From positions 31,400-95,399 of IMG/VR virus record IMGVR_UViG_3300021368_000003: a DNA stretch of 64,000 nucleotides, one strand, 5' to 3'. The position numbers were made by a program, and so were the translations under genes. The notes under the pieces were generated by a model. It was not told where the DNA came from. It worked only from the letters and a program-made list of their open reading frames with translations, and did not search any database. Of the stretch, positions 1 to 64,000 are shown in pieces (position 1 is the first letter of the stretch; each line of letters opens with the position of its first letter). Origin of the DNA: a virus.

Positions 1-651
1 ATAGAACATGTTCATCCCGTGTGGGGTAGAAATGATAATAACTTTGGTTGATTTACCAGAAGAGATAGTAGGATAAACAGAACTGAAAAACTGGTCAGCA
101 ATATGATTCGGAATGAACGCGAATTCGTCCAGAAAGATGACGTTAAAAGACATACCCCGTACAGCAGATGCCGAAGTAGAAGCAGCCATGATTTTGCTTC
201 CGTTCTCCAATTCCAGAGATCCTCGGTTCCACTGACTGATTCCTTGTTGCAACCACTTGGGGAGGTTTTCATAACTAAGTTGTAGACGTTGTAGCATTTC
301 ACGCGCAGTCGCTGCTTTGTTAGCAAGGATTGCTACGTTGACATTATCATTGAACAGTACATACCACAACAGATAGGAAGTCACAATGGTGGACTTACCC
401 GACTGTCGTGGTAGTTTGGCGATATTAAATCTATTGTCATGAAACTTCCTAGTCATATCAACTTGGAAGTCATACATCTCAAATGGGATCAGACCTTTAT
501 CCAGAGACACAATCTTGATGTATTTCTGAATAAAGTAAACTGGATCCTTAGAGCATTTAATAAATTCCTCAATCTGATCAGGCGTAAACGATTGTGCAAC
601 GTTTGCCTTTTTAAGATTAGGATTGCCTAGGTACTGCTGATCTGCACTCAT
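1..651 (-). CDS. gp17: Terminase large subunit gp17 (3' part missing)
   Basis: The ATPase of the DNA-packaging motor, which translocates and cuts concatemeric DNA at the portal. Only the first 217 residues lie in the window (T4 gp17 has about 610), so most of the nuclease domain is off the left edge. Visible are a Walker A motif PRQSGKST at residues 81-88, a Walker B motif VIFLDE at 171-176 and a coupling motif STPHG at 208-212, all in the order known for gp17-type terminases. The ATG overlaps the stop of the upstream nuclease gene as ATGA, so it is probably translationally coupled. It is the last gene of the run that starts at petE. The small subunit gp16 is 7.5 kb away, with the metabolic cassette inserted between the two. 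Confidence 0.95.
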   Translation of the reverse strand, partial: MSADQQYLGNPNLKKANVAQSFTPDQIEEFIKCSKDPVYFIQKYIKIVSLDKGLIPFEMYDFQVDMTRKFHDNRFNIAKLPRQSGKSTIVTSYLLWYVLFNDNVNVAILANKAATAREMLQRLQLSYENLPKWLQQGISQWNRGSLELENGSKIMAASTSASAVRGMSFNVIFLDEFAFIPNHIADQFFSSVYPTISSGKSTKVIIISTPHGMNMFY

Positions 652-1106
652 ACCAATGTTCCGTGTTCTCTACGAATCTCTTTCAGTTCTTCAAAGTCTT
701 TTTGTTTCGTACCACCATCATATGCCCATGCATATCCTTCGGTGATCATCATTTCGTTGAGCGATAGTTCGCTGTCCCCCACATAGAGCCACCCAAGTAG
801 GCGACCATACTTACCAACACCGCCAACGAGTTCAGTACGAATAGTAAGTTGATCTTCTCCCGCAAGGGCACCTTCGAGTTTTTCTTTGAGCCAGTTTGTT
901 GCATCGATTCCTAACTCCTTTTCTTTGAGGTCTCTCGTTCTCTTCTCTGGCGTATCAACTCCTGCAACTCTAACTCTTTCTTTCTTGTATAGATCAAACC
1001 CGAGATCAATAGTAACGTCAATAGTATCGCCATCAAGAACTCTGTTGATCTCGATCACTCGAAAGTTGTAGCAACTCTTCCTGCTTGGCGGGGTCATCGC
1101 TCCCAT
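648..1106 (-). CDS. Staphylococcal-nuclease-like (thermonuclease) protein
   Basis: An SNase-family (PF00565-like) protein of up to 152 residues, expected to cleave DNA or RNA with Ca2+. The family signature is visible: DGDT at 25-28, VRVAGVDTPE around 45-54 and GKYGRLLG around 98-105. The catalytic Arg-Glu-Arg triad would be R46, E54 and R102 in this numbering. There is no obvious signal peptide, so it probably acts in the cytoplasm, perhaps in host DNA turnover or trimming of packaging substrate. The start is uncertain: ATG at 1106 or 1097 makes a 65-74 nt overlap with the upstream gene, while GTG at 1058 would shorten the overlap and still keep the nuclease fold. Its stop overlaps the gp17 start. 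Confidence 0.85.
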   Translation of the reverse strand: MGAMTPPSRKSCYNFRVIEINRVLDGDTIDVTIDLGFDLYKKERVRVAGVDTPEKRTRDLKEKELGIDATNWLKEKLEGALAGEDQLTIRTELVGGVGKYGRLLGWLYVGDSELSLNEMMITEGYAWAYDGGTKQKDFEELKEIRREHGTLV

Positions 1107-1242
1107 CTTCTAACTCCTTGAATGCTAGTGTCATTATTGTATATATGTAATAACCTACTCCCATCAATAGGAGAATAAGACACCAGATGATACTCCAAGT
1201 AACATCATTGACATCATTCAGTGGTCTCAGTATCAGGTTCAT
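1033..1242 (-). CDS. Small single-helix membrane protein (69 aa)
   Basis: No family recognised. Residues about 16-40 form one strongly hydrophobic segment (WSIIWCLILLLMGVGYYIY), and the C-terminal third is acidic and polar (many D, E, Q, S). The expected form is a single transmembrane helix with a cytoplasmic tail. The start overlaps the end of the upstream 109-aa gene by 29 nt, and its 3' end overlaps the nuclease start region. It is one of five single-helix microproteins in the 1.0-4.7 kb cassette. Function unknown. Confidence 0.65.
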   Translation of the reverse strand: MNLILRPLNDVNDVTWSIIWCLILLLMGVGYYIYTIMTLAFKELEDGSDDPAKQEELLQLSSDRDQQSS

Positions 1243-1543
1243 AGGGTTTGAATGATATGCTTATATTATCTAGTCCTTCTACTTCGCTAGGGGTGGATGT
1301 AGTAACCCATGGATCAGGGATCTCTTCATCCCATTGTTTATGGATCTCACGTACCTGGTTATCAACGCTATCCATCTCCTGTTCGACCTTAGCATCGACC
1401 CAGACTTTCCACAACCATTCAATAATTGCTTTGTATATTTGATTCCAAGGGTACTTCTGATTCCTTGCCCATAGTTTGGACTTGGTATACCAGGTTTCTT
1501 TCCCTCCCCAAGTTTTTTCAAATTTGAATAAGTTAAATTTCAT
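1214..1543 (-). CDS. Hypothetical Trp-rich protein (109 aa)
   Basis: No family recognised. The N-terminal 60 residues are basic and unusually rich in tryptophan and lysine (FEKTWGGKETWYTKSKLW, then WLWKVW); the C-terminal half is acidic (EEIPDP, SEVEGLD, EPDTETTE). No membrane helix or signal peptide is evident. The ATG overlaps the stop of the upstream gene as ATGA, and the charge pattern and codon use fit the neighbouring genes, which supports a real gene. It lies in the coupled run between gnd and the terminase. Confidence 0.7.
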   Translation of the reverse strand: MKFNLFKFEKTWGGKETWYTKSKLWARNQKYPWNQIYKAIIEWLWKVWVDAKVEQEMDSVDNQVREIHKQWDEEIPDPWVTTSTPSEVEGLDNISISFKPYEPDTETTE

Positions 1544-1752
1544 TGTTCTAGACTATCTAAGTAGTCTATCCACCATTGTGGATCTTTATGGACTTTCCAG
1601 TTCGGAACAGGTTTACCCTGCTCCGAATAATGGTCGTACAATACCTTATCGATAGTCTGTGCGATCTCCAAATTCCTCTTCTTCTTCATCAACATCTGCA
1701 TACGGGTTCTCCAAATAGGGTCCTCGTTTTCGTAGAGGTTCTTTTCTGACAT
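1540..1752 (-). CDS. Hypothetical small protein (70 aa)
   Basis: No family recognised. It is a soluble, charged protein with a basic patch (MKKKRN) and a Trp-rich C-terminus (DPQWWIDYLDSLEQ). The frame stays open up to an ATG at 1791, but the ATG at 1752 (MSEKNLYENEDP) gives a natural N-terminus and less overlap. Even so, the first 107 nt share sequence with the 70-aa membrane protein in another frame. Both reading frames look genuinely protein-like. Its stop overlaps the next ATG as ATGA. Confidence 0.65.
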   Translation of the reverse strand: MSEKNLYENEDPIWRTRMQMLMKKKRNLEIAQTIDKVLYDHYSEQGKPVPNWKVHKDPQWWIDYLDSLEQ

Positions 1753-1858
1753 AATCCGACTCAGCATTGACAGCAGACATCCAGACCGCAACCTTCATTA
1801 CTATATAGATGACTGCGAGGGGTAAAAAGCACAGGATCAATGTGTATTGTGATTTCAT
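1646..1858 (-). CDS. Small membrane protein with acidic tail (70 aa)
   Basis: Residues 5-31 form a hydrophobic helix (TLILCFLPLAVIYIVMKVAVW), followed by a basic stretch (VRKEPLRKRG) and a run of five glutamates. This gives a short N-terminal membrane anchor with a charged soluble tail. The ATG overlaps the gnd stop as ATGA, which is strong support for translation straight after 6-phosphogluconate dehydrogenase. The 3' half overlaps the 70-aa soluble gene at 1540-1752 in a different frame. Function unknown; see the finding on microproteins in the metabolic cassette. Confidence 0.65.
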   Translation of the reverse strand: MKSQYTLILCFLPLAVIYIVMKVAVWMSAVNAESDYVRKEPLRKRGPYLENPYADVDEEEEEFGDRTDYR

Positions 1859-2868
1859 CTAACGTTGTGTCCTCCAAACATGTATCTCATACCGTTCAGA
1901 ATCTTGGATCCGAAAGCCGACAGACCGCGACTACTAAATCTTTGATAAAGAGCAGTGGATAGAACAGGAGCGGGTACACCCAGATCCACAGCGGTATGAA
2001 CAGTCCAACGACCCTCACCGCTATCGGATACTCCGCCAACGAACTTATTAAGCTCTGGATCGCTGCGAAGTACATCAGCAGTAAGATCGAGTAACCAAGA
2101 CCCAACCACACTACCGCGACGCCAACACTCAGCGACCTCAGCAACGTTAATGTCGTAGCAGTAATCTTCTGGACATTCCATGGGGGCAACCTCTGCGTCT
2201 CCCTCCTTGACATATTTAGATCCTGCATTGGCATTTTTTAGTATATTGAAACCTTCGGCATATGCCTGCATCATTCCATACTCAACACCATTATGGACCA
2301 TCTTCACAAAGTGACCCGCTCCTGGTGCTCCGCAATGCAACCAACCTGATTCAGCAGGTGAGACCCAGCTGTTGTCGTGGGTTCTGGGGGCAGCACCAAT
2401 GCCTGGTGCGAGGGAGTCAAAGATAGGACGGCAAGCAGCGACTGCTTGATCTCCGCCACCAACCATAAGACAGTATCCACGCTCCAAACCATAAACACCC
2501 CCGCTAGTACCACAGTCAATATACTGGATACCCAGTTTTGAAAGGTACGATGCCCTTTTCCTACTGTCCTTAAAATTGCTATTGCCATGATCAATAACAA
2601 TAGCTCCTTCACTACAAAATTGTAGTAACTCATCGAGTGTCTCCTGTACAAGTTCTGCTGGGATTACCATTTGGTAAACACCAGAAGGTCCAACTTGTTG
2701 AACCAATTCTTCAAGAGAAGGTGCTACCTCAGTAACATATCCTTTCTCTTTTGCTTCCTCTGCCTTAGCAAAGTTCCGTCTGTATCCATGGACTTCAATA
2801 CCAGCGGACATCATCCGACGAGACATACCCTCGCCCATCCGCCCAAGTCCGATCAATCCTACTTTCAT
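1855..2868 (-). CDS. gnd: 6-phosphogluconate dehydrogenase (decarboxylating)
   Basis: Converts 6-phosphogluconate to ribulose-5-phosphate and CO2, making NADPH: the second dehydrogenase of the oxidative pentose phosphate pathway. At 337 residues it belongs to the shorter GntZ/YqeC-type subgroup, not the ~470-residue form. The Rossmann motif GLGRMG is at 7-12; DHGNSNFKDS at 93-102 and CGTSGG at 119-124 are substrate-binding segments; HFVKMVHNG at 186-194 carries the catalytic lysine K189 and N193. The ATG overlaps the stop of a 52-aa membrane ORF as ATGA. With zwf nearby, the phage carries both NADPH-producing steps; the products would feed nucleotide synthesis. Acquisition from cyanobacteria is known for this gene in cyanophages. 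Confidence 0.95.
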   Translation of the reverse strand: MKVGLIGLGRMGEGMSRRMMSAGIEVHGYRRNFAKAEEAKEKGYVTEVAPSLEELVQQVGPSGVYQMVIPAELVQETLDELLQFCSEGAIVIDHGNSNFKDSRKRASYLSKLGIQYIDCGTSGGVYGLERGYCLMVGGGDQAVAACRPIFDSLAPGIGAAPRTHDNSWVSPAESGWLHCGAPGAGHFVKMVHNGVEYGMMQAYAEGFNILKNANAGSKYVKEGDAEVAPMECPEDYCYDINVAEVAECWRRGSVVGSWLLDLTADVLRSDPELNKFVGGVSDSGEGRWTVHTAVDLGVPAPVLSTALYQRFSSRGLSAFGSKILNGMRYMFGGHNVR

Positions 2869-3023
2869 TTGTGTTTCTTAGTAAACGGTTCCCAGTGTTC
2901 CCATCCATATTTGTGGACCAGGTGCATTCCTATGATGGGTACAAAAACTAAAAAGAATCCCATGATACCTAGGCACCAGGGAGTCTGCATTACCTGTCTA
3001 ACCAGGAGCTGAACGTGATTCAT
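2865..3023 (-). CDS. Small membrane protein (52 aa), overlaps gnd start
   Basis: A short frame read directly from the sequence between the 80-aa gene and gnd. It has a basic N-terminus, a hydrophobic helix at about residues 16-35 (WCLGIMGFFLVFVPIIG) and a basic/aromatic tail (KYGWEHWEPFTKKHK). Its TGA overlaps the gnd ATG as ATGA, exactly like the other junctions in this block, and without it there would be an otherwise rare 129-nt gap. An internal ATG at 2990 would give 41 residues and remove the 26-nt overlap with the upstream gene. No family recognised. Confidence 0.6.
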   Translation of the reverse strand: MNHVQLLVRQVMQTPWCLGIMGFFLVFVPIIGMHLVHKYGWEHWEPFTKKHK

Positions 3024-3240
3024 TTTGGAAATACTCTGGTAAAGGACATCCTTTGAATTCGTTTATCTCATTAACAGATAGAACAAACATGGTTACAAAT
3101 CCTAGACAGAACGCAAAGAGCATTTGTGGGAAGTTATAGTTCCCCATATATGCAGTAGGATCTGGTTCATCATCATGAGGATGAAGATGTTTAGAGATCT
3201 GTTCTACTCTTTTCTTACGTTCTTCGTCAGATTTTTTCAT
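2998..3240 (-). CDS. Small membrane protein (80 aa), overlaps zwf stop
   Basis: Residues 1-30 are charged (KKSDEERKKRVEQISKH, then HPHDDEPDP); a hydrophobic helix follows at about 39-60 (FPQMLFAFCLGFVTMFVLSV), then a short C-terminal tail with one Cys. The start at 3240 was chosen because its ATG overlaps the zwf TGA as ATGA; the frame is open to an ATG at 3255, which would only add five residues inside zwf. Predicted topology is a single-pass inner or thylakoid membrane protein. No family recognised. It lies directly between zwf and gnd. Confidence 0.7.
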   Translation of the reverse strand: MKKSDEERKKRVEQISKHLHPHDDEPDPTAYMGNYNFPQMLFAFCLGFVTMFVLSVNEINEFKGCPLPEYFQNESRSAPG

Positions 3241-4562
3241 GCTGGATAGTCCCAATCTGTGATAAACTCTGTCTTATGCAAGGGACCCCACAGACCTTCA
3301 TGATAAAGGAATGGTGTGGTTCGCACCTTACAAGTCTGTCCAGTACAAAGCAGATCGTCAACAATACGCCAGGATTCCAACACCTCTTCCGCGTGGACGA
3401 AGTGAGACTGGTCTCCATGGATAGCATCATAAAGTAACTTCTCATACCCATCGATAGCATTATCAGGGTAGTTATGAGTTAGTGTCGCTGCTTCGACCTC
3501 ATCCTTAAACCCAGGGGTCTTCATCTCGATACGAATATCTAGATGTGGATTAGGTTGCAATCGCATAACAATGCGATCATTAGTTGCGTGGTTAGAAAAT
3601 AGTTGTCTAACGGGTGCTTTTAGTTTAACAACAACTTCAACACAACCGTGAGGCATCTTCTTTCCTGTTAGGAAATAGAAAGGAACTTGATCCCAACGCC
3701 AGTTATCAATGTAGATATCACCAGCAGCAAAGGTAGGTGTCTCTGTATTATCTTCAACACCTTCCTCTTCTCTATACCCAACGTATTGACCTGCAACATA
3801 CTTAGTGCCAAGTCTTGTAGCAGCGAGAACTTTAACTTTCTCTCTGCGTATCTCCTTAGCGGTATACTTTGCAGGAGGTTCCATAGCAATCAAAGCAAGG
3901 ACTTGCAGGATATGATTCTGCAACATGTCTCTGACTGCACCAGCACCTTCATAGTATTGTGCTCTACCTTCACATCCAATAGTTTCGGATGCAAAGATCT
4001 GAACCTCTTCTATGTAATCCCTGTTCCAAAGTGGTTCAAGTAATACATTACTAAACCGAGTGGCAAGGATATTATTAACAGTATCTTTGCCGAGATAATG
4101 ATCAATGCGATAGACTTGCTTCTCGCGTAAACATCTCCCAACCACAGACTGTAAATGATCAGCAGATTTAAGATCGTACCCAAAGGGTTTCTCAATAACA
4201 ACACGGGATGTTTCTGAGTCTTCGACGAGTCCTGCTTCTTTGAGATTTGTGATGGCATCAGCGTACCTCTCTGGCGGAACTGAAAGAAAATATGTTATAC
4301 TTCCTTCTGTTGGAAGCGCAGCAAGACTATCCTTATCACTCAAATTACATGGAACATAATCCAAGTGCATCTTGAAGTCATCTGGATAGTCTTCCAGGTG
4401 CTCACACCAACTCTCCTTTGTATGTTTTGTTCTGGATGCTCCTATAATCTTAAAAGATTGAGGGAGCATCCCTTTCAAAAACAGTTGATACAAAGCAGGG
4501 ACCAATTTGCGTTTGCAAAGGTCCCCAGTAGCACCGAAGATAATTATTGTTTTAGTGAGCAC
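3237..4562 (-). CDS. zwf: Glucose-6-phosphate 1-dehydrogenase
   Basis: Oxidises glucose-6-phosphate to 6-phosphogluconolactone with NADP+, the entry step of the oxidative pentose phosphate pathway. The N-terminal nucleotide motif GATGDLCKRK is at residues 10-19, IEKPFG at 123-128, the family signature RIDHYLGK at 152-159, and the C-terminal dimer region includes YEKLLYDAIHGD. I choose GTG at 4562 (441 aa): it follows an AAGG ribosome site by 8 nt, puts the Rossmann strand at the very N-terminus, and its codon overlaps the end of a 43-aa membrane ORF. The frame stays open to an ATG at 4670, but those 36 extra residues have no counterpart in the family and are explained by the microprotein in another frame. 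At 441 aa it is shorter than bacterial Zwf (~490-510). Confidence 0.93.
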   Translation of the reverse strand: MLTKTIIIFGATGDLCKRKLVPALYQLFLKGMLPQSFKIIGASRTKHTKESWCEHLEDYPDDFKMHLDYVPCNLSDKDSLAALPTEGSITYFLSVPPERYADAITNLKEAGLVEDSETSRVVIEKPFGYDLKSADHLQSVVGRCLREKQVYRIDHYLGKDTVNNILATRFSNVLLEPLWNRDYIEEVQIFASETIGCEGRAQYYEGAGAVRDMLQNHILQVLALIAMEPPAKYTAKEIRREKVKVLAATRLGTKYVAGQYVGYREEEGVEDNTETPTFAAGDIYIDNWRWDQVPFYFLTGKKMPHGCVEVVVKLKAPVRQLFSNHATNDRIVMRLQPNPHLDIRIEMKTPGFKDEVEAATLTHNYPDNAIDGYEKLLYDAIHGDQSHFVHAEEVLESWRIVDDLLCTGQTCKVRTTPFLYHEGLWGPLHKTEFITDWDYPA

Positions 4563-4683
4563 ATCCGTTACCTTTATAGTCTTCTGATTCGTAGTAGTTA
4601 TTCTCACCCTTTCGTATCCCGAAATAGATCGTGGATAGTACAAAGGGTATTGCTGCCCAAAGTAAGACATTACCGAACGTCAT
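4552..4683 (-). CDS. Microprotein (43 aa), one membrane helix, between PTOX and zwf
   Basis: Short frame read from the sequence. Its ATG overlaps the PTOX stop as ATGA and its TAA lies just inside zwf (11-nt overlap with the GTG start). Residues about 4-24 are hydrophobic (GNVLLWAAIPFVLSTIYFG), followed by a charged, Tyr-rich tail ending in GNGCAH. Size and shape recall small photosystem or cytochrome b6f subunits, but I recognise no specific family. The exact fit between two well-supported genes is the main argument that it is translated; proteomics or codon-conservation analysis in relatives would settle it. Confidence 0.65.
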   Translation of the reverse strand: MTFGNVLLWAAIPFVLSTIYFGIRKGENNYYESEDYKGNGCAH

Positions 4684-5183
4684 AATAGTTCCATCGCAGA
4701 TCTAAGTTCCTCAACGTGATGAATTTCATCTTCCATAATTTCATAGATCCTTTTGTCAGATCTATCAATGTACATTAAATAATCGCTGTACGTTTGTGCA
4801 GCGTGTTCTTCTACTTCCAGACTTAGATGGTAAGCAGACATAGGAAATAACCAGTAATAAACCACGTTAATCCAATAGTAGATAAGTACGAGGTGTCTGG
4901 CGAAAGCGCGATCAATCCAATAAGCATTACCGCCCCTGCTCTCCATATATTCAAGATGTTCTGTTTCATTTACAGACTGCTCGAAGTGTTGACGCATTAA
5001 AAAATGATGCTCAGGTCCACGTAAACCCATAGATTCACGTAGATGTAACACACTTAAAAAAGCAAAATAGGGTGCCCGAGCAATCTCTTCAAGCACCCAG
5101 AAACGTTGATAGTGACGACCTCTATAAAGAAAGTCAATGATTGCTACTGTGATATCTAACGTTATCGTATTTAATTTTTTCAT
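4680..5183 (-). CDS. Plastoquinol terminal oxidase (PTOX / alternative oxidase family)
   Basis: A di-iron carboxylate oxidase that moves electrons from plastoquinol to O2 at the thylakoid membrane, relieving over-reduction and allowing ATP formation without carbon fixation. At 167 residues it covers the core. Candidate iron ligands in family order: E32 (LEEIARAPYF), E73 and H76 (NETEHL), E125/E126 (VEEHAAQTY), E153 and H156 (DEIHH). The family pattern of GGN, DR and YYW residues between them is also present. The start at 5183 was chosen because it overlaps the petE stop as ATGA; the frame extends upstream to 5234 but that would sit inside petE. The gene is adjacent to plastocyanin and upstream of zwf. 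PTOX is a known cyanophage auxiliary gene. Confidence 0.93.
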   Translation of the reverse strand: MKKLNTITLDITVAIIDFLYRGRHYQRFWVLEEIARAPYFAFLSVLHLRESMGLRGPEHHFLMRQHFEQSVNETEHLEYMESRGGNAYWIDRAFARHLVLIYYWINVVYYWLFPMSAYHLSLEVEEHAAQTYSDYLMYIDRSDKRIYEIMEDEIHHVEELRSAMELL

Positions 5184-5503
5184 TCTACATGTACTGTACC
5201 GATCATGCCTGCTCCTTTGTGAGGACCACACCAATAAGTATAGTCGCCTGCCTCAGGGAATGCAACGTCGAACTCTTCACCAGGCATCATAGCGAGTGCC
5301 TCGTGACTTAGTTCTGGATGATCTTCCACAACAACGTTGTGGGGTGGTAGCATGTTGTTGATGAAGTGAACTGATTCTCCTGCGCTGATTGTAACTTCTG
5401 CTGGTTCAAATACTAGATTACCGCCTGAACCCATCTGGACATCTACTGCCCATGCTGGCATAGCAAAAAATAGTGCAGCAAATAAGGAAAGAATAAACTT
5501 CAT
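5180..5503 (-). CDS. petE: Plastocyanin
   Basis: A lumenal blue-copper electron carrier from cytochrome b6f to photosystem I or cytochrome oxidase. The first 19 residues are a classic signal peptide ending AWA, giving a mature protein of about 88 residues. The four type-1 copper ligands are intact: H55 (PPHNVV), C92, H95 and M100 (WCGPHKGAGM). It heads the metabolic cassette, with a CTAAATA late-promoter box starting 22 bp upstream and PTOX coupled downstream by ATGA. The likely role is to keep photosynthetic or respiratory electron flow going in infected cells as host proteins decay. Confidence 0.95.
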   Translation of the reverse strand: MKFILSLFAALFFAMPAWAVDVQMGSGGNLVFEPAEVTISAGESVHFINNMLPPHNVVVEDHPELSHEALAMMPGEEFDVAFPEAGDYTYWCGPHKGAGMIGTVHVE

Positions 5504-5524
5504 AAAACCTTACTGTAACTGCAC

Positions 5525-5531
5525 TATTTAG
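5525..5531 (-). promoter_or_regulatory. Late-promoter-like CTAAATA box upstream of petE
   Basis: The minus strand reads CTAAATA in the 46-bp gap upstream of petE, 21 nt before its ATG. T4-like cyanophages use a degenerate form of the T4 late promoter (TATAAATA), read by the phage sigma factor gp55. It is the only such box in a gap between here and the left edge, so it probably drives the cassette through to gp17. Assignment by pattern and position only. Confidence 0.55.
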
Positions 5532-5549
5532 ATGTATATGATCGGTATA

Positions 5550-5843
5550 TTAACCTAATCGGTCCTGAATCTCTGACATTGCATCCTTCTTTCCTTTGAT
5601 CATTCCATCGATATAACCACTTCTATATTCCCATGTTTGACCACCAACCTGACCCTTCTTTGGGTTGATACATTGATCATTTCCTAGGTTGTTGCAAACC
5701 AAACCTGCAAGGTCTAGTTCTGAATCTTTGTTAGTGTTGCCTGTACCTCGCCAGACATGTTGTCCATTGATCCACGTTGCTCCACACTTCTCACACTCTA
5801 CGCGAGAGAGTGACAGATCAGACGCTTCTTTTTCGTTACTCAT
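5550..5843 (-). CDS. Hypothetical protein with four conserved-looking cysteines (97 aa)
   Basis: No named family. Cys pairs at C17/C20 (CEKC) and C50/C58 suggest a zinc ribbon or a disulphide-bonded domain; between them lies an aromatic/Gly segment (TWINGQHVWRG). The C-terminal third is basic and helical (YIDGMIKGKKDAMSEIQ). The protein is soluble, with no signal peptide. The start overlaps the upstream membrane gene by 8 nt. It ends just upstream of the petE late-promoter box, so it is probably the last gene of the preceding transcription unit. Confidence 0.7.
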   Translation of the reverse strand: MSNEKEASDLSLSRVECEKCGATWINGQHVWRGTGNTNKDSELDLAGLVCNNLGNDQCINPKKGQVGGQTWEYRSGYIDGMIKGKKDAMSEIQDRLG

Positions 5844-6060
5844 TGTTTCTAAATCCCCAGTGATGTTTCCATGGTGGTGTGAGTGGGAGACCCAGTTCCT
5901 TTTCCATTCTGAGTCTCATAGGATAGACCCTAGCACAAATGATGAAGTGTCGCAACTTTAAGTCCAGAAAATAAAACAGTCGCATTGTGGATTCTATACC
6001 AGCATATGCGACCATTAAACAGACTATTGCAACGACAAAATAAAAACCTAGCAGTTCCAT
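5836..6060 (-). CDS. Small membrane protein (74 aa)
   Basis: A hydrophobic N-terminal helix at residues about 4-22 (LGFYFVVAIVCLMVAYAGI) is followed by a basic, aromatic, amphipathic region and a C-terminus with several His/Trp (PPWKHHWGF). Single-pass membrane protein; no family recognised. It overlaps the upstream DUF6321 gene by 13 nt and the downstream Cys-containing gene by 8 nt, so it belongs to the same coupled run. Confidence 0.65.
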   Translation of the reverse strand: MELLGFYFVVAIVCLMVAYAGIESTMRLFYFLDLKLRHFIICARVYPMRLRMEKELGLPLTPPWKHHWGFRNNE

Positions 6061-6452
6061 GCGCGTAAAGATTTCGAGAGACGATCATCCCCAGTATTGT
6101 TGGATGGTTTCTGTCTCTTCCTCATACCTTTCATACGAGCACAGAAAGAACGACGACGAGGATTACCAACCTTTTTACTAGGTGCTTTCAGATCAGACCC
6201 TGGGTTCTCTTTTTCGTAGGACTTACGTCCTTTCTCATTGAGACCACCCTCTTTGTTCTGACCTTCTTTCTTAGTCCAAGCAGCACCTTCCGTACGCATT
6301 GTCATATCAGTAGGCTTCTTCTTCGATACTGCTTTCATTTGCAGTTGAAGTTTCTGCCTATTGATCATCAGTTGCTTACGCTGAATCTGTTGTTGGCGAT
6401 TCTCCATAGATTTATCGCCTGCTTCGGAAATGTACTCCTTGAAAGTAATCAT
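6048..6452 (-). CDS. DUF6321-like basic protein (134 aa)
   Basis: A basic phage protein; the segment GLNEKGRKSYEKENPGSD, followed by KAPSKKVGNPRRRSFCARM, is the hallmark of the DUF6321 family seen in marine phages. The N-terminus MITFKEYISEA matches the short FK(E/Q)(Y/F)(I/L)SEA leader common to T4-like marine phage structural proteins. Residues 15-45 are rich in Q, K and R and look helical; the rest is strongly basic with no membrane helix, suggesting nucleic-acid contact or packaging inside the capsid (inference). Its ATG overlaps the stop of a 42-aa zinc-knuckle ORF as ATGA. Confidence 0.8.
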   Translation of the reverse strand: MITFKEYISEAGDKSMENRQQQIQRKQLMINRQKLQLQMKAVSKKKPTDMTMRTEGAAWTKKEGQNKEGGLNEKGRKSYEKENPGSDLKAPSKKVGNPRRRSFCARMKGMRKRQKPSNNTGDDRLSKSLRAWNC

Positions 6453-6577
6453 CTTGGTTTCTTAGGACAGTTTTCTTCGTGCTTTTCGATCCATGTCTTT
6501 GGACGCCAGTGACCCTGAGGTGAAGTCACCCCACAGTATTGGCACTTCCAAATGTTGTTAGCTTGTTTTTCAGCCAT
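6449..6577 (-). CDS. Zinc-knuckle-like microprotein (42 aa)
   Basis: A short frame read from the sequence in the gap between two basic protein genes. C12 and C15 (CQYC), with H33 and C37, form a plausible CCHC zinc site, plus H23 between them. Two Trp residues sit beside the metal site. The stop overlaps the DUF6321 ATG as ATGA, and the start overlaps the end of the 447-aa gene by 8 nt. Reading it as a gene removes the only gap of this block. Function unknown; binding of nucleic acid or a partner protein would be typical. Confidence 0.7.
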   Translation of the reverse strand: MAEKQANNIWKCQYCGVTSPQGHWRPKTWIEKHEENCPKKPR

Positions 6578-7913
6578 AATGGTAAGATCCTTTATTAGTT
6601 TTCTTCGGTAGTTTACCACCTCTTACCTTGGTTCCAGATGTTTCACCGTAACCTGCTGGGTGCTTCCCTGCCTTAGTTTTACCGATGGAGTCAGACTTTG
6701 CCTTACTACCCTTTTCAGTATAGTGCAGTTTGGCGGATTTGTCTTTGTCCTTGGTAATCACAGACTCTTGTCCATGCTTGCGACCCAGACGACGCATCAC
6801 TTTGCCGAAACGGCGCTTAGACATCTTATCAGGTTTTGAGGTCTGATAGGAAACTTCACGTCCAGTTTCACCACTGTCATACTTGTACTCGCCCACACCT
6901 TTCTTGTGACCGATACCGTGCTTCTTCAAATCTTTTTCAAGACCCTTACGACCTTCACGATTTTTCTTCTCGTCAGATCCACGGTCAGCACTGATGTGTC
7001 CAGTAACCTGAGTCTTAGACTTCTGCATCATGCGACCAGTACGGTTGCCTTCGTCGAGGAACTGCTTGAAGGACTTACCCTCAACTTCCTCTTTCTTCAA
7101 ACCAACCTTACGCATCACCTTACCAACGATGCCTTCTTTCTTCTTCGCCTTAGCAGCATCGATACGCTTCTGCAAATCAGGAGAATACTTGACAGAAGAC
7201 TTCTTCTGACGCTTGGAGTAATCCATATAGGATTCACCCTTACGCAGTTTCTTAGGATCTTCCTTCTTAGGGGTTGAAGATGAGGATCCACGATCTTCAC
7301 GAGCACGTTGGTTAGCACCAGGACCACCGAGTTTCTTATCCTTATCGGGATCGGGATGCCAAAAGTCTCCACGTTCCAGTATAACAGACTCTTGCTTCAA
7401 CCGTGCTGCACGCTTTGCCTTTGCCTTAGCAAGGATTCTTTCGCGTGCTGCTTTACGCTCATCGGCGGGGATGGCAGTAACTGCACCAAGTTTTTGATCA
7501 ACATCACCAGGGGCATAACCTTCTTTCTTGGTATCGATGATGGCACCTTTACCATGCTTCTTGCGGATCTCTGCCTTGACATGATCAAGTGCGCCCATAC
7601 CGTCATACTTTTTCTTCTGGGGCATAGGTTTGGGTTGTGAACCACCAGATCTAGCAACGGACTTACTACGAGGACGCCAAGTGCCACGTTCCAACTGACG
7701 ATCCTTCATGCGATCGTAGTCTTCCTCCTTGATGAACTCTTCTTTTTTCATTGGTAACCCCTTATGTTTTGTTGATGCGAATTTCTTCACGTCGGAACGC
7801 TTGGCGGAGGCAGCAACTTTGGCAACCTCAGGCGAGGGATTCTCCATCTCTCCCTTCTGAGCCGCTCTAACCATCCCGAAGAATCTTTGTTGTTTTTTGG
7901 AGACGGCGGGCAT
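6570..7913 (-). CDS. Large basic DUF3008-domain protein (447 aa)
   Basis: Residues 1-45 match the DUF3008 family (MPAVSKKQQRFFGMVRAAQK). The remainder is low-complexity and strongly basic (Lys/Arg about a quarter of residues), with several short acidic islands such as MKKEEFIKEEDYD. A second marine-phage leader-like motif, SFKQFLDEG, lies in the middle (residues about 285-293) and begins a more ordered segment with repeated KRRFGK and RRLGRKHG motifs. No membrane helix or signal is present. DUF3008 usually occurs as a short stand-alone protein, so this is an extended or fused form. The charge suggests DNA association inside the head (inference). It abuts the upstream gene with no spacing. Confidence 0.8.
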   Translation of the reverse strand: MPAVSKKQQRFFGMVRAAQKGEMENPSPEVAKVAASAKRSDVKKFASTKHKGLPMKKEEFIKEEDYDRMKDRQLERGTWRPRSKSVARSGGSQPKPMPQKKKYDGMGALDHVKAEIRKKHGKGAIIDTKKEGYAPGDVDQKLGAVTAIPADERKAARERILAKAKAKRAARLKQESVILERGDFWHPDPDKDKKLGGPGANQRAREDRGSSSSTPKKEDPKKLRKGESYMDYSKRQKKSSVKYSPDLQKRIDAAKAKKKEGIVGKVMRKVGLKKEEVEGKSFKQFLDEGNRTGRMMQKSKTQVTGHISADRGSDEKKNREGRKGLEKDLKKHGIGHKKGVGEYKYDSGETGREVSYQTSKPDKMSKRRFGKVMRRLGRKHGQESVITKDKDKSAKLHYTEKGSKAKSDSIGKTKAGKHPAGYGETSGTKVRGGKLPKKTNKGSYHYG

Positions 7914-8195
7914 TTACTGTCTCGCGACTTTTGTGCATTTAAGACCTGTTCCATCGATAGTCTCCAAAGGATCCTTTTCTATGTATACAGTTTCACCAGA
8001 TCTGATCGATGCATTTCTGGCACCAAGTGCTACGTATTTGTCAGATCCACCACGCTCAGTAACCACAGGTGCATCATCAAGAACGAGCACGATGGTGGCA
8101 TTGGTATCGTTGACAACACGTACAGCAGTTGCCTTACTCAGATTGGTTGCGGCACTAAGGGTAACCTCAGTTGCCATTACTCGTACTCTATCCAT
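7914..8195 (-). CDS. Hypothetical small beta-rich protein (93 aa)
   Basis: No named family. The sequence alternates hydrophobic and polar residues in a beta-sandwich style (VRVVNDTNATIVLVLDD, then SIRSGETVYIEKDP), and has no Cys pair, signal or membrane helix. It is short and rich in Val/Thr/Asn, like small virion decoration or adaptor proteins. It is preceded at 28 bp by an ATAAATA late-promoter box and abuts the DUF3008 gene directly. A virion role is inferred from these neighbours only. Confidence 0.7.
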   Translation of the reverse strand: MDRVRVMATEVTLSAATNLSKATAVRVVNDTNATIVLVLDDAPVVTERGGSDKYVALGARNASIRSGETVYIEKDPLETIDGTGLKCTKVARQ

Positions 8196-8221
8196 TGTAA
8201 TTAGTTACAGTAGTGCTTTTA

Positions 8222-8677
8222 CTATTTATCTTGTTGTTGTTTTAGGAACTTAGCAAGATCTGCTGTACTCCCAACAAACATTGTATTGTTAGTTGTATTA
8301 ACTTCCTTTCCTTTCTTAGGTGCTTCAATATCAGCAACCTTCTTTTGAAGATCAACTAATTTGTCAGCAACATCTCCCACATGCTTGATCAACTGACCAG
8401 CAACCTCAAAGGCACGAGGTTGATCAGACTCCTGTGCAAGTTCCAGGATTCCATCAACTGCTTCTTGTCCTTTCTCAATCAATGAATACAAATTCCCACG
8501 AGTATATTCATAATCCTTCTTCAACTGTTCTTTGGTTGATGTGGATATTTCTTCGATTTTCTTTTCAGGTGGGAGTGGTTTGCTAGCAGGAGCAATCGAT
8601 GTTTCTATATCAAGTGCATCCTCTATGCCATCAAACTTACTCGTCTTGTCCTGTTGTGGGGTTCCGTGAGAGTCCAT
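8222..8677 (-). CDS. gp16: Terminase small subunit gp16
   Basis: Recognises phage DNA and regulates the gp17 motor. The central helical segment KKDYEYTRGNLYSLIEKGQ, followed by GILELAQESDQPRAFEVAGQ, and the C-terminal MFVGSTADL-KFLKQQ are typical of T4-like cyanophage gp16. The protein is largely helical with no membrane segment. The start is uncertain: ATG at 8677 (151 aa) is used here, but the frame is open to an ATG at 8725, and all these starts overlap the 3' end of gp15 by about 40-90 nt. A non-ATG start nearer SKFDG would remove the overlap. Confidence 0.88.
   Translation of the reverse strand: MDSHGTPQQDKTSKFDGIEDALDIETSIAPASKPLPPEKKIEEISTSTKEQLKKDYEYTRGNLYSLIEKGQEAVDGILELAQESDQPRAFEVAGQLIKHVGDVADKLVDLQKKVADIEAPKKGKEVNTTNNTMFVGSTADLAKFLKQQQDK
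8223..8229 (-). promoter_or_regulatory. Late-promoter-like ATAAATA box after gp16
   Basis: The minus strand reads ATAAATA (flanked GATAAATAG), overlapping the TAG stop of gp16 and ending 27 nt before the ATG of the 93-aa gene. This fits a late start for the block of small basic proteins. Pattern and position only. Confidence 0.5.
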
Positions 8678-9677
8678 CTGTCCATTCCGATTTAATTTCA
8701 TTGAATCCAAAGTCATCATCAGCATCTACCAGAGCATGGTCAACTTGATCAATCTTAAAGATGTTTGATCCGTTAACGTGTGCTGCTTCGGTAGTAGCGT
8801 TCCAAGCACGAGTGACATAAAGTTTAGTACCACTCTTCTTGGTAATACGCATAACCTCATTGTCGATTTGGATGTTAGTCTTAGCAGTAAAGCCAGACGC
8901 ATCTGCTACGTGAATGATGCCATCATTATCATCACATGCTTGTGACAGTTGTGATGTTGCTGCACCATCTCTTTGAATGAGAGATGCTGGTGTAGCCTGA
9001 TAACGTACTTCTCTCGGTGCAGTGGGTACTGCATCGGTAGCATAATCGACGATTGCTTTTGTGATGAGTTCTCCACTCTTGTCTTCCAGAGGACCGTAGA
9101 TGTAGGTCTTCGCAACAAATTGCAGAGTGTAGATCAAAGTACGACGTGTGTCGTAGTCACCTTCATATTGATCATCGTAATCAATACTTTGAAGAGTGAC
9201 AGGATAGTCTCTTTTCTCACCCAGTTCAGGGACCAAGTTCATGGTCATGTTGAAACTAGGTTGGAAGAAAGGTAGAATCTGTTCCAGGATTTGTAGAGAA
9301 TCATCCTGATTCTTAGCAAGAATTGCTAGTTCAAAATTGATGTTATATGGAACAGGCATGAATGCCTTGTTCTCTTTTGTACCAGACGTATGTCTGATAT
9401 ACTGTGTGGGAGATACTTTCCTACTAGGATCGTAACTGATACCTTGAATCTCAAATGCAATTCTAGGTAGAGTAATCTGTACTTGATCTCTCGTGGAGAG
9501 GTCTCCTACTTGACGCAAACGTGCTAAGAACTTTGCCTTAGGACCATAAGCAAGAGGTACTTTCATGACCTCTGTCTTAGAACCAGAGGTTCTGCGAATC
9601 TCAATGTTATTGAAGAGTGTGCCGAAACCGACAACCGTCTTCTTGATGATTGAGTTATAGTTGTATGTACCTAACAT
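8637..9677 (-). CDS. gp15: Tail sheath stabiliser / completion protein gp15
   Basis: Homologue of T4 gp15, the hexameric ring that caps the tail and joins it to the neck. The N-terminal region (YNYNSIIKK, FGTLFNNIEIRR) and QILEQILPFFQPSFNMTM around residues 125-145 match the T4 pattern of repeated motifs. At 346 residues it is longer than T4 gp15 (272). The extra C-terminal ~100 residues hold an inserted beta module (IHVADASGF, IQIDNEVMRIT, VTRAWNAT) that also occurs in other structural proteins of this window. The ATG overlaps the gp14 stop by one base. Confidence 0.93.
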   Translation of the reverse strand: MLGTYNYNSIIKKTVVGFGTLFNNIEIRRTSGSKTEVMKVPLAYGPKAKFLARLRQVGDLSTRDQVQITLPRIAFEIQGISYDPSRKVSPTQYIRHTSGTKENKAFMPVPYNINFELAILAKNQDDSLQILEQILPFFQPSFNMTMNLVPELGEKRDYPVTLQSIDYDDQYEGDYDTRRTLIYTLQFVAKTYIYGPLEDKSGELITKAIVDYATDAVPTAPREVRYQATPASLIQRDGAATSQLSQACDDNDGIIHVADASGFTAKTNIQIDNEVMRITKKSGTKLYVTRAWNATTEAAHVNGSNIFKIDQVDHALVDADDDFGFNEIKSEWTDGLSRNPTTGQDE

Positions 9678-10552
9678 TAGAGCGTTCCTCCACTGTTGCC
9701 ATATTCACCGAACGGATTGATTTCAGTAAAGTCAATGATATCGTCCGCCTGGGTCTCAATGGTCCAGTTATTATCAAATTCGTCGTTCACATTATTTAGG
9801 GTGTTGTAATTATATGTAGTCCACACAGCAGTGCTATCGTCTCCTGTGATGGTTTCGCCAACTCTGAATCCACCAGAACGGTTGATAACTTGCAGAGTTC
9901 TAGTAGCAGCATCCCAAGCCTTGACCTCAGCAGTAGTAGCAGATGTGCCACCAGTGACAGTCTCACCAGCAGTAAAGATACCACTACCACCTTCTGCCAT
10001 AACAATAGAGATTGCACTAGCAAAGTTAGTCTGGATAGCATCCACGGCAGCCACACCAGTGTCGATGTCCTCGTCGCTGTACTCGAACAGTTCACAACGT
10101 AGACCCCAGACATACTGGTGACCCAACTGATAGAAGGGTTGTTCGTGCTCTACATATTGAATCTCAAAGGTCTTGTTGACCATAGTGAAATGAATCAGAT
10201 CTCCTTCATTAGGACGACCTTCTACAATCAGAGTAGCATTGTCATCTACTGCTGCTGTAAAGCGTCTCCTTGAAATGATGAAGGTGACTTGATCTTGAAT
10301 TCTGACACCAAACTTTGAGAAAATATCACCGTCGCCCCTAAAACCACCAGCATCTTCAAGATAGACTTCCACTTCAAAGGCTCCCTCAAACTTTGAGAGG
10401 GTGTCTTCTCCGAACACAGAGTCTTCTTTGACGAGCGTTCTTGGGATGTAATAGACGTTCTTGCCGAACATCTTAATTTGCTCATCGACGAGATCTTGTA
10501 CGAGACCTTGCTCTCCCGTTGTACCTTGGGTGAAGAAACTGTTAAGTGCCAT
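9677..10552 (-). CDS. gp14: Neck protein gp14
   Basis: Head-completion/neck protein that closes the filled head and joins the tail. The N-terminal part (FGKNVYYIPRTLV, VEVYLEDAGGFRGDGDIFSKFG, GHQYVWGLRCELFEYSDE) is typical of T4-like gp14. Residues about 185-250 contain a two-fold beta insertion with the motif FTAGETVTGG-TS-T-AEV and FRVGETITGDDS, a module shared with the 2479-aa, 628-aa, gp8 and giant proteins here. It is 291 residues versus about 256 in T4, the extra length being this insertion. It sits one base downstream of gp13. Confidence 0.93.
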   Translation of the reverse strand: MALNSFFTQGTTGEQGLVQDLVDEQIKMFGKNVYYIPRTLVKEDSVFGEDTLSKFEGAFEVEVYLEDAGGFRGDGDIFSKFGVRIQDQVTFIISRRRFTAAVDDNATLIVEGRPNEGDLIHFTMVNKTFEIQYVEHEQPFYQLGHQYVWGLRCELFEYSDEDIDTGVAAVDAIQTNFASAISIVMAEGGSGIFTAGETVTGGTSATTAEVKAWDAATRTLQVINRSGGFRVGETITGDDSTAVWTTYNYNTLNNVNDEFDNNWTIETQADDIIDFTEINPFGEYGNSGGTL

Positions 10553-10553
10553 A

Positions 10554-11354
10554 TCATCCGATCATGTCTAGGGGTGGAGTTTCCCAAGTGGTACGCAGTT
10601 GCTCATCGAGAATCTTCAACTCTTCGACAGCATCGTTATAGATCATCTCTCCGTTGAGAGTGACACCACCTGGCATTTGGACATTCTGGAATTTGGTTAG
10701 GTTCTGTCCCCACTGCTTCTTAATCTTTGCAGTAGCATAATCCTTCAACCACATCTGATTATAGATCTCAGTCCAGGTTGTGGGATCAAGAGCACGCCAA
10801 CACTTGATAACAACAAACTGATCTTCCAGGGCATCCTGTGACCAGTCAAAGTCCAGATAAATCTTATCTTGTACAGCATTGTATCTAATTGGTTTCATAC
10901 CTTCCAGGATGAAATCAATAGTTTCTAGATGCTGTTGGATCATATAGTAATGATAGAACTGTGTAGACGTAAAGTCATACAGATCATTCAATCTCATCTG
11001 ATAACGAATGTCGAACATATTACGAGTGCCTTTATCAGTGAAGGAGAAGATACCTTCAATGGCAGTAATGTGTTCTGGCACTTGGAGGAAAGCATTACCC
11101 TCTTTCCAAGTAGTAGTCCCATCAGCAGACATAACAGTAGAATCTGATTTACCAGCATCAATCTCTGCTTGGGTAAATTGGTGTTTCAGATAAACACGTT
11201 CAGCACCTTCATAGTGAAACTGCTGGAACTTTTGGATAGAGTAATCGATGGCATCATCACATTGATCATCGGATACGTTTACCTCCAAGACTGGTTTACC
11301 CAGTCTACGGAGGCAGTATTCTTTTAGTTCTGCCTTAGAAGTTGGAATTGCCAT
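10554..11354 (-). CDS. gp13: Neck protein gp13
   Basis: Head-completion protein that acts with gp14 at the portal. The N-terminal helix pair (KAELKEYCLRRLGKP, DDQCDDAIDYSIQKFQQFHY) and the C-terminal TEIYNQMWLKDYATAKIKKQ, then WGQNLTKFQ, are characteristic of the T4-like gp13 family. It has 266 residues (T4 gp13 has about 309), with no membrane helix or unusual insertion. It follows the end of the tail fibre gene by 6 bp and is followed by gp14 after 1 bp, so the neck genes form one unit. Confidence 0.93.
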   Translation of the reverse strand: MAIPTSKAELKEYCLRRLGKPVLEVNVSDDQCDDAIDYSIQKFQQFHYEGAERVYLKHQFTQAEIDAGKSDSTVMSADGTTTWKEGNAFLQVPEHITAIEGIFSFTDKGTRNMFDIRYQMRLNDLYDFTSTQFYHYYMIQQHLETIDFILEGMKPIRYNAVQDKIYLDFDWSQDALEDQFVVIKCWRALDPTTWTEIYNQMWLKDYATAKIKKQWGQNLTKFQNVQMPGGVTLNGEMIYNDAVEELKILDEQLRTTWETPPLDMIG

Positions 11355-11360
11355 TGGTTA

Positions 11361-14300
11361 TCAGAGAGCGGCGACGCGGGTCTGGAAGTCGGAGAAGGAA
11401 GAAGAAGCAGCAACAACTGCTTTGAGATCTGCCAAAGACAGAGTTTCAGCTTGCAGAGCGGAGTCTGCTGTTGCACCCTGTGCAGCAGTTGCATAATCAG
11501 TAGATGCAGTTGCAGCAGCAGTACCCAGAGTAGGTTTGCCAGTCAGATCTGCATATGCACCAGAGAACAAGGTGGGCTTACCAGTCAAGTCTGCATAGGC
11601 ACCAGAGAAGAGCGTAGGCAGATTGGTAAGATCATCGTAATCATTGCTGGTAGCAACAGCACCCAGATCTCCTGGTTGAGTTGCACTATCAGCAAGAGCA
11701 CCCTGTGCAGCAGTTGCATAGTCAGCAGCAGCGGTAGTAGCAGCAGTACCCAAACCAAGAGTGGTACGAGCAGCAGCAGCGTCTGCATCATCAATCAGGG
11801 TTCCACCGAAGGTGCTGACAGCAGATGCGTCAAGTTTTCCAGTGATACCAGCGACAACACGAGCATCAGCGCGTGCGTCTGTGTAGTAAAGGTTGCTACC
11901 TTCTGCCAGGTCACCAGTGTCCTGATTAGTCAGATCAAGGTTTGCACCAGTTGCAGCAGCAACTCTTGCATCAGCACGAGTGTCGGTGTAATAGAGGTTA
12001 GTAGAACCTTCTGTCAGAGCATCAGTATCCTTGCTGCTGAGGTCAAGATTTGCACCAACTTGGAGTGCAATGCGAGCATCGGCACGAGCGTTGGTGTAGT
12101 AGAGGTTACTACCCTCAGTGATGTTGCTAGTATCAAACTCACCAAAGTCAGCTGACAGGGTAAGCAGGTTACCTGCATCGTTGTAAGTAGCAGAGATACC
12201 AGTACCACCAGAGATCAGAGCAGCAACGCGATCGTCAACTCTTTCATTGGTGTAGTAAAGGTTAGTGCCCTCAGAAAGGTCACCAGTGTCCTTCTGGGAG
12301 AGATCAAGGTTTGCACCAGTCTGCAAGTTGACACGAGCGTCAGCGCGAGTATTGGTGTAGTAAACATTGGTCGAACCTTCACTGAGATCATCAGTAGTAG
12401 CAGCGGCAATACGTGCATCGGCAAGTGTATTTACCTCAGCATCAGTGCGCTCCGTAAAGGAGAAGACACCAGTAGAAGCATTGTAACCGAGGTCGCCAGT
12501 AACACTGAATGCACCGCGAGCGCGGGCGTCAGTAAAGAAGATATTGGTTGATCCTTCTGTGATGTTATCAGTATCGATATCGCTCTGAGTGACAGAAAGA
12601 GTGCCACTGCCATCATGCTGGATACCAGTTCCATAAGTAAAAGCATTTCTCGTCCTCGCCTGAGTAAAGAATCTATTGCTGGAACCCTCAGTCAGATCGT
12701 CAGTGTTGATCTCACCAAAGTCAACAGCAAGAGACAGCAGGTTATTGGCATCATCATACGTTGCCGAAATACCTGTGCCGCCATCAACCAGTGCAGCAAC
12801 ACGATCATCAACTCTTTCGTTAGTGAAGTAGAGGTTGGTAGTTCCTTCTGCCAGAGCATCAGTATCGTGGTTCGCAATAGAACCCACCTGTGCCACGAAG
12901 TAAGTCAAGGCACCAGTAACAGTCAAGTTACCTTGGACTTCAAAGTCAGTGGTAGAACGGAAGTTAGCAACAGTCAGTCTGTTCTCGTAAGGATTGTAAG
13001 TGAGGTTGGTAGAGTCAACTCTCATCTCACTGTATCCAGTAACAGCAGAGACGAATGTAGGATAGAAGGTAGCGTCGGTAGTTGTGGTATCAGTGATGTC
13101 TGCAAGATCAGACTTATCAGCAGTACCAGTCAGGTCACCAGTAATGTTACCAGTGATTTGTCCTGTAACACCCAGTGTGCCACCGATAGTTGTGTTAGAG
13201 GTTACATCCAGAGTATTGGTAGTCGTCAGACCAGCAGCGGTAATGTTACCAGTTGTGGACTGCATGGTGATCTTGTCAGTACCTGAACCATTTTGCAGGA
13301 TCAGAGTCTTAGAAGCACCACGGAGAACAACGTTGTCCTTGAAGAGAGACGTGCTGTTCTGAGTAATAGTATTATTAAATGTAGCAGCACCATCAACGTT
13401 CAGAGTGCTATCAAGATCAGTTGCACCAGTTACATTGAAGGTGTCATCAATTACAGTTGCACCACCAACATTCAGTGTACCTGCCATGTTGAGGTTACCA
13501 CCAGTCGGGTTGACGGTGAATACAGAAGTACCAACATTGAGAATACCACCAACAGTGATATTACCAGTGGAGGTTGCGCTGCCCAGGTCAAGAGTGGTAA
13601 GCGTTGTGTTGCCAGTGACGTTCAGAGTACCATCAGTGCTAGCGTTACCAGTTGCACCAAGAACAGTGAACTTAGTAGCGTTGTTAGGACCGATGAACAA
13701 ATCAGATCCGATGTACACATCTTCGTCAACGGTCATACCACCTGCGGTGACCATCAACGCAGCGTTGTCAGAGAGGTTAGATGGGTTTTCGTTCTTAGAG
13801 AAGTCAACACGACCACGGAATTCCTGGTTACCTTTCTGGACGACGTTACCATCTACCTCAAAGTCACCATAGACCTTAAAGTCTTCTGCAACTGCCAGGT
13901 CCTTAGCGATAGTTGCACCACCTGCAATCTGCAAAGCACCAGAGGCAGAGAAGTTATTGCCAGTAGATGCGTTAGTAGTATCAGTAAGAGTTGTAATACC
14001 ATCAATGTTGACCGTGCTATCAAAGTCAGCACCCTGTACAACGTTCAGAGTGTTGCTGAGAGTGGTAGCAGAAGTAACACCAAGGGTTCCAACAATGCTG
14101 GTGTTGCCATTATCAGTATCAACGGTGAACTTAGCAGTGCCAGTTCCATCTTGGATAGAAAGTTCTCTACCAGCAACATTGATTGTCAGACCATCAGTCA
14201 AAGTAGTCAGACCATCAACATCGAGAGTGCCATTGACAGTCAGATTGTCGTCAATGATAGTCTCAGAAGTGGCAGAATCAAGAGTAAGGTTACCAGCAAC

Positions 14301-14585
14301 AGTGCTGATCTCAGAGTTACCGTCAACAGCAAGTTTCAGGTTGTTAGCAGTAATATCATCAGACGTGATTGGAGCAGTGAAGGTAGAAGTTGCTCTAACA
14401 GTCAAACTGTCAGTGGAACTGGAACCAAGAGTTGCGTTATCAGAAACAGTCAGGTCATCACTAACGCCCAGGTCACCAGTGACTTGAACATTATTGATAG
14501 AAGAATCAAGTACCAGAGATCCACCATCTGCAATAATACTTCTATTACTAATAGAGATATTATCGATAGTGGCAGTACCGTTCAT
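11361..14585 (-). CDS. Long tail fibre, C-terminal part (frame broken)
   Basis: The 3' part of a giant repetitive tail fibre whose 5' part is the frame at 14666-19297. The ATG at 14585 is merely the first Met; the same frame is open upstream to about 14695, where it continues the N-terminal part perfectly if one A is restored. Residues 1-560 continue the same short beta repeats (VDG-TTL, SATTLSNTLNV). Residues about 570-915 contain eight copies of a 36-50 residue unit centred on EGSTNLYYTNARADAR, common in cyanophage fibres. The C-terminus (GAYADLTGKPTLFS) ends with a helical tail. As a fibre it would bind host surface. Probably not expressed on its own; product function depends on whether the frameshift is real. 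Confidence 0.85.
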   Translation of the reverse strand: MNGTATIDNISISNRSIIADGGSLVLDSSINNVQVTGDLGVSDDLTVSDNATLGSSSTDSLTVRATSTFTAPITSDDITANNLKLAVDGNSEISTVAGNLTLDSATSETIIDDNLTVNGTLDVDGLTTLTDGLTINVAGRELSIQDGTGTAKFTVDTDNGNTSIVGTLGVTSATTLSNTLNVVQGADFDSTVNIDGITTLTDTTNASTGNNFSASGALQIAGGATIAKDLAVAEDFKVYGDFEVDGNVVQKGNQEFRGRVDFSKNENPSNLSDNAALMVTAGGMTVDEDVYIGSDLFIGPNNATKFTVLGATGNASTDGTLNVTGNTTLTTLDLGSATSTGNITVGGILNVGTSVFTVNPTGGNLNMAGTLNVGGATVIDDTFNVTGATDLDSTLNVDGAATFNNTITQNSTSLFKDNVVLRGASKTLILQNGSGTDKITMQSTTGNITAAGLTTTNTLDVTSNTTIGGTLGVTGQITGNITGDLTGTADKSDLADITDTTTTDATFYPTFVSAVTGYSEMRVDSTNLTYNPYENRLTVANFRSTTDFEVQGNLTVTGALTYFVAQVGSIANHDTDALAEGTTNLYFTNERVDDRVAALVDGGTGISATYDDANNLLSLAVDFGEINTDDLTEGSSNRFFTQARTRNAFTYGTGIQHDGSGTLSVTQSDIDTDNITEGSTNIFFTDARARGAFSVTGDLGYNASTGVFSFTERTDAEVNTLADARIAAATTDDLSEGSTNVYYTNTRADARVNLQTGANLDLSQKDTGDLSEGTNLYYTNERVDDRVAALISGGTGISATYNDAGNLLTLSADFGEFDTSNITEGSNLYYTNARADARIALQVGANLDLSSKDTDALTEGSTNLYYTDTRADARVAAATGANLDLTNQDTGDLAEGSNLYYTDARADARVVAGITGKLDASAVSTFGGTLIDDADAAAARTTLGLGTAATTAAADYATAAQGALADSATQPGDLGAVATSNDYDDLTNLPTLFSGAYADLTGKPTLFSGAYADLTGKPTLGTAAATASTDYATAAQGATADSALQAETLSLADLKAVVAASSSFSDFQTRVAAL
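11830..12880 (-). repeat. Eight-copy YYTNxRADAR protein repeat in the tail fibre
   Basis: Eight imperfect units of about 36-55 codons, each starting (L/I)(T/S/A)EG(S/T)xNLYYTxxRADARV, with GANLDL and KDTD linkers. Some units are longer, carrying a GGTGISATY-LL-L-DFGE insert. This is a protein-level repeat that makes the DNA locally repetitive and prone to recombination or assembly errors. Confidence 0.75.
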
Positions 14586-14665
14586 GTCAACGGCATTCGG
14601 GAATGTAACCGTACCGTTGATAGTATGAGCATCAGTTGAGGCATTACCAAGAGTGACATTACCGT

Positions 14666-17600
14666 CTACATCCAGAGTTCCATCAATCTGAGCATTCCAT
14701 CTACATTCAGGTTGCCATCCACATCAGCATCATCAGTGATGTTAACAGTACCACCAGCAGAGTCGAGGACGAGGTTGCCAGTAGTGGTGCTGATTTCGTT
14801 AGATGCATCTACACCAATCTGAACTGCATCAGCAGTGATGTCTGTTGATGTGATTGCAGCATTGAATGTGGATGTAGCATTGACTGTCAGAGCATCAGCA
14901 GCGTTATCACCAAGAGTGGTGCTACCGTCAACTTCCAGTGCTTGCTTAATTTCAAGACTGTCATCAATAATAGTTTGACCAGTGGCGGAATCCAGAATCA
15001 GATTACCTTGTGTGGTATCAATCTCATTAGCACCAGATACACCGATCTGAATGTTGTCAGCGGTGATATCAACCGAGGTAATCGCTGCCGTGAAAGTTGA
15101 CGTTGCGTTCACAGTTAACGTATCACTGGAAGCATCACCCAGAGTTGTGTTACCATCCACCGTGAGGTTGAGATCAATCTCAGCACTGTCTGTGATACTT
15201 ACATATCCTGCCGCAGAATCAAGGATTAGCGGTCCTTCTGTGGTTGAGATTTCCGATACACCGTCAACGCCGATCTTAATGGCGTCTGCCGTGATGTCGG
15301 TGGAAGTAATCGCTTGGTTGAATGTGACAGTACCCGTGACGCTGTGAGCATCCCCAGCAGCATTACCGATAGTCGTGTTGCCATCAACTGTGAGCGTTCC
15401 ATCAATCTGTGTATTGCCATCAACATTGAGGTTACCGTCTACGTCAGCATTATCTGTGATGTTGACAGTACCGCCTGTTGAATCCAGGATTAAGTTACCA
15501 GCAAGAGTGCCGATTTCATTTGCAGCATCAGTACCGATTTTCAGGTTACGAATGTTTGCTCTCTCGCCAACAGTCAGTGCCTGGTTGAACTGAACAGTAC
15601 CAGTAACTGTGTGAGAGTCGGAAGCAGCATTACCAAGAGTGACGTTACCGTCAACTTGGAGAGTTCCTTCTGCATAGGTATTACCAGACGAAGCGGCAAC
15701 AGTAAACTTACCGCTGTTGATATCAAAGTTATTGGTTACGTCGAGGGTTCCAGTAATGTCAACATTACCACCGAAGGAACCAGCATCGCCTACAACCAGG
15801 TCGTCTCCAACATAGAGATCGATACCAATACCAGCGCCACCACCAACGATCAGTGCGCCAGTGCCAGCATTAGTTGCGTTTGTGCTATCAAAGAGTTTGA
15901 TGCTACCAGCATCAATACCAGATCTCGTACCATTGAATGCCTCAGCAGAGTTGGTTGCATTGTGGAAGAAAGCATAACGAGATGCAGTAGAATCCCAACC
16001 AAAGAAACCAAGTCTTGCTTGTGAATCGTAATATCTAAACTCAACACCACGGTCCTTAGCGTCAGCACTGGAAGGGGCAGTGTCGCCACCCAGAGTAATG
16101 ACAGGATCGTCCAGCGTAGTAACAGTAGAGTTCACCGTTGACGTAGTGCCGTTGACAGTGAGGTTTCCCTCAATGATGGCATTACCGTCTACGTCAAAGT
16201 TACCATTAACAGTAACGTTATCAGTGAATGTAGATACACTGTTAACAGTAAGAGTATCGGTGTTTGCATTACCGATAGTTACGTTGTCAGTAAAACTAGA
16301 AGGATTATTAAAGGTGCTAGCACCATGAACAGTCAAAGTACCAGTTCCCTGACCAGTTCTACCAATTACAGTATTACCGTTATCAAAGTCAACAGAGAAC
16401 TGAGTTACAGAAGAACCGTTGTTGATATTAAAGACTTCATTATCGCTCTCAATAATCAGAGAGTCATAGATAGTTGTCTGACCATCGACAACCAAAGTGC
16501 TATTGAAGTCAACAGCACCGTCAACATTAAGACTACTGTCAAAGTCAACAGACTGATTGACTGTAAGGTTATCTGTGAGAGTAGTATCAGAGTTAATAGT
16601 GAGGGTATCACTAGCAGCGTTACCCAGAGTAATGTTTCCATCGACTTGTAATGAAGATTCAAGGACGACTGCGCCGCCTACGTCAAGAGTACCACGGATG
16701 TCCGTAGAACCAGTGGTGGATTGGACAGTAAATTTATCAGCACTACCATTGGTAATCTTGAAGATCTTACCAGTGGTGTCCAGAGTAATGTCGTTATGGA
16801 AGACAGCATCGTCATCCACATCAAGGGTGCTATTAAGGGTGACAGCACCATCAACATCCAGAGTGGTGTTAAAGTCAACAGCACCGTGAACAGTCAGTGT
16901 GCCAGTTCCAGCATTGTTAAGACCAATAACAGTATTACCATTATCAGAGTCAACAGTGAATCTATTGATGCTGCTACCGTCTCTGACTCTGAATGCATGG
17001 TTAGCACCAAAGACCAGCAGGTTGCCGTCAATAGAGGTGTCGTGACCAACGTCAAGAGACCAACCAATAGTGGTAGCACCTAAGACAGAATCGACAGTGA
17101 ACTTATCCGTTCCATATTGGTTTTGGATCTTGAAGTCATATCCATTAGCACCACCAATGCTACCGTCATCTCTCAGAATGAAGTTCTTATTAACTAGAAC
17201 GTCATTATTGAATGTAGTTGTACCATCAACGTTGAGGTTTTCTGAGATGCCAACACCACCAGTGACTACCAGGGTGCCAGTTGTGGAAGATGTGGATCCT
17301 GTGTTTGTTGTGAGCCTGAGGTTACCAGCAATGAGAGGAGCGTCAGTGCCAGCATAAACTTCATTCGTGTTGGTGGCATTGTAGAGGAAGCGATACCCGC
17401 CAGTGCCAGACCATATGTTGCTGTTTGCGTAATCTTCATCCCAACCAAAGAAACCAAATCTCTCTTGACTATCATAGTATCTGAACTCGATACCACGATC
17501 TTTATTGTCATCAAGTGTTAGAGTATCCTCACCTCCAAGAGTGATGATGGGATCTTGGATAGTCGTCGTGACACTGTTAACAGTAGTAGTTGTACCATCA

Positions 17601-19297
17601 ACTTGCAGGTCACCACGGATCTGTACCAGACCAGTTACGTCGTCATCATCATTAGGATCCAACACCATTGTAGCGTTGGTGGTGGACAGAACATTGTCTT
17701 GGAAGTGGTAGTCCTCCACGTTCACTCTGCTGTCTACATGAGTAGCAGAGATAGTAATATCATTTTCAGCAGTAATGTTGATGAGCGCATCACCACCGCC
17801 AGCGTTAGTGGCATTGATCAGCAGAGTGCGGTCAGCAGCATTGTTTTGAGTGTGCTGGAACGTCAGGTTGCCGTCGCCAGTCTTATCCAGTTTCTGAGTA
17901 ACTGTTCCATCAAGAGTAATATCAGGATCACTGAAATAGGAACGGACGTTGACATCAATCTCACCAGCGCCACTGTCCCCTGTATTGTTAGCGCCAAACA
18001 GAAGATTACCGCTCGTATCATTAACTTTAACGTAGTTAAGATAATTGAATCCTCGGTATCCAGTGGTTGCAGTAAGCTCTTGATCAAGTTCAAAATTCTC
18101 AACGGTGTTACCGTCAGCGAAACCAATACGATTGTTTTGCAGTTGCAGGTTATCAACACCACGTTCTGCAATCTTTACATAACCACCTTGGATGCTGTTA
18201 GCAGAATCCCATGCCGTTACATCAAAGTCTTCTTGGGAGAAGGATGCAAGACCCTTCTGAGGAGTCAGAGCAGATCCGAGATATCTCCAAGATCCTGTAT
18301 CACTGGTGTCTGTGTGTGTCGGTTCACCGCCGCCAGCGTTAATAGGAAGGATAGCCTCATACAGGCGATCATTCGAGTTCTTGACCTTATCATATCGAAC
18401 GTATGCAGTAGCATTATCATAAACAGGTGCCAGAGTACCCTCTCTTGCAGTAGAGATAGGTGCAGTCTGGGCATAGGTCAAACGACCATATCTGTCAACA
18501 GTAAACTCAGTAGTGTTGACAGTCTGGTGAATAGAACCAGATTCAGCAACAGAAGTTTCTGGTTGATCCAGAGATACAGAACCAGTCGGGTTGTAAGAAC
18601 CAACCACAACAGGAGTATCAGCAAGACCGATCAGAGGGTTTGCTGCTTGTGCATTACCATTAGAGACGACCAACTGACCAGGTTGACCTGTAATGTTTCT
18701 GGTAACAAGAGTACCAGCACCACTACGTGCAATGAGACCAATAGTTGTGAGACCTGCCAGTGCTGTCAGTTCGGGGTCAACGATCTGAGCGTCAGTAATA
18801 CCATACCCTGCCAACGTAGTTGGGTTAGAACCCGTGACCACACGACCACGAGAGTCAATGGTCAACTGTGTGTAGACACCAGTAGCGGATAGGTTCTCTG
18901 AATCATAGTGAGGCAGACCAGGTTGATAGTTCAGTTCTGCCGTGATGTTAATGTTGGCGGAACCATCAAACTGAGCAGAACCTGACATGTCACCCGTCAG
19001 GGTGAAAGATCTAGCGTTAGCAAGTCTAGTTGCCGTTGCGGCGTTACCGATAAGAGAAGCAGTAATGGCACCTGCCTCAAAGTTACCGTCAGCGTCACGC
19101 TTGACAAGAGTATCAGCAGTATTACTTTCTGTTTCTAGTGGTCGCTCATATTTCAATGAGTTCCATGGCGTCACGCCATCGCCGATTTTCAGACGCGAGG
19201 TATCTAGTTCGATACCAAGTTCGCCTTGGGCAAGGATTGGATTGACGTTCGCCCACTGCTGTGCGCCGTCACGTCTTAGTTGGATTCTATTTGCCAT
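14666..19297 (-). CDS. Long tail fibre, N-terminal part, ends at a frameshift
   Basis: The 5' part of the fibre. Residues 1-50 (IQLRRDGAQQWANVNPILAQ, then GELGIELDTSRLKIGDG) match the Mtd_N/fibre-anchor domain at the N-terminus of many phage fibres, expected to attach to the baseplate. Then come tandem beta repeats (VDGNTTLGDASSDTLTVN type) and two copies of a ~120-residue domain around residues 560-690 and 1050-1170, each with KDRG(I/V)EFRYYDSQ and FGFFGWD. The last 10 residues (MLRLMELWM) are out of frame with the repeat; the TAG stop comes 30 nt after a missing A at 14695-14696. With it restored, the fibre would be 2645 aa. A perfect TATAAATA box starts 40 bp upstream. Confidence 0.88.
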   Translation of the reverse strand: MANRIQLRRDGAQQWANVNPILAQGELGIELDTSRLKIGDGVTPWNSLKYERPLETESNTADTLVKRDADGNFEAGAITASLIGNAATATRLANARSFTLTGDMSGSAQFDGSANINITAELNYQPGLPHYDSENLSATGVYTQLTIDSRGRVVTGSNPTTLAGYGITDAQIVDPELTALAGLTTIGLIARSGAGTLVTRNITGQPGQLVVSNGNAQAANPLIGLADTPVVVGSYNPTGSVSLDQPETSVAESGSIHQTVNTTEFTVDRYGRLTYAQTAPISTAREGTLAPVYDNATAYVRYDKVKNSNDRLYEAILPINAGGGEPTHTDTSDTGSWRYLGSALTPQKGLASFSQEDFDVTAWDSANSIQGGYVKIAERGVDNLQLQNNRIGFADGNTVENFELDQELTATTGYRGFNYLNYVKVNDTSGNLLFGANNTGDSGAGEIDVNVRSYFSDPDITLDGTVTQKLDKTGDGNLTFQHTQNNAADRTLLINATNAGGGDALINITAENDITISATHVDSRVNVEDYHFQDNVLSTTNATMVLDPNDDDDVTGLVQIRGDLQVDGTTTTVNSVTTTIQDPIITLGGEDTLTLDDNKDRGIEFRYYDSQERFGFFGWDEDYANSNIWSGTGGYRFLYNATNTNEVYAGTDAPLIAGNLRLTTNTGSTSSTTGTLVVTGGVGISENLNVDGTTTFNNDVLVNKNFILRDDGSIGGANGYDFKIQNQYGTDKFTVDSVLGATTIGWSLDVGHDTSIDGNLLVFGANHAFRVRDGSSINRFTVDSDNGNTVIGLNNAGTGTLTVHGAVDFNTTLDVDGAVTLNSTLDVDDDAVFHNDITLDTTGKIFKITNGSADKFTVQSTTGSTDIRGTLDVGGAVVLESSLQVDGNITLGNAASDTLTINSDTTLTDNLTVNQSVDFDSSLNVDGAVDFNSTLVVDGQTTIYDSLIIESDNEVFNINNGSSVTQFSVDFDNGNTVIGRTGQGTGTLTVHGASTFNNPSSFTDNVTIGNANTDTLTVNSVSTFTDNVTVNGNFDVDGNAIIEGNLTVNGTTSTVNSTVTTLDDPVITLGGDTAPSSADAKDRGVEFRYYDSQARLGFFGWDSTASRYAFFHNATNSAEAFNGTRSGIDAGSIKLFDSTNATNAGTGALIVGGGAGIGIDLYVGDDLVVGDAGSFGGNVDITGTLDVTNNFDINSGKFTVAASSGNTYAEGTLQVDGNVTLGNAASDSHTVTGTVQFNQALTVGERANIRNLKIGTDAANEIGTLAGNLILDSTGGTVNITDNADVDGNLNVDGNTQIDGTLTVDGNTTIGNAAGDAHSVTGTVTFNQAITSTDITADAIKIGVDGVSEISTTEGPLILDSAAGYVSITDSAEIDLNLTVDGNTTLGDASSDTLTVNATSTFTAAITSVDITADNIQIGVSGANEIDTTQGNLILDSATGQTIIDDSLEIKQALEVDGSTTLGDNAADALTVNATSTFNAAITSTDITADAVQIGVDASNEISTTTGNLVLDSAGGTVNITDDADVDGNLNVDGMLRLMELWM

Positions 19298-19336
19298 TGC
19301 TTATTAAACGCTAGCAGGGTCAGGTGTCTCTTTGTT

Positions 19337-19344
19337 TATTTATA
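19337..19344 (-). promoter_or_regulatory. T4-type late promoter TATAAATA upstream of the tail fibre
   Basis: The minus strand reads TATAAATA, the exact T4 late-promoter consensus, ending 39 nt before the fibre ATG and just downstream of the UUCG-hairpin terminator. It is the best late-promoter match in the window and gives the fibre its own transcription start. Confidence 0.7.
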
Positions 19345-19345
19345 G

Positions 19346-19376
19346 CCAAAACAAAAGAGGACCCGAAGGTCCTCTT
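19346..19376 (-). terminator. Rho-independent terminator with UUCG tetraloop
   Basis: On the minus strand a perfect 9-bp stem AAGAGGACC / GGTCCTCTT (19355-19376) closes a TTCG loop, the very stable cUUCGg tetraloop, and is followed by the T-rich run TTGTTTTGG. It lies 4 nt after the stop of the 74-aa gene and immediately before the TATAAATA box, so it ends the baseplate transcript and separates it from the fibre unit. Confidence 0.8.
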
Positions 19377-19380
19377 ACGT

Positions 19381-19605
19381 TCATTCTTCGGTTGTTTCTT
19401 CTTCGGTTTCTGCTACTCCCTCTGGTGTATGGGGATAGAGATAATCGAGAGTTTCGATTGCTCCGAGAAGTTTAAGTGCGGTTGTTTCGTTTTCCTTGAT
19501 CTTGTTAGCGAGTTCCTTATTCTGGTTCAGCAGATCTTGGTAACGAGTCTTAAAACCATTAAGCAGTTCCGATGGGGACTGCTGTTCAGTAACATCAGCG
19601 GTCAT
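19381..19605 (-). CDS. Small coiled-coil protein (74 aa)
   Basis: Residues 10-50 form a predicted helix with heptad-like spacing (LLNGFKTRYQDLLNQNKEL, then ANKIKENETTALKLLGAI); the C-terminus is very acidic (ETEEETTEE). No family recognised. The start overlaps the previous gene's stop as ATGA, and the terminator follows the stop. Probably a small assembly factor or chaperone for the baseplate or fibre, judged by position only. Confidence 0.75.
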   Translation of the reverse strand: MTADVTEQQSPSELLNGFKTRYQDLLNQNKELANKIKENETTALKLLGAIETLDYLYPHTPEGVAETEEETTEE

Positions 19606-19850
19606 TTGTTCTCCTTGATAAAGTCAATCAGTAATTTTTTAATGTCTGACACATCAGATTTTAGGTCATTTACCTCATCTTGTAAAGTGGTAAACTCCTG
19701 CTTCTTACGCTGTCTTTCATTATACGACTGCATGTATTTAGCATATTCATCTTGGTCCTTATACACGATAGCATTTGATTGCATATCACGATAGAACCCT
19801 TTGTTTTCATCCCCTTCGACGGGGATGAATTTCTTACCATTAAAGGTCAT
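19602..19850 (-). CDS. Small coiled-coil protein (82 aa)
   Basis: The N-terminal 30 residues are mixed (FNGKKFIPVEGDENKGFYRD); residues 35-80 form a charged helix with clear heptads (LQDEVNDLKSDVSDIKKLL, then IDFIKENK). No family recognised. It overlaps the stop of the 2479-aa gene and the start of the 74-aa gene as ATGA on both sides, so the three are coupled. A T4-like role for such a pair could be fibre-attachment chaperones; this is inference. Confidence 0.75.
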   Translation of the reverse strand: MTFNGKKFIPVEGDENKGFYRDMQSNAIVYKDQDEYAKYMQSYNERQRKKQEFTTLQDEVNDLKSDVSDIKKLLIDFIKENK

Positions 19851-22800
19851 GATGCGAAGGCAATAGCACGAAGGTCTTTGATCAGTGGTACTTTCGCTTG
19901 ACTCTTAGACTTCATCACAATCTTGATTTGGAATGCTTGGAATTCCTCACCTTCAACTGTGTATTCAAAGTCTTCCCACTCTTCCTCACCAACGTTAGTA
20001 GATCCAACATCAGGCACAGGAATCTTAATGAAACCACTCTCTTGAATGGGTTTATCAGAACCTGGTTTTCTAATACGATAGTATACATCGATATTAGAAT
20101 CACCGTAACGTTGCATGGAGATCATCAAACGAATAGATCTAGAAACGTTTGCCAGTTGTGCAACCTTAGTCAGATAAACTGCATCGTTCTGATCACCCGA
20201 ATTCAACAATGACACATCGGAAGTAGTATCGATCTCAGATTGGAGACCCAATACTTGTGGTCCACCTGGCCATTCATTGATACGGTTGGAAGTTGTGATG
20301 ACAGACACACGGTCGAGGTCAATCACAGGAGAAAGGTTTTCTTTCTCAGTAGTCATGCTGATTCTAAGAGTCAGAGACTTGGAACCTTCCAGTTTGTTTG
20401 CTTCGTTGATATCAGAGGCAATAATACGAGGATTGTCGTAGTAGTTCTCTTCGTTCAACTGAATCTCATCATAGGTGCCGTTGTTTACAAACGATGCTTG
20501 GTCAACGATTTGACCACCATTACCGATGGAAGTACCAGAAGTAGTATTCAGAGTTGGCGACACATCAGTCTCTTTGAATTGCAGAATCTGGATCGTAGGA
20601 GTGATGAGTTCAAACGGAATGTTCTGCGAAGCAGAAACGTTTGGACCGCCACCTACAATACCGACACTAGCAACAGACTGTGTGGGGAGTGAATAAGTAT
20701 CCAGAGTAGGATCACCAATACCAGTGTGGATCTTGTTGATCTCTGTCAGAGGAATACCATCAAGATTATAGCATTGAACTTCTGTTTCTGCATCCCAACT
20801 GAGAGCAGCACCAGTATTCATAACATCGGAAGTGATACCACGTCCAGATGGAGCAACAGTGATTTCCTTACCGTTATCAGAGATAGCAGAGTAAGCGATG
20901 ATTTCTTTACGTTGAATAACGTGTCTGATACAACGCCATGCCTCAGTAGCATCATCATCACCGCCAGGAGGAGTCGGAGGTCTGAGACCAGTTGCTCTTG
21001 AATCTTCACCAACCAGCATCAGATATCCAGGGTTGGTGGTACTGATGGGTTTACCGTTGATAACTTTATGGAAGGATCCAGCATTAGCAACAGAAAGTGT
21101 AGTTGCAGTAGACGACAAGTTAGAAGTAAGGGTAGTTGATCCGACTTCGGATTCGACATTCGTAATCTCTACGTTGTTGGATCTGTTGTGCATACCATGA
21201 TTAGGATGCATAACAACAACTTTCTTGTCTACGGTTCTCAGTGACGGTTGGGAAACAGGATACCCAGTATACGAGTCACCACCGTACGTAGCAGAACTGA
21301 TAGTGCCAGAAACACCACCAGGCTCAGACAGAGTGTCGTTAGCGGTATCGAACTGTTTATCAACATAATTTGCAGTAATTGTAGATGTACCTGAGTTGTA
21401 GTCTGTAACAACAGCAGTTGCACCAGACGAAGAACCAGTAATTACATCACCTGCTTCAAATGTACCATTGTTCACCGTGGACATTACCAAAGTCACAGTG
21501 GACTGAGAAGATTTCAGACCATTAGTAATTGCACCCTGGTTATCAACGATACCTTGTACAAAGGTGCCAGTGATATCGGTTACAGTTAGTTTCTGTGGGT
21601 TGGAAACGGAATCAAATTCCAGCACAGTTGCCTGAGCATTGGAGGGAGTTTGAATGATACGCGCACCAACAGTAAAGTTGTATGAGGTGCCAGTGACAAG
21701 AGTAAGTTCTTGCTTAGGTTGAATCGTACTAACTGGGTTATTGATCAGTGATGCAAGACCGTCGTTACCACGTCCAAGTTGTGCGTTGTTGAACACAGCA
21801 CTACCAGTGACAGTGGTATCAAACTTCGCTCTATACAGATTGAACTTCAAGTCTTCATACTGGTCAGCGGTCCACGTAGATGCGTTCTGTGATTTGAAGA
21901 GCACACCAGCGTAAGGCTGTTCAGAGATCGTTCTTGTACCAGTGATATCGATGTCACCCATACGTGAGATCCAGACCTTGTATTCGTTAGAGTCAGAGAA
22001 CAGCACGAAGCAATGTTCTTCGGACTCAGGAATATACACAGGTGCAGGGAACTCAAATCTTGTTGCAATCGATGCGTTCTCAGAGATTTCAACCTGAGAA
22101 GGAATCAGAGTACAGTCAGAGAAAGGAAGGATGTCCTTAGTAGGATAACCATTTTCCATCGGACGGATCTGCATCGAGATGGGGATCTTCTGGTCCTTAG
22201 TAGCGAAGAAGATATCAACGCCAGTTACAAACGAACCACCAACTGCTTCAAGCAGGAAGGACTGTGCGAGAGGGTCCCACCAACCAACCTGTCTAGTGTT
22301 AGTACGAACAGAACGAACGGTTCTTCTATCTCTAACAGTATCACGAACGATACGAGCGTTACGAACAGCGAGGATGTTTTCCTGAACAGTATTCAGAGTA
22401 CCTCTTGCGCTGTATTCTGCCTCAGCAGCAGAGTCAACTGCACCTGGCAGTCTGCTGTCAGAGTCAGAAGAAGTAAGACGCATCACGCGAGTACCAGTTG
22501 CCCAACGTGGGTTGGAGTTTCTTCTGGGGTTAGGAATGAAGAACGTACCCTTAACGATACCCAACAGGTCAGAGATCAAACGACGATCTTTAACGACTGC
22601 ACGAGCACCAGAGGTTCTACCGACCAGGACTTCACCAACTGCAACGTTGCCGTATGCAGTGCCCTGTGTTTGGGCTGCCATCTCATTGGTATCAATGTTC
22701 AGAACAGCAGTCTGCGATGCATAAGAATCGGGCAGAGTATCGTTGGTAGCGGTATATGAGTTAGTAGTCAGACCATCATTAGGTGCAACAACTTTCAGAC

Positions 22801-25800
22801 GACAACCAGAGTTCAGACCAATAACAGTTTCACCAATCACAAACGGAGTCTCATTGGTTGAAGGATCCTCAGAGGAGTTCTTAACCAGTTCGATCAACTT
22901 AGGAGTGATGTACTGCATCACATTGTCACCGTCGAAGAATGCATACATTCTGGTCTTCGGCTTGATACGTTCCACATCGAAGGCGACGTTTCTGGAACGG
23001 ATCCATGGGATAAATGTACTATCGATCACGCTATCACCCAGTGAGCGTCTATCCACTCTGGGCACAACTCTAATACGAGTACCAGATCTTACCTGACGAC
23101 GTGTGGTAACAGTAGTCGTAGACGCCATAATACGTCTCGGTACACCACGACGGAAGGAGGTTTCTCTCCAAGCACGACCGTTAGTTCTTCTAGTACCAGT
23201 CCAAGCAGTTCTCCAAGCACGCCACTGAACAGGAGCAAAACCTCTGTTGTTAGTTCTAAATCTACGACGAGTTGCTTGGAAGTTACCTTCAATGCTAGTT
23301 ACACGAGCAGGAACACGACGAGTGTCAACCCAGTCATCCGATGCAGGAAGAAGGTCAATACGACCAATGAAAGTAAACACGTTGAATGGGTTCACGTTTT
23401 CCATACGAGAAGCGTATGGCTGAACGATCACTGCCTCTTCAACGAATGGCAGAGTCAAAATGTTTGAACCATTCTTACCTCTACGAAGTTGTCTACCACC
23501 ATGCCAGACGATATTAGTCGAAGCAGTTCTGTTATATCTCAGTGAGATATTCTGGGTATAGTGAGAAGGACGCAGAACACCCTCAGTGAAGTCTAGCGAA
23601 CACTTGTAGTCATCATCATCGGTTGCTGATGTTGAGTGGTCGGTGAAGTCATCCACCATGAAACCATTCTTCAATCTGTCGAATCCATCACCATCATATG
23701 CTTTGACGTTTCTAGCATCTGCTTCCAGCAGAGACAGAGAAGTGTAGTATTCAAGAGACTGCAAGCGGCGGTCCATGTTACCGATGTCTTCCATCGTATA
23801 ACGACGCTGCTGGTGCAGTGTAATCAGAATGTCTTCTTCAACATCATACACATATGGTTCGTACTGGATCTTCGCCAGCAACATAGCGTTATCGATGTTG
23901 TCTGCTTCTGGGGGATCTTCATTAGGAACACCCATAGACAGTTTCAGATCACCATCATGCGTCATGAACAGTTTGTCCTGACGTGGCAGATAGTATTCGT
24001 AGTCTGCTCTGAATTGTTCTTCTACCTTAGGAAGGTTAAAGATGGTCGAACCACCAGCACCACCAGTGCTAGTAAAGACACGAGAATCGAAGTCAAGTGA
24101 CTTACAGTTGGTGTAATAAGGTTGCTCAACAGTACCAGAACCAGAAGCAAGTTCACCAACAGCAGGACGGAAGTCGATAGCGTCGGTCAGATCCTTACTG
24201 TTACGTTCGGTACGATACTTAGGAATCTCAGAGAAGTTGATACCAGTATAAGACTGGTTGGAGAAGTAATCACCTGATGCTTCATGAATGAAGTAGTCAA
24301 ATACAACTGCCAACTTACGCTTGGGTTCAGATGTACCTGCCTTACGGATCAGTTTAGACACACCATAGAAGAAGGGTGTGATGTTGGGTTCCAGTTCAAA
24401 GTTACCAGTGATGTCCTTAGAACCTCTCTCAACAGAACCATCACCGTCTTCAATAACAGCAACGAGTTTGTTCAGTTCGTCATCGAAACCATCAATAGTT
24501 TCACCAGTCTGGAATGTTTCAGCACTCAGGCTTACAATATAAAGTCTGTTGTTATTAGAGTTAAATGATACAACACGACCCCTGGCGTTAGAAGTTCTAC
24601 CCACAACAACAGAACCGTTGTCGAAATATACGTTCTCTGTCAGCACCACATAGGGGACTTGTGCGTCTTGCTCATCAGTAGATTCGTATACAGCATGAAT
24701 CTTGTATACATCATTCAGTGCAAATGAGATCTCCTCGTCTTCAATACGAGTACCATACAGGTTACCGAAAGCAAGACCATAGTTCAGAACGTCATTCTGA
24801 TTTCTGGTACGAATCACTTTCATCGTACGCATCTTCGCCGCAGTCTTAATCTTCTTAGATACCGTGTTCACAGACACAGCAGCAGTAAGAGTTACTCGGG
24901 AGATGTTAGAAGTACCACCAGAACCATTGTTGATACCAGTGATTTGAAGGGACTGTCTGTTAGCACCGAAACTTACAGAGATAGTAGGGTTCTGTTTCTC
25001 AGACTCCTCTTCGATATCAAGAACAGTACCAGGACTCCAACCATATCCTGTATGGGTGTTAGAACCAGTCTCAATAGCGAGGATATAGTTCTCACCATCA
25101 AGGGTAGTAAACTGTTCGTTCTCAGGTAGTGTGAAGGACACGTCACCAGAAGACAACTGCTTGTTAGCAAATGTTCTGATAGAGATGAACGATTCATCAC
25201 TGATTGCTTTAATTGCCTTCTTAGGCATGTCAATCGCCAACTCACCATCTCTGGTGTTCTTCTGAGTGAAGACAGGACGTAGACGGGTGAACTGAGTGGC
25301 GTTGTATTCTTGGTTGGCAATGTTACCACCATTCTTAATCAACGAGTTATCCAGTTTTGCCACCTGCAAACCGAAGTCAAATACAGGGGTAGTACCAGAA
25401 GACTTTCTATTCAGTGCAGTAAAGGCAATGTTAGTTCCATCGACTCTTCTTACACGAAGTGAAGTGGAACCTTTGTTGTCAGTGGCGACGGGTGAGATAA
25501 CATCACCTGGGCGCAAGTCAGCGGCAAACGCAGTATCGAAACCAGTAACATCATTCGCCTTATCAACAGTAATAGTTTTACCAGTAAGAGCAATAGACTC
25601 ATTCAGTGCCAAAGAAGCAGTGAAGATGATGGTGCTACCAGTTGGAGTATCATATCCAACCATCTGACGGATATCAGACTGCTCGTAAGAGAACACAGCG
25701 GAGCAAGTATCCAGAACACGACCGTCTCTTTCGATAACCTCACCAACTTGGAACTGACCAGATACCTGGTGCAGCATTGCATAGTCGGCAGCAGCAGAGT

Positions 25801-27286
25801 GGACGTAACCTCTTGCACCAGAAGAACGACCAATCAGAACTTCACCATCAATAATGCTTTGTGAAGAAGCAAAGTTGATAGCAGTGAACATATTGATGTC
25901 GAAGAGGAAGCACTTATACTTTGATCCATCAACTTCAAGTTGCAGGACTCTTGCTTTACCAATCAGGTTACCCTGAGCAGTTTGAGAAGGACCAGAACCT
26001 GACCAGTCATCTCTAAGGTCAACAGTCTGATAGCAATGAGTAACACCCTCACCAGATAGTCTTGGCCAACCCCAGATGTCATATACCTCTACTGCCTGTG
26101 ACAGGTCAACAGGGATGATTTGGTTTTGGCGACCAACAAAAGTACGTGGTTTAGGAGAGTCAACATAGGTAGAAGCAAGCAGTGAAGTTCTATAACCTTT
26201 CACATATGCTTTACCAGGTCCAACTTCAATAGCAGCGAAGTTCTCGGATGCAACTTGTCCCTCAGGACTGGTTGATCCAGGAAGATATACACCGTTATTG
26301 AACTGATCGTTCAGGTGCTCTCTTGCTCTAACATCAAAGGTATCGACAACATAGTCGCCATGTGTCTCATACGTTCTACGAGCAATCGACTTTTCGATCT
26401 CGTTATATTCCGTACGGTCAACAAAGTTCTCAACAGTCGAGTTCCTGATGCGAAGCAGTTCGATGAAGTTCTTGTCAGTATCGTCATCGATTGGCTTCTT
26501 AACAAGTTGTGTCTTGATTCTGAATCGGTGACCACCAGGAGCAGAGTAGTTGGACGAACCAATGGCATTGTCCGTAAGTGACGGATCATCCTCAGGTGTG
26601 ATAATTGATTCGCTAACTTCAAATCCAACTCTGTAACTTGGGTTGTTGTCGTACTGTTCAAGGATAATATATGCGGACTGAATATCAACAAAGTGACCAC
26701 GGATAAAGTAGACACCATCACTAATATAAGCAGTGGATCCAACTTCACTAGCATTTACAGGAAGCAGCTGAGCAAAAGGAGATCCAACTTCGATCAAACT
26801 ATTACCGAAGGTGATCTCATCTTCAACGATCAACTGTTCGTTGTTCTGGAATTTCTTAGTCGTTACATCAGAAGTAGTGTCCCCAGACTCCACATATTTG
26901 ATGTAGAACGTGATGTATCCACGAGAAGATGTAGTAGCAGGAATCGAGTAAAGGACTTTCGCTTTGATGCCCGTCGTCAGTCCTTCAATGATTTTGCCAC
27001 TCAACTGTGATCTGTATGTTTCAACGTCAACCCCCAGGAATGACTGCTGAATCAGAACACAATCTACGTTCAGGTCATAACCCACCTGTCCTGGGATGAC
27101 CATAGCACCTTCCTTAAATAGGTGCTGTCCCATTGCTTCGATCTGATTTTGCAGGATCGATTGCATGGTCGTAAGTTCCCTTGCCTGAATTGGAAATCCA
27201 GGTCGGAAGAGAACTCTGTAAAAGTTTTTATCCTTATCGAAATCGTCGAAATAAGGAGCAATGTTTAGATTAGTATTCTGGGGCAT
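19847..27286 (-). CDS. Giant baseplate/structural protein with DUF4815 domain (2479 aa)
   Basis: A very large virion protein. Residues 5-70 (APYFDDFDKDKNFYRVLFRP, then GFPIQARELTTMQSIL) are the conserved start of the DUF4815 family, found in marine phage baseplate or tail proteins. Several copies of a short beta module with GETIDG / GRTSNARGRVVSFNS motifs follow. Residues about 1320-1415 are strikingly arginine-rich (ATRRRFRTNNRGF, RRGVPRR). The C-terminus is a Thr/Asn/Ser-rich beta region ending in a sandwich-like domain (VYYRIRKPGSDKPIQE). It lies directly after gp8, the position of gp9/gp10 in other cyanophages, so it probably performs baseplate-to-fibre connection. Start ATG is 3 bp downstream of the gp8 stop. 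Confidence 0.88.
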   Translation of the reverse strand: MPQNTNLNIAPYFDDFDKDKNFYRVLFRPGFPIQARELTTMQSILQNQIEAMGQHLFKEGAMVIPGQVGYDLNVDCVLIQQSFLGVDVETYRSQLSGKIIEGLTTGIKAKVLYSIPATTSSRGYITFYIKYVESGDTTSDVTTKKFQNNEQLIVEDEITFGNSLIEVGSPFAQLLPVNASEVGSTAYISDGVYFIRGHFVDIQSAYIILEQYDNNPSYRVGFEVSESIITPEDDPSLTDNAIGSSNYSAPGGHRFRIKTQLVKKPIDDDTDKNFIELLRIRNSTVENFVDRTEYNEIEKSIARRTYETHGDYVVDTFDVRAREHLNDQFNNGVYLPGSTSPEGQVASENFAAIEVGPGKAYVKGYRTSLLASTYVDSPKPRTFVGRQNQIIPVDLSQAVEVYDIWGWPRLSGEGVTHCYQTVDLRDDWSGSGPSQTAQGNLIGKARVLQLEVDGSKYKCFLFDINMFTAINFASSQSIIDGEVLIGRSSGARGYVHSAAADYAMLHQVSGQFQVGEVIERDGRVLDTCSAVFSYEQSDIRQMVGYDTPTGSTIIFTASLALNESIALTGKTITVDKANDVTGFDTAFAADLRPGDVISPVATDNKGSTSLRVRRVDGTNIAFTALNRKSSGTTPVFDFGLQVAKLDNSLIKNGGNIANQEYNATQFTRLRPVFTQKNTRDGELAIDMPKKAIKAISDESFISIRTFANKQLSSGDVSFTLPENEQFTTLDGENYILAIETGSNTHTGYGWSPGTVLDIEEESEKQNPTISVSFGANRQSLQITGINNGSGGTSNISRVTLTAAVSVNTVSKKIKTAAKMRTMKVIRTRNQNDVLNYGLAFGNLYGTRIEDEEISFALNDVYKIHAVYESTDEQDAQVPYVVLTENVYFDNGSVVVGRTSNARGRVVSFNSNNNRLYIVSLSAETFQTGETIDGFDDELNKLVAVIEDGDGSVERGSKDITGNFELEPNITPFFYGVSKLIRKAGTSEPKRKLAVVFDYFIHEASGDYFSNQSYTGINFSEIPKYRTERNSKDLTDAIDFRPAVGELASGSGTVEQPYYTNCKSLDFDSRVFTSTGGAGGSTIFNLPKVEEQFRADYEYYLPRQDKLFMTHDGDLKLSMGVPNEDPPEADNIDNAMLLAKIQYEPYVYDVEEDILITLHQQRRYTMEDIGNMDRRLQSLEYYTSLSLLEADARNVKAYDGDGFDRLKNGFMVDDFTDHSTSATDDDDYKCSLDFTEGVLRPSHYTQNISLRYNRTASTNIVWHGGRQLRRGKNGSNILTLPFVEEAVIVQPYASRMENVNPFNVFTFIGRIDLLPASDDWVDTRRVPARVTSIEGNFQATRRRFRTNNRGFAPVQWRAWRTAWTGTRRTNGRAWRETSFRRGVPRRIMASTTTVTTRRQVRSGTRIRVVPRVDRRSLGDSVIDSTFIPWIRSRNVAFDVERIKPKTRMYAFFDGDNVMQYITPKLIELVKNSSEDPSTNETPFVIGETVIGLNSGCRLKVVAPNDGLTTNSYTATNDTLPDSYASQTAVLNIDTNEMAAQTQGTAYGNVAVGEVLVGRTSGARAVVKDRRLISDLLGIVKGTFFIPNPRRNSNPRWATGTRVMRLTSSDSDSRLPGAVDSAAEAEYSARGTLNTVQENILAVRNARIVRDTVRDRRTVRSVRTNTRQVGWWDPLAQSFLLEAVGGSFVTGVDIFFATKDQKIPISMQIRPMENGYPTKDILPFSDCTLIPSQVEISENASIATRFEFPAPVYIPESEEHCFVLFSDSNEYKVWISRMGDIDITGTRTISEQPYAGVLFKSQNASTWTADQYEDLKFNLYRAKFDTTVTGSAVFNNAQLGRGNDGLASLINNPVSTIQPKQELTLVTGTSYNFTVGARIIQTPSNAQATVLEFDSVSNPQKLTVTDITGTFVQGIVDNQGAITNGLKSSQSTVTLVMSTVNNGTFEAGDVITGSSSGATAVVTDYNSGTSTITANYVDKQFDTANDTLSEPGGVSGTISSATYGGDSYTGYPVSQPSLRTVDKKVVVMHPNHGMHNRSNNVEITNVESEVGSTTLTSNLSSTATTLSVANAGSFHKVINGKPISTTNPGYLMLVGEDSRATGLRPPTPPGGDDDATEAWRCIRHVIQRKEIIAYSAISDNGKEITVAPSGRGITSDVMNTGAALSWDAETEVQCYNLDGIPLTEINKIHTGIGDPTLDTYSLPTQSVASVGIVGGGPNVSASQNIPFELITPTIQILQFKETDVSPTLNTTSGTSIGNGGQIVDQASFVNNGTYDEIQLNEENYYDNPRIIASDINEANKLEGSKSLTLRISMTTEKENLSPVIDLDRVSVITTSNRINEWPGGPQVLGLQSEIDTTSDVSLLNSGDQNDAVYLTKVAQLANVSRSIRLMISMQRYGDSNIDVYYRIRKPGSDKPIQESGFIKIPVPDVGSTNVGEEEWEDFEYTVEGEEFQAFQIKIVMKSKSQAKVPLIKDLRAIAFAS

Positions 27287-27289
27287 CTC

Positions 27290-28825
27290 TTAGAACTCGA
27301 TTACGATTTTGATATCTTCAATTTGGTCGCCAGCACGAGAAATCGCGCCTCTGTTATCTATGTAGATGATTTCGCCAGAGTTCGGTTCGATTTCAGGTTT
27401 GGCATAACCGTTAGTGAAGGACATACCCAAGTCATACTCAGTGTTGTTAATAACACGAGTAGAGACACCAGACACAACGGGGAAGTTGATATCAGGGTCT
27501 GCTGATGTACCAGAGGTAGAACCCGTCACTGGGTTACCTCCTTCAAACTCGGTAAGGTTACCAGTAATTTCTGGGAACACACCATCAATTCTGTTCTGAT
27601 AGTATTTAAGAACTTTGGTAGTGGCGTTCCAGGAAATGACACGACCACGGGCAGTTACCTGCTGACCACCAACCGTTCTAGACTGAGTAATAATCTCGTC
27701 AGTTTGGAACTGACCAGTAAAGGTTGGAGAGAAGATAACAGCACGAGTAGCAGACAACGTAATCGCAGACGTTAGTTCTGTCGTACCATACTGGTTAGGA
27801 TTGATAACGAGACCAATACGGCGATAGTCGTTATCAGTAGGGAAGTCACCCGATCCTTCATCGTAGGTGAACTTCGTGTTGATCATCACTCTGTAACCAC
27901 CAAGTTCTTTGGTAGGATCAGAACCATGACCAGTGTCAGGAGGAATAATAACGTCGATAGCAGCACCCGTTCCAGTACCAGCACCAATACCGTTGATCTC
28001 ATCGATCACGATCTTACCGAAGGTGTAACCAGAACCACCAGAAGTCACAGTTGCCGAAACAACTTTACCACCATCAACCACCAGAGAAACACGACCACCA
28101 ACGCCGTCGCCCTTAATGGGAACGTTTTCGTAGGTGCCGTTGTTATATCCAGTACCAGATGCTTGAATAACCACAGTGTCGATCTCACCACCGACAGCAT
28201 CACCAGTCACAGCGATATCGCTGAGCACAGGCATGTAATCATTCGAGAAGAATTTCAGAACCTGACCAACAGGGATCGTATAAAGATACTTCCAACGGTA
28301 GCCATCAGAAGTGGTAATAATTGAAGTGGAGGTGCCAGTAGGCTCAACAGTAGAAGGTTTACCGTTAGGATCAGAAGGACTGGTGCCGTTGTAAATGCAC
28401 TTGTATACTTGGTACTGCGAGTTAACAACGTAGAAATCTGCGTCGTAAAGTTTCGTAGCACCCGACGATGCCGTCTTGGTCGAGGAGTAATCATGACGAT
28501 ACATATCATAAACGTAACCCAGACCACCAGTGGTTTGTTCTGGGGGTGTCCAGTCAATACGACGAACTACTTGAATCGTGTCATTTGCAAGAACACGCTT
28601 CAACGAAATCATGTCTGAAAACGTATCACTAAACTCTTGGAACGAGTCAATAGGAGTCGGCGGTGCGTTTTCGTTGTCCCATTCTTGGGGACGACCAATG
28701 AAAACGTACAGACGGTCTCTATTAGAACCCGCTACAAGGTCAGACTGCGTAGGGTCGGCACCCTCCAACGACTTAATAAATCGCTTCGCAGTAAAAATCC
28801 TAAATTGGTCGGTGAGAAGTGCCAT
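27290..28825 (-). CDS. gp8: Baseplate wedge protein gp8
   Basis: T4-like gp8, a baseplate wedge component. The N-terminal half is highly characteristic of cyanophage gp8: LYVFIGRPQEWDNENAPP, MYRHDYSSTKTASSGATK, QVYKCIYNGTSPSDPNGKPS and DGYRWKYLYTIPVGQVLKFF. Length is 511 residues against 334 for T4 gp8. The C-terminal extension contains a GTGYNNGTYENVPIKGDGVG / GGSGYTFGKIVI module shared with the giant protein, and one RGRVISWNATTKVLK module of the GETVTG type. An ATAAATA late-promoter box ends 22 nt upstream of the ATG. Confidence 0.93.
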   Translation of the reverse strand: MALLTDQFRIFTAKRFIKSLEGADPTQSDLVAGSNRDRLYVFIGRPQEWDNENAPPTPIDSFQEFSDTFSDMISLKRVLANDTIQVVRRIDWTPPEQTTGGLGYVYDMYRHDYSSTKTASSGATKLYDADFYVVNSQYQVYKCIYNGTSPSDPNGKPSTVEPTGTSTSIITTSDGYRWKYLYTIPVGQVLKFFSNDYMPVLSDIAVTGDAVGGEIDTVVIQASGTGYNNGTYENVPIKGDGVGGRVSLVVDGGKVVSATVTSGGSGYTFGKIVIDEINGIGAGTGTGAAIDVIIPPDTGHGSDPTKELGGYRVMINTKFTYDEGSGDFPTDNDYRRIGLVINPNQYGTTELTSAITLSATRAVIFSPTFTGQFQTDEIITQSRTVGGQQVTARGRVISWNATTKVLKYYQNRIDGVFPEITGNLTEFEGGNPVTGSTSGTSADPDINFPVVSGVSTRVINNTEYDLGMSFTNGYAKPEIEPNSGEIIYIDNRGAISRAGDQIEDIKIVIEF

Positions 28826-28847
28826 CTTTTAGAAATTACCTTCTTTT

Positions 28848-28854
28848 TATTTAT
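28848..28854 (-). promoter_or_regulatory. Late-promoter-like ATAAATA box upstream of gp8
   Basis: The minus strand reads ATAAATA in the 33-bp gap between the 628-aa gene and gp8, ending 22 nt before the gp8 ATG. Same spacing as the box before the 494-aa fibre. Pattern and position only. Confidence 0.6.
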
Positions 28855-28858
28855 GTGT

Positions 28859-30745
28859 TTACTCAGGCTCCTTTCTCACAAGGTTAGTGTATTCTTGCGA
28901 GACAAACGTGCCGTTTGCACCACTTCCGCCACCAGTGATAGTATCGGAGGTAGTAAATTTATAGGTAGTGCCATTGTTGGTTATACCTGTAACCTTCAAA
29001 GTCTTGTAACCATATGCATCTTCTGCTGACTGAATCTCAGCAACGGTAGCAGTTACACCAGTCACAGAACCCGTGACAGTTTCTCCTACTGTATAGTTAC
29101 CGCCTGCATGGTTTTTGAGTTTGAGGGTGGATGCTGAAATGTGTTCAACTCCATCATCGAGTTCGCCAGCAGTTTGCACAGAAGCAGTAAGGGGCACAAG
29201 ACTTGAATCATACAGTTCATCTCCAACTTGGAATAGAGTGGTGTTTTGTCCACCAACAGTTTCTTCAATACCGTAAAGGGTGGAAGCAATACCACCATCC
29301 AAACTGATTTCATCTTCAAAGTCTGTACCAGTATTTACCAAGTCAGGAATGCCATCACCTGCACCATCCAACTCATCATCATCTTCAAACTTAAATCCTT
29401 CTAAGACACTAATAGGATTCTCAAAGGTGACGATAGATGAATTCTCATCTTCTACCAGAGGGTGTGGTCCAACACCAGTACCAGATGATGCTGATGTACC
29501 AGCGATGAATTGAATCACCGAGGTCTTTTCATTAGATCTACCGCCATCAATAAACGCTAGTTCATCGACTTGGAAGATTAGAAATAGTTCTCTGGTTTCT
29601 GGTCGCCAGTCATAAACAATAGCGACCTTGTTAGATTTATCTTCCTGTACTCTTCTGACACGATCAGATACAGTAAAGTTGTAACCAGATCCACCACCAG
29701 GTAGATCAGCAAGACTGTCTAAGATAACACGCTGGTCATAACGGAAGTTAATACCTCTATCACATCCAGTGAAGGAGATAGGTGTCTTACCTGTATATCT
29801 AACAATCTCTCTGCCGATCTGGAACTTACCAGAACCAGGGAATGCAGCAGTGGTCTCGATGTATATCGTAGTATCCGTTGCTGTTGCATCACGGATAAGA
29901 GCACTGATCTCATAGAAGTCAGAGACCAGAGAAGTTCTATTTCGTTGTGTACGAATCAGGTTAGTATCTCTGGTGAAGATAACCTGAGGAGGAGATGTGT
30001 ATCCACCACCAGAATTGAGTAGATCGATTGATTCAATTCTACCCAGATTGATAGTTGCTTCTGCCTGAGCACCAGATCCACCACCACCAATAATCTGAAT
30101 CAGAGGAGGGGTCTCAAAGAATTCACCAGGGTTGGTAACATTGATTGCTTCGATCTTACCGAACTGATTAACCTCAGCAACACCTTCGGCGTTCTGTCCA
30201 CCACCACCAGAAATAACAATAGTAATATCTTCGGCGGTATAGTTTCTACCGTTGTTCTCAACGGCAAGACCAGTTACCTGACCAGTAGTAGGAACAAGTT
30301 CAGCACCAGATCCACCACCACCTTCAAGTCTTGCAGTAGCATCAAAATAACCATCACCAGGTCTAGTCACCTGAATGTAGTTTACAGATCCAGCAGGTGC
30401 AAGAATAGTAGATCCATCAGGACCATATTGATCCTCTTCCCAAAGCACAATGTTTGCGTCTGCTTGGGTGATACCAGTATCAGTAGAATCGATGACCAAA
30501 CGCAAGGGATTATATCCTTCACCAGGATCGATTACATCAACAGATAAGATCTCTCCGTTGTCTGCAATGTTTGCTCTTAGAACAGCGTCTCTGATCGGGG
30601 TGCCACAGTTGCCAATAGACAACTTCGGTGGATCGTTGGGATCATACCCACTTCCACCATTTGTTACAATTACGTCCTTTACACCATATACACTATTGAA
30701 TACGGGACGAATTGCTGCACCTGATCCTGGGACTGTTCTTGGCAT
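28859..30745 (-). CDS. Virion structural protein with GGGGSGA beta repeats (628 aa)
   Basis: Residues 20-260 consist of six or so repeats of about 40 residues, each with a GGSGY or GEGYN turn, a PP-hydrophobic strand and a GGGGSGAxA loop (LIQIIGGGGSGAQAEATI, INLGRIESIDLLNSGGGY). Around residues 275-350 a beta module reads IYIETTAAF, FQIGREIVRYTG, CDRGINF, similar to modules in gp15 and the giant protein. The C-terminal part has a YTVGETVTGSVTGVTATV module. No enzyme motif. It shares its TAATG junction with the upstream 494-aa fibre gene. Position and composition support a baseplate or fibre component of cyanophages; exact role unknown. Confidence 0.82.
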   Translation of the reverse strand: MPRTVPGSGAAIRPVFNSVYGVKDVIVTNGGSGYDPNDPPKLSIGNCGTPIRDAVLRANIADNGEILSVDVIDPGEGYNPLRLVIDSTDTGITQADANIVLWEEDQYGPDGSTILAPAGSVNYIQVTRPGDGYFDATARLEGGGGSGAELVPTTGQVTGLAVENNGRNYTAEDITIVISGGGGQNAEGVAEVNQFGKIEAINVTNPGEFFETPPLIQIIGGGGSGAQAEATINLGRIESIDLLNSGGGYTSPPQVIFTRDTNLIRTQRNRTSLVSDFYEISALIRDATATDTTIYIETTAAFPGSGKFQIGREIVRYTGKTPISFTGCDRGINFRYDQRVILDSLADLPGGGSGYNFTVSDRVRRVQEDKSNKVAIVYDWRPETRELFLIFQVDELAFIDGGRSNEKTSVIQFIAGTSASSGTGVGPHPLVEDENSSIVTFENPISVLEGFKFEDDDELDGAGDGIPDLVNTGTDFEDEISLDGGIASTLYGIEETVGGQNTTLFQVGDELYDSSLVPLTASVQTAGELDDGVEHISASTLKLKNHAGGNYTVGETVTGSVTGVTATVAEIQSAEDAYGYKTLKVTGITNNGTTYKFTTSDTITGGGSGANGTFVSQEYTNLVRKEPE

Positions 30746-32229
30746 TAGACTACTACGATATTACCTTGCATGTTTCCATGAATAGTACACTGATAAACAT
30801 ATGTTGTACCAGCAGCAAGATTCATAGGAACTGTCCAGAATTGAACAGAACTTTGACTTCCAGTTGTACCACTAATAGCAGAACCACCAGCACTCACTCT
30901 CAGTGCGAGAGGGTGTCCAGATCCAGTAGTGTTGTCAAATCTGTAAGTAAATCCACGATACACATACAGGGTGGGGTCGTTTGCAGATACACCACCACCC
31001 GTTACAGTGTAATTGTTGGAGTCAGAAGCACTAAACTCAAAGTTGATACAAGGAGTTGCTACTGCTTCAAATGAGGATCCGTTGTGGACGAGAGTTTGTC
31101 CTTCCTGAGCACTGGGTAGTGCGACAGTGTTTGTAATAGTAAGCGTTGACCCAGACACAGCAGTAGTGATCCCAGTCCCACCAGCGATCGTGATAGTAGA
31201 ATCGGCAGCCGCAGCAGTATAGGAACCTGAGTCACCCGCAGCAGTTTGGAGTACGTTTTGTACGACGTTGGGGGAGTCATTCGTGAATGTGATAGCGCCA
31301 GCGTTTAGGTTGGTGCTAATTCCACTACCACCAGTAAAAGTAATAGTATCAGTGGTTGTAGTCGCTGTTGTTGTTCCGTTGTCAGCACCGAGAGTCGTAA
31401 ATACATTCTGATTCAGATCACCCAGTGTACCAGTCATGTCGATGGTGAGTGTATCACCAGACATTGTGGTAGAGATGTTCGTACCGCCGACAATGTTGAG
31501 AGTGTCGTTAGCAGCAGAAGCAGTTGTTGTTCCTGTGTCGCCTGTGAAGGTTTCAAAGAGGTTTTGAGTGGTTCCACCACCGCCGCCACCAGATCCTTGT
31601 AGATCGTTAGCAGGTTGCCAAGCAGAAGCAGATGCTACCCATTTCAGAACCTGACCATCAGACGGACCACCATTAACAGTGGTATCAACGTCAGACAGAA
31701 CAGTAATACTTTGGTTCTCATCTACCAGGGGGACCCAAGCGGCAGAGTGAGCAAAATATGCTTTGCCAGTGCCATGAACGTGAGCAAGCATACCGTGATG
31801 GTTAGTCGCATCAGGAAGGTCGCCCAGAGTAGCGTAAGGGGCATACCATTTGAGATATCCATCGTCACCGTCAATGTAAGTGTAAGCAGATCCAGACCCA
31901 CCTGCCCAGAGTTTGATATCCCCAGTTCCAGTTTGATAAATTACGATATTGTCAGTTCCATCAGACGTGATCTGATGACCATTAGTATCCAGGTTACCAG
32001 TCAGCGTGTCAAAGTTTCCAGCACGAAAAGCAGCACTAGGTGACGTGCCCCATTTCAGAACCTGACCCTCAGTAATACCAGCACCGATATCAAACAAGAT
32101 ATCAGTTTGGTTACCTAGTTTCTCATAGAGTTCATTAAAATTGGAGTTTGCTTTGATGGCACCATCACGGAGGGTATCACCCGTTCCGTCATTCGCCGCA
32201 GAACCAATGCCAATCGTCTGTTTTGCCAT
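30745..32229 (-). CDS. Fibre-like structural protein with C-terminal cupredoxin-like domain (494 aa)
   Basis: The N-terminus (GIGSAANDGTGDTLRDGAIK, then ANSNFNELYEKLG) is a common attachment motif of phage fibres. The middle is built of repeats with TTTASAANDTLNIVGGTNIS and LNQNVFTTLGAD patterns. Residues about 394-494 form a small beta-barrel with blue-copper spacing: H439 (GHPLALRV), C481, H484 and M487 (YQCTIHGNM). These are the four ligand types of a type-1 copper site, though the Cys-His-Met loop is shorter than in plastocyanin. It is preceded by an ATAAATA box and followed by the GGGGSGA protein with a TAATG overlap. A virion surface role is inferred. Confidence 0.85.
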   Translation of the reverse strand: MAKQTIGIGSAANDGTGDTLRDGAIKANSNFNELYEKLGNQTDILFDIGAGITEGQVLKWGTSPSAAFRAGNFDTLTGNLDTNGHQITSDGTDNIVIYQTGTGDIKLWAGGSGSAYTYIDGDDGYLKWYAPYATLGDLPDATNHHGMLAHVHGTGKAYFAHSAAWVPLVDENQSITVLSDVDTTVNGGPSDGQVLKWVASASAWQPANDLQGSGGGGGGTTQNLFETFTGDTGTTTASAANDTLNIVGGTNISTTMSGDTLTIDMTGTLGDLNQNVFTTLGADNGTTTATTTTDTITFTGGSGISTNLNAGAITFTNDSPNVVQNVLQTAAGDSGSYTAAAADSTITIAGGTGITTAVSGSTLTITNTVALPSAQEGQTLVHNGSSFEAVATPCINFEFSASDSNNYTVTGGGVSANDPTLYVYRGFTYRFDNTTGSGHPLALRVSAGGSAISGTTGSQSSVQFWTVPMNLAAGTTYVYQCTIHGNMQGNIVVV

Positions 32230-32251
32230 CTTCTTACAGTTTGTACGTTGT

Positions 32252-32258
32252 TATTTAT
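32252..32258 (-). promoter_or_regulatory. Late-promoter-like ATAAATA box upstream of the 494-aa fibre
   Basis: The minus strand reads ATAAATA (in ACATAAATAAC) in the 25-bp gap, ending 22 nt before the fibre ATG and overlapping the 3' end of the YHYH gene. Pattern and position only. Confidence 0.6.
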
Positions 32259-33865
32259 GTTGCGTCAAAAGACACAGTGGTGGAGTCAAGAGTAGATTCG
32301 GTAGAATCGAACGAATCTGCGCTACCACCAGAGAATCCAGTGACAGTCAAAGTCGCAATTTCAGTTTGTAGTGGGGAGTTAGATGCGGGGGTTGCACCAA
32401 CAGGTCCACTAATTTCGCAACGGAACTTATACCCTGTCATATATGACAGAGCAGTAAAAGCATAAGAGCTGCTAGTTGCACCAGTCAGAACTGCGAAGGA
32501 GAAACCACCATCAGTGGATCTATACCATTGATATCGTTTGGGTCCATCTTCGGGACTGATTGCAGCGGTAACCGTAAAGGTAACCAACTGTCCACTTCCA
32601 ATCGTGGCGTTCTGTGGTTGCAGAGCGATCTGAATCGTTGCAGGGATAACAGTCCCACCATCTCCACCGCCAGTAGGTGGTGGTGGGGGTGCTGCACCAT
32701 TGTTTGCTGGTTGATCAATAGCCTCACGAGTAGTAAGACCAACCATGTATGGGAACATAGGAACCAGGTTCTGCTCACTATCTAATTCAGTAGATAAGAA
32801 GTAAGCATATGTTCCATCAGGATATTCAGGAGTAACACAAAAACGTCCATTATGGAAGTCTAGGTTACCAAGACCCTCAGCGTACTCCCAGTCCTGCATC
32901 AGAGCGCCTGCTGGGGGGTTCTGCTGGGACGATCCATAGCTTGGTCTACCCTCCGCTTCTTCTGATTTAACACGATAAGAAGTAGTTGCTAAACCTATCT
33001 CACTATTATTGTTCCAGGGGTCGTTATAAAAGTAGGGTCCATATACTGGGAATCCATCAAAGGCAATACCAACAAGTTTGGAATGACCATCAGGATGTCT
33101 TAGGTTGTCACCGTTATACTGAGAAGAACCATAGTAGTCATTGTAAGTTGACATGATGGCATTATCTTTCCAGCATTCTAGAAACTCAGTATCGTGGTAA
33201 TGATATTGTCCAGTTACTTCTGGATGTCCACCACAATTATCTTCACCAAAATCTACTGGTGAGTTGGGGTAATGTGCGTTCCAGTTGAATCCTGTTGGGG
33301 GATTGCCTCCGCTTCCAGCCGATGGGTTGAAGAAGACAACACCATTAGCAGCAATGCCGATAGCACCCAGTGGAGTTGCGACTCTACCGTTTCTCTGGTC
33401 ATAATAGTTGTAAGTTCCTGTATGTGCTTCTCTCGTGTAATCCACGATGAGTTGCAAGTATGTACTACTAGCACGCCAGAATTCACCAGCAGTTGCAGTT
33501 TGTGCAGTGCCCTTGTATATAAAGACTTGCTTCTTTTCGTCTGCTGTACCAGCATCAAATACGAAAAGAATTCTATCGCCAACACGGATAGAACCAGATG
33601 TTGTTGTGCCTAAAAGACCATTATCATCTACGCTTAGAGGGATCTCAATAATATATCCATTTTGTGTAAAGGTGTTACTATCAAATGCTCTGGTAATACC
33701 AAATGTTCCACCTCTAAAATAAAAGTCATGGTCAAAATCCTGCTCAGTAACCGCATTAGGGTTATTAGCATTAGGAAACGTACCATAGGCGACGGGATTG
33801 GGTAGACCATTCGCCGAAACGTCTATGATACGGGTGCCAGCGTTATAAGTTGCGGTTCCTGCCAT
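32255..33865 (-). CDS. YHYH-domain plus Ig-like structural protein (536 aa)
   Basis: Residues about 205-370 form a YHYH domain: GGHPEVTGQYHYHDTEF near 210-226, FDGFPVYGPYFY near 267-278, and NGRFCVTPEYPDGTYAYF near 345-362. Residues about 410-525 form an Ig-like beta-sandwich with a conserved-looking Trp (RYQWYRS). A proline-rich linker (AAPPPPPTGGG) joins the two. Both domains recur in the giant protein next door, so this gene looks like a shorter paralogue assembled from the same parts. YHYH proteins occur in marine phages as tail or baseplate components; catalytic function is not established. The stop is 25 bp before the next gene. Confidence 0.83.
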   Translation of the reverse strand: MAGTATYNAGTRIIDVSANGLPNPVAYGTFPNANNPNAVTEQDFDHDFYFRGGTFGITRAFDSNTFTQNGYIIEIPLSVDDNGLLGTTTSGSIRVGDRILFVFDAGTADEKKQVFIYKGTAQTATAGEFWRASSTYLQLIVDYTREAHTGTYNYYDQRNGRVATPLGAIGIAANGVVFFNPSAGSGGNPPTGFNWNAHYPNSPVDFGEDNCGGHPEVTGQYHYHDTEFLECWKDNAIMSTYNDYYGSSQYNGDNLRHPDGHSKLVGIAFDGFPVYGPYFYNDPWNNNSEIGLATTSYRVKSEEAEGRPSYGSSQQNPPAGALMQDWEYAEGLGNLDFHNGRFCVTPEYPDGTYAYFLSTELDSEQNLVPMFPYMVGLTTREAIDQPANNGAAPPPPPTGGGDGGTVIPATIQIALQPQNATIGSGQLVTFTVTAAISPEDGPKRYQWYRSTDGGFSFAVLTGATSSSYAFTALSYMTGYKFRCEISGPVGATPASNSPLQTEIATLTVTGFSGGSADSFDSTESTLDSTTVSFDAT

Positions 33866-33878
33866 CGAACTTTTTAGT

Positions 33879-33885
33879 TATTTAT
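33879..33885 (-). promoter_or_regulatory. Late-promoter-like ATAAATA box upstream of the YHYH gene
   Basis: The minus strand reads ATAAATA (in CAATAAATAAC), overlapping the stop of the giant gene and ending only 13 nt before the YHYH-gene ATG. The short leader makes it a weaker candidate than the others. Confidence 0.45.
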
Positions 33886-36800
33886 TGGAAGATCTGAGTA
33901 GGTGTAAATCCACTGATAATAGTGGCACCTGTCTGAACTGTGAGGATCACGGAGTTGGAGTAAGTAGGTTGAGCACCAGCAGCAGTGATTGCTACACGGA
34001 ACTCATCACCATCATCTGCCTGTACAGCAGCGTTAGAACTGTAAATCGCATTTGTCTGACCCGTGATGTTGACCCAGTTAGTTTCACCATACTGCTTGCG
34101 CTGCCACTGATAGTTCAGTGCAGTGGTTCCGACAGATCCGTCAGCACTCACGATGAACGAAGCGTCAACGGTGAAGGATGCAGTCTGACCTTGGTTCACG
34201 GTCACGTTAGTGGGTTGTGCGTTGATCAGGATGTAACCAGGTACGATCACGATTGGGTTGCCGTCAGCGTCAGTACCTTCACCCGCGTAGGTGTCGAAAC
34301 CACCGTTAACATTACCGCCCTCAGGTGCTACAAAGTCATCAGGGACAGTTGTCTCAACTTCAACCACAGGTGCTTCATAACCAATACCAGGGTTCTTAAC
34401 CACGATGGAAGAGATACCCATCAGAGCACGGATACGACCGTCGAAACCAGTGGAGGAAACCACGTCAACGTTCGGGCGTGAGGTGTAACCGTTACCAGGT
34501 GCAGTGATCTGTGCCTTAGTAATTTCACCAGATCTGATGGTAGCAAGAGCAGCAGCGTTGCGACCCTTAACAGTTCCTGTGTACTCGAAGGTAATCAAGG
34601 AGTTGGAAGACTCGATCAGAGCGACCTCACGAGGATCACCTTCACCTTCGATTTGCAGAATGTCACCAGCCTCAATCGGAGGTACGACAGTTGCCGCGAT
34701 CACGTCAGCGTCAGAACCAATGTAGGAGAAGGCAACAAATGTAGATCCTGCGCGAGGAATCTCAGCGAAGATAATTCTAGAACCAACCAGGTTATAACCA
34801 ACACCAGGTTCCTGAATCACACCATTGAGCGAGACGATGATGTTGTTCTCAGGCAAGATAGTGTTGGACGACACACCTTCCGTCAGAGTCAAGGAGTAGA
34901 AACCACCCTGATACTTCAAGTTGAAGGACGAGCGCAAGGAGTCAAACTCGAAACTGATGTCATCAAGTTGTCTCAGTTTACCCACGTAGTAACCAATGAA
35001 TTCAGATCCGATCGTGGGAGGTTCAGTGAACTGAATCTGGTCGGAGAACGCAGTGTAGGCGTAAGTTGCACCAGGAGGTTGCAGCACACCATTGACGAAC
35101 ACGAGCAGGTGTCCAGCGGGATCTGGGAAGTATGCTTCACCGTTGTTGACGGTGAGTTTGAAGGAAGTTGCAGTGCCATCAAATCCTCGGAAGAATCTAT
35201 CGCAACGACCCAGAAGCGACTTCGCTTGCGTTACACCTGCTTGCCAATCGTAGTCAGAGATGATCGACAAGTTGCTGGGCCAATCGCCCACAGCATCTTC
35301 CAACCAGATGCGACCAGTGGTGCCGCTGATTGCCTTACCTGCGACCTTACCGTAAGAGGTGTAAGAGGTCTCGGTGACGGAAGAGATGTCTGCACGGAAG
35401 ATTGGGAAGTTGCTAAGGTTCTCAAACTTACCGATAGAACCATTTGCTGCCAGTTGAGGATCGACAGTCGTGGTTCCATCTGCTGCCTGTCCATACGGAC
35501 GCAGGTTCGCGAGCCATACGTTGTGAATGCTGTTATCAGGATCGTAGTTATACTCAGTGACGATAGCAGTCCAACCAGGTTGTGCGGGGATGGTGCCTTG
35601 GAGCAGGTAAACCAGGTCGCCTTTGTTGAAGTCTCCCAGGAATCCTTGGTCTCTTGTGACATTTGTGATCTGACACTGGATTGTCTTAGTCGCATGTACG
35701 AACTGATTAAGTTCGATATTTCTAAATCCAGCAGTGGTGATGTCAGCGATGTCAAGAATAACGTCGGTGACAGAACCGTAGATAATATCGCCATCCACGA
35801 AGTTATCTTGCAGGGACTCAATGTCAATCGTGATACGACCGCCCGTGTTACCCACGAGAGCACCAGCAGAGTTCTCATAGAGTTTGATGTCTGCCTCAGC
35901 ACCATTGCCCTTGTTGAAGATCATCTCACCTTCTGCGAATGCACCGCGATCAATGTTGATCAACATGCGCTCAGTCAGATCACCTTGGACAGTTGCAGTG
36001 ACAGCAGAGTCTACACCCACGAGGTCATCGCCAGCGTTAATTATGCCAGTGATATTCTCGATGTAGCAATTACCTTCGTCAGTGTTATCACCCGAGAGGA
36101 CAGAGGTCTGAACAATGAAACCGTAGTTAGAAGGATTGCCATCAACGTTGACTCTCTCGCCATTTGTGAAGCGACCAGAGGCAGATACGAGATTCGCCTT
36201 CTTGTACAGTTTGATGATCTCTGCTTCATTATTTCTAGTTCTGATAACGTCACCACGGCAGTTGGAGCTAGTACCAACAACCACGTCAGCGAGGTTGAAA
36301 CCACCACTGATAGGCGTATCAATGTCACGAGTACCATATGTGGTGGTCTCACGATAGATACCAGAGCGTACGTCAATTTGGAATCTCTGCTGACCACCAG
36401 TTGAGAGGTCAACATCAAAGTCGCTGTAACGTGCGTCGTGACGAATCTCGCGTGCAATCTCGAAGAATTGAGGAGTTGCGTTCAACACATAGAACCAAGA
36501 CTGACCTTGGAGTCCACGCTCGATGTCAGCCGAAGCGGGTACATAGGTGAGAACATCACCACGAGAGTAGAAGTTCGGGCGAGTAATCTTGACTCTGTTC
36601 TCTCTTCTCTCGAAACCAACTTCCACAGTAGGAGTGTTAAGAACCAGTTCAGGATCAGTGTTCCAGTCATTACCCTCGTCGTAGAGGTTTTGCAGGTTCT
36701 GAGCATGAGTCGAGTTGACCCAGATCAGGTTGTTGTTGGTAGGAGGTGTGGAGCGCGTAAGAGCGAAATTGATCGGATTAGTAGAAGCGTCAATTCTAAA

Positions 36801-39800
36801 CTCAGTAGACTCTTGCTCATACTCGAAGCGATACTCAATAGCATCCATCAGAGTATCATCCAGATAACGGAAGTATTCGTTATTTGTACCCCACTCAGCA
36901 GTGTTGTTCTGATCGTAGAGAATACGCTTAGATGCCTCAGAGATGCGTAGCAGATAGAAGATCAAGTGTTGTCTTACAACACCATCATATGCGATGAAGT
37001 TACCTTCGCCATCGAACCAGGAGTTCGCCAGTTTCATGGAACCAGCGTTACCACCAGTGTTGAGGTCATAGATGATTGCATCCATCACCACCTGAGCGAA
37101 GGACTCAGGAGCAGCGGTGCCAGGATACTGTGTAGTCACTTCTGCGAAGGACTTAGCAACGATAGCGTGCTTGTTGAACACCAAGCGACGTGCAGTTGCA
37201 CGATCAGAGAAGGATCCACCACCAAGGGTTTCACTCATCAGATCGAACAGAGTATCAGCAGCAGAGATTACGTTGTAGCAGGTGTACAACTGATAGGTAG
37301 TATTGCTGTTGTAAGGCGTAGTTCTAGTAACAGTGCTGAGGTGAGTCGGCGTAGGTGATCCAGATGCTGCCTTAGCGACAGTATCGATCACGAGGTCAAA
37401 CAGAGTCTCGATAGCAGATGCAGTCTGCTCACAAGTGCTGTTCCAACCACCAGTTGCACCCTCGTCATAGGTAACAGACACGTCACGGTGAACCATGTCG
37501 TTGCTGTACTTGATTGGCCAGATGTTCGGCAGAGACTTGGTGATAGTTCCGTCAGTGATGCTTGCAGGAGTTGCAAGTGTATCATTGACGATATCCATCA
37601 GAGTTCTCATGGTGGATCTTACGTCAGCACATACACCGAAGGTTCCATCGGGAGCACCATCAGCAGTGATGCTGTACTGAGGATCGCTGTATGGGAAGTA
37701 ATCAAGATCACCGTAGAACTTCTGATTGTAAGAATGACCACCTTGCTTAGTGATTGTGTCATTCTGCATCACATCAACAGCAAGATCGAATGCCTTGTTG
37801 AGGATCCAAGTGGTCTCAGTTACCTGCGAGGAAACGTGAGCCACAGCAGCAGACTGAACATAGAGTTCAGCGGCGTGGAAGACTTTGTTGTTACCACCGT
37901 ATTTCAGGTTGAATACCAATGCACTCAGAATGTCAGTAACGTCATGAACACAATCGATGCTACCAGCAGTAGTAACAGCGTTGTCTTCTGCACGTACGAA
38001 CGTATGTGCGTATTGCTCACCAGCAGGAGAAGCACCAACGTTAACCGTGATCGTGGTAGCAGTTACGCCAGTGATTGCGATAGAATCCTCGTAATAAGGA
38101 TCAGTGGTGCGAGGATAGGCGTGCTCAGTAGCATTTCCATCCTTAGTGCAGGTGAACACCAAAGAATGAGGTTGGATGTAGATCTGGTTGCCAGCAACCA
38201 AGGAGTGAGATCCAATGGTCAGTTCCAACACACCCGAAGCAGGAGTATAGGTAGCAGCAGTAGGAGTGAAGTTCACACCACCAGTAGTACCACCGTTGAT
38301 GTTCAGTGAAGGATATTGCTGTTGACCCAGGTAAACTGCTTCCTCAGCAATGAATCGGATGTTTCTATCAATGATGTTAGCAGCATCGATATAGCGGTCG
38401 CGTACAGCATTCTGTTCGTAAGAGCTGGTTTCCACTTCGTCGAAGGATTCACCACCCAGGTCGCCACCACCAGCAGCGCCGTCACCTTCACCAATTTCGT
38501 TGTAAATGTAGATGTTGTCACGTCCGAATCCATTTCTCATGGTCAGGATGCACATTTCCTGTGCAAACTTCATAACCCATTGTGATGCCTCTTCTTCACC
38601 TTCGACGTGGAGGAGAGTATTGTCTTCTGCATTCAGATAGAGTGCAGCAGCATCCCAGGTCTTAGAGTTACCACCCAGACGCATGTCGTGAACGATTGAT
38701 TCGATAATATCAACCACATCATCAACACAGTTCTGACGACCGCCAGGAACCTTGAAGTTGATGAACTTGGACATGTCGTTCATGGTATGAACTGCTTCCC
38801 AAGCGATCACATACTTGTTACGCTCGATCATGTCGGCAGCATCCATGAGGCGATCATGGTTAGGACCAGTACGAGTCTGATCAGGTGCCTGAGGATCAAT
38901 AGTGATCGTGGTGTCACGATACACCTCACGGGTAGTCCAGATTGCAACGTAGTAATCGTCTTGATATCTACCATCAATACCCAAACCAGCAGCAGTAGTA
39001 CCCTGTGTCAACAGAGTATTGTTGATTGCGTGCTTAACGAGTTTTTTGGTGTACTCAAAGGCGTCCAGCATGGCGCTGAGTTCACCTTCAACATGAAGGA
39101 TCTGGTTATCTTGGTTGATATATTGATCCAGGACATATTGGGTAGAAGAGTTACCACCAGTCAGCAGGTCAGTGATGACAGCAGGCAAGATGAACTTCTT
39201 GATGTCTCTGAGACAATATGGTTCGCCATAACCAGGCATCTGCAAGAAGTCAAAAGTACGGATTTCTCCGAGAGGTCCTTGAATTTCAGCAGCATACTTG
39301 TCTTGGATGTATCCGACAACTTCCTCAGCAATGTAATCGCGGTTTTTCCAGATAGCATCACCACCATCACGGAATCTATCGCCAGTTGGGCAAAGGATGT
39401 CAATGATAGTATCGGCAAGAGAACTAATCTCGTTAGTTACCTGGGAAGATGCAGGAGAAGCGAAGTTGTTGGGGATACGAAGGATGTCAGTGTACTTGGC
39501 AGGAACAGTGTCACCATTCTCATCGACCATGGTTCCATAGTTGACCAGATCACCGCTAGTGGTAGTGATTACATAGTTCATAACATCTGCCAGTTCATTC
39601 CATGCGTAGATGGATTGCAGCAGTTCGTTACCAACGTAGTTCAGACCACCAGACTTGGTGAGATATCCTCTACCAGAGATCACGCTGTTGTAGTTACCAC
39701 CGTAACGGATGTCAGCGATGATTGCTTTCAGGATGTACTCTTTGGTATCGCGAATACACTTGTTAGTGCCCTGCTCACTGGTCTCAGTATCACCAGGGAT

Positions 39801-42800
39801 GATGAAGTCAGGATACTTCGCTGCCATCTTACCGACAGCAGTTTCTGAGATCCAATCGAGGTTGAGTTCAAGCATGTCGGCACACTTTCTGTGCTCGTCA
39901 CGCGAGAGGTCAATGTCCTCAATGATAATTTCTTTGGTGTCGTAGTTGACTTTCTTAGCAGTTGCAGCAGAGTTAGTCTGACCAGTATATACAGCAAATG
40001 ATTCCTCAGTGCTGCAAATGATGTCCTGCTCCATATCCATACCGAACAGAACGTTAGCAGTGTTCGTAGGATAAGTTGTACCAGGAGTAAAGGTTCCAGA
40101 ATACAGGGACTCGTTATGAATAATGAAGTTGTCAACATGACCTTGGAAGGTGTTGGTGCCATCCCAACCAGCCATCATTCTGAATGGACGCTCTACATAA
40201 GTGTTGGTGTCAGAGTAATCACCACCAGTTTGTGTACCGTTAACAAATATCTTGGTGATGCCAGTTGTTCTGGTAATTGCAACGTGAGACCATTGATCTT
40301 GTGCCATGTTGTGAGCACCAGAGATATGATCAGTTCCGTTGAGCCAATACTTAATGGAGTTGTTCTCCAAGTAAATCACAGGAGATTGAGTCAGAGTGGC
40401 ACTTTGAGTTCTACTATCGAAGAGATACTTGATACCAGACTGAGGGTTAGTAGAAGGACGCAACCACATTTCAATGGTGAAGTCACCAGTACCAAACTTA
40501 GTCACATTAGACAGTTCATGAGACAGTCCAGTATGAGTCTGGAAGTTCAGTGACTGAGTACCTGCTTTCTTCTGCAACTTAGTCAGAGTGATCGTACCAT
40601 TAGCAGTCAACTTAGAGTTGGTAATGATCTCTCTATCAGTGAAGGTGCCAGTAACAGCGTTAGTGAACAACCACTTCAAACCAGAGTTAGTTCCCTTCGC
40701 CTCAAAGGATGCACCAGAGGACGTGCCTCTAATGGTATCGCCAGGAATGAAGAATCCGTTACCACCACGATCTTTGTAAGCAAGCTTGAATACACGGAGG
40801 TTCTCGTTCTCGTTGTATGTACCATCAGTGATAGGACTGAGGGAGTTGATGCTGTTGAGGTTACCAGCGCCGATTGCAGTTGCTGCAATCTCAACCAGAG
40901 TATGAATACCTGCCTGTACATCAGCACAGTTCTGGATACTTTCGTTGCTACCAGAGGAGTAGTTAGGATCGTAGTATGCTGCCTCAGTACCACCACCAAC
41001 GAAGATGGCGTTATCAACTGCATCGATAAAGGTGTGAGTATAACCACCACCAGTCGATACAGCGTTTGCATTAGCAGATACGAAGGTGTGAGGATACTGC
41101 TGACCAGTTGGAGAAGCACCAACGTTAACAGTAATCGTAGTTGCCGTTACGGCGTTGATAGCAAGAGTTGCACCAGCAGCAGGGTCAGATGCACGAGGAT
41201 ATGTGTGGTTAGAACCATTGTTATCCTGAGTACAAGTGAAGGTCAGTGAATCAGTAGCAATTCTGATGTCATCACCAATTTCCAGCGTGTGGGAACCAAT
41301 GGTAAGTTCCATGGAACCAGTTGCAGGATTGTAGTTCGCACCAGTAGGAGTGAACTGAACCAAAGGAGATGCACCGACGTTAACGTCAATGGTGGTGCTA
41401 GTTACACCAGTGATTTGCAGAGGTGTGTTGAATGCAGGATCACCAGCACGAGGATACTCATGGAACGTAGCACCACCATCCATGGTGCAGGTGAAGTTCA
41501 TCGAGTAAGGTCTGATCGTTACAGAATCAGAAGTCGAGAGACTGTGAGTACCGATACCGATTGTCATCACACCCGTTGATGGGGTGTAAGTGGCAGCCGT
41601 AGGAGTGAACTGTTGCAGAGTTGTGCCAGCAGCACCCAGGTAAGGACCTTGATAAGTCGAAGGATCCTTCAACATGTATCCCAGTTCTGGGGTTCTGGTG
41701 TTGACCTGTACGTAGAGGAGGTTGTTGATAGCACGACGTGCCATCTCGCCTGCCTTTCTAAATGCAGTCAGGGACTCAGCAAGTTCTCCAACCAAACCAT
41801 TGCTGATAGGTGAACCGTTAGTGAAATACTTTCTAGCAAACTCAACAATGTTGTAGTTACCATCATCACTGATGTCATCAGACAGAGCATCGACCATCAG
41901 ACCGATGTCACGACGACACTTAACTTCGTTAGCAGTGTATTGAGTCGGAACTACCTCATCGAGGATGTCAGCAAGGGAACCAGCAAGCAGGATGACAGAG
42001 ATGTTATCGCAGAGAGTTTGCAGCGCAGATTGTACGTCAGCGCAGTTATTAACTCCATAGTTAATGTCATTAGAACCAGCAGTGCCGTAGTTATTACCAG
42101 GAGAAGGATCAGCAGTGATACCAGTTCCAGTAGAACCACCAGCGGTTCTCTCGTTGTAGAAGATGTAAGTAACACCATCGACAACCTCAGATCCATTCAG
42201 GTCATTTCTGAGTGCCTGACGCATCAGTTCAGTTGCCTTATCAAATGCAAACTCAGTAGCAGCTGCTTCGTTGTTTACATACAGGAATTGTGTACCATCA
42301 GTGCTGAAATACTTCTGTGCAAGTTTTCTGGTATATACTGTACCGCCACTATAAACGTCGAATGACAGAGCATCAATGTAGTAACCAATGTCGCGCTTGC
42401 ACTTGTCAGCAGAAGGAACATTCAGAGAAGGATACTCAGCAGTCATCAGAGCATAAGCCTTCGCCTGGATATAATGCTTATTCTTCTGAATCAGACGATA
42501 TGCATCAGCATATCTGGACCAGGCGTCGGTCGCGTTGTCGCCAGGATAATAGAACCCAGGATGCTCAACAGCAATCTCAGCATTAGCAAAGTCAACGATC
42601 TCATCCTTGTTCAGGGCGATCATACGACCAGCGTCTTTCCATCTGTTCTTAGAGTCGGTAACAGTGTTGCCATACTCGAAGGTGATAGAGCGCAGTTCAT
42701 CACCAGCAGCGAGAGTACCACCAGTTAGGTTCTCGTACTCAATCTCAGTAGATCTAACTTCTTCAAAGTCAAGGAAGTCAGCGTTAATTCTCTGATCAGC

Positions 42801-45800
42801 ATCATCAATCAGAGTAGGAGTAATTGTAGTCTTGGAGATATCATCTACAATGACGTTAGCATTAGTAAGAGAGATGAGACGCTCAAATACCAGACCGAAG
42901 AAGGTTGAACCTTTGTTGATGATCAACTGATCAACAACATCACCCAGTCTAACTTCACCAGCAACAACCTCAGTCATGTTGTCGAGGATTCTATCACCAG
43001 TGGTAGAATCAACGGTATATTTTTGGATAGTATCACCATCTTGGAAATCTGCCACAGATCCCTTCAAGTAATACAGGATCGGAGGAGATGCCTCTTGATC
43101 AATTCTTACAACTTCACCACTTGCAGTTCCACCAGGTCCTTGGATCTTGTCACCCTCAGAGAAGGAACTCCAACCCGATTCACCGCCAACAGGACGTACC
43201 AAGTTGATGTTAACAATAGGATCTCTATAAGGAGAAGTGCTTGTAATTCTTGCAGCAATGTTGGAACTTGCAGAATAGATGATATCTTGTAGACCGATAG
43301 CATAGATACCAGTCTCATATTCAGAAGTACCAGAAGTCTTAGAAAGAACCAGTTTGTCATCGATGTTTCCATCCAAATCTTGGTTGGTTTCTTCAATGAT
43401 CGCTTGATCACCATCAAGATTAGTAACAGTCTCACCAAACTCAAAGATGGTCTTATAGTTGACACTATCAACATTCAGAATGTCACCACCATATTGGAGA
43501 CCGAAGAATGTGACTGATTCACCTCTTTCAAAGTAACCATTTGCCATGTCAGTGACATCAATGGTGTAATCAGTTGGGTTGACAGTAAACACAGTTGCAG
43601 TTGCACCACTGGTCTGACCAGTAACTCTTACACCACCAAGTGCGTTCTGAGTAAATGTGCCACCAACGTTTTCAAGGTATAGCTTTGTTACAGAATCGTC
43701 GATACTTCCGATCAGTGCGCTGAATCCAGTTCTACCAACGTCAATACGCTCGTTAAGATCAAAAGGTCCACCTTGGATATCTACAACGTCAATGCTAGTA
43801 GCACCAGTTGCAACAACCTTTGCTCTTGCCTCAGATGTGAAACCATTAACAGTATCACCCAGTTCAGGGAAGATACCACCGATAGTATTCAAGTTGAGTC
43901 GAGTGATCGGCATGATGTCGAACTCAACGTTTCTGTAAACAACCTTAGAGTCGGGCTTAGGAGGTTCAGCAAAGACGATGTTGTTACCAACGATTTGGAA
44001 GGATTCGCCAGGTGCTTGGATCACACCATTCAAGGTGACAACCAACTGGTTATCCTTAACGATGAGGTTCTCACCTTCAACTCGAAGTGGGAATTGCTTA
44101 GTAGAACCGTCGAACTGACCAGAGATATCGTCAATCTTCTTAACGATAGAAGTCAGAATTTCCTCAGAGTTAGTCAGTCTCTTCTTACGGAAGAGAACTT
44201 CGGAGTTATTGAAGGTTGAGTAGATCGGTTGAGCAGCACCGAAGGAAGTAATCTGGTTAACGTTGGTGTACTCGTTGATGTTCACCTGCTTAGTGAAACC
44301 AGCAACAACCTTACGTCCAGAGATATCCTTACCACCAGTCAGTTCGAGCTGACCGAACATGTTGAAACCAACAGGGTGGTTGTTTTCAAGAATCTGAGAC
44401 TTCCACTTATTGATAGGAATCTGAGACTTAATAACGTAGGAGAAGTTCTGATAGAAGAAGGAGTCTTGAATCTTCTGAACAATCTCGGAAGGTTTACCGA
44501 TGTCATCGATGAATCTACCAGGAGTCTTGGTCAGAGCATCAATGTTCAGCACACCCTTAGCAATGTTGATGTTATCGATCAGACCAGATGCGCGAGAGAT
44601 AACACCCTGCACCTTACCACCAACAACAAAATCACCACGGGGGTTAGTAACTTTAAGAATCTTAGGTTGAATCTGCCAACCTTCGTTTTCTGATACAACA
44701 CCGAAAGCACTAGCAAGTTCGTAAGACTCACCTTGGAAGAGTTCTTCACCTTCCAGGAAGCGAGAGGTCTCAACCACTGCTTCTGCTTGACCACCAAACA
44801 CCTCGGTGAGTAGCACCTGACGACCATCACCCTGAGTCAAGAAGGTAATAAAGTTACCAGACTCAGCGTCAACTCTGGTCAGTGCAAAGCGAAGTTGGTC
44901 TGCTTCCAGACCATTTACATTACCAGCAATAGCATAGTAAGTCTGAGTAGCAGACAAACTGGTCAAACCAACGCTGCTGGGCTTGGGCAGTATACCAACT
45001 TCACTACCGATATCATCAGCACGGAACTGAACCTCAGCACCAGTGGTAATACCATGAGGGAAGTTGAACTGCAAATAGTTCAAGTCAAGGTTCACAACAT
45101 AGGTGAACTCAGATTTCAGAGTGACAACTGGTTGTGAAGAGTAACCAGCACCAGGATTCTTGATCAGAATCTCAGACAGTCTGTTGTTCTTAACAACTGC
45201 TTCTGCCTCAGCACCAGATCCACCACCACCAGAAATGATGACAGAAGGAGCAGAGGTATATCCAGCACCAGGATTAGTGATCTTGATCTGGGAGAGAATA
45301 GAGGTGTTAAAGAGTTGCAGGTTGATCGGGAATGCAATCTCAGGACGCAGGGTGTAGTCATGGGAGTAACCATAACCAAACTCGTTGTTTTTCAGCGTCT
45401 TGATCTTACCAATCTGTCTACCAGTGAGGAACACAGCAGCACCGCTACCCTCAGCAGGGATAACCACTTCTAGTTCTGCACCAGAACCAGACAATGTGGG
45501 TCCAAGAATACCTTCAATACCATCAACGTCGATACTTGCAGTGGTGTAACCCTTACCAGGATCAGTCAGAGCAACATCAGTAATGGTGCCAGATCCGATC
45601 TCGTCATCAACCTCAACGGTGATTTGCACAAGACCACCTTCACCATCACCCAGGATAGGAACCTGAGTATAGACACCAGATGCATATTCAGTACCACCGT
45701 TGCTGATTCTGACTTTTTCGATCTTACGATCAGATGCAATGTCAGATACAACAGGGAGTTTCTTATAGAATCCACCAGGAGAGATCAGTTTAATCGTGTT

Positions 45801-48800
45801 GATAGGACCGATTGCTTTGACCGAAGTGGTGGAGTAGGAAGAGTTGGGACGATCAAACTCATCTTCACCAATTTCTGCATTGGTAAATTCAGGTTCATGA
45901 AGGAGTTTGAATCTAAACTCAGTATCAGAAATAACTTCGCTGATAGTAAACCTACCATCAAACGGAGTCTTGATCACATCAATAAAGGAGTTGTTACCAA
46001 CAGGAGAGTTGGCACCCAGTCTTGATGGGTCAAAGTAATAAGTGATATTAGTAACCTCACCACCAATGGTGAACTTGACCACAGGTGTCTCAGTTGCAGA
46101 GGACAAACCAGGAGTACCTTCACGTTCAATAACGTTGAAGGAGTATTCCAACTTATACTGGTTGTCCTGAGAGAATGACAGATAATAACCGAAGTTAGAA
46201 GGATCACTCATATCAAAGATATAAGAGTGATTTCTAGTCAGCATCAGAGTTGGGTGCTTAGATGCAATCTTGACACCAGTTACACCAGTTGCAAATCCAG
46301 GATCAGCAGTTGCAGTAGCACGCAGTCTGTAAGTAAAGTCTCTGGAAGAGAATACTTCTTGGACAAAGAACGAACCATTAAACTCACCAGTGTCGAATCC
46401 TTGTACAAACAGGATGTCACCAGCAGTATAGTTATGAGGAGTTACAGCAGTTGCATAGATTAGGTCAGATCTACCTTCACTGGTTCTTATAATGTCCTTA
46501 TCAAGAGTAACAGTCAGTTTGATAGTCTTGACAGTAGTAACACCATTGATATCTGCAATCTTGGCATTATCTTCATTAGGACCAGCAGTAATGCTGCCAC
46601 CCAGAGATACTACGTCTCCGATGATGAAGTCAGAGTCAGAATAGGTATCGATAATAGTTACTCTATACTCTTCTGCTCTGAAAGGTCTGAACCTTGCATA
46701 GTCAGAGAGTGGATCATATGTACTAACGTAGGACCAGGTGACGTTTCCATCAGTGACAGTTCCAGAAGTATGTACAGGAGCAGTGCCACCACTGATACCA
46801 TCAGAAGTTGCTTGATACTTATATCTGCCATAGTATACAAAGTCATTGGTGGAATAGGATCTATTGGTTTCCCACTCATCTACCAAAGGTTGAGGCCAAG
46901 CATAATCCAAGAGATTTACTTGGATGGTTCCAGCAGCACTAATGTAGTTCCAAGTTACAGCACCATCAGTTACAATACCGATCTCATGAGTTGGTGCAGT
47001 AGCACCAGAAGTAGCAGTATTAGTAGCAGCGTAGATCTTACCGTCGCTGTATACCTGATCATTGACGTTATATGCCTTACCTGACACCCATTCGTCCTGA
47101 GGACGAGAAACAGTAAAGTCAATCTCTTCAATCAGGTTTTCTTGACCAGTAGAGTTTCTGAATCTATCAGTATTGTTAAAGTTACCAAAGATCTTACCAA
47201 TCTTATACTCAGTACCATAACCTGGGTTGTTGATAGGACCAACAGGAGTCTCTACAATCGTACCAAACGCTTGGGTGACACCCTGAGCGTTAAATTGCTG
47301 AATAACAGTACCCTTATCAAACTTAACGTCTTGGTTGAAGGTAAACTTCTTAACGTTATCCATCTTAGAGTATGCTGCATCTCTAAGGTAGTATTTTGCA
47401 ATTACATTAGGAGAAATAAGCAGTCTCTTTCCGAGAGGTGAGGGTACAGTAGAAGTCTTAGAAGTGTAAGTCGTAATAGACTCACCGAAAGTGTATGTAC
47501 CGTAATTGAGAGTAGAGGTTACATCAGAGTAATCAAGAATTTGCAGACCAGAAGAACCTTCGTTCCAAACTGTGATAACAGGATTGTTCAGGGTATTAAC
47601 ATTGAGGTTAGTTGCCTCACTGAATACAATACCTTGATTATTAGCAATCTGATAATCACCACGCTTGCTATGGAGACGATCAAACTTGATCATATCCATA
47701 CCAGAGTTCTCAGTATCAATTCTGTAACGCTCAGTGGGAACAGTCAGAGAGGAACCAGTATATACAGCACGCGGTTCTACGATGATGTCATCAACCCAAC
47801 CAATAAAGGAGGTGTTGGTGGCACCAGAAGTAGCATTAGAAAGAACTGCAAGGTCATCCATTGCAACATCTTCTGTTCTGGTGGCAGTACAAACTTGTAC
47901 ACCATCGAAGTATGCAGAATATACAAAGGAACCAAGAGTAGGTTCTTCCTTGACCAGAACAATGTGATGCCATCCCTCAGATGACATTGTGGTGAAGTAG
48001 GTAGAACCCACAGATACCACGGTAGCACCACCACCACCCTGAGGAGTGATATCGAGGATGACTTTACCGAAGTTAGGGTCACCAACAGTACCATTGATAG
48101 AGTAGATAACCTTATCGCCATTATCGGCAATACAGGTGATCATTTCCATCTTAGGATTATTGCTAGCATGGCTGCCAATCATCTTGACCCACATGCCGAC
48201 AGTCCAGTCGTCATTGTTATCAAAGTCAGTCCAATCCAAACGACCTGCTGCTTGCAGTTTTAGTGAAGCAGAACCAAACTTATAGATGGTATCATCTCTG
48301 AGGATGTTAGCACCACCAGTTACAGTGACAGCACTCTTCTTCTGCTTGGTAGCATCGAAGTAAGTATCAGCACTATCGTTGAAACGATATACAGCAGTAG
48401 GAACAGATCTTTGAACGTTGACTGGAACAATAATGTCACCAGAGTTATCAACAGTGTGATTGAAAGCAGTAAATCCGAGACCGTAATCAGTGTCACTATT
48501 AACAGAATCCCAAGCACCACGAATGATGTTGGACTTGTAAAGTAGAGTTCCATTGTACTTAAAGTTGGAAGCAACTACTTGTTGATCATTATCTTCGTAC
48601 TTGATATGGGTAAGAACATTGACATTACCGAATTCATCAAGACTGATACCAGCATGATTGATAGATTCAAATGTAACACTAGGAGCAATAATCTTAGAGA
48701 AGTACCACTCAGGAGCACTGAGAGTAAGTCTGATTTGATCCATCGCAATCTTGAAGAATGCAACACCATAGTGCTTGGTGCCATTCCACATATCACATAC

Positions 48801-51800
48801 AAAGAACAAATCGTTGTAGGAATCCAGAACAAACTGAGGTCTTTGTACCTGACCACCAGAGACTGCCAACTTCTTGACATAACTCATTTCGATGTTGGCA
48901 CCGTCATAAACCATCTCACCAAACATGAGATCGTTATTGTCTAAATCAATACCAGCAAAGACGATTTTATTGTTACCAATGTAATACAACTGGTGCATTT
49001 GCTCACCTTCGCTGTCAGAAGCGAACTTACGCTTCTCTACAACGTCACCTTGGTTATTGAGCTGCATAACCCAGATATCATCAGGATCTGGGGAGTTGGT
49101 GTCCGTCCAACCACAAATATAAAGTCTCTGCTCGTCATCGAGGTAAATATCACCTGCATAGTCGCGACGAGTCGCACCAGAGACACCAGCAATCTCTTTC
49201 TGGAATCTGATGATACCTTCGGGATTATTTGCGTTATCAAGACCAGATTCGTACTTAACAAGCAGGATATCGGGATTATATCCAGCAGTGCTCTGAGATT
49301 CGGTTTCACCGAGCACATAGATCAAATGATTGTCCTCAGAAGTCTCGTCGAGGTAAATCTTCTTAAAACGTGCTTTTTTGATGCTAGAAGACGGCAGAAT
49401 ACTTCTATCCCAAATAAGTCCACCCAGATCGGAGAATTTAGCGAGGAAAGCAGAAGTATCGCCATTTGTTTGAGTCAGTTCGCCACAAACGTAAGTAGTA
49501 CGGTCGGAAGCGGTCTGAATGTCGAAAATTTCAAATGTAGAGGCATTAGCACCACTTTCGACATATTGGTTGACCCAATAGTAAGTTTTCTTAAATTGTT
49601 GAGGGTGAGAGACTCTGATTTGAGGAACATCCTCAATATCGTAGTCAAAACCAGAATTGATGATATCAACACGGTCAATCTTACCAGTGGTGGTATCCAG
49701 GATAATATCAAGTTCAACGTCCTGTCCAGAGTCAGTAATGATCTCATAAGTGGGAGGAATTGCCTCATTGTAACCAACACCGATCTGATCAACACTAATT
49801 GACTCAATACCAGTCACAACGGACATGTAGAATCGCTTATTAGTGTTATCAGTGATAACTTTCGACGAAACAATAATTTCGTCTTGTGCAATCAGTTCGT
49901 GATCGTTAGCAGTGGTAATTTTACCGTATGGTTCATCATCAATGATCTCTTTACGATATCCAGAGATACTTTGACCAGTAACAGACTCAATTTGAGCAGA
50001 AGCACCAAATCCATCAGTTCCAGTGTTATCAAAGAACAAAGTATCGTTAACCTGGTAAGAAACACCAGGGTTCTCGATAACGAATCCGTCAATTTGTGCA
50101 GACTCGAATTTAGTAGTATTTTCGACCTCAATATCCACTCTGGACTCGGTAGAGACCGTTGGGAAGTAATCATAGATCTGCAATGCCGCTTCTTCGGTCA
50201 TTGCTTGCAGAGTTGCAATTTCAACGGGACTGATGATGCCATCACCGTCCATATCTTCAATTTCAAAGATAATTACGTCACCTTCACGCTCAGTAACGAG
50301 TTCATCAGATCTTTGGTTAGGTTGACGATCAATATCGATGTCAACATTAGCATAGGGGTCTCTGAAACGAGAAACATCAAGAGGAATGTTTTCTTGGGTT
50401 GCAGATTGACTCAGGTTCCAAGTATCAACAACAGAGTTGAACTGAGGACCAACAATATAAGGGAATACAGGAAGACCAGCGTCAGATTCGTCAATAGTTA
50501 CAAAATAAGCGTAAGTACCAGCAGGATAGTCAGGAGTCTTACAGAAACGACCGTTATAGGGGTCTAGGTCGCCTCTCTGGAAGTCATATTCGTAATCATT
50601 GATGAAAGTACCAGCAGGATAGGTTGCAAGCAGCGGACCATCCGTTCTGGCAGGAGTTGGGTTGGTATCAATGTTATATACAACCTCATCCTTCAATTTG
50701 TAAGAAGAACGCATTCTTCTAAGACCACTGTTCTGATCAGTCGGGTCAATATAACCGTAAGGACCGTAAATCGGGTTACCATCAAACGCCCAACCAATAA
50801 TTGGAGAGTGTGCTTCGTTCTGACCAATCTCACGGAAGTTCTGAGTCTGAGGGTCAAGAACTACGTTGTCACCAACCACATAACGGAGTTCTTTCGGGTC
50901 AGAGACGTGTGCATATTCACCACCATACTGGTTATTGAAACCAGTGAATACATAACCACGAGCAATGTCATATTTGGAGTTAAGTTCATATTCAAGGTTT
51001 TTATTCCACTTGAATACAGTTGCTTCAAAGGTTGCAAGTTGACCAACTGCCTCTAAACGTACAGTTGTTTGACCTTGTGTATATCCAACACCTTTGTTAG
51101 TGATTTGGACAGAAATAACCTTACCTTTGTCCTCACCAAGGGTTCCAATGACAGCAGTTGCCTGAGCACCGAATCCATCACCGTTAATGTATACGGTAGG
51201 AGCAGTGGTATAGTTTTCACCAGAGTTAATGATAGCGATCGACACAATACGACCGTTAATCACAATAGGTTGTGCCAGAGCACCTTCACCAGAGTTCAGT
51301 TTGATCTCGGGAGTAGAAGTATATCCAGATCCAGCAGAAGTCAGTGAAACGCCAGAAATAGGACCACGAACTTGTGCAGTAGCAAGAGCACCAGCACCGC
51401 CACCACCAGTAATAGAGATAGTGGGTTGAGAAGTATAACCAGTACCAGCATTCTCTACCAGAATACGAGTTACACGACCATTAGTCACAACTGCCTGAGC
51501 AGTTGCACCAGAACCACCGCCACCAACGATAGAGATCAGAGGTTGAGCAGTATACCCAGAACCCTGATTGGTAACATCGATAGAGAACAGTGAACCATTA
51601 ACAGTAACGCTAGCAGCAGCACCAGTACCACCGCCACCAGAAATTTGAAGTGCAGGCTTGTTACCAGCATCATAATCGATACCATTGTTGGTAATAGTGA
51701 TTGCAGTCAAAGGACCAAAGGTCACATAGTCCTTAGACTTGTAAGACCAAGCAGCAACACCGTTTACCCAAGAACCAACGGGGTTATTAGGTTGAATAGT

Positions 51801-54800
51801 AGTTCTAGTAGAAACCGTAGATACAGTTCTAGGGAATCTAAGCAGTTTACGCTGGTTACCAGGAATTAGAGCAGAACCTTGGAAAGGACCGATCTTATAG
51901 TTGGGCAGACCAGATGCAGCAACGTAAACGTAGTTATTATTGAAGAAAGTATTCTGAATGTTTGAAGTGAACAGAGATACTACTTCGTTAATAGAGTTAA
52001 TAGTAGACTTACCTCTATTCAAGTCAACAGACAAGAGAATGTTACCCTGAGGAGTGATCTGAGTTGGTACAGGGATAGCATAAGTGAAAGTAAAGTCGTC
52101 AAGACGAGAAGTTACTTCATAAGTTCCGTTATAGACAGCAGGGTTTGCACCATAAATGGTAACCTTGTCTTCTACAAGCAATCCGTGCGGGTTATCACAA
52201 ACGACGGTAGCAGTTTGGTTATTCGATCCCCCAGGAGTAATGCTTGTAACCTTGATGAGTTTCTTAACGTTATACAACCAGGATTGAAGGCGTTCATCAG
52301 TGTCAGTGCCACCCAAAGCAGCCACATTAAGCTTATCGCCTGGTAGATAGTAAGAACCAGTGTCTTCAAGAACGGTAGTACCTGCTTCTGCAATACCGAG
52401 AACACGAAGTTTGACTTCATTGCTCTGTCCTTTGTTAACCCAGACAAAAATATCCGATTGAATCGTCGTACCAGGGTCCCAGTCCTCAACTACACCGTTT
52501 TTAGAACGAGTACACTCGATAAACTGGTTCAGTGACTTTTCTTTGTACTGAACAACCTCTGAATCATCAATAATGATCGTACCGTTCTTCTCTGGCCACC
52601 CAATAGTTGAGTCAACGGTAATTATGTTACCATCAGTGGACAAAGGTTCAACAAGAGTCGTTTTATAAGGAATCTTGAAGGTTCCACTCAGAGTTTCCTC
52701 TGAAATTGCCAATTCGTAAATTACGTCAGTACCCTCAATGATCGAAATCACGTTTTCGATCAAAACAGAGGCATCTTTGATATTTTGGTCAACAGGATCC
52801 TCAATTTGGATCAACTGTGCGTTCGGTAGATCAGCAGGGTCACCAGAAATCAGTTGAGCACGAAGAATCGTGTCAACAACCCAGGATGCTGCCGAAGGAG
52901 TGACCAGTTCGTCTCTTGGATAGTAAACATCAACTTCCTCACCGAACAAAATCTTGAATAGGTACTGTGCAGCAGTTTTCGTACCCTTCGAGATGTAGAA
53001 ATCCTTGATCGTCTTGATAACTTGCACAGGATTGACCCGTGCATAGTCAATGTTGATCGTAGGCATGTATTGATCACGGAATTTATCAAATACACGTCTA
53101 ATAATCTGAGCGTCCAGGTTATGAACAACAGATCCAACAGTATGATTGGTTTGTGCAAGTTGATCTTCCTTAGCGTAGACCTGATTGCCAAAATTATCAA
53201 ATTGGACAACATCAGATACACCACGAGCACAACCACGCAGTGAAGAAGGTTCATAATTTTCACCAGAAGACCTAATAAGGCAACCAGTTACCTCACCAAA
53301 TCCAACATCACATGATGCTTGTGCAGCAAGTGGTTCAGCGATGTAAACCTTAGGAGGATTCTCAGTAGAATACCCTTCACCGAAGTTGGTGATGTTAATA
53401 TCAGTAATTTCACCGTTAAAGATGGTTGCTGCTGCCATTGCACCAGTACCACCAATAGATTCACCCAGAGGACCCTTACGATCGTCTACAATGTATACAG
53501 AAGGAGCATCGGTATAACCAGAACCACCTGTCAGCAGGTTGATATTGGTAACACTACCGTTTGCAACAGTAACATCAAGAACCTGAGCACCAACGGGTTG
53601 TACAACTCTTGCTCTTGGTGCTGTCTGGTAACCACGACCTCTATTAGTGATAGTTACAGACACAACTTGTCCGTCAGGAGACACAGAGCAAGTTGCTTCG
53701 GCGTCAATACCGTCTTCGGGAGCAGGATCAATGTAGATAGTAGGAGGATTACTATAACCAAGACCAAACTTAGTTACAGTGATAGATCCATCAACCAGAC
53801 GACCCTCAGAATCGATTGTAGGGTCAGTACACTCAGCACCACCAGGGTTGATAAAGGTAATTGCAGGAATAAAGTCGTAACCAGAACCAGAGTTGGTGAT
53901 CTCGATACCAGAGACTTGTCCTGTTGTATCATCAACAGTAATTTCAGCAGCAGCACGAGAACCATTGATCAGATCGCTAGGTTCAGTGATACGAACAACA
54001 GGAGGGTTGTATGAAGTGTAACCCTGACCACCATTGATCAGTTTAACGTTCTTAATACCGTTGACCAGAGACCTTGCAGCAGCACCAGTTCCCTTTCCAG
54101 TAGAAGAGAAGATGGATACCTTGGGTGCAAAGTTCAGTCTATAACCACTACCACCATTCTTGATAGTAATTGCGGCAATTTCACCATTAGAACCAACACG
54201 GGTCACTGCCTCAGCGCCAGTTCCAACCGAAGGAGACACATATTCGATCGAACGGATATGGAATGTGTCTTGTCCAGAGATGTTAACAAAGAACTTGATT
54301 CTAGTGTTGTTATCAGTCAACACATAATCATCGAATGGGCGTTGCAGCACACCATTACGGTTGATAATCAGACCAATCTCAGCAATCGGAGCATAGGGGA
54401 GATTATCATATTGAACCACCATCGAATCTCCACCAATGAGACTCTCGACAGGAGGGTAAACCAGTTCTTTAATTACAGAATCAGCAAAACCGATGTAGTA
54501 AAGAATCTGAGTCAGTTCTACTTGATCATTACCAGTTCTAGCACGGGGTGCAGTGGTAAATACAATCTGAGAACCAGTAATAGTGTAATCAACACCAGGG
54601 ATCAACAGATCACCATATACAGTAACTGCAAGGTGTGCTGCTGAGACAGGTGAGACAGGGGTGCCTAGGAATTTGAGATCGAAGGTAGTTCTAGTACCAT
54701 CAAACTCAGTCCAAGGAGATTCTAGTGCTTGTCTCTTCTTATTAAATTCTTGTAGAGAGATACCTGGGGTCAGGATTACGTCAGGACCACGAACAGTCTG

Positions 54801-55121
54801 AGCATAATAGATAACCTCATTATCAATCATTACAGATCCATCCTGAGGGATGAATCCATCAATCTGTTCTACTTCAATCGTGCTAACATTGGCATCAACA
54901 TCCTTGATCACCGTCGTGCTAGAAGTCAGCAGTTTGGGATCGTAGGCATCAAGATCAAGATACCTAAGCAAATTGTTCAGGATGTTATAGGAACGTCCTG
55001 TTTTCTCTTGTGACTTGTAATATTCAAAGAGAAATTGTACGAACTGCTGATCTTCTTCCCGAATAAATTCAGGGAGTTGGTCAGCAACTCTGTCCGAGAT
55101 GTTAATTCTGTCTGCAAACAT
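33882..55121 (-). CDS. Giant modular baseplate/adhesin protein (7079 aa)
   Basis: One uninterrupted frame of 21.2 kb. Residues 1-330 (LPEFIREEDQQFVQFLFEYY) match the wedge-type protein that follows gp6 in cyanophages (T4 gp7 position). Then, approximately: GGGGSGA beta repeats (1100-1400); a YHYH domain without the YHYH tetrad (1440-1560); an EF-hand loop DMDGDGIISPVE at 1623-1634; a beta-propeller with CGWTDT / LYICG blades (1850-2240); a LamG-type domain (2260-2457); two CBM5/12-like modules (WVSGKAYNVNDQVY, WETNRSYSTNDFVYY; 2670-2815); seven ~150-250 residue repeats (4157-6080) with a second LamG domain inside (4850-5020); and a C-terminal Ig-like domain (6960-7073). Likely role: wedge anchoring plus host-surface or glycan binding. 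It lies 5 bp after gp6. Confidence 0.9.
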   Translation of the reverse strand: MFADRINISDRVADQLPEFIREEDQQFVQFLFEYYKSQEKTGRSYNILNNLLRYLDLDAYDPKLLTSSTTVIKDVDANVSTIEVEQIDGFIPQDGSVMIDNEVIYYAQTVRGPDVILTPGISLQEFNKKRQALESPWTEFDGTRTTFDLKFLGTPVSPVSAAHLAVTVYGDLLIPGVDYTITGSQIVFTTAPRARTGNDQVELTQILYYIGFADSVIKELVYPPVESLIGGDSMVVQYDNLPYAPIAEIGLIINRNGVLQRPFDDYVLTDNNTRIKFFVNISGQDTFHIRSIEYVSPSVGTGAEAVTRVGSNGEIAAITIKNGGSGYRLNFAPKVSIFSSTGKGTGAAARSLVNGIKNVKLINGGQGYTSYNPPVVRITEPSDLINGSRAAAEITVDDTTGQVSGIEITNSGSGYDFIPAITFINPGGAECTDPTIDSEGRLVDGSITVTKFGLGYSNPPTIYIDPAPEDGIDAEATCSVSPDGQVVSVTITNRGRGYQTAPRARVVQPVGAQVLDVTVANGSVTNINLLTGGSGYTDAPSVYIVDDRKGPLGESIGGTGAMAAATIFNGEITDINITNFGEGYSTENPPKVYIAEPLAAQASCDVGFGEVTGCLIRSSGENYEPSSLRGCARGVSDVVQFDNFGNQVYAKEDQLAQTNHTVGSVVHNLDAQIIRRVFDKFRDQYMPTINIDYARVNPVQVIKTIKDFYISKGTKTAAQYLFKILFGEEVDVYYPRDELVTPSAASWVVDTILRAQLISGDPADLPNAQLIQIEDPVDQNIKDASVLIENVISIIEGTDVIYELAISEETLSGTFKIPYKTTLVEPLSTDGNIITVDSTIGWPEKNGTIIIDDSEVVQYKEKSLNQFIECTRSKNGVVEDWDPGTTIQSDIFVWVNKGQSNEVKLRVLGIAEAGTTVLEDTGSYYLPGDKLNVAALGGTDTDERLQSWLYNVKKLIKVTSITPGGSNNQTATVVCDNPHGLLVEDKVTIYGANPAVYNGTYEVTSRLDDFTFTYAIPVPTQITPQGNILLSVDLNRGKSTINSINEVVSLFTSNIQNTFFNNNYVYVAASGLPNYKIGPFQGSALIPGNQRKLLRFPRTVSTVSTRTTIQPNNPVGSWVNGVAAWSYKSKDYVTFGPLTAITITNNGIDYDAGNKPALQISGGGGTGAAASVTVNGSLFSIDVTNQGSGYTAQPLISIVGGGGSGATAQAVVTNGRVTRILVENAGTGYTSQPTISITGGGGAGALATAQVRGPISGVSLTSAGSGYTSTPEIKLNSGEGALAQPIVINGRIVSIAIINSGENYTTAPTVYINGDGFGAQATAVIGTLGEDKGKVISVQITNKGVGYTQGQTTVRLEAVGQLATFEATVFKWNKNLEYELNSKYDIARGYVFTGFNNQYGGEYAHVSDPKELRYVVGDNVVLDPQTQNFREIGQNEAHSPIIGWAFDGNPIYGPYGYIDPTDQNSGLRRMRSSYKLKDEVVYNIDTNPTPARTDGPLLATYPAGTFINDYEYDFQRGDLDPYNGRFCKTPDYPAGTYAYFVTIDESDAGLPVFPYIVGPQFNSVVDTWNLSQSATQENIPLDVSRFRDPYANVDIDIDRQPNQRSDELVTEREGDVIIFEIEDMDGDGIISPVEIATLQAMTEEAALQIYDYFPTVSTESRVDIEVENTTKFESAQIDGFVIENPGVSYQVNDTLFFDNTGTDGFGASAQIESVTGQSISGYRKEIIDDEPYGKITTANDHELIAQDEIIVSSKVITDNTNKRFYMSVVTGIESISVDQIGVGYNEAIPPTYEIITDSGQDVELDIILDTTTGKIDRVDIINSGFDYDIEDVPQIRVSHPQQFKKTYYWVNQYVESGANASTFEIFDIQTASDRTTYVCGELTQTNGDTSAFLAKFSDLGGLIWDRSILPSSSIKKARFKKIYLDETSEDNHLIYVLGETESQSTAGYNPDILLVKYESGLDNANNPEGIIRFQKEIAGVSGATRRDYAGDIYLDDEQRLYICGWTDTNSPDPDDIWVMQLNNQGDVVEKRKFASDSEGEQMHQLYYIGNNKIVFAGIDLDNNDLMFGEMVYDGANIEMSYVKKLAVSGGQVQRPQFVLDSYNDLFFVCDMWNGTKHYGVAFFKIAMDQIRLTLSAPEWYFSKIIAPSVTFESINHAGISLDEFGNVNVLTHIKYEDNDQQVVASNFKYNGTLLYKSNIIRGAWDSVNSDTDYGLGFTAFNHTVDNSGDIIVPVNVQRSVPTAVYRFNDSADTYFDATKQKKSAVTVTGGANILRDDTIYKFGSASLKLQAAGRLDWTDFDNNDDWTVGMWVKMIGSHASNNPKMEMITCIADNGDKVIYSINGTVGDPNFGKVILDITPQGGGGATVVSVGSTYFTTMSSEGWHHIVLVKEEPTLGSFVYSAYFDGVQVCTATRTEDVAMDDLAVLSNATSGATNTSFIGWVDDIIVEPRAVYTGSSLTVPTERYRIDTENSGMDMIKFDRLHSKRGDYQIANNQGIVFSEATNLNVNTLNNPVITVWNEGSSGLQILDYSDVTSTLNYGTYTFGESITTYTSKTSTVPSPLGKRLLISPNVIAKYYLRDAAYSKMDNVKKFTFNQDVKFDKGTVIQQFNAQGVTQAFGTIVETPVGPINNPGYGTEYKIGKIFGNFNNTDRFRNSTGQENLIEEIDFTVSRPQDEWVSGKAYNVNDQVYSDGKIYAATNTATSGATAPTHEIGIVTDGAVTWNYISAAGTIQVNLLDYAWPQPLVDEWETNRSYSTNDFVYYGRYKYQATSDGISGGTAPVHTSGTVTDGNVTWSYVSTYDPLSDYARFRPFRAEEYRVTIIDTYSDSDFIIGDVVSLGGSITAGPNEDNAKIADINGVTTVKTIKLTVTLDKDIIRTSEGRSDLIYATAVTPHNYTAGDILFVQGFDTGEFNGSFFVQEVFSSRDFTYRLRATATADPGFATGVTGVKIASKHPTLMLTRNHSYIFDMSDPSNFGYYLSFSQDNQYKLEYSFNVIEREGTPGLSSATETPVVKFTIGGEVTNITYYFDPSRLGANSPVGNNSFIDVIKTPFDGRFTISEVISDTEFRFKLLHEPEFTNAEIGEDEFDRPNSSYSTTSVKAIGPINTIKLISPGGFYKKLPVVSDIASDRKIEKVRISNGGTEYASGVYTQVPILGDGEGGLVQITVEVDDEIGSGTITDVALTDPGKGYTTASIDVDGIEGILGPTLSGSGAELEVVIPAEGSGAAVFLTGRQIGKIKTLKNNEFGYGYSHDYTLRPEIAFPINLQLFNTSILSQIKITNPGAGYTSAPSVIISGGGGSGAEAEAVVKNNRLSEILIKNPGAGYSSQPVVTLKSEFTYVVNLDLNYLQFNFPHGITTGAEVQFRADDIGSEVGILPKPSSVGLTSLSATQTYYAIAGNVNGLEADQLRFALTRVDAESGNFITFLTQGDGRQVLLTEVFGGQAEAVVETSRFLEGEELFQGESYELASAFGVVSENEGWQIQPKILKVTNPRGDFVVGGKVQGVISRASGLIDNINIAKGVLNIDALTKTPGRFIDDIGKPSEIVQKIQDSFFYQNFSYVIKSQIPINKWKSQILENNHPVGFNMFGQLELTGGKDISGRKVVAGFTKQVNINEYTNVNQITSFGAAQPIYSTFNNSEVLFRKKRLTNSEEILTSIVKKIDDISGQFDGSTKQFPLRVEGENLIVKDNQLVVTLNGVIQAPGESFQIVGNNIVFAEPPKPDSKVVYRNVEFDIMPITRLNLNTIGGIFPELGDTVNGFTSEARAKVVATGATSIDVVDIQGGPFDLNERIDVGRTGFSALIGSIDDSVTKLYLENVGGTFTQNALGGVRVTGQTSGATATVFTVNPTDYTIDVTDMANGYFERGESVTFFGLQYGGDILNVDSVNYKTIFEFGETVTNLDGDQAIIEETNQDLDGNIDDKLVLSKTSGTSEYETGIYAIGLQDIIYSASSNIAARITSTSPYRDPIVNINLVRPVGGESGWSSFSEGDKIQGPGGTASGEVVRIDQEASPPILYYLKGSVADFQDGDTIQKYTVDSTTGDRILDNMTEVVAGEVRLGDVVDQLIINKGSTFFGLVFERLISLTNANVIVDDISKTTITPTLIDDADQRINADFLDFEEVRSTEIEYENLTGGTLAAGDELRSITFEYGNTVTDSKNRWKDAGRMIALNKDEIVDFANAEIAVEHPGFYYPGDNATDAWSRYADAYRLIQKNKHYIQAKAYALMTAEYPSLNVPSADKCKRDIGYYIDALSFDVYSGGTVYTRKLAQKYFSTDGTQFLYVNNEAAATEFAFDKATELMRQALRNDLNGSEVVDGVTYIFYNERTAGGSTGTGITADPSPGNNYGTAGSNDINYGVNNCADVQSALQTLCDNISVILLAGSLADILDEVVPTQYTANEVKCRRDIGLMVDALSDDISDDGNYNIVEFARKYFTNGSPISNGLVGELAESLTAFRKAGEMARRAINNLLYVQVNTRTPELGYMLKDPSTYQGPYLGAAGTTLQQFTPTAATYTPSTGVMTIGIGTHSLSTSDSVTIRPYSMNFTCTMDGGATFHEYPRAGDPAFNTPLQITGVTSTTIDVNVGASPLVQFTPTGANYNPATGSMELTIGSHTLEIGDDIRIATDSLTFTCTQDNNGSNHTYPRASDPAAGATLAINAVTATTITVNVGASPTGQQYPHTFVSANANAVSTGGGYTHTFIDAVDNAIFVGGGTEAAYYDPNYSSGSNESIQNCADVQAGIHTLVEIAATAIGAGNLNSINSLSPITDGTYNENENLRVFKLAYKDRGGNGFFIPGDTIRGTSSGASFEAKGTNSGLKWLFTNAVTGTFTDREIITNSKLTANGTITLTKLQKKAGTQSLNFQTHTGLSHELSNVTKFGTGDFTIEMWLRPSTNPQSGIKYLFDSRTQSATLTQSPVIYLENNSIKYWLNGTDHISGAHNMAQDQWSHVAITRTTGITKIFVNGTQTGGDYSDTNTYVERPFRMMAGWDGTNTFQGHVDNFIIHNESLYSGTFTPGTTYPTNTANVLFGMDMEQDIICSTEESFAVYTGQTNSAATAKKVNYDTKEIIIEDIDLSRDEHRKCADMLELNLDWISETAVGKMAAKYPDFIIPGDTETSEQGTNKCIRDTKEYILKAIIADIRYGGNYNSVISGRGYLTKSGGLNYVGNELLQSIYAWNELADVMNYVITTTSGDLVNYGTMVDENGDTVPAKYTDILRIPNNFASPASSQVTNEISSLADTIIDILCPTGDRFRDGGDAIWKNRDYIAEEVVGYIQDKYAAEIQGPLGEIRTFDFLQMPGYGEPYCLRDIKKFILPAVITDLLTGGNSSTQYVLDQYINQDNQILHVEGELSAMLDAFEYTKKLVKHAINNTLLTQGTTAAGLGIDGRYQDDYYVAIWTTREVYRDTTITIDPQAPDQTRTGPNHDRLMDAADMIERNKYVIAWEAVHTMNDMSKFINFKVPGGRQNCVDDVVDIIESIVHDMRLGGNSKTWDAAALYLNAEDNTLLHVEGEEEASQWVMKFAQEMCILTMRNGFGRDNIYIYNEIGEGDGAAGGGDLGGESFDEVETSSYEQNAVRDRYIDAANIIDRNIRFIAEEAVYLGQQQYPSLNINGGTTGGVNFTPTAATYTPASGVLELTIGSHSLVAGNQIYIQPHSLVFTCTKDGNATEHAYPRTTDPYYEDSIAITGVTATTITVNVGASPAGEQYAHTFVRAEDNAVTTAGSIDCVHDVTDILSALVFNLKYGGNNKVFHAAELYVQSAAVAHVSSQVTETTWILNKAFDLAVDVMQNDTITKQGGHSYNQKFYGDLDYFPYSDPQYSITADGAPDGTFGVCADVRSTMRTLMDIVNDTLATPASITDGTITKSLPNIWPIKYSNDMVHRDVSVTYDEGATGGWNSTCEQTASAIETLFDLVIDTVAKAASGSPTPTHLSTVTRTTPYNSNTTYQLYTCYNVISAADTLFDLMSETLGGGSFSDRATARRLVFNKHAIVAKSFAEVTTQYPGTAAPESFAQVVMDAIIYDLNTGGNAGSMKLANSWFDGEGNFIAYDGVVRQHLIFYLLRISEASKRILYDQNNTAEWGTNNEYFRYLDDTLMDAIEYRFEYEQESTEFRIDASTNPINFALTRSTPPTNNNLIWVNSTHAQNLQNLYDEGNDWNTDPELVLNTPTVEVGFERRENRVKITRPNFYSRGDVLTYVPASADIERGLQGQSWFYVLNATPQFFEIAREIRHDARYSDFDVDLSTGGQQRFQIDVRSGIYRETTTYGTRDIDTPISGGFNLADVVVGTSSNCRGDVIRTRNNEAEIIKLYKKANLVSASGRFTNGERVNVDGNPSNYGFIVQTSVLSGDNTDEGNCYIENITGIINAGDDLVGVDSAVTATVQGDLTERMLINIDRGAFAEGEMIFNKGNGAEADIKLYENSAGALVGNTGGRITIDIESLQDNFVDGDIIYGSVTDVILDIADITTAGFRNIELNQFVHATKTIQCQITNVTRDQGFLGDFNKGDLVYLLQGTIPAQPGWTAIVTEYNYDPDNSIHNVWLANLRPYGQAADGTTTVDPQLAANGSIGKFENLSNFPIFRADISSVTETSYTSYGKVAGKAISGTTGRIWLEDAVGDWPSNLSIISDYDWQAGVTQAKSLLGRCDRFFRGFDGTATSFKLTVNNGEAYFPDPAGHLLVFVNGVLQPPGATYAYTAFSDQIQFTEPPTIGSEFIGYYVGKLRQLDDISFEFDSLRSSFNLKYQGGFYSLTLTEGVSSNTILPENNIIVSLNGVIQEPGVGYNLVGSRIIFAEIPRAGSTFVAFSYIGSDADVIAATVVPPIEAGDILQIEGEGDPREVALIESSNSLITFEYTGTVKGRNAAALATIRSGEITKAQITAPGNGYTSRPNVDVVSSTGFDGRIRALMGISSIVVKNPGIGYEAPVVEVETTVPDDFVAPEGGNVNGGFDTYAGEGTDADGNPIVIVPGYILINAQPTNVTVNQGQTASFTVDASFIVSADGSVGTTALNYQWQRKQYGETNWVNITGQTNAIYSSNAAVQADDGDEFRVAITAAGAQPTYSNSVILTVQTGATIISGFTPTQIFQ
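38000..38276 (-). repeat. Third copy of the ~85-residue beta module, inserted in a larger repeat
   Basis: The segment from FTPTAATYTPASG to VNVGASPAGEQYAHTF splits the sixth large repeat between YPSLNINGG and the CVHDVTD motif. It is a nested domain insertion of the same module as the tandem pair 3 kb upstream in the gene. Confidence 0.75.
41085..41620 (-). repeat. Two tandem copies of an ~85-residue beta module
   Basis: Tandem modules beginning QFTPTxAxYxPxTG and ending VNVGASP, with a central FTCTxD and YPRAxDP. They lie between the second and third of the seven large repeats of the giant protein. A third copy is at 38000-38276. Confidence 0.75.
50220..50255 (-). other. EF-hand-type calcium loop codons in the giant gene
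   Basis: Codes for D-M-D-G-D-G-I-I-S-P-V-E (residues 1623-1634), a full match to the 12-residue EF-hand/dockerin loop pattern DxDxDGxI(S)xxE, followed by a helix-like ATLQAMTEEAALQIY. Confidence 0.7.
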
Positions 55122-55126
55122 TTATC

Positions 55127-57289
55127 TTAGAAACAGGAGTCGATGTCGGGATACTCGAAAGCATCAATCGGGTAGTTAATCGTATTTATGTTGCCCCCAC
55201 CATAGTTCCAACCAGCAAAGTTGAAGGGGTCAAAGTTAGGAATGTCACTGGGGTTAGTGACAAAATCAATCGGGTAAACTTCGGGGTTGAAGATGGTTGG
55301 GTCAACACCTGGCGGGATGGTAAGACCGTTACCATCGGGGAGAACCACAACGGGAACTCTCGTGTTGCCATCAGGGGTATCAGCAATATTTAGGGGTCCG
55401 ACACAGACCTTTCCTGTATCATAATCTACCGTTCCGACAGACTGATTCAAGACAACTTCTTTTTCATTTCTATTAGTTACCATGATCAATCCGCCATTAC
55501 CATCGTCTCTGATGTTAACGGGGACAAGTGTTGAAGTCGTGATTTCTTCTGAACTGAAAATTGCATCTTCCAGAGCAGATGAAAAACCTGCCTGCTCGCC
55601 AGCAGTTTGTACCAACGAACCTGCCGCTTCACCAGCAGCAATCTGGTCTGCTACATCTTCGGTATAACCAGTTGCATAGAACGAACCAGTTTTAACGGAA
55701 GAAAACTTAGGATTACAGTTGCCACCGTCGCCATTGCCACCGTCGCCGCCAGTTCCATCACCATCTCCATTGCCACCAGGTCCACCGTAGTCGCCTGGGT
55801 CAACAATAGGATTATTAAAGTCAAGACACTGAGTAAAGATATTACCAAACGTGAATTGGTCAAGGTTTTGACCAATAGTCATCTGACTGGTAGTACCAGC
55901 AATAGCATTATCAGAAGAGTCAATCACAGCATTGAATTTAGACATTTCAAGACGACCACCGAAGCGATTATCTCTATTCTGTGAGTTAAACTTGTCAATA
56001 GATTTAAGAATCTCAGATGCCAACTCGTTTGCAGATCTGGATGTCTTGTTTCCGTCGTAGGAAGGGTAAACCTTTGGAGACAGATAGTAAATTCTTGGGT
56101 CAACAACGATCGGTTGGATCGATGCCATGGAGTAGTCAAGCAGTTGGTTCTGAATACGCTTCTTAGTCGTAGTGTTGAGGTTCACACCAGACTTAGAACG
56201 AACTGCGATGAATACCTTGCCATATTCAGGAGGTGATAGTTTCTCACCACCATAAGCAGTAACTGCTGCTGCCTGAGGGAAGATATCCTTTACAATGTGA
56301 GCATAGTCGTTTTCTGTAACTGCTCTGTTTTGGGTCGAGAACGCCCTTGGAGCACGAAACTTGACTGATAGGGCAGATTCCCTGTCTTCGCCTGCCTGAG
56401 ACCCGTCTATGGTCGCCAGAGACATCGATGAGGGCAGAATAGGACGACCAGTGTTGTCAATAGCACGTCCAATGAAATTAAACTTGGTTGCGCCGTTAGC
56501 AGTAGGTCCGTCAGTGGCAATATAGGTCAGTACAATAAATTCATTATCAATCAACTTACGTCCAAGAACACCATCACCGAAAACAACCTTATATCTAATG
56601 TCTTCGGTCTCTTCTAAGAAATAAACACGAGAAGTAGAGTCAAGTGCAGTAACGTTTCTAGAAAGAGAGTATTCGTCAATCTCAGCAGACTGTTCATTTG
56701 GTTTTACTGCTACAACTAGCAGTTCAGTATCAACACCGTCAGCAGGAATCACATATTCTTGCTTCTTAGTATCATCAACGGTGTAATTAAAGGTGAGTAG
56801 GTTGCCCTGATAGATCACCAGTTTCTCAAAACTTGCAATACCAGTATTCTGGTCCACCGCTACCTGGGTGTCCTTCATAATGGCATAGGTATATGCTTCA
56901 CCGTCCACCTGAGAGATGAATACATCACCTGCTTTGATAGTAACTGAGTCAGGGTAGGCAGAACCACCAGGAAGCAGTTGAGTCTGTGCAGAGACGCGCA
57001 CACACGCCTTAGACGCCTTAATAGAACGAGGCGTATAGTTGATCTGTTTGGCAATGCGAACAATGTTGTCTCTAACAGTCGCACTTTCCAGGAATGCTTC
57101 ATTCATTGACATGTTTGCCAAGAACGCAGCGTAGTGCGTATTGTAAGCAAGGATGTCGATCAGGTAAGAGGCAGTCGATCCCTCAAAATCATAATCCGTA
57201 AATTCAGGACGAGTCCTGAGATAGGATTTGATCGATTCCTTAATCTCAAAAAAGTCAAGAGACGTTAGTTCTGAGGGTGTTGCTGGCAT
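55127..57289 (-). CDS. gp6: Baseplate wedge protein gp6
   Basis: T4-like gp6, the main scaffold of the baseplate wedge. The N-terminal region (FDFEGSTASYLIDILAYNTH-type: here YDFEGSTASYLIDILAYN, THYAAFLANMSMNEAFLESA) and FRAPRAFSTQNRAVTENDYA around residues 310-330 are hallmark segments. At 720 residues it is a little longer than T4 gp6 (660). A Gly/Asp/Asn-rich linker (GGNGDGDGTGGDGGNGDGG) around residues 498-520 separates the conserved body from a ~200-residue C-terminal domain. Start ATG follows the gp25 stop by 1 bp. Confidence 0.95.
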   Translation of the reverse strand: MPATPSELTSLDFFEIKESIKSYLRTRPEFTDYDFEGSTASYLIDILAYNTHYAAFLANMSMNEAFLESATVRDNIVRIAKQINYTPRSIKASKACVRVSAQTQLLPGGSAYPDSVTIKAGDVFISQVDGEAYTYAIMKDTQVAVDQNTGIASFEKLVIYQGNLLTFNYTVDDTKKQEYVIPADGVDTELLVVAVKPNEQSAEIDEYSLSRNVTALDSTSRVYFLEETEDIRYKVVFGDGVLGRKLIDNEFIVLTYIATDGPTANGATKFNFIGRAIDNTGRPILPSSMSLATIDGSQAGEDRESALSVKFRAPRAFSTQNRAVTENDYAHIVKDIFPQAAAVTAYGGEKLSPPEYGKVFIAVRSKSGVNLNTTTKKRIQNQLLDYSMASIQPIVVDPRIYYLSPKVYPSYDGNKTSRSANELASEILKSIDKFNSQNRDNRFGGRLEMSKFNAVIDSSDNAIAGTTSQMTIGQNLDQFTFGNIFTQCLDFNNPIVDPGDYGGPGGNGDGDGTGGDGGNGDGGNCNPKFSSVKTGSFYATGYTEDVADQIAAGEAAGSLVQTAGEQAGFSSALEDAIFSSEEITTSTLVPVNIRDDGNGGLIMVTNRNEKEVVLNQSVGTVDYDTGKVCVGPLNIADTPDGNTRVPVVVLPDGNGLTIPPGVDPTIFNPEVYPIDFVTNPSDIPNFDPFNFAGWNYGGGNINTINYPIDAFEYPDIDSCF
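55183..55189 (-). promoter_or_regulatory. Possible late promoter ATAAATA inside the gp6 3' end
   Basis: The minus strand reads ATAAATA within the last 25 codons of gp6, ending 61 nt before the giant gene's ATG. Because it lies in coding sequence and the spacing is long, it is only a weak candidate for a start dedicated to the 21-kb gene. Confidence 0.3.
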
Positions 57290-57290
57290 C

Positions 57291-57704
57291 TTACGTTCTC
57301 TCTAAGAGGAATTCAACAGTTTGAGTTTGCGGTTGACCAACGATTGCATATTCAATCGCTACGTCAATACTGTAATCATCGTCAGAGAGATTCACGTCAA
57401 TGTTTTCGACCTCAACACGAGGTTCTAAACGTTGTATAGTATTACTTATTTCATCTCGCAGATCTTCTGCTGAGAAAACGTCAAAGGGTTCAAATAACAA
57501 CCCTTTGACTCTTGAACCAATATCAGGTTGATAGGGGCGTTCACCAAAAGCGGTCAGTATCAGGTTTCTGATCGATTGCTTGATAGCATTTTCATTTTTC
57601 ACCGTCGAGAAATCTTCGGTATTAGGGTTTGCTTCAAATGAAACCGCTAAGTCCTTAAAACCTCGGGAGAAAAACTTTTCTGATCGAAACCTGTACGACG
57701 GCAT
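57291..57704 (-). CDS. gp25: Baseplate wedge protein gp25
   Basis: The conserved T4 gp25/T6SS TssE-family wedge protein that contacts the sheath initiation site. Family landmarks are visible: NAIKQSIRNLILTAFGERPY around residues 38-57, PDIGSRVKGLLFEPFD at 59-75 and the C-terminal YSIDVAIEYAIVGQ. Length 137 is standard (T4 132). The upstream gap of 8 bp and the preceding 3' coding end hold two CTAAATA boxes. It begins the wedge operon gp25-gp6-giant. Confidence 0.95.
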   Translation of the reverse strand: MPSYRFRSEKFFSRGFKDLAVSFEANPNTEDFSTVKNENAIKQSIRNLILTAFGERPYQPDIGSRVKGLLFEPFDVFSAEDLRDEISNTIQRLEPRVEVENIDVNLSDDDYSIDVAIEYAIVGQPQTQTVEFLLERT

Positions 57705-57712
57705 TGACTTAT

Positions 57713-57943
57713 TTAGTCGTTATCAGGATTATTTAGCAACTCAACGGGAGGGTTGTATTTTAGAAACTCCCAAAATGTCATTTTCATCTCTTTTTGGGTC
57801 ATGCCGCAATGTTTAGCGGCATTAGGGAGATTCATTGAAGCATGGAAGAGTGCTTCGTTCGCTTGTTGGACAAGTTCGGGTGTAGTTTTAACGGCCTTGT
57901 CCACGATAACGTTTTTTCGCTTGGTTTGATGATGTCGCGGCAT
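57713..57943 (-). CDS. Hypothetical protein, possible helix-turn-helix (76 aa)
   Basis: No named family. Residues 35-60 (ASMNLPNAAKHCGMTQKEMK) resemble a helix-turn-helix, with the rest soluble and basic at the N-terminus. The frame opens at an ATG at 57943, but the first 56 nt overlap a strongly supported 48-aa gene; GTG at 57904 (63 aa) would reduce the overlap to 17 nt and is an equally good start. Located just upstream of gp25, where cyanophages carry a small conserved gene. Regulatory or assembly role unknown. Confidence 0.7.
   Translation of the reverse strand: MPRHHQTKRKNVIVDKAVKTTPELVQQANEALFHASMNLPNAAKHCGMTQKEMKMTFWEFLKYNPPVELLNNPDND
57730..57736 (-). promoter_or_regulatory. Late-promoter-like CTAAATA box upstream of gp25
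   Basis: The minus strand reads CTAAATA, ending 25 nt before the gp25 ATG, inside the end of the upstream 76-aa gene. A second identical box at 57710-57716 lies 20 bp nearer to the ATG, probably too close to serve by itself. Pattern and spacing match the other boxes. Confidence 0.55.
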
Positions 57944-58034
57944 ACTTGGTGTGCTGTCCTCGCCCTTGGCGCGTCTTTTTAGGTTTTGATTCGATGTGAC
58001 TGCTGTTCAGTCCAGTTTTTGCTCGGGTTGCCAT
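57888..58034 (-). CDS. Small basic conserved cyanophage protein (48 aa)
   Basis: A short frame read from the sequence. The protein is highly basic, with MATRAKTGLNSSHIESKP at the start, KKTRQGRGQ in the middle and KYAATS-KKRYRGQGR at the end. I recall very similar small proteins, with the same ends, from other cyanophages, which is the main reason for the call. Likely an RNA-, DNA- or virion-binding peptide. It overlaps the 3' gene out of frame and leaves an 18-bp gap to the PAAR gene. Confidence 0.75.
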   Translation of the reverse strand: MATRAKTGLNSSHIESKPKKTRQGRGQHTKYAATSSNQAKKRYRGQGR

Positions 58035-58052
58035 GTCTTAATTAAAACGACT

Positions 58053-58586
58053 CTATGATGATAGCACAGTTGGACTGCCATATGCAACCACTGAGGAACA
58101 TGGATAGGACCAGAAGCGGAATCCAATACCCAGTGGGTCTAGAACACGACCAATAGGCAGTTTAGTTACAAATACAGTCAAACTGGTTGCCATGAGGAAT
58201 CTGATATGACCTGTGCCTGCCATATCTTCAATAGTGAGAGCACTACAATAGATAGGAGTGAAAATAGGACACAACGCTTTACCACATGGGCACATATAGA
58301 TGACGATATTAGTACAAGGTGAGATGTGTTGAACAAAAACATCACCTAATGTCATCGTAGGTAACCCATTAGTCAGCACAAGTGCTTTAAGGGGGTTCAG
58401 GGCGGTGTAGGGGATCAATGGTTGAGGTGGCCACCAGCATGTCCACTCTTTGATCTTAATTGAATATGGTACAGGTGGAGTACCACACGCCTGAACAGAG
58501 TGAACTGTACCAGGAATGCAGATACCATGCCCTGAGCAGGGCAAACCTGTGATTGGTGCTACTGGTAGTAAGAGTCCGTATGCCAT
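58053..58586 (-). CDS. PAAR-like baseplate spike-tip protein (177 aa)
   Basis: Resembles PAAR-repeat proteins that cap the T4 gp5 spike (gp5.4) and T6SS VgrG: Pro/Gly-rich, with PVAPITGLPCSGHG at residues 8-21, a short-strand beta pattern and GLPTMTLGDVFVQH at 74-87, the typical PAAR core phrase. It carries about ten cysteines and several His (C17, C23, C34, C49, C90, C98, C100, C105), more than usual, suggesting a metal-stabilised tip. Start ATG shares TAATG with the preceding gene's stop. It would sharpen the spike that punctures the outer membrane. Confidence 0.75.
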   Translation of the reverse strand: MAYGLLLPVAPITGLPCSGHGICIPGTVHSVQACGTPPVPYSIKIKEWTCWWPPQPLIPYTALNPLKALVLTNGLPTMTLGDVFVQHISPCTNIVIYMCPCGKALCPIFTPIYCSALTIEDMAGTGHIRFLMATSLTVFVTKLPIGRVLDPLGIGFRFWSYPCSSVVAYGSPTVLSS

Positions 58587-61500
58587 TATTCAGGGAACAT
58601 GTTATTAGTGTCGGTCGAGAAGTTAGAAATTGCACTATCTGAGAGTTCTGACTCGAAATCAAATTCAGGGTCATACTCAAATGTGAGTTCACCGTCAAAT
58701 TCTAGATCATTGACATCCTTGAATGCCTGTTTCTGTTTTTCGACCAGTGATCTATCTCCTGGGTCATGAGAAGACAAGTGTACTTTTCTTTGTTTGATTG
58801 GTGGGTTGGGATTGATAGCATCAACCAGGTCACCAAAGGCACCACCGTCGCATTCTTGGAAGAATGGGTTACCCATTCCTTTGACTGCTTGACCGAATGC
58901 AATAGATGCACCAGTTGACCAGTTCTTGATATTCATCGTACCGCTGTAAGGTCCCATCCTCATACCCAACTGAGTAATAAGTTGTGGGTCAACAGCAATA
59001 CTAACATCATTACAGTATTCTAAGCAAGATTGATTGTTACCTGAACCAGTCCAACCACCACCATAGGTGTTTAGGAAGGAATATGTGCAAGTAGAGAAAC
59101 CACAGTTGTACCCATTGTACAAATTAGTTATATCCCAGAACCCACCCCCTGAACTTTTACCTTGTGATTGGTTGCTACCTGATCCTGAAACGTAATATGC
59201 ATCGTATACATCAAGTACACCGTCACTATTGTTACCATGTCTAAGGTAAGTATCCCAACATTCGTGTGCAGGCACTCCACCACTTAGACGTTCTATCTCA
59301 ATAACGTAGAAAGTTTGGTTTTGTGTAAGAGAACCATATGATGTACCTGGTGAATAGTCAGGATCTCCTTGCTGTCCACTGCCACCAACCGTAGTTGCGG
59401 GGACTGTCCACTGTACCTGCCTAGTATTGTAGTTAAGATTGTCTCCTAACCACAATCCTAACTGGGCTGCTTCGTTAAAATTCTGGTGATCCCAGTCAAA
59501 AGTGTTTTCATCAAGTCCAACGGGGACAAAAATGATGTCAGATCCGCCACTGGGGTCCCAATAGCAACGACCTTCGATGTCTTGACGACTACATTTCCAC
59601 ATTTTGCGCTTATCACCGCCATTCATGACGGGTCTGGGTCTAGTTAGAGCAGGTCTAGGCAGTCTTTGAAGGAAATTCATGAAGTCTGCGCCCTGTGGAC
59701 CCGTAGTTTTGCCCTGAACAGCAAGGTTTACACTAAAATGTGCGTTATCAGACTTCGATCCACAGTATTTGTAGATAACCCAACCGAAATCACGACCAGT
59801 TTCCGAGTCAGTGAACGGACAAGGAAGGTCTTGGAGGCGAGTTACGTTGTAAAACCTCGGTTGAGGGATCATAACGCACGGATCTGAGTTGTTCCAACCG
59901 AAAACATTGCTCAGAGTCTTGGTTTTTGCGTCTGCTTTCTGTGCAACGTCTGCCATTTGGGGATATTGGTCCTCCATAACGGTCTTCATTGCCGCACTAG
60001 CACCAACCATACCCTCAGTTACTGATGGTGGGAAGAGTGCATCCTCCAAAATGTTCGGAATTTCGATGTCAATACAACCAGCAGGGACGTTAGAGCACAG
60101 TTTTGTCTTCTCAATCTCGTCTGTTCCTGAGAATCTGATGTATCCAGTAGGGTACGAGGCGGTAAAACCCTCCATCATGGTCTCAAAAGACCCCATGACA
60201 CCCTCATCCATAACTTTCAACTTAGATTCCTTCGCACCAGACCTTCTTCTGATCTCACCTTTGAGACCATCGATGGGTTCTGACGGTTTATTTTCCGTTT
60301 CTTCGGTAGTGCTCTGTGCATCAAAGTTATCTTTGAAGCGTTTTTGCTGTTCTCTGGTGTTAGGACCACGGAATTTGTAGTCTTCTTTCTCAGTTTGAAC
60401 GATCCAGACCCTAGGTTGACGGTTAGGATCGGTGTCATAACCCAATCCACGGTCCTTAATCAGGAGTTCATCGATCGCACCGTCTGGTGTGAGGGATACA
60501 ATCTCGATTTTTGCCTGTCTGAACTTACCTTTCTTTCTATGTTCGGAGGAAATTGTTCTAATTTGCTCCTTCTCGACGAATACTGTCGCGATTTCCGACT
60601 CATCTTCGTCCACATCAGTACCAGAAATGGTAATATCACGGTTATCTGCCTCTGGAATCTTACTTTTCCGCTCTTTGAAGTCGGCTTCCATGTCTTTGCC
60701 GACTGCTTTTTGGTTTCTTTTGATCTGTTTGAAGTTCTGATTGAACTTTGTACCGTCAGGATTGTCTAATTTGTTGGTTGGAGAGCGCAAAGTAGTGCCT
60801 TCCCACCCATCTAACTGCTCTAATTGGTGTCTAGCATGATCATTTGCACCTTTTGCAGTCAACTGTGCGGGTTCTTCGACGACGATTGATGGATTTATGT
60901 ACCCTCTTCCGCCGTTGATGATCTCAACACTCTGGATTTCACCGTTTTTATTGACAACACACTCAACTTTTGCCTCATCAATCGACTGTTGGTTGACCAA
61001 TGCGGTCTTATCGATCTCTACTTTGTAGTATGTGATCTTTTTAGGGAACTCATACACACCAAAGAACCCTGCTCGGTCAGGAATTCCGTACCCAGCAAGC
61101 ACATTTGCGGTTTTTCCAAACCTTCCAGGAGCAGTAATGGTCTGATTTGTGGTAAATGCGGCACCATTACCCTTCAACTCCATGTAACCGCAACGTAATT
61201 TGTTACCAAAGTACGCAACTTCGTTGACTTCCCACCCATTGATGGTGTCTCCTGCTTGGAAACTGTCACCTTCACGGGTTGTATAGCGGAATAGAATACG
61301 TTTTGTGTCAGTATCTACGTTCTTAAACGATTCATAGATGCCAGCTCCGCTAGTGTCAGTGAGTTCTAGACGTGAATTGGTCGTTTTCCAACTATCTTCA
61401 CGGACCTCATAGAAGTGAGAGTGGTATTCTTGGGTAATTAAGTTCTCATCACAGACACAAGTGTTCCTTCCAGACCCGTCACTCAGTGATATTGACTTGT

Positions 61501-62752
61501 TTGGACAACAGTTGCGGTTAGAAATAGAATACTGGATGGAAAAGATCGGACCTTTCCATGGATATGAAGTATCGTAGATGTAATAACAGAACTGAGAATC
61601 AAATAGAGTATGGAATTCTAGGTACTTTGGCACTGCTGCCTTGACAGCACCGTTCTTACCATAGATCCATTCAAAGTATGCATCAGTATTAGTGTTAGGA
61701 CACTTCTGAGGATTACCCCAACCGAAGTCTGGGTGGGCATGTACAGAAGGAGTACCGAAATATCTGTAACTTCTTCGTGTTACAGGGTCAGGATCTAGTG
61801 GTCCTGCATCAGCATCATACTGGTACTCATAGTTTTTATGAGTGTAGATACCTGATCCATCAGCATTCCAGTTATACCAACCTGCCCTTGTATTATAGTC
61901 AACAGGTGATCCATACCCCACAGGACCAATTAGACCCTGGTCACGAATTTGTTTCTTATTACCTGATCCTAGATCTTCTGTAAAGACCCATCCAACAATA
62001 CCAACATAACTGTAATCCTGATCTCTGGGGTCCTTACAATCAGGTACACCAGACACACCAGTCTGTAAGTTTACTTCTCTTGTTGGGTCGGCGGTGTAGA
62101 AGTGGTCCCTCTTTGCGTTGCTAGTAGACCTGTAATACTCATACAGAGGCACAGCTGATTCACCAGCATCCGCGAAATCGTTTGCATTACTTTGACTTGT
62201 GTAAATGTATCCGACAATTCCTACCTGAACATATCCACTACCATAACTGCTCTGAGTGGATAGTACAGAGTCATTACGATCATTCTCATAGTGATGATAC
62301 AGTGGTTGTGTCTTACTACCCTTATCACTACGGGATATGTAGAACACAGGTCTACCACTACGAGGTTCGTGGTTATATCCCTTAGAGACATTACCAGTCT
62401 CCCCTGGGAAGTCCTCAGGGAATCTTAATTCTTCTTTATTGATATATTTGTGGTCTCTATTACCTTCATCACCCGATCCACGATAGAAACGGAAGATAGG
62501 CATTCTCTCAGTGTCACACTCTCCTACACACTGTGCTTCTTGATCACCAATGTAGTATACCTTATCCTCACCAAAAATTGACGTACCAGGACCTTCGTCA
62601 TTGAAGGTAATTTGATAGTTCGTTCCTGGTCCGCTATGGTGGGCGTGTGATTCATATTTGTTGTAAGACGGGCGTTCCCAAGTCTTTTCGTACTCACCCC
62701 CCGCATCGATGTTTGGGAAGGATCGCCCTGTCTCACTAATAAAAATACTCAT
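58586..62752 (-). CDS. Large virion structural protein with DUF5648-like repeats (1388 aa)
   Basis: A baseplate-region structural protein. The first 300 residues carry two or three DUF5648-like units (VPLYEYYRSTSNAKRDHFYT, YVGIVGWVF; QPLYHHYENDRND, VGIVGYIYTSQ). Residues 440-620 contain beta modules; the segment IQSVEIINGGRGYINPSIVV belongs to the same GGxGY family as other proteins here. A long charged helical part (residues 680-830) follows, then a cysteine-containing C-terminal half with YYVSGSGSNQ-type loops. No enzyme motif is evident. It lies between the PAAR protein and an 82-aa coiled-coil, so a spike/hub-associated role is likely (inference). A CTAAATA box lies 35 bp upstream. Confidence 0.8.
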   Translation of the reverse strand: MSIFISETGRSFPNIDAGGEYEKTWERPSYNKYESHAHHSGPGTNYQITFNDEGPGTSIFGEDKVYYIGDQEAQCVGECDTERMPIFRFYRGSGDEGNRDHKYINKEELRFPEDFPGETGNVSKGYNHEPRSGRPVFYISRSDKGSKTQPLYHHYENDRNDSVLSTQSSYGSGYVQVGIVGYIYTSQSNANDFADAGESAVPLYEYYRSTSNAKRDHFYTADPTREVNLQTGVSGVPDCKDPRDQDYSYVGIVGWVFTEDLGSGNKKQIRDQGLIGPVGYGSPVDYNTRAGWYNWNADGSGIYTHKNYEYQYDADAGPLDPDPVTRRSYRYFGTPSVHAHPDFGWGNPQKCPNTNTDAYFEWIYGKNGAVKAAVPKYLEFHTLFDSQFCYYIYDTSYPWKGPIFSIQYSISNRNCCPNKSISLSDGSGRNTCVCDENLITQEYHSHFYEVREDSWKTTNSRLELTDTSGAGIYESFKNVDTDTKRILFRYTTREGDSFQAGDTINGWEVNEVAYFGNKLRCGYMELKGNGAAFTTNQTITAPGRFGKTANVLAGYGIPDRAGFFGVYEFPKKITYYKVEIDKTALVNQQSIDEAKVECVVNKNGEIQSVEIINGGRGYINPSIVVEEPAQLTAKGANDHARHQLEQLDGWEGTTLRSPTNKLDNPDGTKFNQNFKQIKRNQKAVGKDMEADFKERKSKIPEADNRDITISGTDVDEDESEIATVFVEKEQIRTISSEHRKKGKFRQAKIEIVSLTPDGAIDELLIKDRGLGYDTDPNRQPRVWIVQTEKEDYKFRGPNTREQQKRFKDNFDAQSTTEETENKPSEPIDGLKGEIRRRSGAKESKLKVMDEGVMGSFETMMEGFTASYPTGYIRFSGTDEIEKTKLCSNVPAGCIDIEIPNILEDALFPPSVTEGMVGASAAMKTVMEDQYPQMADVAQKADAKTKTLSNVFGWNNSDPCVMIPQPRFYNVTRLQDLPCPFTDSETGRDFGWVIYKYCGSKSDNAHFSVNLAVQGKTTGPQGADFMNFLQRLPRPALTRPRPVMNGGDKRKMWKCSRQDIEGRCYWDPSGGSDIIFVPVGLDENTFDWDHQNFNEAAQLGLWLGDNLNYNTRQVQWTVPATTVGGSGQQGDPDYSPGTSYGSLTQNQTFYVIEIERLSGGVPAHECWDTYLRHGNNSDGVLDVYDAYYVSGSGSNQSQGKSSGGGFWDITNLYNGYNCGFSTCTYSFLNTYGGGWTGSGNNQSCLEYCNDVSIAVDPQLITQLGMRMGPYSGTMNIKNWSTGASIAFGQAVKGMGNPFFQECDGGAFGDLVDAINPNPPIKQRKVHLSSHDPGDRSLVEKQKQAFKDVNDLEFDGELTFEYDPEFDFESELSDSAISNFSTDTNNMFPE

Positions 62753-63000
62753 TAAGGTTCTAGGACTTTGATGCGCTCTTCCAACATATTTAGACGCACA
62801 TACAGGTCATCTAGAAGTTCCCGCATATTGAGGTAGTCGTCATACCCCTCTGGTTTGTATTTGATCATATCAGCGCCAGGAGGAGGGATTTTTGCAAGGA
62901 CCCCTTCTACTGTTGCAATACGAGTCGCAAGATTCTCTAATCCCTTAGAGATCATCTTAATATGCTCAACGTACGACTCTTCAAATGTTTTCTCAGACAT
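62752..63000 (-). CDS. Small coiled-coil protein (82 aa)
   Basis: Two helical halves flank a short Pro/Gly linker (KIPPPGADMIKYKPEG). The N-terminal helix (EHIKMISKGLENLATRIATV) and C-terminal helix (LDDLYVRLNMLEERIKVLEP) show heptad-like hydrophobics, so a dimer or trimer is plausible. No family recognised. Its stop overlaps the ATG of the 1388-aa gene (1 nt), suggesting joint production, perhaps as a chaperone or trimerising partner. Confidence 0.75.
   Translation of the reverse strand: MSEKTFEESYVEHIKMISKGLENLATRIATVEGVLAKIPPPGADMIKYKPEGYDDYLNMRELLDDLYVRLNMLEERIKVLEP
62787..62793 (-). promoter_or_regulatory. Possible late promoter CTAAATA before the 1388-aa gene
   Basis: The minus strand reads CTAAATA inside the 3' end of the 82-aa gene, ending 34 nt before the 1388-aa gene's ATG. 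Fits the pattern of the other boxes but lies in coding sequence. Confidence 0.4.
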
Positions 63001-63020
63001 AATAAGATTAGACGCGGTTT

Positions 63021-63197
63021 TTACGGTTTTTCTGTACCCTCGGATTTTTTTAGAACGACAGACCCATCAGTCTCTTCGCTCCACTCTAATTCAGTCCCCT
63101 CATACCATCCGAGATCTTCCATAAGTTCGGCAGGCAGAGTAATAGACATATCTCCGAAGTCGTCTACCTCCACGGGTAGCGTAAATCTTTTGCTCAT
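63021..63197 (-). CDS. AbrB/MazE-like small protein (58 aa)
   Basis: The order FTLPVEVDDFGDMSITLPAE, then LMEDLGWYEGTELEW, matches the swapped-hairpin AbrB/MazE DNA-binding family: a hydrophobic strand, a Gly, ITLP, DLGW, G-(T/D)-x-(L/I), ending VVLKK. The start at 63197 (MSKRF) was chosen; the frame extends to 63221 but that would reach into the preceding gene. No toxin gene is adjacent, so it may be an autonomous regulator. The 23-bp gap before it contains no clear promoter. Confidence 0.6.
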   Translation of the reverse strand: MSKRFTLPVEVDDFGDMSITLPAELMEDLGWYEGTELEWSEETDGSVVLKKSEGTEKP

Positions 63198-63223
63198 AGC
63201 ACATATAGTGGCCAGTGTCAAAA

Positions 63224-63757
63224 TTATATAGGAGCAGGATAATTTACAGCATGTGGAGAACGTAACACTAACTCTGTCATTCTATGATAGAAAGAGTGTA
63301 CAGTCAAGTCTACAATCTTACTTGGATCTAACCATGCATGATGTAGCATATATCCATGTCCCAGGTAAATACCGCTATGATTGCATAATCTATCCTGTTT
63401 GCTCGAATAACCCCCTTCTAGGCGCTCTAAGTGCAGTCTCATGACCATCATGTCACCATACTGTAAGTCTGAGAAAGGTGGGGGTTCACTATCACATGTA
63501 CCTGTATAGACATGAATGACTCCATCCTCTAATCGCTCTGCCTGATCCTCAATAAACGATGGATCAAACAACGCCCTCCGATGTAACTTGGGATAGTCTC
63601 TGAGTGTTAGATTAAACTTCTTCTGATAAAACTCCATGCAGATACCATAACAGTCACCTACCTTCATCTTATCCTTATACCACGGGCGACCTACCCATTC
63701 GCCCCAGACCTCATTCATGTCTGCGAGTGTAGGTCTATTATTCTCTGTGGGCGTCAT
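63224..63757 (-). CDS. NlpC/P60-like cysteine hydrolase (177 aa)
   Basis: Resembles NlpC/P60 peptidoglycan peptidases: a catalytic Cys in MKVGDCYGIC (C36), His in NHSGIYLG (H127) and a third His pair in YMLHHAW (H139/H140), with GDMMVMRL between them, as in the family. There is no signal peptide. It is the first baseplate-region gene of the window, so it may act as a tail-associated murein hydrolase during infection, or as an endolysin. An in-frame ATG at 63718 (164 aa) is an alternative start. No second gene for a holin is seen. Confidence 0.75.
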   Translation of the reverse strand: MTPTENNRPTLADMNEVWGEWVGRPWYKDKMKVGDCYGICMEFYQKKFNLTLRDYPKLHRRALFDPSFIEDQAERLEDGVIHVYTGTCDSEPPPFSDLQYGDMMVMRLHLERLEGGYSSKQDRLCNHSGIYLGHGYMLHHAWLDPSKIVDLTVHSFYHRMTELVLRSPHAVNYPAPI

Positions 63758-63881
63758 GGGGGTCTCTCGTGAATACTATTCGTAGAGTCTCTACGAAACA
63801 ATCCCAGATATATGCAAGCTCGACCCTGAGGGTGATCTTACTACCTGGGAAATTTTTTGATACTGGACTTTGCGAAATCAT
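63738..63881 (-). CDS. Hypothetical small ORF (47 aa)
   Basis: A short frame read from the sequence, starting at 63881 and overlapping the NlpC-like gene's start by 20 nt. The product has a hydrophobic/aromatic middle (VELAYIWDCFVETLRIVF) flanked by basic and acidic ends; it could be a short amphipathic helix. No ribosome-binding site is evident. The frame includes a 19-bp inverted repeat, so the region may serve as RNA structure instead. Treated as tentative. Confidence 0.4.
   Translation of the reverse strand: MISQSPVSKNFPGSKITLRVELAYIWDCFVETLRIVFTRDPHDAHRE
63779..63797. repeat. Perfect 9-bp inverted repeat with 1-nt centre
   Basis: The sequence TTCGTAGAG-T-CTCTACGAA is self-complementary over 18 of 19 bases. 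The one-base centre makes a tight hairpin unlikely, so it could be a protein operator. It lies 22 bp upstream of the NlpC-like ATG and inside the tentative 47-aa frame. No T-run follows. Confidence 0.6.
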
Positions 63882-64000
63882 GAATAATATATCGACCGCT
63901 CTGGGATACTGTTATAGCTTAGAAAGACGGTACTTTTTAATATAACCGCCCACGGGGCTAACAAATAAGGGCGCACAATAACTGTCACATAAGGGGGACG
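63882..64000. other. Right end without a supported gene
   Basis: No convincing open frame or RNA gene was found in the last 119 bases. The segment is mixed in composition with an AT-rich patch (TTTTTAATATAA at 63934-63945) that might include a promoter, but there is no clear late or sigma-70 motif. Upstream genes lie outside the window. Confidence 0.5.

Follow-up and report, generated by a model that had tools for sequence, protein, structure and literature searches.

What is a protein of 7079 residues doing in the tail gene region of a cyanophage? The window that we analyzed, 64,000 nucleotides of a 95,399-base IMG/VR virus record, devotes about one third of its length to a single ORF, which opens with ATG and runs for 7079 codons to its stop with zero internal stops; chance origin of such an open frame is excluded. 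The original prediction for this locus described a mosaic of at least eight domain types that could recognize the host surface in place of, or beside, conventional fibres. We examine below the family, modules and neighbours of the gene, and present evidence from sequence profiles and a structural model that its seven helical repeats are truncated phycobiliprotein-like domains, some of which may carry a bilin. Published work is cited by PMC number.

The giant gene, its modules and its counterpart in virions

The predicted protein aligns with the phrog_701 profile (6136 positions), the first 3500 aa as one stretch and the second half as ten, the halves scoring 4675.5 and 2535.3 bits. Together with the intact frame, this alignment bears out the predicted single-frame product. 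The family is annotated as 'virion structural protein', with no mention of domains or function. The nearest named relative over the region from gp6 to the giant gene is Synechococcus phage S-WAM1 (Kyanoviridae; 71% query coverage, 76% identity), which has a 6737-aa homologue at the equivalent place, after gp25 and gp6. Since ORFs of 6076-7312 aa that contain these repeats are found in P-SSM4, P-SSM7, P-RSM4, Syn9, Syn19, Syn33, S-SM1, S-SSM5, S-ShM2 and S-WAM1, the existence and size of such proteins were already known. The phycobiliprotein likeness of the repeats is absent from the phrog_701 and S-WAM1 annotations that we examined.

The gene order agrees with that of T4 (gp25-gp6-gp7): gp25-like and gp6-like genes lie upstream of the giant gene, and a second YHYH protein, a wedge-to-fibre connector and a gp8-like gene lie downstream (Table 1). 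Judged by sequence and synteny, the gene thus appears to encode the baseplate protein that a T4-like marine cyanophage has at the gene-7 position, and it belongs to a known family of giant virion proteins. Other genes of the window deserve a word. The YHYH-related protein that follows the giant gene (32255-33865, minus strand; 536 aa; phrog_25852) has its YHYH region in common with phrog_701. A PAAR-motif protein (58053-58586, minus strand; phrog_281) is encoded directly upstream of gp25, and PAAR genes are similarly placed in P-HM1 and P-HM2. Two dehydrogenase genes (1855-2868 and 3237-4670, minus strand), assigned to phrog_1319 (6-phosphogluconate dehydrogenase-related) and phrog_4941, resemble the gnd and zwf genes that Synechococcus cyanophages are known to carry.

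Table 1. Features of the giant gene and of neighbouring baseplate genes, in window coordinates
Feature	Residues	Window position	Strand	Basis
gp8-like baseplate wedge gene		27290..28825	-	phrog_438; called gp8 in S-WAM1
Wedge-to-fibre connector gene		30745-32229		phrog_677; close downstream of giant gene
Giant gene-7-position virion protein		33882..55121	-	7079 aa, phrog_701
gp6-like baseplate wedge gene		55127..57289	-	phrog_219, 4.2e-197
gp25-like baseplate wedge gene		57291..57704	-	phrog_261
Gly-rich repeat block a	300-600	53322..54224	-	self-comparison
Baseplate-wedge-like stretch	698-740	52902..53030	-	PF23786, marginal at 26.6 bits (cut-off 27)
Gly-rich repeat block b with GGGGxGA	1133-1369	51015..51725	-	self-comparison and pattern
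YHYH domain	1397-1544	50490..50933	-	PF14240, E 6.9e-29
Single EF-hand-like loop DMDGDGIISPVE	1623-1634	50220..50255	-	pattern match only
One SBBP propeller-type repeat	1983-2008	49098..49175	-	PF06739, 20.3 bits, cut-off 20.5, marginal
LamG-like domain 1	2298-2452	47766..48230	-	PF13385, 26.4 bits, E 8.9e-6, cut-off 27.6
CBM5/12-like module 1	2677-2707	47001..47093	-	PF02839, 28.3 bits, above cut-off 26.2, two stretches
CBM5/12-like module 2	2750-2799, limits by eye	46725..46874	-	second PF02839 stretch
Gly-rich repeat block c	3097-3337	45111..45833	-	self-comparison
Phycobiliprotein-like repeat R1, CKRD	4204-4309	42195..42512	-	
Phycobiliprotein-like repeat R2, CRRD	4363-4471	41709..42035	-	
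Paired homologous segments, unknown fold, between R2 and LamG 2	4495-4677	41091..41639	-	self-comparison
LamG domain 2	4870-5006	40104..40514	-	PF13385, 2e-17
Phycobiliprotein-like repeat R3 with last helix, CIRD	5072-5244	39390..39908	-	PF00502 above cut-off; model and fold match
Phycobiliprotein-like repeat R4, CLRD	5251-5372	39006..39371	-	
Phycobiliprotein-like repeat R5, CVDD	5426-5531	38529..38846	-	
Repeat R6, first part	5577-5613	38283..38393	-	
Segment inserted in R6, homologous to residues 4577-4707	5614-5701	38019..38282	-	self-comparison
Repeat R6, second part, CVHD	5702-5791	37749..38018	-	
Repeat R7, degenerate, without C-x-x-D	5974-6073	36903..37202	-	
Gly-rich repeat block d	6822-6985	34167..34658	-	self-comparison
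Ig-like C-terminus, by eye	6975-7079	33885..34199	-	Pfam gives no Ig family

Most of the modules first proposed for this protein are recovered by profile or self-comparison. The YHYH domain is clear; domains of this type are predicted to be tail-associated metal-dependent hydrolases (PMC7824862). Gly-rich repeats are present as four GGGG[STA]GA copies and many diverged ones. Both LamG domains are found, the first just below its cut-off, as are two CBM5/12-like modules, and the repeat HMM alignment confirms all seven helical repeats, with R6 interrupted by an inserted segment. Other assignments fared less well. The EF-hand loop stands as one pattern match (DMDGDGIISPVE at residue 1623) but has no Pfam support, and the beta-propeller comes down to one marginal SBBP stretch. 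A wedge-like N-terminus draws on the marginal PF23786 match, the PHROG wedge families and synteny, although residues 1-300 have no Pfam match; the C-terminus, read as Ig-like, gave three weak Pfam matches at E<=1, none of them to an Ig family.

The proposed role at the host surface is partly supported. The position in the baseplate gene cluster, from gp25 and gp6 to gp8, and the glycan-binding-type modules (LamG and CBM5/12) fit an adhesin, yet an adhesin reading does not predict phycobiliprotein-like domains. That the protein should replace the fibres finds no support, because a wedge-to-fibre connector gene lies close by.

Is the protein made at full length? In CsCl-purified virions of S-SZBM1, a 'baseplate wedge initiator' (S-SZBM1_208, 724 kDa, 6619 aa) was represented by 71 peptides at 13.5% coverage (PMC9146016, Table 1). 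An S-SZBM1 gene of that name matches R1-R2 of the window with 66.7% identity (tblastn), and the proteins neighbouring S-SZBM1_208 by locus-tag number, of 691, 532, 498, 615, 511 and 2446 aa, are paralleled by window genes in matching order encoding 720, 536, 494, 628, 511 and 2479 aa. Because gene order, lengths and the R1-R2 match agree, we infer that the two are orthologs. The peptides cover about 890 residues, at positions that Table 1 of that paper does not give. A product confined to the first 1000 residues or so is hard to reconcile with this coverage; the proteome leans toward a large product. In the available parts of the same paper, no bilin modification of virion proteins is reported.

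Phycobiliprotein likeness of the helical repeats

We collected repeats with an iterated HMM, run on ORFs of at least 300 aa in 78 loci (L001-L078, comprising L001, S-WAM1 and 76 IMG/VR loci), and obtained 579 copies, of which 396 are unique. The most conserved columns, as shares of lettered rows, are N12 (98%), Cys40 (95%), I16 and G59 (92% each) and D43 (89%). An aligned Cys occurs in 303 of the 396 unique repeats and the Asp of C-x-x-D in every one of these 303; in the remaining 93, the Cys column holds a gap (79) or another letter (14). The residue before the Asp is Arg in 188 of the Cys-bearing repeats, Asp in 63, His in 50, and Ser and Lys in one each. In the window, six of the seven repeats have the C-x-x-D motif, with the C-x-R-D form in R1-R4 only, Arg being replaced by Asp in R5 and by His in R6. 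Cys makes up 36 of the 7079 residues of the protein. In many phycobiliproteins and in some free bilin-binding globins, C-x-R-D is where the bilin is attached (PMC10151467).

Further elements surround the repeats. The segment that forms a pair at residues 4495-4677 recurs once within R6 (residues 5614-5701), as if a cassette had moved inside the protein, and Cys-bearing NCADV-like helices at residues 4360, 4732, 5831, 5897 and 5948 resemble lone first helices of additional repeats. We also considered a second bilin site, as the NC(A/S)DV sequence after R1 resembled the last beta-subunit helix with Cys-153. This candidate was rejected: the HMM aligns this segment to the first helices of R2. A motif of this type follows 90 of 411 unique repeats, and in searches with extended repeats, the region after R1 was not reached in the alignments listed.

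For profile and structure searches, 52 representative repeats were retained, each with 95 model columns filled, at most 125 aa long, on the plus strand and none from S-WAM1. One alignment joined R3 of the window to 51 of the 52 representatives, omitting L052:2554-2874, which begins in an inserted segment; a second combined the window with 24 of the 76 loci, chosen for clean match lengths, and another the window with 18 hand-picked R1-type repeats.

Searched against all PDB sequences, the 52-repeat profile gave 123 matches at E<=10. The best 60 of the 123 are phycobiliproteins, with one row for a related bacterial fluorescent protein, and at the top stand two phycocyanin alpha chains (8.6e-6 and 9.2e-6), followed by a phycoerythrin alpha chain (1.2e-5). 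The phage Cys and Asp coincide with those of C-x-R-D in the four PDB alignments listed. The Pfam Phycobilisome family (PF00502) matches the C-terminal half of the giant protein at 40 bits (4.8e-10). Alone, it scores 23.9 bits on R3 and 26.9 bits on R3-R5, both over the cut-off of 22.2, and 16.9 bits on R1, below it; R2, R4, R5, R6 and R7 gave no match singly. The converse Pfam scan at E<=0.1 found PF00502 in 11 of the 52 repeats; another eleven families each appeared in a single repeat. Repeat regions of other tail proteins also gave matches to PF00502, with E values of 2.1e-19 for S-RSM4 (70.4 bits, same cut-off), 5.6e-11 for S-PM2 and 4.8e-6 for Syn1, and no match was found in the repeat region of P-HM2 gp7. 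The evidence from single repeats depends on the motif, since masking CIRD abolishes the Pfam match of R3. Other sequence searches gave weak matches, mostly to the same proteins: phmmer with R3-R5 gave a best E of 0.057 (13 of 14 matches to phycobiliproteins), phmmer with an extended R1 0.0073 (28 of 28 to phycocyanins), the extended R1 profile only 0.04 (14 of 17 to phycobiliproteins) and the S-RSM4 repeats 0.28 (four of four).

An AlphaFold2 model of R3, computed from a 52-row alignment, has five helices with a mean pLDDT of 86.7 and a pTM of 0.80, and thus predicts with good confidence a globular domain well past residue 1000. Foldseek returned no match for this model at E<=0.001 (best 0.043, probability 1.00); its best 50 rows are phycobiliproteins or relatives. 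VIA-align, run on the 442 chains ranked highest by Foldseek, gave Z 13.0 and rmsd 2.1 over 107 of 115 residues, again with phycobiliproteins or relatives in the best 50 rows and with 12-21% identity in the alignments listed; helical bundles can attain about Z 13 without kinship. The model of R3-R5 (466 residues) is weak overall (pLDDT 62.4, pTM 0.47). The extended R3 taken from it, with one extra helix, reached Z 17.7 and rmsd 2.2 over 141 residues, and its best 50 rows are phycobiliproteins or relatives, mostly beta subunits. Three points lead us to accept the fold match: the higher score of the extended domain, best rows that are free of unrelated folds, and the agreement among profile, fold and motif register.

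Structural matches start at residues 30-36 of the phycobiliprotein chains, and only 6 residues separate R3 from R4. The modelled phage domain thus consists of the B-E-F-G-H core, and helices X, Y and A of the N-terminus are missing from it. The X, Y and A helices have a role in alpha/beta pairing of phycobilisome phycobiliproteins. Hence, as these helices are absent and bilin is a presumed ligand, we do not class the repeats as phycobilisome subunits; by profile and model they are truncated phycobiliprotein-like, or bilin-binding globin, domains, which probably descend from a bilin-binding globin.

Distribution of the repeats and of bilin genes among phages

By tblastn at E<=1, R1-R2 match 395 of 50,697 phage records, named Synechococcus (321), Cyanophage (59), Prochlorococcus (14) and Marine (1), and R3-R5 at E<=1e-5 match 321 records in the same four name classes. 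Neither set contains a non-cyanophage carrier by name class; full names were listed for the best 40 of the 395 and the best 60 of the 321, and one record is known by its first word, 'Marine', only. For phages beyond the set searched with the profile, the coverage is that of tblastn, a method that may overlook distant copies. The profile search of 24 hand-chosen records found repeats in 15 T4-like cyanophages, none in the T4-like cyanophages P-SSM2, S-SM2, S-SSM7, S-CREM2 and S-CRM01, and none in the pelagiphage HTVC008M, the podovirus P-SSP7, T4 or KVP40. Repeats are present in ACG-2014f, DSL-LC03 and S-SCSM2R too. Two kinds of gene carry them: the gene-7 giant, and a 'short tail fiber protein' gene (T4-GC 734) in S-PM2, S-RSM4 and Syn1. 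In S-PM2 (NC_006820), the annotation places 16 tRNA genes (10557-15384 of our locus L132) within the short tail fibre gene that bears the repeats, which is 11.3 kb long, perhaps through shifted coordinates.

The repeats co-occur with CpeT (PF06206), a member of the T-type bilin-lyase family. Among these 24 records, a set of our own, non-random choice, CpeT was detected in 13 of the 15 with repeats and in none of the 9 without. When only T4-like cyanophages are counted, PF06206 alone detects CpeT in 14 of 18 genomes with repeats versus 0 of 5 without (agreement 19/23), and any evidence raises this to 17 of 18 versus 0 of 5 (22/23). CpeT of S-SCSM2R was found by PF06206, that of ACG-2014f was recognized solely from its annotation and a tblastn match (E 9e-5), and those of S-ShM2 and P-SSM7 were taken from Table 3 of PMC3037559. 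The sole exception among the 23 genomes is DSL-LC03 (L261), a Synechococcus phage from a lake: it has four repeats, and CpeT could not be detected in it. For Syn1, GenBank has a cpeT (T4-GC 338, L134 3939-4478), yet Table 3 of PMC3037559 shows none. Fisher's test gives p 1.8e-4 for 17/18 versus 0/5 and p 0.0014 when the first 20 genomes are scored with PF06206 as the sole evidence; however, the two traits change only three times on the gp43 tree and an independent-pairs test cannot reach 0.05, so that relatedness could account for the link. A gp43 search of IMG/VR for further full genomes returned mostly short contigs, which were left unused.

Three, one and two annotated protein genes, respectively, separate cpeT of S-PM2, S-RSM4 and Syn1 from the tail gene with repeats, which is downstream of it and on the same strand. 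Likewise, 20 of 21 IMG/VR loci found with S-PM2 CpeT have a same-strand repeat-bearing ORF, the first repeat beginning 536-2083 bases downstream, and the remaining one has only 189 bases of sequence downstream; these loci form one related group with near-duplicates, S-PM2 itself included, and represent few independent events. Phages of the gene-7 group, which includes the window, do not have cpeT adjacent to the repeats (for example, P-HM2 and Syn9). Neither CpeT nor a bilin reductase was found in the 95-kb record of the window, which may be a fragment.

Other bilin genes do not track the repeats: bilin reductase (FDBR) occurs in 7 of the 24 records (five with repeats, two without) and heme oxygenase in 4 (two and two), and CpeS was seen only in S-CREM2, which is without repeats. 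The CpeT of P-HM1 reportedly binds phycoerythrobilin without passing it to the host beta subunit. Simple loading of the repeats by CpeT is disfavoured, because T-type lyases are described as serving the beta Cys-153-like site, not C-x-R-D (PMC10452541).

Possible roles and known counterparts

What might such domains do in a baseplate? We prefer, at a probability of roughly 0.4, a reading in which the giant protein combines lectin modules, a YHYH domain and phycobiliprotein-like domains, many of them binding host or phage bilin so that the virion leaves the cell pigmented. That probability, for the full chain of steps, takes into account that five of the seven repeats give no Pfam match alone. 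Bilin binding by the repeats falls a little short of an even chance. The giant protein would become part of the baseplate, where the LamG and CBM modules would contact the cell surface, and the globin domains would take up a linear tetrapyrrole during assembly in a host that contains bilin, from the host pool or through phage bilin genes, possibly assisted by a phage CpeT-type lyase where one is present. The virion would then depart bearing bilin, and, by a weaker inference, the pigmented domains might act on contact with the next host. A role for them in light-dependent adsorption is speculative.

Almost as probable as the pigmented virion is that the repeats descend from bilin-binding globins or phycobiliproteins and have lost pigment binding, serving now as rigid helical spacers between lectin modules, with Cys and Asp kept for helix capping or packing. 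Their alternation with LamG and other modules suits spacers, as do R7, which retains the fold pattern without the motif, the 14 unique repeats with another letter at the Cys column, the change of Arg to Asp or His in two repeat classes, and the five other T4-like cyanophages that do without repeats. Yet it is hard to see in this light why the Asp is retained in all 303 Cys-bearing repeats of a protein otherwise poor in Cys, why a bilin-lyase family gene is syntenic with repeats, and why the carriers, at the search sensitivity used, are restricted to cyanophages. Convergence, in which a widespread helical arrangement happens to carry a C-x-R-D-like motif, seems quite unlikely to us. The low identity in the structural alignments, the Z scores open to unrelated helical bundles and the loss of the R3 match under masking would allow it, but the sequence profile, the fold and the register of the motif are consistent with one another, the best 60 of 123 PDB profile matches and the best 50 rows of each fold search contain no unrelated fold, and the S-RSM4 repeats far exceed the Pfam cut-off.

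The domains might otherwise act inside the infected cell, as a bilin sink or as mimics binding phycobilisome parts, their presence in the virion being incidental. Phages do alter phycoerythrin and carry bilin genes (PMC2984593), but late tail genes encode the domains, and the purified virion of S-SZBM1 contains a counterpart, which leaves this idea with very little credit. A further reading makes the bilin-loaded repeats a light sensor, in which absorption alters the baseplate or fibre and renders adsorption light-dependent. P-SSM2, which lacks repeats, is reported to adsorb in the dark. P-HM2, with repeats and CpeT, does not adsorb in the dark and P-SSP7, with neither, infects in the dark (PMC7112961), and light-dependent adsorption is reported for several cyanomyoviruses and for AS-1 (PMC2984593). 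However, this comparison draws on two phages of different groups, with P-SSM2 as a third, and a review attributes light-dependent adsorption to host photosynthesis (PMC9229316); we regard the sensor as improbable, although less so than convergence. Only slightly better placed is a broad form of the pigmented virion, in which the particles of T4-like marine cyanophages are biliproteins, with bilin-globin arrays in baseplates and short tail fibres, loaded by CpeT, whose pigment makes adsorption light-dependent.

Should this broad form prove right, the orphan bilin genes of phages (cpeT, joined in some of them by ho1, pebS and pcyA) would gain their missing acceptor. The role of phage-borne bilin genes has been called a mystery, most plainly for Prochlorococcus phages, whose hosts have no intact phycobilisomes (PMC3037559), and light-dependent adsorption of some cyanomyoviruses has no agreed molecular cause in the portions of the literature examined. 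Phycobiliprotein-like arrays with a phage lyase gene join these two questions. Even without pigment, the recruitment of bilin-globin domains into phage tails would put this fold to a new use; we found no report of a phycobiliprotein fold in a phage virion in the open-access literature, which is not proof of absence.

Several known systems invite comparison. With the T4 gp7 baseplate wedge protein (1032 aa), the giant protein shares its gene position after gp6, and its homologues in P-HM1 and P-HM2 are named gp7. It is, however, about seven times longer, and a phmmer search of PDB with residues 1-1300 matched no baseplate protein; gp7 is described as absent from cyanomyophages in PMC7029224. 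The T4-GC 734 proteins of S-PM2, S-RSM4 and Syn1 have the same repeats but are encoded by a different gene, downstream of cpeT instead of after gp6. Phycobiliproteins (PF00502: phycocyanin, phycoerythrin and allophycocyanin) have the B-E-F-G-H helix order and the C-x-R-D register in common with the phage repeats, which differ in lacking X, Y and A helices, in standing as tandem copies in a tail protein, in their variable Arg and in a bilin that is presumed. The bilin biosynthesis-associated globins (BBAGs) are relatives that bind bilin outside phycobilisomes, some with C-x-R-D; unlike the phage repeats, these are cellular, single-domain proteins encoded in bilin-gene clusters (PMC10151467).
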